Below are positions 1 through 34,140 of a stretch of DNA of 34,140 bases, one piece after another. The position numbers were made by a program, and so were the translations under genes. Under the pieces are notes generated by a model. It saw only the letters and a program-made list of their open reading frames with translations. It was not told the origin of the DNA and did not search any database. Numbering within the stretch: position 1 is the first letter of the stretch; each line of letters begins with the position of its first letter. Origin of the DNA: Bacteroidaceae bacterium (lineage in GTDB: Bacteria > Bacteroidota > Bacteroidia > Bacteroidales > Bacteroidaceae); contig JAFYMW010000069.1 in assembly GCA_017548165.1 (NCBI GenBank), positions 1 through 34,140 of the forward strand, given 5' to 3'.

Positions 1-508
1 CCTGCGTTAGCACCGTACCTACCGCGACGCTATCCCCACCCAGAGCTTGCTGACCATTACCTCTAATGTGGTTTACGGTCGTAACACTGGTTCTACACCC
101 GATGGCCGTAAGGCAGGTGTTCCCTTCGCTCCCGGTGCTAACCCAATGAACGCTCGTGACATCAAGGGTGCAGTAGCAGCCTTGGCATCTGTTGCCAAGT
201 TGCCTTTCCACCACTCAAAGGACGGTATCTCTTACACCTTCGCTATCACTCCCGCATCTTTGGGTAAGGATAGCGAGGCACAGAAGCAGAACCTAGTGAA
301 CCTGATGGACGGTTACTTCACTCCCGATGGTGGCCAGCACCTGAATGTCAATGTCTTCGACCGTGACCTTTTGGTAGACGCTATGGAGCACCCCGAGAAG
401 TATCCTCAGCTCACTATCCGTGTATCTGGTTATGCCGTTAACTTCGTGAAGTTGACTCGCGAGCAGCAGCTCGACGTACTTAGCCGTACAATCAACCAGA
501 GCCTGTAA
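1..508 (+). CDS. pflB: Formate acetyltransferase (pyruvate formate-lyase), C-terminal part, partial at window start
   Basis: This is the C-terminal end of the glycyl-radical enzyme that splits pyruvate with CoA into acetyl-CoA and formate in the cytoplasm. The visible part begins [12 protein letters not shown] and continues through TITSNVVYG, the PDGRKAG segment and DGISYTF. It ends with the glycyl-radical box RVSGYAV, whose Gly carries the radical, followed by the usual short tail. In-frame homology extends upstream of the first possible start (TTG at 47), so the gene began before the window. An in-frame TAG at 8-10 sits where PFL normally has a Lys two residues before the aligned HTYR segment. 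It is either a real nonsense mutation or an error near a sequence end. The activase gene pflA follows after a terminator and a repeat-rich spacer. The family call is very secure; the integrity of the gene is not. Confidence 0.93.
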
Positions 509-537
509 GCAATACATATATATAATGTATAAGAAAG

Positions 538-573
538 CACCCCTCTCCTCATCAGCAGGTGAGGGGTGTTTTG
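538..573 (+). terminator. Rho-independent terminator after pflB
   Basis: A perfect 8-bp inverted repeat, CACCCCTC (538-545) and GAGGGGTG (561-568), is followed by TTTT. It starts 30 nt after the pflB stop codon. It suggests that pflB and pflA are at least partly separate transcripts. Confidence 0.7.
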
Positions 574-622
574 GTTAACGGTTAACGGTGAGCGGTGAAC
601 GATTAGCGGTGAACGGTTTGAC
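573..622 (+). repeat. Heptanucleotide tandem array, sense orientation, downstream of pflB
   Basis: Seven consecutive units read GGTTAAC, GGTTAAC, GGTGAGC, GGTGAAC, GATTAGC, GGTGAAC and GGTTTGAC (the last has 8 nt). The period is exactly 7 bp. The closing GGTTTGAC also occurs at the edge of the array near 28519. This is the clearest array of a family found in other gaps of the window. Confidence 0.8.
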
Positions 623-654
623 ATCGTAGCGCAGTCACATGCTTTGGCAACTGA

Positions 655-785
655 TTAATCCACCCTCTCCCCCTTCGGGTACTCTCCCTGTCTCAGGGAG
701 AGAAAGTCAATGAGGAACACTATCATCCACTTTGTCCCCTTAAGATAGGGGGACGAGGAACAAAGTTCCGGAGGGGTATGAACTA
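655..785. repeat. GC-rich palindromic intergenic segment (REP-like) in the pflB-pflA gap
   Basis: No gene is visible here. Two hairpins stand out: CTCTCCCTG (682-690) with CAGGGAGAG (694-702) around a 3-nt loop, and GTCCCC (734-739) with GGGGAC (749-754). GGAGGGG follows at 770-776. The style recalls dispersed palindromic intergenic repeats of Bacteroidota genomes, but only one copy this complete is in the window. Its function is unknown. Confidence 0.45.
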
Positions 786-826
786 AAACCTAAACAAGCC
801 CGAAACGACTCTCTAAACACTAAACA
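783..826 (-). repeat. Heptamer units in opposite orientation just before pflA
   Basis: CTAAAAC and CTAAACA are adjacent (783-796), and two more CTAAACA units lie at 813-826, five nt before the pflA start codon. They run opposite to the sense array at 573-622. Other gaps in the window show the same before-start orientation. Confidence 0.5.
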
Positions 827-831
827 ACAAA

Positions 832-1563
832 ATGAACATAGGTCGTATCCACTCTTTGGAATCCTTTGGCACTGTCGACGGACCAGGTATCCGTTTCCTA
901 GCCTTCATGCAGGGTTGTCCCATGCGTTGCCTTTTCTGCCACAATCCCGATACTTGGGATTTGAAGGCTCCAGTCAAATACGAATGGACTGCCCAGCAAT
1001 TGTTGGAAGAAACCATGAAGTATCGCAATTTCATCAAGACTGGCGGTGTTACCTGCACTGGTGGCGAACCCCTTGTCCAGGCTGCCTTTGTTGAAGAATA
1101 CTTCCGCTTATGCAAGAAAGAGGGTATTCACACGGCTCTGGATACCAGCGGCGTAATCTTCAATGATGCTGTACGCAACCTTTTGGAAGTAACTGACTTG
1201 GTTTTGCTTGACGTAAAGACCGTGGACGATGAACTGCATCCCCGCCTTACAGGTCATAAGCGTACGCATCCCCATCAGATGATGGAGTATCTGCAAAGCA
1301 TAGGCAAACCCGTATGGATTCGACATGTTGTCACTCCCGGCATCAACGATGACGATGAGCACCTACTATCCACTGCTCGTTACGTGAGCCAATATAGTGT
1401 AGTGGAGCGAGTGGACATCCTACCATACCATGTTATGGGGGAACATAAGTATGAATACATGGACATAGAATACCCTCTTAAGGGAACCACTGCCCTTTCT
1501 GTTGAAAAGAAAAAGCATGCCGTAGAACTCTTCAAAAATATACTTTCCTGCAAGGTGGTGTAA
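832..1563 (+). CDS. pflA: Pyruvate formate-lyase activating enzyme (radical SAM)
   Basis: This cytoplasmic radical SAM enzyme uses a 4Fe-4S cluster and S-adenosylmethionine to place the glycyl radical on PFL. The 243-residue length is normal for the family. The N-terminus IGRIHSLESFGTVDGPGIR is the activase signature. The cluster cysteines are C29, C33 and C36 in CPMRCLFC, followed by HNPDTW. The SAM-contacting GGE motif is visible as TGGEPL. The ATG at 832 fits the usual N-terminus exactly. Its substrate gene pflB lies directly upstream on the same strand, 323 bp away. A good hairpin terminator follows at 1593-1620. No clear TAnnTTTG promoter was found in the gap, so read-through from pflB remains possible. 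Confidence 0.96.
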   Translation: MNIGRIHSLESFGTVDGPGIRFLAFMQGCPMRCLFCHNPDTWDLKAPVKYEWTAQQLLEETMKYRNFIKTGGVTCTGGEPLVQAAFVEEYFRLCKKEGIHTALDTSGVIFNDAVRNLLEVTDLVLLDVKTVDDELHPRLTGHKRTHPHQMMEYLQSIGKPVWIRHVVTPGINDDDEHLLSTARYVSQYSVVERVDILPYHVMGEHKYEYMDIEYPLKGTTALSVEKKKHAVELFKNILSCKVV

Positions 1564-1592
1564 TAAGAAAGTTGCTATTTCACAATAAGTGA

Positions 1593-1626
1593 GAGGGTGT
1601 ATCAAATTTGACACACCCTCTTCCCT
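1593..1626 (+). terminator. Terminator after pflA
   Basis: GAGGGTGT (1593-1600) pairs with ACACCCTC (1613-1620). The inner TCAAATTTGA is itself palindromic, giving a nearly continuous stem. TTCCCTTTTC follows. The TTTGACACACCC segment recurs in the terminator near 30370. Confidence 0.75.
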
Positions 1627-1659
1627 TTTCCTGCATTATCTCTTGCAAGATCTAGGACT

Positions 1660-1785
1660 TTACTTTAGCTGGTCTGCTACGAATGCCTTCATCTTCTGGC
1701 CACGCAGATTACGCTTCACAATGATACCGTCAGGACCGAAAAGCATAATTTGGGGAATACCCTTAATGCCATAGAGTGAGCTAAT
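1660..1785 (-). pseudogene. C-terminal remnant of a thioredoxin-fold (TlpA/AhpC-TSA-like) protein
   Basis: Reading the minus strand from about 1780 to the stop at 1660-1662 gives LYGIKGIPQIMLFGPDG, then IIVKRNLRG, then a short helix ending ADQLK and a stop. This is the last third of a thioredoxin fold: the cis-Pro (GIP), the strand IMLFGPDG and the terminal helix. No start codon, CxxC motif or N-terminal domain is present upstream. The frame becomes low-complexity AT-rich sequence near 1785. A promoter-like TATATTTG on the same strand lies at 1805-1812, only about 20 bp from the break. I infer an internal deletion that removed most of the gene but left the promoter and the 3' end. Confidence 0.72.
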
Positions 1786-1804
1786 GATTTTTATTATAAC
1801 AGAG

Positions 1805-1812
1805 CAAATATA
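1805..1812 (-). promoter_or_regulatory. Bacteroidota-type -7 box in front of the thioredoxin remnant
   Basis: TATATTTG on the minus strand is a perfect TAnnTTTG match facing the truncated gene at 1660-1785. A TTG lies about 17 nt upstream, a slightly short spacer. Confidence 0.45.
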
Positions 1813-1970
1813 CCACATTTTGAAACAAACAACCTAATATTTTACCATTATTTTAAGTTTATTTGCCCTTTAGCAAGTTTTCATAAGCACACCTTGCCTC
1901 GGATGGCCTTCTATTACTACGAATAAAAGTTAAATTCAAGACATTATCGCAAAATACCGATATCTAACTA

Positions 1971-2001
1971 TTGCAATATTAAAGGGCATTACATTACTTT
2001 G
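1971..2001 (+). promoter_or_regulatory. Candidate promoter of the blaI-M56 operon
   Basis: TTACTTTG (1994-2001) is one base off the TAnnTTTG consensus. A TTG lies 20 nt upstream (1971-1973), which is the expected spacing. The start codon is at 2030. No obvious BlaI operator dyad was recognised. Confidence 0.5.
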
Positions 2002-2029
2002 CATCAGCGAAACACAAATAAATGAATCT

Positions 2030-2410
2030 ATGAGACGCAAAGAAGACTCTTTGACAAAGCTTGAGTTCGAAGTAATGACAATCCTATGGGATCTGGATCG
2101 CCCAGCATGCGCTTGGGATGTGCTAAATCTATGGCCCGAACCCAAACTGGCTTATACCACTATAGCCACATATCTGAAGGTATTGTACGAAAAAGGATAT
2201 GTGGACTTCTCCAAGAACAAAGGCGAGGGCAAGACGCATATGTATGTGGCATTGGTATCACGAGCCGAGTACACACGCCGTACCATGCAGGATGTAAAGA
2301 AGAATTTCTTCGGTGGCAATCTCAAGTCGATGTTCAGTTATTTCGTACGTGAGGAGAACCTCTCTCCAGAAGAAATACAGGAACTACTCTCTGCCATATC
2401 GGAAGAGTAA
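2030..2410 (+). CDS. BlaI/MecI/CopY-family transcriptional repressor
   Basis: This is a 126-residue winged-helix repressor, about the usual family length. The N-terminal part (LTKLEFEVMTILWDLDRPA, with AYTTIATYLKVLYEKGYV) is the DNA-binding domain. In BlaI the TTIATYL helix reads the operator. The C-terminal part (from about residue 80) contains the dimerisation helices and the NLSPEEIQELL helix usual at the end. The gene lies 39 nt upstream of an M56 peptidase gene, the standard sensor partner. In the family the activated M56 protein leads to cleavage of the repressor and derepression. The repressor probably controls its own operon. No beta-lactamase gene is adjacent, so the regulated target and signal are unknown. 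The gene name blaI would over-claim the function. Confidence 0.92.
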   Translation: MRRKEDSLTKLEFEVMTILWDLDRPACAWDVLNLWPEPKLAYTTIATYLKVLYEKGYVDFSKNKGEGKTHMYVALVSRAEYTRRTMQDVKKNFFGGNLKSMFSYFVREENLSPEEIQELLSAISEE

Positions 2411-2449
2411 CACAATTAATGTTTCACACATATATATAAGGTATAGATT

Positions 2450-4144
2450 ATGACTGAAGCATTGTTAATGTATTCTCTGAAGTCGACTCTTGTGTTGATG
2501 CTTCTGTACATTCCCTATGTGTTGATATTGAGAAAAGAAAGCTTCTTTCGATTCAACAGGGCGGTTCTCCTGATGATTATGCTATTATCGCTTGTGCTTC
2601 CACTGATGAACATACAAGCACTATCGTGGGACAACCAACCTGTGGTGCAGGTGGCACAACAACAGATGATAGAGATAGGCATACCCATAAAAGTTGATAC
2701 ATACCTACCAGAAATAACGATCGATGGCAAGAACAATGGCATAGAGGTTTCGTGGTTCCACATAGCTTCCATTCTCTTTGTTATCGGTGCGCTGACAATA
2801 CTTCTTTGTCGCATTGTACAGGTTGTACGCATGGGACATGTAGTAAGAAGCGGAAGCCTATGGCATCAGCAGGAGGATGGCGTAACCATTTATTGCCATG
2901 CTGACGATGTATCTCCTTTTAGCTGGATGAACAATGTAGTCATCAGTGCCAAGGATTATGAGGAGAATGCACGAGAGATTCTGCTGCACGAGAAAGGGCA
3001 TGTGAGGGCACGACATTCTTGGGACTTACTCTTGCTAACCCTGATACAAGTGCTTCAGTGGTTGAATCCGTTTGTCTACATTCTGGGATATAGTCTTCGC
3101 GATGTGCATGAATACGAGGCCGACGACTCTGTTCTGAGAAGTGGAGTCTCTGCCAAAGCCTACCAGTTATTGCTTATAAAAAAAGTTGTTGGCGCCAGCT
3201 CCTACACTTTTGCCAACAACTTTGACCATAGTTTAACTTTAAAACGTATCACTATGATGCAGAAATCAAAATCCAGTGTGTGGATGCGCAGCAAGGTGCT
3301 GTACATCGTTCCAATGGCAACTCTGGCACTCAGTGCCTTTGCCACCAGCGAGAGTGTGTCCCTTTCAGGCAATGAGATTGCCAAGAACGAGGACAAAGTT
3401 ATTAAAATTAGTGCATCCAGACAAGCGGATGAGACTAAAAAAGTAGGTTCTTCCGTTGTATTTCCTACTAATGAAAATATTGTCTACCTTGTGGACGGTA
3501 CTGAGGTCAGTTTGGAAGCTGCCAAAGCATTGTCGCCAGAGAAGATAGAGGCTATTACGGTATTCAAGAAAGAAGCAGCGGCAAGTTTGGGCTATCCTGG
3601 CAAGACGGTAGTCAAGATTAAGACAAAGAAGGTTGTCGAGCAAGTCAAATTCTTACCAGACGAGGCCGTATTGTCAAGCTATGATACTCCACAAAAGGTG
3701 TCATATGTTCCGAAACCTGCCGTGCAGGCACAATTCAAGGGTGGAGATGCGGCATTGATGCAATGGCTTTGTAAAAACGTGAAATACCCCTCCGAGGCTC
3801 AGAGCCAAGGTGTGATGGGAAGAGTTCAGGTAGAGTTCTTCATTACAGAGACAGGTCAGATAACCAATATCCGCGCTATAGCATTTGGCAAACACACACC
3901 TGAGAGAAGTAATACATTGCCCGAGATGGTTGTTATGGCTTATGCAAAGGAGAAAAAGGCCGAAGGCAAGGAACTCTCTGTCCAAGAGCAGCAGGCATAC
4001 AAGCGTGCCGTTGAGGCCCTGCTTGCCGAATCCGTAAGGGTAGTAGGTGCCATGCCAGCATGGGAACCTGGTTATGTAGACAAGGAAAAGACTAAGCCCT
4101 GCACCACCAGATATGTACTGCCTATTATGTTTAGGTTAAGCTAA
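2450..4144 (+). CDS. M56-family (BlaR1-like) membrane metallopeptidase with C-terminal TonB domain
   Basis: This 564-residue inner-membrane sensor-protease is the partner of the BlaI-type repressor. Hydrophobic segments lie at about 10-27, 38-55 and 103-120, with another near 195-215. The zinc site HEKGH is at 180-184, followed by ARHSWD, with the downstream acidic ligand in EYEAD (221-225). A further hydrophobic segment near 280-300 leads to a periplasmic region. That region holds a segment like the TonB-receptor plug (VDGTEVS, SPEKIEAITVFKKEAA, then KIKTKK, about 345-400). It ends with a TonB C-terminal domain, from FKGGDAALMQWL to YVLPIMFRLS. Bacteroidota M56 proteins often carry this TonB domain in place of the penicillin-binding domain of BlaR1, so a beta-lactam signal should not be assumed. 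Confidence 0.9.
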   Translation: MTEALLMYSLKSTLVLMLLYIPYVLILRKESFFRFNRAVLLMIMLLSLVLPLMNIQALSWDNQPVVQVAQQQMIEIGIPIKVDTYLPEITIDGKNNGIEVSWFHIASILFVIGALTILLCRIVQVVRMGHVVRSGSLWHQQEDGVTIYCHADDVSPFSWMNNVVISAKDYEENAREILLHEKGHVRARHSWDLLLLTLIQVLQWLNPFVYILGYSLRDVHEYEADDSVLRSGVSAKAYQLLLIKKVVGASSYTFANNFDHSLTLKRITMMQKSKSSVWMRSKVLYIVPMATLALSAFATSESVSLSGNEIAKNEDKVIKISASRQADETKKVGSSVVFPTNENIVYLVDGTEVSLEAAKALSPEKIEAITVFKKEAAASLGYPGKTVVKIKTKKVVEQVKFLPDEAVLSSYDTPQKVSYVPKPAVQAQFKGGDAALMQWLCKNVKYPSEAQSQGVMGRVQVEFFITETGQITNIRAIAFGKHTPERSNTLPEMVVMAYAKEKKAEGKELSVQEQQAYKRAVEALLAESVRVVGAMPAWEPGYVDKEKTKPCTTRYVLPIMFRLS

Positions 4145-4183
4145 GAATGTTTGTCCTATTGGTTAATAAAGGTACATAAACCT

Positions 4184-4233
4184 CACACTCCAGTACCATG
4201 TTCTACGCAAAGCGACAATGATACTGGAGTGTG
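4184..4233. terminator. Bidirectional hairpin between convergent genes
   Basis: A perfect 12-bp inverted repeat, CACACTCCAGTA (4184-4195) and TACTGGAGTGTG (4222-4233), encloses a 26-nt loop. It lies between the M56 gene and the patatin gene, which converge. No strong T-run follows, so the terminator call rests on the stem and position. Confidence 0.55.
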
Positions 4234-4257
4234 TTATATACTAACAAAATCCTTTTA

Positions 4258-5124
4258 CTACATATCCACGCCAACGAGTACTCCCTTCATCTGTACCCTA
4301 CCCAATTGGGATATCGCTTCGGCCTTGTCGTAGTCGTAGAATCCATATTCGCCAAGTGAAACATTGAGATATATGTCGGGCGGAGTGAGACGCAATGCCA
4401 TTTCGGTGTTGCGCTTCATCAGTATCAGGAGGGTATCGTAGGTAAGAGACAGATAATTATTGCTCAAGGCAGAAACCCCAGCATGGAACTTTCGCGACAA
4501 CTTTTGAAAAGTTGAGGCTTCTTCTGAAGTCTGCGATATGGTGTGATTGGGATGAAGGTCACCCTCTTCGTCCCATTCGTAGTTGTCAAGATTCACCGCC
4601 ACAAGGACATCCCCCAGAGTGCGTTGCACCTGGTCAAGAGGAAGACCATTGGTCATAGCACCATCTATGAGCAACATATCGCCATACTCCACGGGACTAA
4701 ACACCATAGGAATAGAGATACTGGCACGGATAGCATCGTACAGACTACCACTACGGAATACCACCTCACTACCCGTCTTGAGATCGGTTGCCACGGCACA
4801 ATATGGTATCGGCAAATCCTCTATACGACAGTCCGGCACTATGGATTTGAGAGCATCTATTACCCTATCACCCTTGAGGAAGGCATGCGGGCTGAGCGTA
4901 AAGTCAGCAAGGTTGAAGACATCACGATTGGTGAGATCGTACATCCACTCCTTCACTTTGTCGAGACCTCCGGCAGCATATATACCACCTATCAATGCAC
5001 CCATAGAAGCACCTGCTATGGAGGATATTTCATAACCAGCATCCTCCAATGCCTCTATTGCACCAATATGCGCAAACCCTTTGGCTCCACCACTGGCAAG
5101 CACCAAAGCAACCTTTTTCTTCAT
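4258..5124 (-). CDS. Patatin-like phospholipase (RssA/YchK type)
   Basis: This is a 288-residue serine lipid acyl hydrolase with a Ser-Asp dyad. The oxyanion loop SGGAKGFAHIG is at 11-21, the nucleophile elbow GASMG has Ser40, and the catalytic Asp154 is in DGAMTNG, where many homologs have DGG. IPMVFSP is also typical. There is no signal peptide, so the protein is probably cytoplasmic or membrane-associated. The gene starts 18 nt after lepB and is likely the last gene of the dapB-lepB operon. The C-terminal part, after about residue 195, is family-variable. The substrate cannot be read from the sequence. It ends with TAG, which shows that TAG acts as a stop in this genome. Confidence 0.9.
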   Translation of the reverse strand: MKKKVALVLASGGAKGFAHIGAIEALEDAGYEISSIAGASMGALIGGIYAAGGLDKVKEWMYDLTNRDVFNLADFTLSPHAFLKGDRVIDALKSIVPDCRIEDLPIPYCAVATDLKTGSEVVFRSGSLYDAIRASISIPMVFSPVEYGDMLLIDGAMTNGLPLDQVQRTLGDVLVAVNLDNYEWDEEGDLHPNHTISQTSEEASTFQKLSRKFHAGVSALSNNYLSLTYDTLLILMKRNTEMALRLTPPDIYLNVSLGEYGFYDYDKAEAISQLGRVQMKGVLVGVDM

Positions 5125-5142
5125 AATAGAGAAAAAAAGAAT

Positions 5143-6747
5143 TTATTTGATATTATCTACCAAGCGGAACAGACGATTCCATCTGATAGCGCCCAAACCA
5201 CCACGGTCAGGATCCATAGAAAGCCAGATGATAATGGGCTTACCTACGATGTGGTCTTCGGGAACAAAGCCCCAATAACGTGAATCGGCACTATTGTGAC
5301 GATTGTCGCCCTGCATCCAGTAGTAGTCCATCTTGAAGGTATACTCATCTGTTTCCTTACCGTTTATCATTATACGACTATCATCTGTTACCTGAAGGTC
5401 ATTGCCTTCATATACTCGTATGGGACGTTCGTAGACAGGTAGATTCTCCATAGTAAGTTTGATGGTTTCTCCCTTGGCAGGAATCCATACAGGACCATAG
5501 TTGTCGCATGTCCAACCTGTGTGTCCGTTCAAGGGATAGAGCAAACCAGTCTCGTCTTGTTTGTGGTACTTGATACTCTCCACAAGGTCGGTACGAGCCT
5601 CCAAGGCAGCCTTGGCCTTGGATGTAAGAGGCATTATGTATGTCCATTTCATTGATTCAATTTCATCAGAATGAATACCCAGTCCATCTACCCATGTTGA
5701 TGGCAATGGCTTAATTAAACCAACCATAGTGGCGCTATCTGTCATATTGACATATCCTACATATTCTCTCGCATCATTAGAACAAAGATACCTAACAGCT
5801 TCATCGGAAAGAGTTAGCGCGCCATATAAAAACAACCCACTTAAATCATCCTTGGAGATACCCAAACTATGTGCAAACTCAAAAGGTATGGAATATTTAA
5901 CAGTTACTTCATAATTGTACTGAACTTCATCGGGTTCCTTGTTTGCCACTCCATCCAGATAGATGATATGGTCGCGTATTTCCAGTGTCTGCCCCGGGAG
6001 TCCTACGCAGCGCTTGACATAGTTTTCCCTACGATCGACCGGACGCCATTGAACCTTGCCATACTTTGCTGGATCTGATTTGACATAGTCGCTTCCAACC
6101 TGAATGGCATAGTTATAAAAACGATATTGCTCCAAAGCCGACATACTGTCAATACCAGCAGGAACATCGAGATTGTGAACGTAAAGTTCTTTGCAGAGAC
6201 GATAGTAGTCGGTATTCTGGAAATTGTATGCTATGGTATCTCCTGCAGGATAGTTGAAGACAACAATATCGTTGAGAGTAATCTTTTTAGGAGTCACACG
6301 CTTGTAGTCCCATTGCAAACTCTCAATGTAACTCTTGCCCAAGCCCAAAGGCAAGGTATGCTGACACAAAGGAGCATGCAGAGGTGTTTGAGGCACACGA
6401 GGACCATAGGTCATCTTGCTCACGAAGAGATAGTCGCCAACCAGCAAGCTCTTCTCAAGCGAACTGGAAGGTATGGTATAATTCTGGAAGAAGTATATAT
6501 TGACAAAATAGACCGCTACCAGGGCAAACACTATAGCATCCACCCACGACATCACCATGCGCAGGACAGGATCTTCGAGGTCTTTCCACCATCCCCAGTT
6601 GATCTTCTTCGTGACATAGGCATCAAAGATGAAGGGGAGAACAATGACACCCCACCAGGATTGTATCCATACAAGGAAGGCGATATATAAGGCACTAGCT
6701 ACAAGACCCTTTATCCAATCTTTCTTCGTTGGTTTGTATTTCTTCAT
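5143..6747 (-). CDS. lepB: Signal peptidase I (S26), long Bacteroidota form
   Basis: This enzyme removes signal peptides from exported proteins on the outer face of the inner membrane. The 534-residue protein is much longer than the E. coli enzyme. N-terminal membrane segments lie at about 12-45 and 65-88. The catalytic Ser96 is in TIPSSSLEKSLLVGD and the general-base Lys245 is in YVKRCVGLPGQ. The box E motif GDNRHNSADSRYWGFVPEDH lies near the C-terminus. The extra length comes from two insertions, one between the Ser and Lys regions and one of roughly 200 residues between the Lys region and box E. This is common in Bacteroidota LepB. The gene lies 13 nt after dapB and 18 nt before the patatin gene on the same strand. 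Confidence 0.95.
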   Translation of the reverse strand: MKKYKPTKKDWIKGLVASALYIAFLVWIQSWWGVIVLPFIFDAYVTKKINWGWWKDLEDPVLRMVMSWVDAIVFALVAVYFVNIYFFQNYTIPSSSLEKSLLVGDYLFVSKMTYGPRVPQTPLHAPLCQHTLPLGLGKSYIESLQWDYKRVTPKKITLNDIVVFNYPAGDTIAYNFQNTDYYRLCKELYVHNLDVPAGIDSMSALEQYRFYNYAIQVGSDYVKSDPAKYGKVQWRPVDRRENYVKRCVGLPGQTLEIRDHIIYLDGVANKEPDEVQYNYEVTVKYSIPFEFAHSLGISKDDLSGLFLYGALTLSDEAVRYLCSNDAREYVGYVNMTDSATMVGLIKPLPSTWVDGLGIHSDEIESMKWTYIMPLTSKAKAALEARTDLVESIKYHKQDETGLLYPLNGHTGWTCDNYGPVWIPAKGETIKLTMENLPVYERPIRVYEGNDLQVTDDSRIMINGKETDEYTFKMDYYWMQGDNRHNSADSRYWGFVPEDHIVGKPIIIWLSMDPDRGGLGAIRWNRLFRLVDNIK

Positions 6748-6760
6748 GACGACATTTAGG

Positions 6761-7516
6761 TTAGAACTGGAACAAATCAGACATTGTCAGCAATCCCTCG
6801 TGCTTTGCGGTGTATTCGGCAGCCAAAACAGCGCCAAGGGCAAAGCCTTTGCGAGAATGAGCATCGTGAGTGATGGTAATGCAATCTGCCTCGCTCTCCC
6901 AAGTGATGGTGTGTATGCCAGGGACCTCGTCGCGACGAACAGAATCGATGCGGAGTTTATCAGCAGGAAGTTGGATAGTGCCCTCCTGAGTGCCATCTGG
7001 ATTGGTGAGCATACCGAACTCCCAGCCATTGAGACGTTCCACTTCGGCTACCAATTCCTCACCCAGTGTTATACCAGTACCAGAGGGATGATCGAGCTTG
7101 TGAATATGGTGCACCTCTTCAAGAACTGGGGTGTAGCTATCAAACTGATTCATGATGCGTGCCAGATAACGGTTAACAGCACGGAACACGGTAACACCAA
7201 GACTGAAATTAGAACTCCAGAAAAGGGTCTTGCCTTGCTCCTGACACATTTGCTTCACCTCCTCACCATGCTGAGGAATCCATCCAGTGCTGCCACTCAC
7301 AACCTTCACTCCATGCCTGAAGCACTTCATATAATTGTCATAAGCTGTATGTGGAGCAGTGAATTCAATAGCCACATCAGCACTCTTGAATGCCTCGCTC
7401 TCAAAGTCCTGTTGGTTGTCAATATCGATAATACATACTATCTCGTGACCTCTGCTCAATGCTATCTCTTCTATCATACGGCCCATCTTACCGTAACCTA
7501 TCAATGCTATTTTCAT
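6761..7516 (-). CDS. dapB: 4-hydroxy-tetrahydrodipicolinate reductase
   Basis: This enzyme reduces 4-hydroxy-tetrahydrodipicolinate with NAD(P)H in the diaminopimelate/lysine pathway, which feeds peptidoglycan synthesis. The 251-residue length is typical. The N-terminal Rossmann motif is IGYGKMGRMI. EFTAPHTAYDN and VSGSTGW form the cofactor side. The substrate-binding and catalytic box is EEVHHIHKLDHPSGT, with His136, His137 and Lys140. It is the first gene of the dapB-lepB-patatin operon. A near-ideal Bacteroidota promoter lies about 25 bp upstream of the ATG. Confidence 0.96.
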   Translation of the reverse strand: MKIALIGYGKMGRMIEEIALSRGHEIVCIIDIDNQQDFESEAFKSADVAIEFTAPHTAYDNYMKCFRHGVKVVSGSTGWIPQHGEEVKQMCQEQGKTLFWSSNFSLGVTVFRAVNRYLARIMNQFDSYTPVLEEVHHIHKLDHPSGTGITLGEELVAEVERLNGWEFGMLTNPDGTQEGTIQLPADKLRIDSVRRDEVPGIHTITWESEADCITITHDAHSRKGFALGAVLAAEYTAKHEGLLTMSDLFQF

Positions 7517-7540
7517 GTTTGTTTTATTTCTTTAATCGCA

Positions 7541-7571
7541 CAAAGGTACAAATAAGTCAGTTAAACTCAAA
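7541..7571 (-). promoter_or_regulatory. Promoter of the dapB-lepB operon
   Basis: On the minus strand TTTG (7571-7568) is followed by a 19-nt spacer and TACCTTTG (7548-7541). Both elements match the Bacteroidota sigma-ABfr consensus (TTTG, TAnnTTTG). The predicted leader before the ATG is about 20 nt. Confidence 0.8.
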
Positions 7572-7663
7572 AGAAATTAACTTTATTTGTGAGATTTAGC
7601 ATAAAGTACTACGATATGAATGTCAAAATCCGCATTATACGAACGAAATGTCATTTTTATTCG

Positions 7664-7671
7664 TATCTTTG
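7664..7671 (+). promoter_or_regulatory. -7 box of the DUF2851-dprA promoter
   Basis: TATCTTTG is a perfect TAnnTTTG match 21 nt before the DUF2851 start codon. No clear TTTG is present at the expected -33 distance. It is divergent from the dapB promoter in the same 176-bp gap. Confidence 0.6.
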
Positions 7672-7692
7672 CCAACAAAATGACACATAAAA

Positions 7693-8916
7693 ATGGAGAA
7701 ACTACTCCACTATGTTTGGATGCATAAACTTTTGCCATCAAAAATGTTCACAACTACAGATGGCCAAAGTGTTAAGATATTGGACCCTGGACAACACAAT
7801 ACCAACCAAGGGCCCGACTTCATTAATGCACGCATAGAAATTAATGGTATCATCTGGAGTGGCAATGTAGAGATACATCATGCCTCAAATGATTGGTACA
7901 AGCACAAGCACCACCAAGACCCTGTGTACAACACCACCATCCTGCATGTCGTAGAGCAGGCCAACAGGGATGTATGTACAGAAAGTAGCAGCAATGTGCC
8001 ACAGATGATAATCGAGGTACCCCAACAAGTCAAAGACAACTACGAAGAACTTCTGGCAACAACCGACTATCCTCGTTGCCACAACTTTGTTCCCAACATT
8101 CCAAGCATAAAAGTACACTCATGGCTCGACGCATTACTGGCAGAAAGATTAGAGGCACGTTCAAAAAGAATACTTGACATATTGAAGGCGAACAATGGCG
8201 ATTGGGAACAAACTGCCTTCATCACACTGGCAAGGAATTTTGGTTTTGGACTCAATGGTGACATCTTCGAGATGTGGGCCAAACGCGTACCGCTGAGTGC
8301 TGTTGGCAAACATCGCGACAATCTCTTTCAGATAGAGAGCATGTTTCTTGGTATAGCAGGTCTCATTGAGAAAATCAGCGATGAAAAGATGCGAGAGAGG
8401 TTTGAGACAGAATACAAATTCCTAAGTCACAAATTCTCCCTTCCCAAGCCCATGGAGACCTCATCTTGGCACTATCTTCGTACAAGACCACAGAACTTCC
8501 CCGACGTTCGCATCAGGCAGATAGCACGTCTCTTCCATGAGGGCAGATGCACCATGAGCAGTATTCTTGACGCACACACATTAGAGGACATAGATAAGAC
8601 TCTGACAGATGCAGGCATAAGCAAGGGTAGTCGCACACTGATAATAATAAATACTGTGGTATGCTTGCTATATGCCTACGACATACATCATGGTACATAC
8701 AAATACCGCCAATATGCCACCGAGTTTCTCGAGAAACTGCCAGGCGAGAACAACCATATACTACGCCAATGGCAAGCATGCGGACTGAAAGTTGGTACCG
8801 CCTACGATAGTCAGGCCTTGATAGAGTTGAAAAAAGAATATTGCGACCATGGCAAATGTCTGGATTGCCGATTCGGCTTTGAATATATTTCATACACGAT
8901 GAAAAACAATGGATAA
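7693..8916 (+). CDS. DUF2851 family protein
   Basis: This 407-residue protein matches the Bacteroidota DUF2851 family as I remember it: MEKLLHYVWMHKLLP at the start, then GQHNTNQGPDFINARI, WSGNVEIHHASNDWYKHKH and YNTTILHVV. The NxGPDFxxARI and GxVEIHxxxSDWxxHxH pattern resembles a metal-dependent nuclease-like core, but no function has been established to my knowledge. A conserved Cys-containing end is present (CDHGKCLDCRFG). The gene overlaps dprA by 8 nt, so the two are co-transcribed and probably translationally coupled. This may hint at a role in DNA handling. That link is inference. Confidence 0.85.
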   Translation: MEKLLHYVWMHKLLPSKMFTTTDGQSVKILDPGQHNTNQGPDFINARIEINGIIWSGNVEIHHASNDWYKHKHHQDPVYNTTILHVVEQANRDVCTESSSNVPQMIIEVPQQVKDNYEELLATTDYPRCHNFVPNIPSIKVHSWLDALLAERLEARSKRILDILKANNGDWEQTAFITLARNFGFGLNGDIFEMWAKRVPLSAVGKHRDNLFQIESMFLGIAGLIEKISDEKMRERFETEYKFLSHKFSLPKPMETSSWHYLRTRPQNFPDVRIRQIARLFHEGRCTMSSILDAHTLEDIDKTLTDAGISKGSRTLIIINTVVCLLYAYDIHHGTYKYRQYATEFLEKLPGENNHILRQWQACGLKVGTAYDSQALIELKKEYCDHGKCLDCRFGFEYISYTMKNNG

Positions 8917-10030
8917 GGAAATCCTATACACCATGGCGTTGACACGAGTGCCCAAGCTCAACTTCAGTCAACAAAGGATGCTCGTGGAAACACTGGGCAG
9001 TGCCACTGCCGTGTATGAAAACAGGCATAACATTATGGATGCCATACCCGACGCCATCCCTGCCTTAAAGGAAAACCTTGCCCTTATGGACGCGGTTTTG
9101 CCCAGATGTGAAGAAGAAGCAAAGTGGGCCATGGAACATAGAGTGCAATGTATAGGACTTACAAACTGCCGCTATCCAGAACGTCTGAAGAATTGCGACG
9201 ACGCTCCACTGATGCTATACTATCGTGGCACTGCCGATTTGAACAAGACCAGAATTATAAGTATGGTGGGCACAAGGCAAATAACCGACTATGGTCGACA
9301 AGTATGCGAAACCTTCATTCGCGATCTGGCCAACCTTTGCCCAGACGTACTGATAGTAAGCGGATTGGCATATGGCATTGATATACAATCTCACAGGCAA
9401 GCCCTTAAAAATGATCTGAACACAGTAGGTGTATTGGCCCATGGTCTTGACCAGATATACCCCACCCTGCATCGTAGCACAGCATTAGAGATGATGGAGA
9501 ACGGTGGACTGCTCACCGAATTCATGTCACGAACCAAGGTAGAGAAAAGATACTTTGTGCAACGCAACCGCATTGTGGCAGGCTGTTCGGATGCAACAAT
9601 AGTAGTAGAAAGCGCCTCGCACGGCGGAAGCCTCATCACTGCCGAGATTGCACAAGGCTATGGCAGAGATGTTTTTGCTTTCCCCGGACGTTTCAACGAT
9701 ACACAATCCTCTGGATGCAACAAAATCATTGCAAGTAATATGGCAGGACTTCTTACCAGCGCCGAGGATTTTGTCAACGCCATGGGATGGCAAGATGATA
9801 AGGAAAGAAAGAAAAAACTCTCCGAAGGCGTACAACAAGAACTGTTCCCCACATTGACCGACGAAGAACTAAGTATAGTCAACTTACTCCGCAAACAAGA
9901 CAGACTACAAATCAATATGATTTCTGTGGCTACGAACATCCCCAGCGGCAAACTCAGTGGAATATTATTTGCCATGGAAATGAAAGGGGTTTTGAGAATG
10001 CTACCAGGCGGAATGTATCGCCTCAACTGA
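8909..10030 (+). CDS. dprA: DNA-processing protein DprA
   Basis: DprA binds single-stranded DNA entering during transformation and loads RecA onto it. It acts in the cytoplasm. The 373-residue protein has an N-terminal helical part, then the Rossmann-like DprA core: MVGTRQITDYG (from residue 119), VSGLAYGIDIQSH (150-162), a VGVLAHGLDQIYP strand, FVQRNRIVAGCSDATIVVES and GRDVFAFPG. A C-terminal winged-helix domain follows (from about 300; DEELSIVNLLRKQDRLQ). Its start lies inside the end of the DUF2851 gene, an 8-nt overlap. No other competence genes are in the window, and DprA is widespread in bacteria not known to be competent. Confidence 0.95.
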   Translation: MDKEILYTMALTRVPKLNFSQQRMLVETLGSATAVYENRHNIMDAIPDAIPALKENLALMDAVLPRCEEEAKWAMEHRVQCIGLTNCRYPERLKNCDDAPLMLYYRGTADLNKTRIISMVGTRQITDYGRQVCETFIRDLANLCPDVLIVSGLAYGIDIQSHRQALKNDLNTVGVLAHGLDQIYPTLHRSTALEMMENGGLLTEFMSRTKVEKRYFVQRNRIVAGCSDATIVVESASHGGSLITAEIAQGYGRDVFAFPGRFNDTQSSGCNKIIASNMAGLLTSAEDFVNAMGWQDDKERKKKLSEGVQQELFPTLTDEELSIVNLLRKQDRLQINMISVATNIPSGKLSGILFAMEMKGVLRMLPGGMYRLN

Positions 10031-10082
10031 TTCACTACACCATAATATATAATATTCACTTTGTAAGAAACAAACACACGAT

Positions 10083-11447
10083 ATGAGCAAGCAAAAACGT
10101 TACTTCCTTAGCGAAGAAGAAATTCCCACACAGTGGTACAACATACAGGCCGACATGCCCAACAAACCCATGCCCATGCTTGACCCCAAAACCAAGCAAC
10201 CAATGACACCAGAGGATATGTTCCCTCTATTCTCCAAGGAAGCCAGTCGTCAAGAGATGGACAAGGAACACGCATGGATAGACATTCCCGAACCCGTGCG
10301 CGAACAATACAAATACTACAGAAGCACTCCTTTAGTACGTGCCTATGGCTTGGAGAAAGCCCTTGGCACTCCTGCACATATATATTTCAAGAACGAAAGT
10401 GTGAGTCCTATAGGCAGCCACAAGCTCAATAGTGCTTTGGCACAAGCCTATTATTGCAAGCAAGAGGGTGTCACCAACATAACCACCGAAACCGGTGCCG
10501 GTCAGTGGGGATGCGCCCTGAGTTATGCCGCCAAGGTTTTCGGGTTGGAAGCTGCAGTCTATCAGGTAAAAATCAGTTATGAGCAAAAGCCATACCGTCG
10601 TGCCATAATGCAGAGCTACGGAGCACAGGTTACCCCCTCTCCTTCCATGTCTACACGTGCTGGCAAGGATGTGCTTACAGTCGACCCCAATAACAATGGT
10701 TCGCTTGGTACCGCCATCTCCGAAGCTGTAGAGTTGGCGATGACCACTCCCAATTGTAAGTATGTACTTGGTTCCGTGATGAATCATGTATCATTGCATC
10801 AGACCATCATTGGTTTGGAGGCCGAAAAGCAGATGCAGATGGCTGGCGAATACCCCGATGTAGTGATAGGATGCTTTGGTGGTGGTTCCAACTTTGCCGG
10901 AATCTCCTTCCCCTTTATGCGCCACAACTTCACTGGTGAACGCAATACACGCTTCGTTGCTGCCGAACCTGCCAGCTGCCCCAAACTGACACGAGGACAA
11001 TTCCAATACGATTTCGGTGACCTCAGCGGTCTCACCCCTATGATGCCTATGTACACATTGGGACACAACTTCATGCCAGCCAACATCCATGCTGGTGGCT
11101 TGCGCTACCATGGTGCTGGTGTCATCATCTCGCAGCTTCTCAAGGATGGCTACATCGAGGCTGTCGACCTGAAGCAGAGCGAAACCTTCAAAGCTGGTCT
11201 GCTCTTTGCCAAGGAGGAAGGCATCATCCCCGCCCCCGAATCGTGCCATGCCATCGCAGCAGCCATAGCAGAGGCAGAAAAGTGCAAACAGACCGGAGAG
11301 GAAAAAGTAATCTTGTTCTGTCTATCTGGCCATGGCCTTATAGACATGGCTGCCTACACCCAGTATCTTGCCGGAAATCTCTTCGACCTTGAGGTTTCTG
11401 ACGAAGAAGTAACACGCAATATCAAGGAACTGGAACAAATTATCTGA
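10083..11447 (+). CDS. TrpB2-type tryptophan synthase beta-like PLP enzyme
   Basis: This is a 454-residue fold-type II PLP enzyme of the TrpB2 group, which is longer than classical TrpB (about 400). The PLP lysine is Lys114 in SPIGSHKLNSALAQAYY. The substrate motif TETGAGQWG and the phosphate-binding GCFGGGSNFAG are visible. Near the end, LSGHGLIDM is also characteristic. TrpB2 enzymes make tryptophan from indole and serine and typically work without TrpA. No other trp gene is nearby, so an indole-salvage role is plausible but inferred. It lies 52 nt after dprA and 22 nt before the alpha/beta hydrolase gene. Confidence 0.9.
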   Translation: MSKQKRYFLSEEEIPTQWYNIQADMPNKPMPMLDPKTKQPMTPEDMFPLFSKEASRQEMDKEHAWIDIPEPVREQYKYYRSTPLVRAYGLEKALGTPAHIYFKNESVSPIGSHKLNSALAQAYYCKQEGVTNITTETGAGQWGCALSYAAKVFGLEAAVYQVKISYEQKPYRRAIMQSYGAQVTPSPSMSTRAGKDVLTVDPNNNGSLGTAISEAVELAMTTPNCKYVLGSVMNHVSLHQTIIGLEAEKQMQMAGEYPDVVIGCFGGGSNFAGISFPFMRHNFTGERNTRFVAAEPASCPKLTRGQFQYDFGDLSGLTPMMPMYTLGHNFMPANIHAGGLRYHGAGVIISQLLKDGYIEAVDLKQSETFKAGLLFAKEEGIIPAPESCHAIAAAIAEAEKCKQTGEEKVILFCLSGHGLIDMAAYTQYLAGNLFDLEVSDEEVTRNIKELEQII

Positions 11448-11469
11448 CCTACATATTATAAGACAAACA

Positions 11470-12480
11470 ATGACAAAAAAGGTTATTAGGACACTACTTT
11501 GGATTATTGGCATAATTGTGTTGATAGTCATACTCTTTACGGGTTATATCTGGTTTAAAATTGACCAGACGGAAAGCTCTGCCGGGCGCAAGGTGGAATG
11601 GGATTCAAAAAATGGGGACATTCTTCGTAACCTGAAATATGGCAAAGGAAATAGAAATGTCTATGACCTGTTTCTGCCTGCCAACAAGAATTGCGATGCC
11701 CTGATGCTCTTCGTCCATGGTGGTTCGTGGATGTCCGGCAATAAAGAAGACATGGAATGGGCTGCTCGCAGATATGCCAAAGAAGGTTATATAAGCGCTA
11801 CCATAAACTACTCCAGGATAGGAAAGGATACACTTAATCTTGACAGGGGAAACACGTTCCCCTCTATTGAGAGTATGGTTGCAGAAATAGATATGGCCAT
11901 AAACTCAATTGTGCAAGACTGTAACCAACATGGCATCACGCTTACACAGATGGCCATTGGAGGTTACTCTGCTGGAGGCCATCTTGCTATGCTGTATGCC
12001 AATCGCCATGCCAAGGACTCTGCCATTCCCATAAGATTTCAAATTAGTTGGGTAGGACCTTCCGATTTTACACTATTATTCCCCACTGACAAGGAAAAGA
12101 TGGCTAGGATATGGAACGAGGATAGCGAAGAAAATATCAGCAAACGCAAAGAGTTCCAACGAGGGATGTATTTTCTAAGTGGAGAGAATATACAAACCAA
12201 CACCTATAGTGATATTCTTGAAGACTCGCTAAAGCGCAAAGCTTCTCCTTTATATCACATCAACACAAATACACCACCTGCAGTATTGGTATATGGAGCT
12301 AAAGACCAGCTGGTATCTGCAAAACATGGTGAACTGACCAGTTTGGCTCTACAACGCAGTGGCATAGACCATCGACTGTATGTTTTTCCTAATTCGGGAC
12401 ATGAATTAGGAGCTGACCCGGAGTACACAGACAGTGTCCAAAACACAATACTTGAATTCTGCCAACGGTATTTCAAGTAA
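11470..12480 (+). CDS. Membrane-anchored alpha/beta hydrolase (esterase/lipase-like)
   Basis: This is a 336-residue alpha/beta-hydrolase of the carboxylesterase/feruloyl-esterase-like group (BD-FAE type). An N-terminal hydrophobic segment (about 6-28) is an uncleaved anchor or signal peptide, so the enzyme probably faces the periplasm. The oxyanion motif HGGSW is at 83-87 and the nucleophile Ser167 is in GGYSAGGH. The acid is probably the Asp of YGAKDQLV and the base the His of NSGHELG. The gene lies 22 nt after the TrpB2 gene and appears to be last in this run, ending at the hairpin at 12491-12534. The natural substrate is unknown. Confidence 0.88.
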   Translation: MTKKVIRTLLWIIGIIVLIVILFTGYIWFKIDQTESSAGRKVEWDSKNGDILRNLKYGKGNRNVYDLFLPANKNCDALMLFVHGGSWMSGNKEDMEWAARRYAKEGYISATINYSRIGKDTLNLDRGNTFPSIESMVAEIDMAINSIVQDCNQHGITLTQMAIGGYSAGGHLAMLYANRHAKDSAIPIRFQISWVGPSDFTLLFPTDKEKMARIWNEDSEENISKRKEFQRGMYFLSGENIQTNTYSDILEDSLKRKASPLYHINTNTPPAVLVYGAKDQLVSAKHGELTSLALQRSGIDHRLYVFPNSGHELGADPEYTDSVQNTILEFCQRYFK

Positions 12481-12490
12481 AATACCTTCA

Positions 12491-12534
12491 CAAGAGAGAG
12501 GAGGCCGCCAAACAGCGACCTCCTCTCTCTCTTG
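12491..12534. terminator. Strong bidirectional hairpin between convergent operons
   Basis: CAAGAGAGAGGAGG at the left pairs with CCTCCTCTCTCTCTTG at the right through a long stem with a 2-nt bulge. The loop is CAAACA and GCGA/CCGC flank it. It sits between the hydrolase gene and the LOG gene, which converge. Confidence 0.7.
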
Positions 12535-12542
12535 TATACCCT

Positions 12543-13499
12543 TTAGCTTCCTATCTTCTGCTGAAAGTCCGTTATGATCTTTACCGCTTCATCAACATCA
12601 TCAGTCAATGAAAGCAGCAGATTTTTGTAGATACCCTTATGCAACAAGTCCACAAGCAAAGTGTAGAATGGTGTGGTTTGGGTCCAGAACTCGCTATCGA
12701 GGAAAACCATAGGACTAGCAACGCCAAAAGTCAGATAGTGATTCTGCACTGCTTCCTGGAATACCTCCTGTATGGTACCAGCACGCCCCGGAGCATATAT
12801 GATACCTCCATAAGCAATGGTAAGCAATGTATCCTCGCGGACGCTGTTCTCGAAAAGCTTGGCAATATGTGTGGAGAAAGGCGATGTCCATTCATGGCCA
12901 TAGAGCCAGGTGGGGATACTGAGATTACGATAGGTAGTTTGAGGATAGTCGCGCATCACATCAAAAGCCACCTGCAGATACTGCTGGTCGTGCTGTGTGG
13001 GAACTGCCGCCAAACGAGAAAGAGCTTGACAGAATTCCTCCTCGCTACGCCCTGCCATCCATGCGCCAAAACCTGTTGCCTCCATAGCTCCACTTCCTCC
13101 GCCCGACACCATCAGACTACCCTCCTCAGTGAGACGTTTGCTTATGCGTGCCACCTTCTCATAGGCAGCAGCATCCCTGCGCATAGCATTACCTCCCATC
13201 ACTGCCACTACCTTGTATTTGGGATATTGAGCCAAGAAACGTTTCATACTCTGCACTATACAGAAATCATGCAGATTGCGCGCCAAGGATTCCAACGGAC
13301 TGTCGGTTACCTTTCCCTGTTCGAGGAAATGATGATAAACCTTCTGGTCGTAACATTGTGCAAAGGTCTGCGGATTGGAGAAATCCACTCCATCGTACAA
13401 CTTGGCAGCATCATATAGCTGCTGTGGATCCACGGCATAAGGAACAGACTCGAGATACTGCTGTATTATCTGGCCATGATGTGAGTGTCGTTCTATCAT
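12543..13499 (-). CDS. LOG-family (Rossmann-fold, lysine decarboxylase-like) protein
   Basis: This 318-residue protein has the LOG/TIGR00730-like nucleotide-binding fold. VVAVMGGNAMRRD lies at 97-109. SGGGSGAMEA at 132-141 matches the SGGxxGxMxA loop. PGRAGTIQEVFQ at 237-248 matches the PGGxGTxxE loop, with Arg in place of the second Gly. LOG enzymes release free cytokinin-like bases from nucleotide monophosphates, and bacterial relatives are often nucleotide phosphoribohydrolases. The extra N-terminal region of about 90 residues and the changed PGR loop place it outside the classic short LOGs. It is the last gene of the four-gene minus-strand run, 13 nt after the GH89 gene. Its reaction is uncertain. 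Confidence 0.82.
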   Translation of the reverse strand: MIERHSHHGQIIQQYLESVPYAVDPQQLYDAAKLYDGVDFSNPQTFAQCYDQKVYHHFLEQGKVTDSPLESLARNLHDFCIVQSMKRFLAQYPKYKVVAVMGGNAMRRDAAAYEKVARISKRLTEEGSLMVSGGGSGAMEATGFGAWMAGRSEEEFCQALSRLAAVPTQHDQQYLQVAFDVMRDYPQTTYRNLSIPTWLYGHEWTSPFSTHIAKLFENSVREDTLLTIAYGGIIYAPGRAGTIQEVFQEAVQNHYLTFGVASPMVFLDSEFWTQTTPFYTLLVDLLHKGIYKNLLLSLTDDVDEAVKIITDFQQKIGS

Positions 13500-13512
13500 A
13501 ATAATACTGTAT

Positions 13513-16137
13513 TTACTTCACTTGCAAACCAAAGTATATTCTGGTACCATCAGCCAAAAGCAATGAGCATTGGGCTGTACCTTTGGGGATGTTGGAGTTC
13601 AAAACCACCTTACCAAGGATAGCAGTCTGTCCTTGAATGATATCGCTCTGAAGCACAGCTCCTGGATGCTTGCCGAAATACCTGGACAAATCTATCACAG
13701 CGCCAGCCGACACCTCTATATCAGCAGCGGTATGGTTGTCCAGATAGCGATAGGCATAGTATGTCTGCTCTCCAATGCTGAAAGGAATAAGATACTTGGC
13801 AAACATTCTCTGCGCCTCACGGACAGCCTTTCCCTTTGGATTACGACTGTACTGATAACCAGCCTGACCCTTCTTCAAGGGCGTTGTACTCTTTTGATTC
13901 TGTCCCACTCCGTGCTCCATACCATGCGCCCAATTCCACTCGAAGAAGAAATAGTTGCGCCCATTGCCCTCGGGATGCGAGCAACCATGCTCGAAGAAAT
14001 ACTTCCAACGAGGCAAATAATAATCCTTCATCAAACCCTGCCATGAGCGATAAGAATAATCCTTCAGTCCGCTATTCTGCGCATAATCGCCCCATGTGGT
14101 AAGGAGTGTACGTGCATTGACATATTCATACCAATCCGCCGTTGCCGTCTGTGCCCCAGTCACCTCCTTGGCTGCATCACGCGCCTCCTGTGTCCACTTG
14201 CCCAAACGGAAGTTGAGATTAGTTCCCTTGAATCTGTCCACATCTTCTATAAGCGCAAGGAAGGCATCGCGGCGAGCCTTATAGACATCGTCCGTTCCAA
14301 ACCCTTCGCCAGCCTTATCCTTTGCCTCACGGATACCCAACAAAAGAGCATAGGCATAATCCGCCATCACGGCGCCTCCCAGTTCCACTATATCATAATT
14401 ATAGTTGCTCTCGTACACAGAACCCTTCTTCATACCAAGAGCCTTGTGTTGTGCCAATAGTCTGTAAGTGGCATCTATCAGCATCTGTTGGCGAGCCTGC
14501 GTATAGGTGGCACTGGCATGTGCCAAGGTCTTGCCCCAGGTGCTGGCAGGAGCAGCGTTGAGGTTGGGACGAGCCCCCCAAACATCCTCTACAGGACCTT
14601 GAATGGCATCGGCACCATAGTTGAGCACACCCTGTCGCAACAAATCCCAAGCCTTCTGCACCTCAGCATTCACCTTACCATAGCGAGCATTGGCATATTG
14701 CTTTATCCATTCAGCCATGTCTGGCTTGCTGCCCATCCATGGCAATTGGAACAGCAAGTCGTATGTCACCGGTGTCTGCTCTATAGCCTCGGGAGCCGCA
14801 CCTATACCTTTGATACCGGGATATTTTGCTTTATAATGGAAGTAATTGTCGGTAAGATTGTTCAATCGTCCCATCAAACCCGAACGACCGCCGAAGTTTG
14901 GGATAGCACAGAACACTGCATCCTGTGGAGCATAGCCCTTATAGTAATCAAATGCCGGACGTCCATCCGAAAAGAGGTCCAGTACCACCAACCTTCCGTC
15001 GGGTACGGCTGTGAGTGATTTGCCTTGGTTGGCATCCCATTGCCACTGTTGGATTACCCATTGCGAACCAGCCTTAGCCTGTTCCATGGCATCATATATG
15101 GCTCTGTAAGCCTCGGTGTATTTACCACTGGAGATACTTCCTCCTTCGTGGAAGGGGTCCATAGAGTAATACTGGCTCTCGCCCATCACATCTTCAAGAC
15201 AATCGTAATAATCCTGGGCTATAGTGGCAAAACCGCTATATGTTGGATCTATTATCCTGGGGCGTACGAAACCACACCAATTACCACCATTGGGGTCGGT
15301 GGGCACATTGGTTTTCTGTGTAAAATTACTGGGCACCATACCAGAGAAACCTGGCAATACAGGTTGCATTCCCAATTCGCGCTGACGGTCCACAATACTC
15401 TTGGCAAGTGTCGCCTGTCGCACATACCACGCATCGTCCTGTACGCCACCCCAACCATCCTGGGCGGTACCCCCCCAACCCTCAAGGTTGTTCATACCCC
15501 ACCATGCCGTGTAGGCAGGACCGGGCACAAATGCTTTGGCCTCCTCATCGGTATAGCCATATTTTCGCTTACCACCCTCTTCCCTAGTCAGGAACTTGCG
15601 CCACACCTCCTCCAGACCTACAATCTGCAGAGGCATGTTGATGCCATGCAGAGCCATCCAGTCTATCTCCTGTTGCCAGCGCTTCCATGTCCATGTGGTC
15701 ATGGAGTAACCAAAGGTGCAGTAGTTGAAGAAATATCTGTACCTGGCATCGCTGGTGCGAGTTTCTTCCTGTTCCGGTAGAGGCAAATGCGAAAGCTTCA
15801 CATATGGTTCTCCCTCAGCCTTTTCGTTCAGCGCATTCCATGCTATATTCACATTGGCATAGTTGTTCAGATACCACCCTAGTCCCGTGGTAATGGCACT
15901 GATGCTATTACCCTTGATTTGCACCTTGCCCTGACTGGAGGCAATAGTAAAGCGTTCTGACTCATCTGCCGTAATTGTACCTTCAAGAACGAAAACAAAT
16001 TTCTCTGCCCCTTTCTCTCCGGCAATACGCTTTATCAAATCCACCACGGCCTGTGGTTGCAAACCATCGGTTGCAGCACTTGCTATTATCTGGACACAAC
16101 CCAAGAAAAGGGTCAACAGAAACACTCTTAGTTTCAT
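13513..16137 (-). CDS. Alpha-N-acetylglucosaminidase, GH89 (NAGLU family)
   Basis: This is an exported glycosidase that removes terminal alpha-linked GlcNAc, for example from heparan-type or gastric-mucin-type glycans. The 874-residue protein starts with a signal peptide (MKLRVFLLTLFLGCVQIIASA). An N-terminal alpha/beta domain follows, then the catalytic barrel. RYFFNYCTFGYSMTTWTWKR and WMALHGINMPLQIVGLEEVW are highly typical of GH89. By alignment to human NAGLU (E316, E446), the acid/base is likely Glu331 in MDPFHEGG and the nucleophile Glu450 in GAAPEAIEQ. A helical C-terminal domain completes it, with a short extra region from about residue 790. No SusC/SusD pair is nearby, so it is not part of a visible polysaccharide utilisation locus. 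Confidence 0.94.
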   Translation of the reverse strand: MKLRVFLLTLFLGCVQIIASAATDGLQPQAVVDLIKRIAGEKGAEKFVFVLEGTITADESERFTIASSQGKVQIKGNSISAITTGLGWYLNNYANVNIAWNALNEKAEGEPYVKLSHLPLPEQEETRTSDARYRYFFNYCTFGYSMTTWTWKRWQQEIDWMALHGINMPLQIVGLEEVWRKFLTREEGGKRKYGYTDEEAKAFVPGPAYTAWWGMNNLEGWGGTAQDGWGGVQDDAWYVRQATLAKSIVDRQRELGMQPVLPGFSGMVPSNFTQKTNVPTDPNGGNWCGFVRPRIIDPTYSGFATIAQDYYDCLEDVMGESQYYSMDPFHEGGSISSGKYTEAYRAIYDAMEQAKAGSQWVIQQWQWDANQGKSLTAVPDGRLVVLDLFSDGRPAFDYYKGYAPQDAVFCAIPNFGGRSGLMGRLNNLTDNYFHYKAKYPGIKGIGAAPEAIEQTPVTYDLLFQLPWMGSKPDMAEWIKQYANARYGKVNAEVQKAWDLLRQGVLNYGADAIQGPVEDVWGARPNLNAAPASTWGKTLAHASATYTQARQQMLIDATYRLLAQHKALGMKKGSVYESNYNYDIVELGGAVMADYAYALLLGIREAKDKAGEGFGTDDVYKARRDAFLALIEDVDRFKGTNLNFRLGKWTQEARDAAKEVTGAQTATADWYEYVNARTLLTTWGDYAQNSGLKDYSYRSWQGLMKDYYLPRWKYFFEHGCSHPEGNGRNYFFFEWNWAHGMEHGVGQNQKSTTPLKKGQAGYQYSRNPKGKAVREAQRMFAKYLIPFSIGEQTYYAYRYLDNHTAADIEVSAGAVIDLSRYFGKHPGAVLQSDIIQGQTAILGKVVLNSNIPKGTAQCSLLLADGTRIYFGLQVK

Positions 16138-16160
16138 AGTATTATTTTTAGGTATGTTAG

Positions 16161-17003
16161 TTATCTATCTGTGTATTTGGTGTATTTAAATGCCGGCATA
16201 CCCAATCCCATGATGGCAAAGGGTTTATGCCCCTTGGGCATGCCCAATATTTGCGAAGCACGTTTGCCACCCATCATGTACATCGCCGTCTGCACAAAGC
16301 CCATATACACCTGACTCACTCCCAATGACTCTGCCATCAGCGAAGCATTCTGATATGCCAGATTACAATCCTGCGGTCCAAAGGAATAGCCCTTAGGTGC
16401 TGAGAAAACGAGCAAGGCAGTGGCATTGCATATCGATGGATGTTGCCCAAGCTTGAACTGTTCGTTCATAGCCATCAGTGCAGGCACCTCATCGTAAAGT
16501 TTGCCCAGAAAAGGTTTGCATATTGCCTTTATGGGTGGGAATAGCATGATGCGCGACAAGCGCATGAAGAAGCGCAGATTCTCGGCCTCAACATTATGCA
16601 GAAGATTCTTATCTGTGATGAGATGCAGATGCACCTGCCTGCTGTTCTGTGCCGTGGGGGCATAACGAGCTGCCTCGATAATCATCTCGAGCGATTCCTT
16701 GGGGATGGGATTGGAAGTGATAGTACGATTACTTCGGCGCGACCTTATCAACTCCATCAGACTCTCGGGCGATGGCAACAGTTCTCGGTGAATAGGATGT
16801 ATACTATCCTCGGGAAACTTATCATTAAGAAACGCTCCTGTGGGACACACATCAACGCAATGTCCGCAACCTATACATACCTCGGGGTGGCGCAGTGCTA
16901 CGCTTCCCTCTTTTTCCACCACAGGAATAAAGGCAGGGCACACCCTCTGGCATTTACCACATCGGGTACATTTGTCGTTATCTATGCTTATCATATTTCT
17001 CAA
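16161..17003 (-). CDS. Nitroreductase-family protein with N-terminal 2x[4Fe-4S] ferredoxin domain
   Basis: This 280-residue fusion has two ferredoxin CxxCxxCxxxC sets, Cys12/15/18/22 and Cys43/46/49/53 (CTRCGKCQRVCP and CIGCGHCVDVCP). An FMN-binding nitroreductase domain follows from about residue 83 (RSRRSNRTI, then AARYAPTAQNSRQVH). In such fusions electrons from ferredoxin-type donors reach the flavin, and the substrate is usually unknown. A second Met at residue 4 could be the true start. The gene lies 23 nt upstream of the GH89 gene and 69 nt downstream of the conserved hypothetical. It is cytoplasmic by absence of signals. The substrate cannot be predicted. Confidence 0.9.
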   Translation of the reverse strand: MRNMISIDNDKCTRCGKCQRVCPAFIPVVEKEGSVALRHPEVCIGCGHCVDVCPTGAFLNDKFPEDSIHPIHRELLPSPESLMELIRSRRSNRTITSNPIPKESLEMIIEAARYAPTAQNSRQVHLHLITDKNLLHNVEAENLRFFMRLSRIMLFPPIKAICKPFLGKLYDEVPALMAMNEQFKLGQHPSICNATALLVFSAPKGYSFGPQDCNLAYQNASLMAESLGVSQVYMGFVQTAMYMMGGKRASQILGMPKGHKPFAIMGLGMPAFKYTKYTDR

Positions 17004-17072
17004 TTCTGTTTACATCCCATTGAACATACCTGAGATACGCATCTTTTTCTGAAGGGAGAGAAGTAAGGAATG

Positions 17073-17474
17073 TTATTCCGCCTTTTCATCCGTCAGCGGA
17101 GCATCCTCGGGATGCTGGGCATAGTACTCGTCCCACTGACGCTGCACCTCCTGCCAGTCCACAATCTCGCCCTCAGCCACGGCATCGGCCTGACGCAACT
17201 GCTCGTCGCGCAACCTCTTCTCGGCATGCCTCTGCTTCATGGCCTCGATGGTGGCCTCGTCCAGAATCTGTATGCGTCCCTTGCGAACACACTCGTCCAA
17301 ATCCTCTGGTCCGAAAGCCTTGCCCTGGATATTAAAATCTGCTATATTGAACTCGAAAGTTGTACGCAAGGTGTGTCGCACCATCTTCTGCTGAAACCTG
17401 GTTCCAGCCATCTTCCTGCGCAACAACTTGCCTATTATCTCTATCTCTCGTTGTGAAAACTTTTTTCTACCCAT
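17073..17474 (-). CDS. Conserved Bacteroidales hypothetical protein
   Basis: This 133-residue protein starts MGRKKFSQREIEIIGKLLRR, followed by a basic helix-rich segment. The middle reads FNIADFNIQGKAFGPEDLDE. The C-terminal third is charged and ends in an acidic tail (APLTDEKAE). The composition suggests a small helical, nucleic-acid-associated or regulatory cytoplasmic protein, but no domain is recognised. I recall similar sequences as unnamed proteins in Bacteroidales. It is the first gene of the minus-strand run that continues to the LOG gene, and it has a very good promoter 40 nt upstream. No function is claimed. Confidence 0.75.
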   Translation of the reverse strand: MGRKKFSQREIEIIGKLLRRKMAGTRFQQKMVRHTLRTTFEFNIADFNIQGKAFGPEDLDECVRKGRIQILDEATIEAMKQRHAEKRLRDEQLRQADAVAEGEIVDWQEVQRQWDEYYAQHPEDAPLTDEKAE

Positions 17475-17510
17475 ATATATGTGTTGTTATATTCAATATC
17501 ATATCAGCGA

Positions 17511-17542
17511 CAAAGATATAAATAAAAATGTGAAATCCCAAA
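17511..17542 (-). promoter_or_regulatory. Promoter of the hypothetical-nitroreductase-GH89-LOG run
   Basis: On the minus strand TTTG (17542-17539), a 20-nt spacer and TATCTTTG (17518-17511) match the Bacteroidota consensus at both boxes. The predicted leader is about 30 nt. Confidence 0.8.
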
Positions 17543-17685
17543 TAAACAATTGCCACATTGTCTGCACTAAGACAACGTATTGTTAAGGGCAAGACAATAC
17601 GGTGTCTGAACTCAAACAATAGTAAGTCCTCTATGCCACGCAAAATAAATGTGGTTAGTACTCGGAGAATACTGATTATTATTTG

Positions 17686-17693
17686 TATATTTG
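17686..17693 (+). promoter_or_regulatory. -7 box of the S46 peptidase promoter
   Basis: TATATTTG is a perfect TAnnTTTG match 26 nt before the ATG at 17720. No TTTG was found at the expected -33 distance. Confidence 0.6.
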
Positions 17694-17719
17694 CACACAT
17701 AAAATAAACTATATAAATA

Positions 17720-19882
17720 ATGTATAAATCTATGCGTAAATTTTTATTGACTTTGACAATGGTGATGTGCTCTATTGTGGCAAGTGCCGACGAGGGTATG
17801 TGGATGCTCTCGAACATCAATCCCAAGACTGCACAGAAGATGAAGGAATTGGGACTGACACTGACTCCCGAACAACTTTACAACCCTGAGGGTCGTAGCC
17901 TGAAAGATGCGGTAATTAACTTGGGTGATTTCTGCTCGGGTGTTGTGGTTTCGCCCGAAGGTTTGTTCTTTACCAACCACCATTGTGGCTATGGTGCCAT
18001 TCAGGCTCTGTCCACTCCTGAGGACGATATACTGAAGAATGGTTTCGTAGCAAAGAAACGTGAACAGGAACGTCCTGCCCGCGGACTCTATGTACGTTTC
18101 CTGGACAGAGTGGAGGATTGCACCGAGCGTGTCAATGAGGAACTCTCACGCCTTTATAAGGAAAAGGCCGGTGTGATGGATTCGGCACAGGTAGAAAGTG
18201 CTTACATTGATAGCATATGTATTGCGTTGGAGCGAGAGTTTATGTTTGAGAAGAGAAACAAGGGATTAGATTGTCGTGTGGCTTCGTACTATGGCGGCAA
18301 TGCTTTCTATGCCAACTTCTACAAGGTATACCATGACATACGTCTGGTATTCACCGCCACGGAGACCCTGGGTAAGTTTGGTGGCGACACCGACAACTGG
18401 ATGTGGCCTCGCCAAACCTGCGACTTCTCCATGTTCCGTATCTACGCCAAGCCCGACGGCACACCTGCCGAGTACAGCGAGGACAACGTTCCCCTGAAGA
18501 CTCCTGGGTATGCTCCCGTATCAATCAAAGGCTATGCTCCTGGCGACTATTGCATGACCATTGGTTATCCTGGCAGCACCGACCGTTATCTGTCCTCATG
18601 GGGTATAATTGAGCGTACCGAGGCAACAAACCAGGCCGTGATAGATGTGCGCACCGCCAAGCAGAATGTTTGGAAGCACTGGATGGACGAGGATCGTACC
18701 ATAGAGTTGAAATATTCAAGCAAATGGGCAAGCAGCAGCAACTATTGGAAGAACTCCATCGGTATGAACAAGGCAGTAAAAGACCTTGATGTCGTAGGCC
18801 AGAAGCAGCAGATAGAGGAGAATCTGCGTCAATGGTTCGCCAAGGACAAGGCACGAAAGGCTGAATATGGTTCGGTGCTTCCCACTTTGGAAAAGGCTTA
18901 TACCGAACGTAAGCACAAAATGGCACTGCTGACATATTTCAGCGAGACCTTCCTACGCGGTATAGAATTGCGCAACATTGCCAACCGTGTGGCACGCTTG
19001 CCCTATGATGCCAACGAAGAGGATGCCGCATTGTGTGTCAGCAACCTGAAGGCAATATATAAGGACTATGAGCCACGTGTTGACGAGGAAACAATGGGTA
19101 CTTTGTTGGAGAACTATCGCCAATGGTCAAAAGGAGAGCATCTGCCTGCTTTCTATACTTTGATAGATAGCAACTATGGTGGTTCCACCATGGCATATGC
19201 CAAGGATGTCTTTGCAAAGACATGCCTGCTCGACACCACTTGCGTGGCAAAGGTTATGGCCGACAGCACCTTGCGCGAAACAGATATGGCCATCAGCTAT
19301 ACCAACGACATTATGGAAGCCTACGCATCGCTCATTGCACAGGTGAGAAACACCATGCATGTAATTGATTTCAACGAGCGCTTGCTTACCAAGGCCATTA
19401 TGGAGATGGACAGCGAGAAGAGCCACTACTCCAATGCCAACATGACCATGCGTTTGTCCTATGGTTCTATCAAGGATTATACCGCAGGTGGTACACACTA
19501 CAACTATTTCACCAATAGCCAAAGCCTTCTGGACAAGATTGCCCAGCAGAAGGAGATTGCAGACTATGTTATGGAACCCGAGATAACAAAACTACTGAAG
19601 AAGGGCAAGTTTGGCAAGTACAAAGACAAAAAGACCAAGCAGATGCAACTCTGCTTCCTGAGCAACAACGACATCACTGGTGGCAATAGTGGTTCGCCAA
19701 TGTTCGACGGCAATGGCCATGTCATCGGTCTGGCTTTCGACGGCAACTGGGAGGCTATGGCTGGCGACATCAGCTTCGATCCTGCTCTTCAGCGTTGCAT
19801 TGGTGTTGACATCCGCTTTGTTCTATGGATTATCGACCGTTGGGGCGGTGGCAAGAACATTATCAAGGAGTTGGGATTGTAA
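17720..19882 (+). CDS. S46-family dipeptidyl-peptidase, DPP7-type
   Basis: This exported serine exopeptidase releases dipeptides from N-termini. The 720-residue protein begins with a signal peptide (hydrophobic 8-22, ASA then DEGMWM, a common S46 mature start). The chymotrypsin-like catalytic His is in LFFTNHHCGYGAIQ (about 87-88) and the Ser657 nucleophile is in GGNSGSP. Exactly 18 residues after it, Gly675 occupies the S1-pocket position that is Gly in P. gingivalis DPP7 and Arg in the acid-specific DPP11. This predicts preference for hydrophobic P1 residues. The start could be 17720 or the ATG at 17732; both keep the signal peptide. Such enzymes feed peptide-fermenting Bacteroidales. Sense-oriented heptamer repeats begin 6 nt after the stop. 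Confidence 0.93.
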   Translation: MYKSMRKFLLTLTMVMCSIVASADEGMWMLSNINPKTAQKMKELGLTLTPEQLYNPEGRSLKDAVINLGDFCSGVVVSPEGLFFTNHHCGYGAIQALSTPEDDILKNGFVAKKREQERPARGLYVRFLDRVEDCTERVNEELSRLYKEKAGVMDSAQVESAYIDSICIALEREFMFEKRNKGLDCRVASYYGGNAFYANFYKVYHDIRLVFTATETLGKFGGDTDNWMWPRQTCDFSMFRIYAKPDGTPAEYSEDNVPLKTPGYAPVSIKGYAPGDYCMTIGYPGSTDRYLSSWGIIERTEATNQAVIDVRTAKQNVWKHWMDEDRTIELKYSSKWASSSNYWKNSIGMNKAVKDLDVVGQKQQIEENLRQWFAKDKARKAEYGSVLPTLEKAYTERKHKMALLTYFSETFLRGIELRNIANRVARLPYDANEEDAALCVSNLKAIYKDYEPRVDEETMGTLLENYRQWSKGEHLPAFYTLIDSNYGGSTMAYAKDVFAKTCLLDTTCVAKVMADSTLRETDMAISYTNDIMEAYASLIAQVRNTMHVIDFNERLLTKAIMEMDSEKSHYSNANMTMRLSYGSIKDYTAGGTHYNYFTNSQSLLDKIAQQKEIADYVMEPEITKLLKKGKFGKYKDKKTKQMQLCFLSNNDITGGNSGSPMFDGNGHVIGLAFDGNWEAMAGDISFDPALQRCIGVDIRFVLWIIDRWGGGKNIIKELGL

Positions 19883-19887
19883 TTAAA

Positions 19888-20044
19888 GGTGAAAACGGGA
19901 AACGGACTTGCGAAGCTTGATGAGCGAAACGCGAATAAAACTGCGAGCGGAAGCAGGCTTGACGATGGTCAAAACTGAAAACTGCCGCTCTTGGCGTTGA
20001 CCATCTGTTTCGTTTCACGTTTTTTGATTTCAGTTCTCCGTTTT
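19888..20044. repeat. Heptamer-bounded inverted-repeat spacer between S46 peptidase and hydroxyacid dehydrogenase
   Basis: The left arm, GGTGAAAACGGGAAACGG (19888-19905), starts just after the peptidase stop. The right arm (20011-20044; CGTTTCACG through CTCCGTTTT) runs in the opposite orientation and abuts the next ATG. Inside, GATGGTCAA (19964-19972) pairs with TTGACCATC (19997-20005) and GAGCGG (19945-19950) with CCGCTC (19985-19990). The whole 162-bp gap can fold as one long imperfect hairpin. No separate gene is present. Confidence 0.7.
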
Positions 20045-21007
20045 ATGAAGATAGTCATTCTGGATGCCTATACCGCCAATCCTGGCGATTTGTCGTGGAA
20101 GAGTTTAGAGGCTCTTGGCGATGTTGAGATTTACGAGCGTACTGCGCCTGAGGATGTTTTGTGTCGTGCCGATGGTGCCGAGGCAGTGTTGGTAAACAAA
20201 GTAAAGATGACCCGCGAGGTGATAGAATGCCTGCCAGCTCTGCGCTATATCGGTGTGTTGGCAACGGGCTACAACGTTGTTGACTTGCAAGCAGCAAAGG
20301 AGCGTGACATCGTAGTCACCAATGTACCAGCATATAGTAGCATGTCGGTGGCACAAATGGTGTTTGCCCATCTGCTTAATATAACAAACGAGGTGGCGCA
20401 CTATTCCTATGAGGTGGCTCGTGGCAAATGGGCTTCATCAAAAGACTTCTGCTTCTACGACTCTACCTTGACAGAACTGGAGGGACGAACTATGGGCATT
20501 GTGGGTCTTGGAAATATCGGTATGGCAGTGGCTCGCATTGCTTTGACCTTTGGCATGAAGGTTGTAGCTTTCACGAGTAAGCCAGCAGATGATTTAAAGG
20601 CCTTGGAGATAGAAAAAATCTCGTCGTACGAGGAACTGTTCTCACTCTCGGATGTGCTCTCGCTTCATTGTCCTTTGACCGATGATACTCTACATCTGGT
20701 TAATGCCGAGCGCCTGGCATTGATGAAACCCTCGTCGATACTGATAAATACAGGTCGTGGTCCATTGGTTGATGAGCAGGCCTTGGCAGATGCCCTAAAT
20801 GGTGGCAAGATTCGTGCCGCTGCCTTGGATGTACTCGCCGAAGAACCACCTATGGCTGGCAATCCTTTACTGAAGATACCAAATTGTTTCATCACTCCAC
20901 ATATCGCTTGGGCCACCAAGGAGGCAAGAACGAGGTTACTCGAAGTTGCCATAAAGAACGTAGAGGCCTATATACAAGGGAAAGCTATTAATGTGGTAAA
21001 TGTTTAA
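20045..21007 (+). CDS. D-2-hydroxyacid dehydrogenase (glycerate/hydroxypyruvate reductase-like)
   Basis: This is a 320-residue NAD(P)-dependent oxidoreductase that interconverts 2-keto acids and D-2-hydroxy acids in the cytoplasm. The Rossmann motif is GIVGLGNIGMAVAR. The catalytic Arg is in TGRGPLV, the Glu in VLAEEPP and the His in TPHIAWA. The N-terminal substrate domain and overall size are standard. The ATG at 20045 (MKIVILDAYTANPGDL) is chosen because upstream in-frame sequence is only translated repeat. The closest known relatives in my judgement are glycerate dehydrogenases, but the exact substrate is not certain. The stop codon TAA lies inside a heptamer unit, GTTTAAC at 21002-21008. 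Confidence 0.92.
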   Translation: MKIVILDAYTANPGDLSWKSLEALGDVEIYERTAPEDVLCRADGAEAVLVNKVKMTREVIECLPALRYIGVLATGYNVVDLQAAKERDIVVTNVPAYSSMSVAQMVFAHLLNITNEVAHYSYEVARGKWASSKDFCFYDSTLTELEGRTMGIVGLGNIGMAVARIALTFGMKVVAFTSKPADDLKALEIEKISSYEELFSLSDVLSLHCPLTDDTLHLVNAERLALMKPSSILINTGRGPLVDEQALADALNGGKIRAAALDVLAEEPPMAGNPLLKIPNCFITPHIAWATKEARTRLLEVAIKNVEAYIQGKAINVVNV

Positions 21008-21154
21008 CGATGAACGTCAGAGATTAGCGAATAGGAATTAAGTTTCTAACACGCTTTGCTGTCTTTACTTTGTCTTGTCTACCCCCCAAGATTATCAGCG
21101 AGTTCATCAAGTAAAGTAAGTCGGTTAATCCCTGTTTTCCCTTTTCCGTTAAAA
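21002..21154. repeat. Heptamer-bounded spacer between hydroxyacid dehydrogenase and HAD hydrolase
   Basis: Sense units GTTTAAC, GATGAAC, GTCAGA, GATTAGC and GAATAGG run from 21002 to 21035 and include the upstream stop codon. Opposite-oriented units GTTTTCC, CTTTTCC and GTTAAAA lie at 21134-21154, two nt before the next ATG. Inverted pairs inside are GATGAAC (21009-21015) with GTTCATC (21102-21108) and CTTTACTT (21063-21070) with AAGTAAAG (21109-21116). TTACTTTG (21065-21072) could be a -7 box for the HAD gene. Confidence 0.6.
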
Positions 21155-21156
21155 AA

Positions 21157-21864
21157 ATGAAATACAAAGATATTTTTCTCGACTTCGACGACACGCTATA
21201 CGACACTCACGGCAATGCCGACATAGCGTTGAGAGAACTTTACGACGATTTCGAATTGTTCAAGCATTTCGATAAGTTCGATGATTTCCATACTCCCTAT
21301 TGGCAGACCAATGTCGAGCTATGGAGACAGTATGCCAATGCTGAGATCACACGCGACACGCTTATTCTGGAGCGTTTCCGTCGCCCACTCAGTTTGGGAC
21401 ATGGTTTGGAAGATGTCAGTGCAGAATTTTGTCTGAAGGTAAGCGACCACTTCCTGAACCTTTGTGCCGACAAACCCGGAGTGATAGAAGGTGCACATGA
21501 GGTGGTGGAGTATCTAAGGTCGCGAAGATATAGGTTGCATATGTGCAGCAATGGTTTTCATGAGGTGCAGTATCGCAAACTCAAATCGTGCGGTATGCTG
21601 AACAGCTTCGACACCATAGTACTATCGGAAGATGCTGGTGCCAACAAGCCTTCAAAGGTTTTCTTCGATTATGCCTTCAGCGCAACAGGAGCATTACCCG
21701 AGAGCACCTTAATGATTGGCGACAATTTCCAGACAGACATCCTCGGCGCCAAGGGGGTAGGTCTTGATGTCATGTGGTTCAATCCCCATCCCGAAGAGAA
21801 CAAGGCAACTGAACCTGTGAACTACGAGATTCGAGACCTCCGCGATATGCTCCAGATACTTTGA
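21157..21864 (+). CDS. HAD hydrolase, YjjG-like nucleotidase family
   Basis: This 235-residue cytoplasmic HAD-superfamily phosphatase shows all four motifs: DFDDTLYD (nucleophile Asp9, acid Asp11), MCSNGFHEVQYRKL, the motif III Lys in ANKPSKVFF, and IGDNFQTDILGAKGVG. The helical cap inserted after motif I and the sequence pattern fit the YjjG/TIGR02254 group, which dephosphorylates non-canonical pyrimidine nucleoside monophosphates. The precise substrate is inference from family. The start codon at 21157 follows a repeat arm. A hairpin at 21892-21919 probably ends the transcript. Confidence 0.9.
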   Translation: MKYKDIFLDFDDTLYDTHGNADIALRELYDDFELFKHFDKFDDFHTPYWQTNVELWRQYANAEITRDTLILERFRRPLSLGHGLEDVSAEFCLKVSDHFLNLCADKPGVIEGAHEVVEYLRSRRYRLHMCSNGFHEVQYRKLKSCGMLNSFDTIVLSEDAGANKPSKVFFDYAFSATGALPESTLMIGDNFQTDILGAKGVGLDVMWFNPHPEENKATEPVNYEIRDLRDMLQIL

Positions 21865-21888
21865 CAATACAACTATTTACCATAATCT

Positions 21889-22160
21889 ATGCAGAAACAG
21901 GCCATTGAGCCTGTTTCTGTGTTGGACGAATCTGGCACTATCGGTGCCAACAAGTGCTGGATGGAATGGACCGTTCCTGCTGGTCAGGCAGAGGCTCGCT
22001 CCTTCATAATTTCCTTTGACAATGCAACGGGCATATCCGACATTATACCGTAACAAAGGAGAGCAGAATAGACCTTATCTATAATATAGGTGGCCAGCGT
22101 CTGAATAAGCCTCAAAAGGGCCTGAACATCATTGGCAAAAAGAAGGTAATAATTAAATAA
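21889..22160 (+). pseudogene. Frameshifted C-terminal remnant of a secreted or surface protein
   Basis: Frame 1 reads MQKQAIEPVSVLDESGTIGA and on to FDNATGISDI before running into a stop at 22051-22053. Two bases later the homology resumes in another frame: TVTKESRIDLIYN, then IGGQRLNKPQKGLNIIGKKK and VIIK with TAA at 22158-22160. Removing the two bases AT at 22045-22046 restores one frame through DITVTKESRID. The end (YNxxGQRxNKPQKGxNIxxGKKxxIK) is the common C-terminal tail of secreted Prevotella proteins and resembles a type IX secretion sorting tail. The fragment lacks any N-terminal domain or signal peptide, so it is a truncated, frameshifted relic. The start at 21889 overlaps the hairpin of the previous gene and is probably not original. 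Confidence 0.75.
21892..21919 (+). terminator. Hairpin after the HAD hydrolase gene
   Basis: A perfect 11-bp inverted repeat, CAGAAACAGGC and GCCTGTTTCTG, encloses the loop CATTGA. It lies 28 nt after the HAD stop. The following TGTTGG is a poor T-run, so efficiency is uncertain. Confidence 0.55.
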
Positions 22161-22169
22161 AAAAATACG

Positions 22170-22354
22170 ATGAAGCAGAAATATTTATCACCAAACGACA
22201 AAATTGCTTGAAATAGACACATGTTGCATTATTGCAATTTCAGAAATACATGTAGATATTAACAACAAGGAAACCGTGGATGCCGATGCTTCACTTTCTC
22301 GTGAAGAAAAATCTTCCACCGGTAGTATCTGGGGGGGGCAGACTGGTAGAACAA
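22170..22354 (+). pseudogene. Frameshifted small Prevotella-type gene (MKxKYxxP...SIWG)
   Basis: An ATG at 22170 gives MKQKYLSPNDK and then a stop at 22209. The +1 frame continues plausibly as LEIDTCCIIAISEIHV, then ETVDADASLSREEKSSTGS and IWGG. Short proteins starting MKxKYxxPxxxxxxxE and ending near an IWG motif are, from memory, common in Prevotella, with no known function. The IWG codons enter a run of eight G (22331-22338). With six G the frame would end SIWGADW and stop, which matches the usual style of ending. Two lesions are therefore likely: one near 22203 and one in the G-run. The G-run could also be a variable tract. Confidence 0.6.
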
Positions 22355-22359
22355 TTATA

Positions 22360-22409
22360 ATCCCCAATCGGTCATTAGTGCATAACAGTCTAATGAACCG
22401 ATTGGGGAT
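22360..22409. terminator. Large inverted repeat downstream of the decayed genes
   Basis: ATCCCCAATCGG then TCATTAG (22360-22378) pairs with CTAATGAACCGATTGGGGAT (22390-22409), leaving one bulged base. The loop is 11 nt. It precedes a second hairpin with a T-run. Confidence 0.55.
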
Positions 22410-22415
22410 AAAGGA

Positions 22416-22470
22416 AATAAGGGTACCCTGTCAGCTATTGCTCTAGGGTACGCTTATTCTATTTTTTTTT
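22416..22470 (+). terminator. Strong rho-independent terminator
   Basis: AATAAGGGTACCCT (22416-22429) pairs with AGGGTACGCTTATT (22445-22458) with a single mismatch. A nine-T run follows at 22462-22470, then seven G (22471-22477). It ends the plus-strand transcript facing the convergent queF gene. Confidence 0.8.
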
Positions 22471-22489
22471 GGGGGGGCGAACATCCCAT

Positions 22490-22942
22490 CTATCTCTTCA
22501 TCAATCGTTCTATTGCCATCTGTTCGTATTTGGTGCCGGGACGACCATAATTGGCATAGGGGTATATGGAGATACCGCCACGTGGAAGGAAGATGCCTGT
22601 GACCTCAATGTACTTGGGGTCCATAAGGCGGATGAGATCCTTCATAATAATGTTGACACAGTCCTCGTGGAAAGCGCCATGATTGCGAAAGCTAAAGAGG
22701 TAGAGCTTAAGACTCTTGCTTTCAACCATCTTGATATCGGGGATGTAGCAGATGCGTATCTCCGCAAAATCGGGTTGACCAGTTATGGGACACAGACTGG
22801 TGAACTCGGGACAGTTAAATTGTACCCAGTAATCGTGTTCGGGGTGCTTGTTGTCGAAGGCTTCAAGTACTTCTGGAGCATAGTCTTGACGATATTGGGT
22901 GGTATTACCCAACAGAGTCAGTTGGTCTTGTAATTCAGACAT
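22490..22942 (-). CDS. queF: NADPH-dependent 7-cyano-7-deazaguanine reductase (QueF)
   Basis: QueF reduces preQ0 to preQ1 in the cytoplasm during synthesis of the tRNA nucleoside queuosine. The 150-residue length is the short, YkvM-like (type I) form. The active site is [14 protein letters not shown] with nucleophile Cys51 and Asp58. The QueF motif is [14 protein letters not shown] (73-86), and the helix with [10 protein letters not shown] follows. The gene lies 50 nt downstream of a YhhQ-type transporter gene on the same strand, so preQ0/preQ1 supply and reduction are joined in one operon. The queC, queD and queE genes are not in this window. It ends with TAG. Confidence 0.96.
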
Positions 22943-22992
22943 ATTATTTTTTGTTTTAATGCAGTCTCCCCCTCCTATTGCTCATCGTTAAT

Positions 22993-23673
22993 TCACTTCC
23001 AGAATTTGAAAAAATTATAGGATATATTTTCATCAAAGACATCGGTGCCTTCCATGGTTTTCAGTTTATTAACAACGCGTATGGTAATGGGAAGCGCTAT
23101 TACCTCGTACATGGACTTCAAGATAATCTGTGTAAGCATCAGCATGAACAAATCTGGCAAAGCAATAAGTCCACCGAAGGCAATAGGAAAAAAGATGATG
23201 GAGTCTACTGTTTCACCAGCAAAAGTAGAAAGCACGGCACGCAAAGAGAAATGCCTTCCCTTGTGCGCCACCTTCATCTTGCTCATGGTATATGCGTTGG
23301 TAAACGAGCCGAACAAGAATGCCAATAGACTGGCAAGCACTATTCGGGGTGTCAACCCGAAGATGAAATTGAAATGCTCCTCACCATCCCAATACGGTGC
23401 TGCAGGAAGGGCTACAGCCAAGAGTCCCACAGCCGCCACAAAGAAGTTCATAGCAAAACCCGTCCAAATAACGAGTGTGATTCTGCGGAATCCCCACACT
23501 TCGGCAATGCAATCGTTGATAATGTAGGAGATGGGAAAAACCAGCATTCCTGCTGTGATGGTGGTGATACCGAAAAAATCGAGAACCTTTGTCTCAAGGA
23601 GATTTGCTGTTATAAGGCAGACAACAAAAACTACTGCCAACAGCATAAACAATACTGATACTTGTTGTTTCAT
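22993..23673 (-). CDS. YhhQ-type queuosine precursor transporter (VUT family)
   Basis: This 226-residue integral membrane protein has about six hydrophobic segments. Signature stretches of the VUT/DUF165 (COG1738) family are ITANLLETKVLDFFG, AGMLVFPISYIINDCIAEVWG, ASLLAFLFGSFTNAYTMSKM and FAGETVDSIIFFPIAFGG. Members import queuosine precursors such as preQ0 or preQ1 across the inner membrane. Linkage to queF, 50 nt downstream, supports that role here. Just after its TGA stop a degenerate sense-oriented heptamer-like stretch (TTAACGATGAGC) appears. The leader of about 100 nt contains a candidate preQ1 riboswitch. Confidence 0.92.
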   Translation of the reverse strand: MKQQVSVLFMLLAVVFVVCLITANLLETKVLDFFGITTITAGMLVFPISYIINDCIAEVWGFRRITLVIWTGFAMNFFVAAVGLLAVALPAAPYWDGEEHFNFIFGLTPRIVLASLLAFLFGSFTNAYTMSKMKVAHKGRHFSLRAVLSTFAGETVDSIIFFPIAFGGLIALPDLFMLMLTQIILKSMYEVIALPITIRVVNKLKTMEGTDVFDENISYNFFKFWK

Positions 23674-23675
23674 AT

Positions 23676-23710
23676 TTCCTGTTTTTTACGTGGTGTTCTG
23701 GAATACACGT
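23676..23710 (-). promoter_or_regulatory. Candidate preQ1-I-like riboswitch (H-type pseudoknot) in the yhhQ leader
   Basis: On the minus strand stem P1 is ACGTG (23710-23706) with CACGT (23692-23688). The 13-nt loop TATTCCAGAACAC contains TTCC, which can pair with GGAA just after an A-rich tail (AAAAAACA). That gives P1, a 2-nt loop, P2, a 7-nt loop with AAC, P1' and an 8-nt A-rich loop, the layout of class I preQ1 riboswitches. The P2 3' strand covers the AGGA in front of the ATG. The sequence match to the published consensus is only partial, so this is a hypothesis. Confidence 0.42.
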
Positions 23711-23783
23711 TGGAGGAATTAGGGTGGATATATTCTTAGCTCGTAGTTCAACACCCACAGTTTTTCAAAAAACATTCCGTCGG

Positions 23784-23814
23784 CAAATGTACGGCAAAGT
23801 TTTGGATTTGACAA
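23784..23814 (-). promoter_or_regulatory. Promoter of the yhhQ-queF operon
   Basis: On the minus strand CTTG (23815-23812) is followed by a 20-nt spacer and TACATTTG (23791-23784), a perfect -7 box. The predicted leader is about 100 nt, longer than for other genes in the window. Confidence 0.7.
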
Positions 23815-23861
23815 GAGTTTGGATAGTTAATAATGGCCCTTAATTTTAATGTTTCGTGCGC

Positions 23862-23979
23862 AAAAATGCATTTTTTAGTATTTTTGTGCCAAAAATGATG
23901 AATAAATTGTACAAATTAACTAATTTTGTGCCGGCAAATTAAACCTTCCAAGGTAAACTTGTCTAAAAAACGATATCGT
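23862..23979. promoter_or_regulatory. Palindrome-rich control region upstream of the acyl-CoA ligase gene
   Basis: Four dyads lie in this gap: AAAAATGCATTTTT (23862-23875), TTTTTG-TGC-CAAAAA (23881-23895), ACCTTCCAAGGT (23943-23954) and ACGATATCGT (23970-23979). Two perfect TAnnTTTG boxes point toward the ligase gene, TATTTTTG (23879-23886) and TAATTTTG (23921-23928). The dyads may be operators, but no cognate regulator was identified. Confidence 0.4.
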
Positions 23980-24034
23980 CAGGAAGCGGTATCACGATTT
24001 GGTATATGTTGTCAATATAATACTTAATATATAT

Positions 24035-25714
24035 ATGAAACACTTTGTTAGTCTTTTTAATGACTCTGTAAAAGAGAATTGGACATCTCCTGCTGTAACA
24101 AATTTTGGCGGTGAGACTTATACTTATGGCCAAATGGCCGAGAAAATAGCAAAATATCATATCCTCTTTGCAGAGGCTGGAATCAAGAAAGGCGACAAAG
24201 TTGCTTTATATGCCCGTAACTCGGCAGAATGGGTTGTTGCATATTTTGCAACATTGACTTATGATGCGATATCAGTACCTTTCCTGCCTGATTTTATTCC
24301 TGCCGCAGTGGCAGAACTGAGTGCCTTCTCTGAATGCAAGTTGCTGATTGCTGACGATATTGCATTCAAGGGTTTGATGGATGATGAAAAGTATATCAAG
24401 CAACTTGAATCTACCCCTGGGTTTGCCGGCATTATCAACGTCAATGATATCAGCATATATTTAGCAACAGAAAATGCTTTGGCTGCAGCCCACGACACCA
24501 TCAACGAACACTTCGCAAAACTCTATCCCAATGGTTTGAGTGCTGACATCATTAACTATTATCCCGAGGAGCGCGATATGGAAGCTATTGTTGAAATCAG
24601 CTTCACATCTGGAACAACCAGTGCAACATCAAAGGGTGTTGTCCTGCCTGCGCGTTCGTTGTCGGTGAACCTTGAATTTGCACGCCGTGAGATTCCTGCC
24701 ACACGCGGTGGACATATCTTTGCAATCCTACCAATGGCTCATATGTTTGGTCAGACATTCGATGTATTGTTCCCCTTGGCAGGTGGTTGCCATGTGTTCG
24801 TAATGCCTGGCAAACCAACACCAGCGCGTCTGTTAGAAGGTTTGGGCAAGGTCAAGCCTTTTATGTTCCTTACAGTGCCTCTGGTTATAGAGAAGATTTT
24901 CAAGTCAAAGGTATTCCCTGCTACACGCGCATACCCCGCCAAACTGCTTTTAAAAATACCTGGTCTTGACAAGATTGTACTGAACAAGATAAAGAAGTCA
25001 CTTCTTACCGCCTTTGGCAATGGTTTCACCACAGGCCTTATTCTTGGTGGTGCGGCACTGAATCGTGAGGTTGAGGACTTGCTAAAGCGTATGAATTTCC
25101 CCTACGTTGTAGGTTATGGTATGACCGAGTGCGGCCCGCTTATCTCATATTGTGACAAGAGCGAGTTTGTGAAATATTCATGTGGTAAAAAGGCCGATCC
25201 GCTGGAGTTGCGAATTGATTCTACAGATCCACGCAAAGTTATGGGTGAGATCCAGGTAAAGGGCGATGCTGTCATGCTTGGATACTATAAGAATGAAAAT
25301 GCTACTACAGCCACCTTCACAGAGGATGGATGGCTGAAGACCGGCGACATGGGTATTATGGACAGCAAGGGCAATGTTTTCATTAAGGGACGTTGTAAGA
25401 ATATGATTCTAACAGGTAATGGCCAGAACATCTACCCCGAAGAGATTGAGGACAAGATAAACAACCTTCCATACGTTTTGGAATCATTAGTAGTTGGACG
25501 AAAGAACGCCATCGTTGCGCTTGTTGTTGCCGACTACGACGCTGGTAAGAAAGCTGGTTTTGACGAGCAGGCTCTCGAGAAACTTATCAACACCAATGTT
25601 CTTGCACTGAATGCAGAATTGCCTGTTTATAGCAAAATAGCTAGTACCGAGATTAGCCACGAAGCCTTTGAAAAGACCCCCAAGCTAAGCATCAAGCGAT
25701 ATCTGTACTCTTGA
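24035..25714 (+). CDS. AMP-dependent long-chain fatty-acid-CoA ligase
   Basis: This enzyme activates fatty acids with ATP and CoA through an acyl-adenylate at the inner face of the membrane. From the ATG at 24035 (MKHFVSLFNDSV) it has 559 residues. Upstream in-frame sequence is AT-rich leader. The adenylate-forming motifs are the P-loop TSGTTSATSKG (191-201), the aromatic substrate motif GYGMTECGPLISY, the Asp motif WLKTGDMG and KGRCKNMILTGNGQNIYPEE, with a catalytic-type Lys near the C-terminus (KTPKLSIKR). The P-loop departs from the usual TSGTTGxPKG: it is one residue longer and lacks the Gly and Pro. The rest is typical. The fatty-acid length preference is unknown. Confidence 0.9.
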   Translation: MKHFVSLFNDSVKENWTSPAVTNFGGETYTYGQMAEKIAKYHILFAEAGIKKGDKVALYARNSAEWVVAYFATLTYDAISVPFLPDFIPAAVAELSAFSECKLLIADDIAFKGLMDDEKYIKQLESTPGFAGIINVNDISIYLATENALAAAHDTINEHFAKLYPNGLSADIINYYPEERDMEAIVEISFTSGTTSATSKGVVLPARSLSVNLEFARREIPATRGGHIFAILPMAHMFGQTFDVLFPLAGGCHVFVMPGKPTPARLLEGLGKVKPFMFLTVPLVIEKIFKSKVFPATRAYPAKLLLKIPGLDKIVLNKIKKSLLTAFGNGFTTGLILGGAALNREVEDLLKRMNFPYVVGYGMTECGPLISYCDKSEFVKYSCGKKADPLELRIDSTDPRKVMGEIQVKGDAVMLGYYKNENATTATFTEDGWLKTGDMGIMDSKGNVFIKGRCKNMILTGNGQNIYPEEIEDKINNLPYVLESLVVGRKNAIVALVVADYDAGKKAGFDEQALEKLINTNVLALNAELPVYSKIASTEISHEAFEKTPKLSIKRYLYS

Positions 25715-25965
25715 TAACGAGCGTTGAGCGGAATTATCCATCTCCATCGCTTTGTTTCTCGCTCCCGTCTGACACAGGCAGACAGTTTTAATAACTTTAG
25801 AGAATCCCACCCCTCCGTTACATTGCTCCTAGTTCCACCAACATATGGAAACTAGGAGCAATTAACGTTTAGCCCCCTCCGTCGTGTGACGGAGGGGGCT
25901 GTTAAGTATCATTACGACTCATATAACTTTATCACTAATCGCAGTTGTAGAGTCTGAGGAGTTAA
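25715..25965. terminator. Convergent gap with three hairpins
   Basis: No gene is present between the ligase and helicase genes. GTCTG and CAGAC (25767-25783) are followed by TTTT and could end the ligase transcript. TTGCTCCTAGTT (25823-25834) pairs with AACTAGGAGCAA (25850-25861). AGCCCCCTCCGTC (25871-25883) pairs perfectly with GACGGAGGGGGCT (25888-25900) around GTGT. The last is the strongest stem but lacks a T-run in either direction. Confidence 0.6.
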
Positions 25966-27906
25966 TTATTTTTTCTTTGGTTTGCGACGTGCCCAACCTT
26001 CCTCAGTAAAGTCGGGAGTATCACCTTTGAATGGAGAGGTGTCGGGGTGCAGGAACTTCATCCAATCATCCTTGGTGTAGTGATGTTGCTGAGGAGGAGT
26101 CTTTAATGATGAGCGGTGGGCAGAGTTTTCCGCTCTTCCTTTTCCGTTTTTCCTTTTCGACCCGAATTTGTCGTCCTGAATCTGCTCTCGCCTACTCGCA
26201 GATTTTACCCTTCCGTTTTCACCTTTCCGTTTCCCACGTGCCTCCTTGTCACCAGCGGTCTTATCGGCAACATCGCACACCACGCTACGACCTTTCACCG
26301 TAACACCATGCTTCATGGCTTTGATGACATCCTGAGCCTGTTCGCTGGCCACCTCAACAAAAGTAAAACTCTTCATCAGGTCTATCTTGCCAATCTCTAT
26401 CTGCTGACCTCTAACGCTACGATTGATTAGTCCCATTACCTCCTTGGCATAGAAACCATCTATCTTACCCACATTGAGGAACAGACGCGTATATCCTTCC
26501 TCGGCCTGACGAGGTCCCTTGCCTCCACGCTTAGAAACATCACCAGAAGACTTTCCTTCCTTTACCTCCTCTATTTCGGGAGCATCGGCATAATAGGCAA
26601 GGAAACGTCCGAATTCACGGCTGACGATACGCTTGATGAGTTCCTCCTTGTCGAGCCACTCCCAACGACGCACCACTTCGGGCATAACATCGGCAATCTC
26701 CTCTTCCATGACATCAACGCGTTCGATGTCGTCTATGACACGGTAGAGTTGCTTCTGGCAGATGTCCTTGCCAGAGGGCAGGGTGCCACGCTCGAACTGC
26801 TTCTGTATGGCTTTTTCTATGATGCGTATCTTTCCCTTCTCTCGAATGTGAACGATGCTGATGCTGGTTCCCTTCTTGCCGGCACGGCCAGTACGGCCAC
26901 TTCGATGAGTGTAGTTCTCGGTATCGTCGGGCAAACCATAGTTGATAACATGTGTGAGATCGTTAACATCAAGTCCGCGTGCTGCTACATCGGTAGCCAC
27001 AAGCAATTGTGTGCGATGTTGGCGGAATTTCTGCATCGTGAGGTCGCGCTGTTGCTGGGAGAGATCGCCATGCAAGGCATCGGCATTGTAACCATCCTGT
27101 ATCAGTTTGTCGGCAATCTCCTGAGTTTCCATACGGGTGCGACAGAAGACAATGCCATAGATGCGGGGATAGTAGTCAACGACACGCTTCAGTGCAAGAT
27201 ATTTATCCTGCGCGCGTACCATATAATATATATGATTTACATGCTCGGCACCCTCATTGCGCGACCCGACCTGTATTTCCTTGGAGTTCTTTAAGTATTT
27301 GCGTGCGATATTTTCTATCTCCTTGCTCATTGTAGCAGAGAAGAGCAGGGTGCGGTGGTCTTCTGGGATGCCTCCAAGAATTTCGTTAAGATCTTCCTGG
27401 AATCCCATAGTGAGCATCTCGTCGGCCTCGTCAAGAACAACATTATGGATGGTTGAGAGATTGGCGGCTCCACGTTTCATTAAGTCAATCAAACGACCTG
27501 GAGTAGCAACGAGTACATTTACACCTCGCTTTAAGGCACGAATCTGGGCATCAATATTAGTTCCACCATATACTGGGAGGATATGCACACCATCGGAATG
27601 TTTGGAAAATCCCTCCAAATCGTCTGCTATCTGTAAACAAAGTTCTCTTGTAGGAGCAAGTATCAACGAGACGGGATGCAATGATGCTCCCTCAGTAAGT
27701 TGTACTATAGGAAGACCATAAGCAGCAGTCTTGCCAGTACCTGTCTGTGCCAACGCCACAAGGTCGCCCTGCCATCCACTCTCGTCGTCATTACCTAGAA
27801 GTACCGGTATCACTGCTTCCTGGATTGGCATCGGGTATTCATAACCTTGCTCGCCTATGGCTTGCAATATTCTCTCGTTTAATCCTAATTCTTCAAATGA
27901 TTTCAT
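25966..27906 (-). CDS. DEAD-box ATP-dependent RNA helicase with DbpA-type RNA-binding domain (DeaD/CsdA-like)
   Basis: This 646-residue RNA helicase probably remodels rRNA or structured mRNA. The motifs are AQTGTGKT (Lys59), PTREL, TPGR, DEAD (159-162), SAT (190-192), ATDVAARGLDV and HRSGRTGR (334-341). A DbpA-like RNA-binding domain lies at about 471-545 (YTRLFLNVGKIDGFY to VCDVADKT). From 551 to 600 the chain is a basic, low-complexity linker. Two blocks of it, GKRKGENGRVK (558-568) and SKRKNGKGR (583-591), are encoded by the heptamer repeat found elsewhere between genes. After it comes a C-terminal tail (KDDWMKFLHPDTSPF and WARRKPKKK). The downstream side converges with the ligase gene. 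Confidence 0.94.
   Translation of the reverse strand: MKSFEELGLNERILQAIGEQGYEYPMPIQEAVIPVLLGNDDESGWQGDLVALAQTGTGKTAAYGLPIVQLTEGASLHPVSLILAPTRELCLQIADDLEGFSKHSDGVHILPVYGGTNIDAQIRALKRGVNVLVATPGRLIDLMKRGAANLSTIHNVVLDEADEMLTMGFQEDLNEILGGIPEDHRTLLFSATMSKEIENIARKYLKNSKEIQVGSRNEGAEHVNHIYYMVRAQDKYLALKRVVDYYPRIYGIVFCRTRMETQEIADKLIQDGYNADALHGDLSQQQRDLTMQKFRQHRTQLLVATDVAARGLDVNDLTHVINYGLPDDTENYTHRSGRTGRAGKKGTSISIVHIREKGKIRIIEKAIQKQFERGTLPSGKDICQKQLYRVIDDIERVDVMEEEIADVMPEVVRRWEWLDKEELIKRIVSREFGRFLAYYADAPEIEEVKEGKSSGDVSKRGGKGPRQAEEGYTRLFLNVGKIDGFYAKEVMGLINRSVRGQQIEIGKIDLMKSFTFVEVASEQAQDVIKAMKHGVTVKGRSVVCDVADKTAGDKEARGKRKGENGRVKSASRREQIQDDKFGSKRKNGKGRAENSAHRSSLKTPPQQHHYTKDDWMKFLHPDTSPFKGDTPDFTEEGWARRKPKKK
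26125..26236 (-). repeat. Two heptamer-repeat blocks inside the helicase gene
   Basis: The block at 26208-26236 holds TTCCGTTTTCACCTTTCCGT (from 26211), the same sequence as the arm at 32735-32767 but for one missing 7-bp unit. The second block (26125-26158) has TTTTCC-type units. Both lie in the reading frame of the linker, with the G-rich strand as coding strand. Confidence 0.75.
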
Positions 27907-27973
27907 CCGTATCCCTTTTTCTATACTTACATTACTATTTATATTAAACTTGCTCGTCGTAAGTTACTTATAA

Positions 27974-28411
27974 CTAAACACCAGCCACATCCAATGTGTA
28001 GACGTTGGTTTCTTTGGGTTTGAACCCCATGCTACGATATAGAGCATTGGCTGCGATGCGAGTAGGTTTGGAGGTCAGTCCCACCTTGTACGATAGTCCG
28101 CTATCCTTTAGATATTGTAAAGCGTATTGCACCAGTTTTCTTCCTAATCCCATACCCTGACACTCCGGCAGAACAACGACATCCTCGATAGTAGCATGGC
28201 GGCCTGTGGGAATAGTAAAACAACACATTGTGGTCATACCAACAATACGTCCGTCGGCATCGCGTGCAACAAACAGGTGCGAATCTTCCTTGGCCAGCAC
28301 CTCGTCTATAACATCCCTGTTAGCCTTGCATGATGAAGAAAGAACACCAACAAGTACCTCTATCTGTCGGAACTCTATGTCCGTACAACTTGTCATTCTG
28401 GTTATTTTCAT
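27974..28411 (-). CDS. GNAT-family N-acetyltransferase
   Basis: This 145-residue acetyl-CoA-dependent acetyltransferase has the GNAT fold in order: an N-terminal strand (MKITRMTS), a central beta-strand region (HLFVARDADGRIVGMTTM), motif A with the pyrophosphate loop QGMGLG (85-90) after IEDVVVLPE, and the C-terminal NALYRSMGFKP. The acceptor could be an amine, an amino acid or a protein, and the sequence does not decide. The gene lies between the CPBP gene (117 nt upstream) and the helicase gene (67 nt downstream) on the same strand. Two heptamers (TCTAAAC twice on this strand) end just before its ATG. Confidence 0.9.
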   Translation of the reverse strand: MKITRMTSCTDIEFRQIEVLVGVLSSSCKANRDVIDEVLAKEDSHLFVARDADGRIVGMTTMCCFTIPTGRHATIEDVVVLPECQGMGLGRKLVQYALQYLKDSGLSYKVGLTSKPTRIAANALYRSMGFKPKETNVYTLDVAGV

Positions 28412-28415
28412 ATTT

Positions 28416-28429
28416 GTTTAGAGTTTAGA
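28416..28429 (-). repeat. Two heptamer units before the GNAT start codon
   Basis: GTTTAGA occurs twice in tandem on the plus strand, which is TCTAAAC twice in the sense of the GNAT gene, five nt upstream of its ATG. It resembles the CTAAACA pair before pflA. Confidence 0.45.
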
Positions 28430-28518
28430 GTATAAGGGCAGAGTACTAGATAGCAAAGTAGATAATTCCGCAAAAAAGCAGTAACGACTCCTCTCTTTTG
28501 CAGAGGGATTGGGGGAGA

Positions 28519-28563
28519 GTCAAACCACTCACCGCTCATCCGTTTTCCGTTTTCCGTTTTCAA
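28519..28563 (-). repeat. Heptamer array covering the 3' end of the CPBP gene
   Basis: On the minus strand three GGAAAAC-type units are followed by GGATGAGC, GGTGAGT and GGTTTGAC. The array spans the last codons and stop of the CPBP gene. GGTTTGAC is also the last unit of the array after pflB. Confidence 0.75.
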
Positions 28564-29356
28564 CGTACCACCATAAAATGCTAATGGACAGCATTAATAG
28601 CAGTCCTATAGCATACCATGCCATCACATTTCCTCCAATGGTTTCTACGAGACTGAATTCCTTTATCCTATCGCCCAACATCCATACTTGCACACATGCA
28701 AGGGAGTTATTCAGAGCGTGTAATAACAGGGGTAGGAGCAAACTGCCGCTTCGGTAATACAATATTCCCAGCATCACACCCATAGCAGCGGCGAAGAAAA
28801 CCTGTGCGGGATTCATATGTGCCACACCAAAAAGCAGGGAACTGACGATGACAGACAAAGCCACACCACTATGGCGTCTAAGCATATGTCCCATTATACC
28901 CCAACGGAACATAACCTCTTCGCCCAAAGGTGCCCCTATGGCTATCGCCAGTATGCCCCATGGATTGCGACACATGGCTATCATCTGATCCTCAACAATA
29001 TTAGGCAAAGCCATCAACTCGCTCAAAAGGTCCAAAGCGATAGTAGCAGCTATACAAGCAACAAATGCCAACAGACTTTGGGGTAAAGGAGCAGGTGGAG
29101 GCAAACTTATCTTTTCTGTATAACGATTCCTTCTGAAAAGGAACAAACACGATACTGCAATAAGTACATTGGCCAACACTGACACGATGCCCATTGTGGA
29201 GACATCCAGAACATTTGCAACAAAACTATCCAATAAGCTCCTGCCATTGACAACTGCTTGTATCAACACAACAGAAAAACTTGCCACAACCTGAAACAGG
29301 AAGAAAAGCAAAATTGCCAATAAGGGTAGCTTGAGGTTTATAAGGAATCTGTTCAT
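28529..29356 (-). CDS. CPBP-family intramembrane glutamic/metallo endopeptidase
   Basis: This 275-residue polytopic membrane protein has about eight hydrophobic segments. The Abi/CAAX protease motifs are in place: GEEVMFR with Glu146, Glu147 and Arg151 (EExxxR), LLFGVAH with Phe176 and His180 (FxxxH), and HALNN with His213 (HxxxN/B-like). Members cleave proteins within membranes, and the bacterial substrates are mostly unknown. The last residues, ENGKRKTDER, come from a heptamer repeat array, so the original C-terminus was probably replaced or extended by repeat sequence. The GNAT gene follows after 117 nt on the same strand. Confidence 0.9.
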   Translation of the reverse strand: MNRFLINLKLPLLAILLFFLFQVVASFSVVLIQAVVNGRSLLDSFVANVLDVSTMGIVSVLANVLIAVSCLFLFRRNRYTEKISLPPPAPLPQSLLAFVACIAATIALDLLSELMALPNIVEDQMIAMCRNPWGILAIAIGAPLGEEVMFRWGIMGHMLRRHSGVALSVIVSSLLFGVAHMNPAQVFFAAAMGVMLGILYYRSGSLLLPLLLHALNNSLACVQVWMLGDRIKEFSLVETIGGNVMAWYAIGLLLMLSISILWWYVENGKRKTDER

Positions 29357-29458
29357 TTTACAAATGCATCAATAGAACTACCGGAAAAAGGACTAACACC
29401 TACATCACCGATACAGAGTACAAAAATAGACATTTATCCATAAAAACACAAAGAATTC

Positions 29459-29489
29459 TTGTATGGCTTTAAGGAATTAAGTACTTTTG
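29459..29489 (+). promoter_or_regulatory. Promoter of the TrmH/SpoU methyltransferase gene
   Basis: TTG (29459-29461), a 20-nt spacer and TACTTTTG (29482-29489) match the Bacteroidota consensus. The likely transcription start falls only a few bases before the ATG at 29498. This decides against the longer in-frame start at 29459 and suggests a nearly leaderless mRNA. Confidence 0.7.
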
Positions 29490-29497
29490 TCGGTAGA

Positions 29498-30325
29498 ATG
29501 CAAACACAAGACATCATAACCAGCACACAGAACCCCAAAATTAAGGCTCTGTTACTCTTGCAACAAAAATCCTCGTGTCGCAAGGAGCAACAGCTTTTCG
29601 TTGTTGAAGGACGACGAGAACTGATGCACTGCCTCGAGCGCGGTTACAAAGTGGATACCGTATTTCTATGTCCGGAAATACTGAAAGCCGAGAGAGAGTA
29701 CGACACACTTTTGAATACTCTGCCCTCATGCAACACAATATCCGTTGCAACCAACGTCTACGATCGTATTGCCTATCGTGGTGGTACGGAAGGTGTAGTC
29801 GCTACTATTTGCATGAAGAACCATGGACTTGACACCCTTCCCTCCACTGCCAAAAAACATGCTCCGCTCTATGTGGTATTGGAAAGCGTGGAGAAACCTG
29901 GTAATCTCGGTGCCATATTGCGTAGTGCCGATGCTGCCGGTGTGGATGCAGTGATTGTGTGCGACCCGCTAACAGACATCTACAACCCCAATCTTATCCG
30001 TGCTTCGCTGGGCGGCTTTTTCTCTGTACCAACTATAGTATGTAGTAGCCAGGAGTGCATTGACTATTTCAAGCGTGAAGACATCTGCATACTCACAGCC
30101 CAGTTACAGGACTCGTCACTCTACTACGACACGGATATGACATGCCCCACCGCCATCGTCATGGGCACCGAAGCCACAGGACTTACCAACCAATGGCGCG
30201 AGGCAGCCGATGCGCACATACGCATCCCCATGTTGGGCATTCTGGATTCGCTCAACGTTTCCGTCTCTGCTGCCATTTTGATGTTCGAAGCCGTGAGACA
30301 GAGGCAATTGGCGAATAACGATTAA
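29498..30325 (+). CDS. TrmH/SpoU-family RNA 2'-O-methyltransferase
   Basis: This 275-residue SPOUT methyltransferase adds a 2'-O-methyl group to a ribose in rRNA or tRNA using SAM. The N-terminal substrate-binding part (TSTQNPKIKALLLLQQK, then LFVVEGRRELMHCL) is typical of the RlmB/TsnR-like group. The knotted catalytic domain shows VVLESVEKPGNLGAILRSAD, YNPNLIRASLGGFFSVP, MGTEATGL and the C-terminal IPMLGILDSLNVSVSAAI, with the conserved Asn and Arg of the family. The ATG at 29498 is preferred because a promoter overlaps the longer alternative. The exact target nucleotide is unknown. Confidence 0.92.
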   Translation: MQTQDIITSTQNPKIKALLLLQQKSSCRKEQQLFVVEGRRELMHCLERGYKVDTVFLCPEILKAEREYDTLLNTLPSCNTISVATNVYDRIAYRGGTEGVVATICMKNHGLDTLPSTAKKHAPLYVVLESVEKPGNLGAILRSADAAGVDAVIVCDPLTDIYNPNLIRASLGGFFSVPTIVCSSQECIDYFKREDICILTAQLQDSSLYYDTDMTCPTAIVMGTEATGLTNQWREAADAHIRIPMLGILDSLNVSVSAAILMFEAVRQRQLANND

Positions 30326-30346
30326 TGTAGTGAGCAATGAAATAAT

Positions 30347-30396
30347 AAACCGCGGGTGCGACAAATCTGATGATTTGACACACCCGCGGTTTTATA
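30347..30396. terminator. Strong bidirectional terminator
   Basis: AAACCGCGGGTG (30347-30358) pairs with CACCCGCGGTTT (30381-30392), and CAAATC (30362-30367) with GATTTG (30372-30377). T-rich sequence follows on both strands. It separates the methyltransferase gene and the convergent glutamine synthetase gene. Confidence 0.85.
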
Positions 30397-30415
30397 TCTA
30401 TGTATAGTATTCAAA

Positions 30416-32608
30416 CTATCTTATGAATAGCATCTCGCGATACTTGGGCAAAGGCCAGAGTTCATCATCTACAATCATCTCCAGTTTATCCACATGAGTG
30501 CGGATTTCCTCAATAAGCGGAGCAACGTTGTCGTGGTAGGCAATGGCCTTCTCGCGCTCTGATTCAAGGCGGTTGGCTATCTTGCGCGCACCTATGAGGG
30601 AATAGACATGCTCGGTGATGCTGGCGGTGTTTTCTGCTATCTTCTCTATGAGCGAGAGGTTTGTGGCATTCATCACCTTGGCTTGTTCAGCTGGGAATAT
30701 CTGTGAAACTTTGAGTACGTTGTCCAGCAGCTGGCTCTGATAGCGTGTTGCCACGGGAACTATGTGGTTCAGGCAAAGATCACCGAAGATTCGTGCCTCT
30801 ATCTGTATCTTCTTTGTGTATGTCTCCAGCTTTATCTCGTTGCGCGCCTCAAGTTCAGCTTTGCTCAACACATTCATGCGTGTGAACATCTCTATTGTCT
30901 CTTTAGAAAGATACTGGTCAAGGATTACAGGTATGCTTGTCTCAACATCCAAGCCACGTTTTTCGGCCTCCGCCTTCCACTCCTCGCTATAACCGTTTCC
31001 ATCGAAATGGATAGGCTTGCATGCCTTGATGTCCTCACGCACTACGGTGAGTATGGCCTTCATCATATCCATTCCAGAGGATATGAGTTTGTCAACACGC
31101 ATCTTGAAGTCAGTAAGTTGCTCTGCTACTGCTGTGTTAAGCACTATCATCGAAGCGGCACAATTGGCCTGTGCACCCACAGCACGGAACTCAAAGCGGT
31201 TGCCGGTAAAGGCAAACGGAGAGGTACGGTTGCGGTCGGTATTGTCCACCAGAAGTTCGGGAATCTGTGGAATATCGAGCATTACGCTCTGGCGGGTGGA
31301 CAGATTGAATATATCATCATCCTCGCTTGCCTCCAGCTTCTCCAATATTTCTGCCAATTGACTTCCGAGGAACGAACTGATGATGGCAGGAGGAGCTTCG
31401 TGAGCGCCAAGACGGTGTGCATTGGTAGCGCTTACGATTGATGCCTTGAGCAGTCCATTGTGGCGATGTACTGCCATCAGTGTCTCCACTATGAAAGTGA
31501 TGAAACGCAGATTGTCCACAGGTGTCTTGCCTGGAGCATGCAGTAGTATGCCAGTGTTGGTGGAGAGGCTCCAGTTGTTGTGCTTGCCGCTACCGTTGAT
31601 ACCCTTGAAAGGTTTTTCGTGCAGAAGGCAACGGAAACCATGCTTGCGTGCCACCTTCTTCATCAATGCCATGATGAGCATGTTGTGGTCTATGGCAAGG
31701 TTCATCTCCTCAAAGATGGGTGCCAGCTCAAACTGATTTGGTGCTACCTCGTTGTGACGTGTCTTGCATGGTATGCCCAGTTCGAGTGCCTGAATCTCCA
31801 GGTCTTTCATAAAGGAAACCACGCGTGCAGGGATAGATCCGAAATAATGGTCGTCCATCTGCTGGTTCTTGGCAGAATCGTGTCCCATTAGGGTACGACC
31901 TGTCATTGCCAGGTCGGGACGAGCAGAATAGAAACTCTCGTCTACGAGGAAGTATTCCTGTTCCCAGCCCAGATTGCTCTTCACGCTGCTTATCTCGGGG
32001 TAGAACATGCGTGCAACATCCAGTGCAGCCTTGCCTACAGCCTTTATGGATTTCTTAAGTGGTGCCTTATAGTCAAGTGCCTCTCCTGTGTAGGAGATGA
32101 ACACGGTAGGAATCATCAGCGTGTCGCCAATCACGAATACGGGACTTGCAGGGTCCCAAGCGCTATATCCGCGTGCTTCGAAGGTAGAGCGTATGCCACC
32201 ACTTGGAAAACTGCTGGCATCGGGTTCCTGCTGTACAAGCTGCTTGCCAGAGAATTCCTCCACCATGCCACCTTTCCAGTCGTGCTCCACAAATCCGTCG
32301 TGCTTCTCTGCCGTACCTTCGGTGAGGGGTTGGAACCAGTGTGTGGTGTGTGTCACTCCCAGTTCCATTGCCCAGCGCTTCATACCCTCTGCCACTGCAT
32401 CGGCAGTCTTCAGGTCGAGCGTTGTGCCACGGTCGATGACATCGCACATCTTTTCATACACATCGGCAGGAAGATACTTGAACATCTTCTGCTTGTTGAA
32501 AACATATTTGGCAAAGAACTCGCTTGGGCGTTCCTTGGGTGTTGGCACATCAATGGCCTTCTTGCCGAAAGCCTCTTCTACTACCTTGAATCTTAATGTT
32601 GCAGGCAT
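30416..32608 (-). CDS. glnN: Glutamine synthetase type III
   Basis: This cytoplasmic enzyme makes glutamine from glutamate, ammonia and ATP and is a main ammonia-assimilation route in Bacteroidales. The 730-residue length is typical for GSIII, far longer than GSI. The GSIII N-terminal region (THTTHWFQPLTEGTAEKHD, 86-104) is followed by the metal-binding GWEQEYF (214-220), HNEVAPNQFELAP (285-297) and the ATP/glutamate loop GINGSGKHNNWS (337-348). HRLGAHEAPPAIISSF also fits. The ATG at 32608 sits next to an inverted heptamer array. No clear TAnnTTTG promoter was found in the 157-bp gap to cysS, so transcription from cysS through the repeat hairpin is possible. Confidence 0.95.
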   Translation of the reverse strand: MPATLRFKVVEEAFGKKAIDVPTPKERPSEFFAKYVFNKQKMFKYLPADVYEKMCDVIDRGTTLDLKTADAVAEGMKRWAMELGVTHTTHWFQPLTEGTAEKHDGFVEHDWKGGMVEEFSGKQLVQQEPDASSFPSGGIRSTFEARGYSAWDPASPVFVIGDTLMIPTVFISYTGEALDYKAPLKKSIKAVGKAALDVARMFYPEISSVKSNLGWEQEYFLVDESFYSARPDLAMTGRTLMGHDSAKNQQMDDHYFGSIPARVVSFMKDLEIQALELGIPCKTRHNEVAPNQFELAPIFEEMNLAIDHNMLIMALMKKVARKHGFRCLLHEKPFKGINGSGKHNNWSLSTNTGILLHAPGKTPVDNLRFITFIVETLMAVHRHNGLLKASIVSATNAHRLGAHEAPPAIISSFLGSQLAEILEKLEASEDDDIFNLSTRQSVMLDIPQIPELLVDNTDRNRTSPFAFTGNRFEFRAVGAQANCAASMIVLNTAVAEQLTDFKMRVDKLISSGMDMMKAILTVVREDIKACKPIHFDGNGYSEEWKAEAEKRGLDVETSIPVILDQYLSKETIEMFTRMNVLSKAELEARNEIKLETYTKKIQIEARIFGDLCLNHIVPVATRYQSQLLDNVLKVSQIFPAEQAKVMNATNLSLIEKIAENTASITEHVYSLIGARKIANRLESEREKAIAYHDNVAPLIEEIRTHVDKLEMIVDDELWPLPKYREMLFIR

Positions 32609-32611
32609 GTT

Positions 32612-32767
32612 GGGAAACGGAAAACGGAAAGGTGAAAACGGAAAACTATTTTAAACGGAAATCGGAAAACTTTTTAGCGGGAAGGTGAAAACGGGGAAAA
32701 TGGGAGTCTGAGTATTCCGAAAACTCCGAGAACCAGTTTTCCGTTTTCCGTTTTCACCTTTCCGTTT
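32612..32767. repeat. Heptamer-bounded inverted-repeat spacer between cysS and glnN
   Basis: The left arm (32622-32647) begins AAACGGAAAGGTGAAAACGG and ends AAAACT. The right arm (32735-32767) is its reverse complement with one extra GGAAAAC unit. A further degenerate copy lies at 32653-32700. On the coding strand the cysS stop TAA opens the first arm and the glnN ATG follows the last. The transcript could form a stem of more than 25 bp. No gene is present. Confidence 0.85.
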
Positions 32768-34140
32768 ACTTGTTCAGCGACCAGGCGAAGCCGTCCTTGG
32801 TATCCTTCACCTCAAAGCCGAGGGCAGAGAGGTCGTCGCGGATTTTGTCGGACAAGGCCCAGTTCTTATCTGCCTTGGCTTGCTGACGCTGTTCCAGTAC
32901 AATATCAACTACCTTACCAAAGGCCTCTTCGCGTGCCTTGTTGCTGCCGTCCTTCTCCTCAGAAAGACCAAGGATTTCAAATGCAAAGGTATGGAACACC
33001 TCTGTGAGTGCTGCCACCACATCTTCCTTGATGCTGGCCTTCTTGTCCATAACGGTATTAAGCACACGGCATGCGTCGAACAGATGGCTGATAACCATAG
33101 GCGAAGCCATATCGTCGTTCATGGCATCGTAGCAGTTCTGGCGCAGTGTGTCCACATAGCTCATCTCTATCTGTGGCTGACCCTTCACCTTCTGACCATC
33201 CTTCAGGCGCTTCAGTGCCTTCCAGGCGTCCATCAGTCGTGCCAGACCCTTCTCTGCGCTCTGCAATGCCTCGTTGCTGAAGTCCACGGTGCTACGATAG
33301 TGTGCCTGGAGAATGAAGAAACGGATGGTCATGGGAGAATATCCGCGCTCCAGACGCTCGTGCTCACCGGCAAAGAACTGTGGTAGGGTGATGAAGTTGT
33401 TGTATGACTTACCCATCTTCTTACCGTCGATGGTAATCATGTTGTTGTGCATCCAGTAGGTAACCATGGGATGTCCCTGGCTTGCCTGTGCCTGTGCTAT
33501 CTCGCACTCGTGGTGGGGGAAAACAAGGTCAAGACCACCACCATGGATGTCGAACTTCTCGCCCAGATACTTCTTGCCCATAGCCGTGCACTCGCAATGC
33601 CAGCCGGGGAAACCCTCGCTCCATGGACTTGGCCAGTGCATGATGTGCTCGGGACTTGCCTTCTTCCACAAGGCAAAGTCAGCCTGGTTGCGCTTCTCTC
33701 CCACACCAGCCAGAGTGTCGCGACTTGCATCCTTGATGTTCTCCAAAGAACGGCCGCTTAATATGCCATACTTGTGGTCCTGGTTGTAGCGCTCTATGTC
33801 GAAGTAGATAGAACCGTTGCTCTCATAAGCATAGCCGTTGTCCATGATTTTCTGTACCAGTTGCTGCTGTTCTATGATATGACCAGTTGCATGAGGTTCG
33901 ATGCTGGGAGGCAGACAATTCAGTGCTGCCATGGCATCGTGGAAACGGTTGGTATAGTACTGTGCCACCTCCATGGGTTCCAACTGCTCCAGGCGTGCTT
34001 TCTTGGCAATCTTATCCTCACCCTCGTCGGCATCGTGCTCCAGATGACCCACATCGGTGATGTTGCGCACATAGCGCACCTTGTAGCCCTGATGCTTTAG
34101 ATAGCGGAACAAAAGGTCGAAAGTAATAGCAGGACGAGCA
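32766..34140 (-). CDS. cysS: Cysteinyl-tRNA synthetase, C-terminal part, partial at window end
   Basis: This class I aminoacyl-tRNA synthetase charges tRNA-Cys. The frame runs open to the window edge ([20 protein letters not shown] and on), so the N-terminal HIGH region lies outside. Visible are [20 protein letters not shown], the zinc-site residues in [10 protein letters not shown] and HHECEIAQ, and the KMSKS-equivalent [11 protein letters not shown], with Gly in place of the first Ser. The anticodon-binding C-terminal domain ends [14 protein letters not shown]. The TAA stop overlaps the first bases of the heptamer repeat arm. glnN lies downstream on the same strand. Confidence 0.95.

Follow-up and report, generated by a model that had tools for sequence, protein, structure and literature searches.

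What determines where, and on which strand, short tandem repeats settle between the genes of a bacterial genome? The question is raised by a 34,140-nt stretch of DNA (hereafter the window), contig C87 of a Bacteroidaceae metagenome-assembled genome (MAG) of 2.17 Mb in 136 contigs that is 81% complete; pflA places it nearest, among named relatives, to MAGs of the Bacteroidaceae recovered from the colon or cecum of ruminants. In five co-directional gene gaps of the window, the original prediction placed 7-bp units in sense orientation just after the upstream stop codon and in the opposite orientation just before the next start codon. The described units are indeed present in all five gaps, and Tandem Repeats Finder, applied independently, reports period-7 arrays at 573-618, 28416-28431, 28539-28561, 32615-32646, and 32736-32767.

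Between pflB and pflA, an array of GGTTAAC, GGTGAGC, and GATTAGC units lies in sense orientation at positions 573..617 of the plus strand, 64 bp beyond the pflB stop codon and behind a terminator-like hairpin, rather than just after the stop as had been proposed. A 17-base GGTKAAC pattern, with up to three mismatches allowed, has five overlapping matches in the window, all of them inside 573-617, against a mean of 0.20 in shuffled sequences. The units before the pflA start codon, CTCTAAACACTAAAC (811..825), read as GTTTAGN on the minus strand and are antisense to the gene; they are a different unit from the GGTTAAC type. The same reverse complement, GTTTAGN, serves as a stop-side unit in the congener G051.

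The remaining gaps follow the same geometry with other units. The S46 peptidase stop codon is followed by GGTGAAA/GGGAAAC units (GGTGAAAACGGGAAACGGA; 19888..19906, plus strand), and the dehydrogenase gene downstream is preceded by units running from GTTTCGTTTCACG to CAGTTCTCCGTTTT (20007..20044) that are of the GGAGAAC/GTGAAAC type on the minus strand. Behind the dehydrogenase gene lies GTTTAAC-GATGAAC (21002..21016, plus strand), the first unit of which contains the dehydrogenase stop codon TAA, and TGTTTTCCCTTTTCCGTT stands before the HAD gene at 21133..21150 on the minus strand. At the 3' end of the CPBP gene, a GGAAAAC array together with GGATGAGC-GGTGAGT (28524..28562, minus strand) overlaps both the gene end and its stop codon, and the start-side units before the GNAT gene (CTCTAAACTCTAAAC; 28416..28430) read GTTTAGA on the plus strand, antisense to GNAT. 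Between cysS and glnN, GGAAAGG-GTGAAAAC-GGAAAAC follows the cysS stop codon (32736..32764, minus strand), and GGAAAAC units precede glnN on the plus strand (32612..32646), antisense to the gene. With GGAAAAC-type units at each end, the entire gap (32609..32765, minus strand) forms a palindromic two-armed block of 157 bp with a predicted fold of -53.9 kcal/mol (z -5.4). The weaker sense-oriented traces that had been proposed after three further stop codons are visible, although by eye only: GAATTAAC-GATGAGC across the yhhQ stop (22980..22996, minus strand), a trace beyond the acyl-CoA ligase stop (25712..25731, plus strand), and GAATAAC-GATTAAT across the methyltransferase stop (30311..30327, plus strand).

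Period, strand, and position in the source genome

The window and 60 further stretches (747 kb, with 396 gaps of at least 25 bp) served as a first set, and the heptamer units were defined only after this set had been inspected. Further contigs amounting to 210 kb were held out, bringing both sets together to 957 kb; their gene context was unseen, although the unit strings of some of these contigs had already been listed beforehand. The gene models are the longest ORFs of at least 240 nt that begin with ATG, a simple method that gives only approximate starts and overlooks small genes; gaps shorter than 25 bp were excluded from every count.

A self-match scan of the first-set gaps at lags of 4 to 15 showed that short tandem repeats between genes in the 747-kb sample are predominantly of period 7, together with its multiple 14. 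Lag 7 gave 26 runs (23 in co-directional gaps, three in convergent gaps, and none in divergent gaps) and lag 14 gave 27, as compared with four runs at lag 15 and 12 at lags 4-6 and 8-13 together. One first-order Markov resampling yielded no run at lag 7 and two across all lags, and the coding interiors of the 747-kb set contained two lag-7 runs. In an earlier scan of 272 kb, gaps had 14 lag-7 runs and coding DNA had one. Read on the strand that follows stop codons, the units fall into a series B, G[GAT]T[GT]A[GA][CA] (e.g., GGTGAGC, GATTAAC, and GTTTAGC), and a series A, consisting of GGAAAAC/GGTGAAA and variants; the motif read backwards has one intergenic match in each of the two sets. Most units contain GG at most, and in A units the G-tracts recur every 7 nt.

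For the strand of the arrays, we counted arrays that comprise two or more adjacent units and lie no more than 40 bp from a gene end, with one vote per end; L130 and L145, which share a near-identical gap, were both counted. Arrays within called reading frames (nine B and five A in the first set, three B and three A in the held-out set) were excluded from these counts. Some of the reading frames that contain arrays resemble spurious long frames.

The orientation rule is real, strong, and general in the source genome. Across the 957 kb, arrays no farther than 40 bp from a gene end have the G-rich strand in sense at 46 of 49 stop ends and in antisense at 17 of 19 start ends. The first set contributes 36 sense, one antisense, and one mixed stop end, with 13 antisense and two sense start ends, and the held-out set contributes 10 sense and two antisense stop ends, with four antisense start ends and no sense start end. 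The original prediction staked itself on enrichment near stops and starts and on a strand bias relative to the neighboring genes, and both hold, on the held-out contigs as well. The rule is weaker beyond 40 bp, the start side at all distances giving 17 antisense to five sense in the first set and five to five in the held-out set.

The type of gap matters as well. In the first set, arrays are present in 39 of the 266 co-directional gaps, in 10 of the 62 convergent gaps, and in one of the 68 divergent gaps; the corresponding counts in the held-out set are 12 of 80, two of 18, and none of 12. The rule had been proposed for co-directional gaps, where it holds, but it is not restricted to them: convergent gaps carry arrays in the same orientation, with 22 sense and five antisense relative to the nearest stop codon in the first set and five and two in the held-out set. 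When the end zones of gaps of at least 70 bp were scored in both sets, the G-rich strand ran inward rather than outward in 38 versus four cases on the stop side and 22 versus three on the start side of 228 co-directional gaps, in 14 versus one in 70 convergent gaps, and in one versus one in 77 divergent gaps. Start-side arrays require a co-directional upstream gene, being found in 22 of 228 co-directional gaps but at only one of the 154 start ends in divergent gaps (p 1e-4). They belong to co-directional spacers and not to starts as such.

Series B arrays are also tied to the stop codon itself. Of 34 B arrays that start near or over a stop, 22 have the stop codon of the gene in phase with that of the unit, against an expectation of 9.7 (p 1e-5), and 15 of 26 remain in register when the eight arrays overlapping the stop are set aside (p 0.002). 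As a group, 16 A arrays show no such register. The stop-free A units have a polarity as strong as that of B units, with 22 sense and three antisense at co-directional and convergent stops.

Arrays in related genomes

Orthologous gaps in relatives vary in the sequence of their units and, in one array, in unit number. The pflB-pflA gap is kept in L026 with about four units fewer than in the window; in L027, GGAAAAC-type units follow the stop, in L028, a run with a 9-bp period precedes the start, and in L029, TGTACTC/TGTTATC units do so. Among the 15 other loci from Bacteroidales or more distant genomes (L030-L044), lag-7 runs occur only in L034, in another, divergent gap, and in L039, in the gap before pflA. 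In the S46-dehydrogenase gap, G142 has AAAGGAG/AAATGAG units behind the stop codon and, ahead of the start codon, their reverse complement, which is another unit in the same geometry, and G143 has two sense units, GAAAAAC-GATTAGC, behind the stop; the repeats of G140 and G141 in this gap are of other, longer kinds, and in G139 the downstream neighbor of the S46 gene is not the dehydrogenase.

The unit pattern is present in 11 of 61 genomes of the genus, the source included. Four congeners were examined, of which G051, G032, and G045 were represented by stretches partly picked for pattern matches (10 of 20, 10 of 20, and seven of 14, respectively) and G043 was picked as pattern-negative. Lag 7 is dominant in G051 (63 runs; heptamers GGTTAGN, GTAAACN, and AGTTTAG) and in G045 (39 runs; GGTTAGN, AGTGAAG, and AATTCAA), and G032 and G043 have 12 runs and one run. 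Divergent gaps hold seven of the 63 runs in G051, two in G045, and one in G032, so the avoidance of such gaps, judging from G051, is not absolute. A simple and noisy scoring of the purine-rich strand gave inward orientation for 21 of 26 runs in the source, 38 of 63 in G051, six of 12 in G032, 25 of 39 in G045, and none of one in G043. A pairwise comparison of orientation that takes unit families into account is clearer, although its pairs are not independent; it gave 86 consistent and nine inconsistent pairs in the source, 70 and 16 in G051, 72 and 34 in G045, and two and three in G032; the agreement in G051 comes mostly from stop-stop pairs, its start-to-stop pairs standing at four to three. 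The geometry at stops is therefore kept clearly in G051 and weakly in G045, and it includes the GG-free units GTTTAGN and AGTGAAG, which are sense at stops in the congeners.

Across the family, the pattern G[GA][AT][AGT]A[AG]C has 347 overlapping matches in 35 of 241 genomes and 10 of 30 genera, the source included, and read backwards it has 37 matches in 19 genomes. Two other genera were represented by G368, G194, and G309, with 14 stretches all picked for pattern matches. G368 agrees with the rule: all six of its stretches have a sense array no more than 25 bp after a stop or within the 3' end of a called frame, and one has an additional antisense array 51 bp after the stop of the opposite gene. 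All four stretches of G309 have a sense array no more than 8 bp from a stop; in three short convergent gaps that array is also about 11 bp from the opposite stop, so the one decisive case is L289, where both stops have sense arrays. The picture in G194 is mixed. One of its arrays runs contrary to the rule, lying in sense 5 bp ahead of a start codon in a gap of 66 bp; a second is antisense 63 bp before a start, a third is in mid-gap, and a fourth, within a long frame, is unreadable.

Candidate causes of the rule

The reading that we favor, tentatively and as something short of probable, is that slippage-prone, lineage-specific heptamers occupy the spacers behind stop codons and that selection on the spacer mRNA filters them by strand and position. 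Heptamers of the STRR or long-simple-repeat kind would live in spacer DNA downstream of stops, where units would be gained and lost, probably by slippage; one copy-number difference is seen, in L026, and in the cysS-glnN gap an entire two-armed block was gained or lost. Selection would keep arrays out of divergent promoter gaps and, before a start codon, would leave the C/T-rich strand in the mRNA because Bacteroidota initiate translation on G-poor, unstructured leaders. After a stop, the G/A-rich strand would be kept, with stop-bearing arrays in register as if growing from, or supplying, the stop codon. A dedicated regulatory role would not be needed. The excess of period 7 in gaps, the dependence of strand on position, the bias among gap types, the stop register, the L026 difference, the cysS-glnN block, and the published proposal that slippage favors 7-nt units all speak for this account. 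Against it, the stop-free A units are equally polarized, for which it gives no reason; the same polarity appears at convergent stops, where there is no downstream gene to protect and mRNA selection is not obviously explanatory; and both the lack of stop register among the 16 A arrays and the divergent-gap runs of G051 fit it poorly. Rho-dependent polarity was not adopted as the filter because convergent stops show the same strand.

The gaps with two arms bear on a different reading, which we consider unlikely, namely that the oriented arrays are the ends of a palindromic, MITE- or REP-like inverted-repeat element that enters tight operon gaps. The cysS-glnN gap, palindromic and 157 bp long in the window, is 12 bp long in G139 and 20 bp long in L031, and G140, G141, and G143 have unrelated blocks in its place, 218-232 bp in length; this comparison shows the gain or loss of an entire two-armed block. 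Likewise, the two-armed gap of L113 (128 bp) corresponds to 15 bp in G051, and four more array-bearing gaps differ wholly in content from those of congeners. The two sides co-occur more often than expected, co-directional gaps having both arms in 10 cases, the stop side only in 28, the start side only in 12, and neither in 178 (odds ratio 5.3, p 8e-4), and placement after stops and outside divergent gaps resembles that of REP sequences. However, 40 array-bearing co-directional gaps are one-armed versus these 10, and in the 13 two-armed gaps (10 co-directional and three convergent) the arms belong to the same series in nine and are mixed in four, which does not differ from half (p 0.27). Nor are the arms specific to one another: in nine gaps, complementarity was 12.8 between own arms and 11.9 between swapped arms, and over all 161 co-directional gaps of 100-700 bp it was 6.8 and 6.3. 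Target duplication beyond two bases is not clearly seen, and a REP transposase was rejected as the agent, the Y1 transposase family PF01797 having no match at E 0.001 in the 81%-complete source MAG.

Predicted folding is what would recommend the arrays as a structural or regulatory signal, in which RNA stems or G-quadruplex-like structures protect mRNA ends, set operon polarity, or tune the next gene. The stop end pairs with the start end (at least eight such pairs) in eight of 10 two-armed folds, the S46-dehydrogenase gap folds with a z of -3.2 in addition to the -5.4 of the cysS-glnN gap, and the G-tracts in A units are spaced 7 nt apart; for Xanthomonas heptamers, G-quadruplex formation has been published (PMC4692102). 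We nevertheless find this reading doubtful, for array-free gaps are equally structured, with a mean z of -2.6 (80 of 127 folded) versus -2.9 in two-armed gaps and -1.4 and -1.1 in one-armed gaps, and the GG-free units of the congeners are also sense at stops. Rehm et al. could assign no regulatory role to their heptamers (PMC4692102). An RNA stem as the general cause was rejected on the structure of array-free gaps and the complementarity of swapped arms, and a G-quadruplex as the sole cause was rejected on the GG-free units.

The stop register could instead be taken to mean that the arrays are stop cassettes: each G[GAT]T[GT]A[GA][CA] unit contains TGA, TAA, or TAG, and, since 7 cannot be divided evenly by 3, repeats of a stop-bearing unit would close every frame behind a gene. 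The TAACTGA repeats likewise stop all three frames (PMC4679880). This is extremely unlikely in our judgment, because GGAAAAC units are free of stops and yet obey the rule, one of them lying within a reading frame, and start-side arrays would go unexplained. Moreover, whichever strand of GATTAAC, GTTTAGC, or GGTTAGC is read, a stop codon appears; the strand therefore cannot be fixed by stop content, which was rejected as the sole determinant. Quite improbable, too, is a trans-acting system that writes or homogenizes heptamer arrays at gene boundaries. It would account for the few units shared by many loci within a genome, for the replacement of the unit in the S46-dehydrogenase gap of G142 with position and strand kept, and for the patchy occurrence across genera (35 of 241 genomes, versus 19 for the backwards pattern). 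If true, it would resemble telomere repeats, whose sequence follows a template while the placement stays.

Comparison with known repeat systems

Seven nucleotides is the commonest unit length of long simple repeats in many genomes, and heptameric STRR sequences were reportedly described in cyanobacteria by Mazel et al. in 1990. The kinship with cyanobacterial heptamers originally suggested is apt; here as there, tandem 7-nt units are scattered through the genome, as are heptanucleotide LSSRs, although we know of no position or strand rule from the STRR and LSSR papers. REP/BIME palindromes occupy positions after stops in co-directional and convergent gaps and not in divergent ones; unlike them, the arrays described here have no fixed palindrome, are mostly in one-armed gaps, and come with no Y1 transposase found. 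According to Mrazek et al. (2007), as cited in PMC4679880 and PMC4692102, heptanucleotides outnumbered every other class in most of the genomes studied, with slippage perhaps favoring 7 nt.

The original prediction knew of no description in Bacteroidales, and a literature search, with most subscription journals outside its scope, found none of such repeats in Bacteroidaceae or Bacteroidales among the papers it listed. Paludibacter is a member of this order. The phylum as such is no new territory for heptamers: MacGregor (2015; PMC4679880) describes TAACTGA repeats from Beggiatoaceae, from Cyanobacteria, and from five members of the Bacteroidetes, among which Paludibacter propionicigenes has two sets. 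Those repeats are likewise 7-nt and intergenic, with a preferred orientation, a patchy taxonomic distribution, and some overlap with the stop of the upstream gene. A single forward unit lies mostly just upstream of starts there, and arrays of related heptamers are rare, whereas here such arrays are common and are sense after stops and antisense on the start side (PMC4679880); forward TAACTGA units before starts are not what we find, both units and orientation being different.

A close parallel is with the heptamers GGGAATC and GGGGA(C/T)T of Xanthomonas and Nostoc. According to Rehm et al. (2015; PMC4692102), the largest share of the heptamers upstream of ORFs lies within 0-50 bp and on the non-coding strand. 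Downstream ones lie mostly 0-50 bp from the stop and on the coding strand, as does every heptamer overlapping a stop codon, and heptamers are under-represented between divergent ORFs; they found no function. Intergenic enrichment of 7-nt tandem units, a strand rule within about 50 bp, and scarcity in divergent gaps are all found here, as are the genome-wide distribution (hundreds of arrays in Xanthomonas and Nostoc), the overlap with stops, and the variation between relatives in sequence and, at one array, in copy number. The units here differ in sequence, in being degenerate, in forming several families per genome (GGTGAGC, GATTAAC, GTTTAGC, and GGAAAAC), and in having mostly GG tracts at most; in addition, one of the series has the stop codon in register, and start-side arrays are nearly absent at divergent starts (PMC4692102).

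The strand rule itself is thus not new, having been in print since 2015 for Xanthomonas and Nostoc. New, as far as we searched, are the several degenerate units in Bacteroidaceae, the stop codons in register with one series, the gain or loss of a whole block in one orthologous gap, and arms that are not specifically complementary. The patchy spread within one family offers a ready-made comparison across the many related genomes that have or lack arrays, and with a culturable carrier the cause could be put to the test. The arrays are a variant of a known phenomenon, and the same rule obeyed by unrelated heptamers in Xanthomonas, Nostoc, and Bacteroidaceae points to a general constraint on intergenic DNA or mRNA.

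Hairpin and palindrome modules

A dispersed hairpin module, in which a constant core, CTTGATGAGC, is enclosed by stem arms that differ from copy to copy, lies at window positions 19907-19938 in the S46-dehydrogenase gap, with further copies in gaps of the sampled stretches L010, L011, L023 and L120. This module frequently adjoins heptamer arrays. In the 957-kb sample of the genome, the core has 19 matches, with 7 in co-directional gaps, 3 in convergent gaps, 8 within called reading frames and 1 in another setting. A dispersed palindrome composed of CTCTCCCTGTCTCAGGGAGAG and CCCCTTAAGATAGGGGGACGAGG is found at 660-779 within the pflB-pflA gap and is distinct from the CTTGATGAGC module. CTCGTCC-CCC modules resembling this palindrome are present in many gaps of the same sample.

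Coding heptamers and a second repeat period

Heptamer stretches of the GGAAAAC type are also located within the reading frame of the DEAD-box helicase (26126-26158 and 26203-26235), in sense orientation to the gene. Beside 7 bp, a second repeat period of 9 bp occurs in similar placement, as CCTTAAAGT-like arrays directly 5' of a start both in the same genome (L016:1126-1230, identified by eye) and in a relative (approximately L028:9918-9965).

Gaps compared with relatives

The flanks of the gap at L127:281-466 are 100% identical to those in L029, from a genome of another species (G142), and the gap lengths are equal. Other shared genes do not match this identity. The contig concerned, C24, may be misbinned, the contamination of the metagenome-assembled genome being 5.07%, or recently exchanged.

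In relatives (L267, L268 and L269), the cysS-glnN gap is filled by a different block with inverted ends, AGACCC...GGGTCT, which likewise spans the gap from close to the stop to close to the start.
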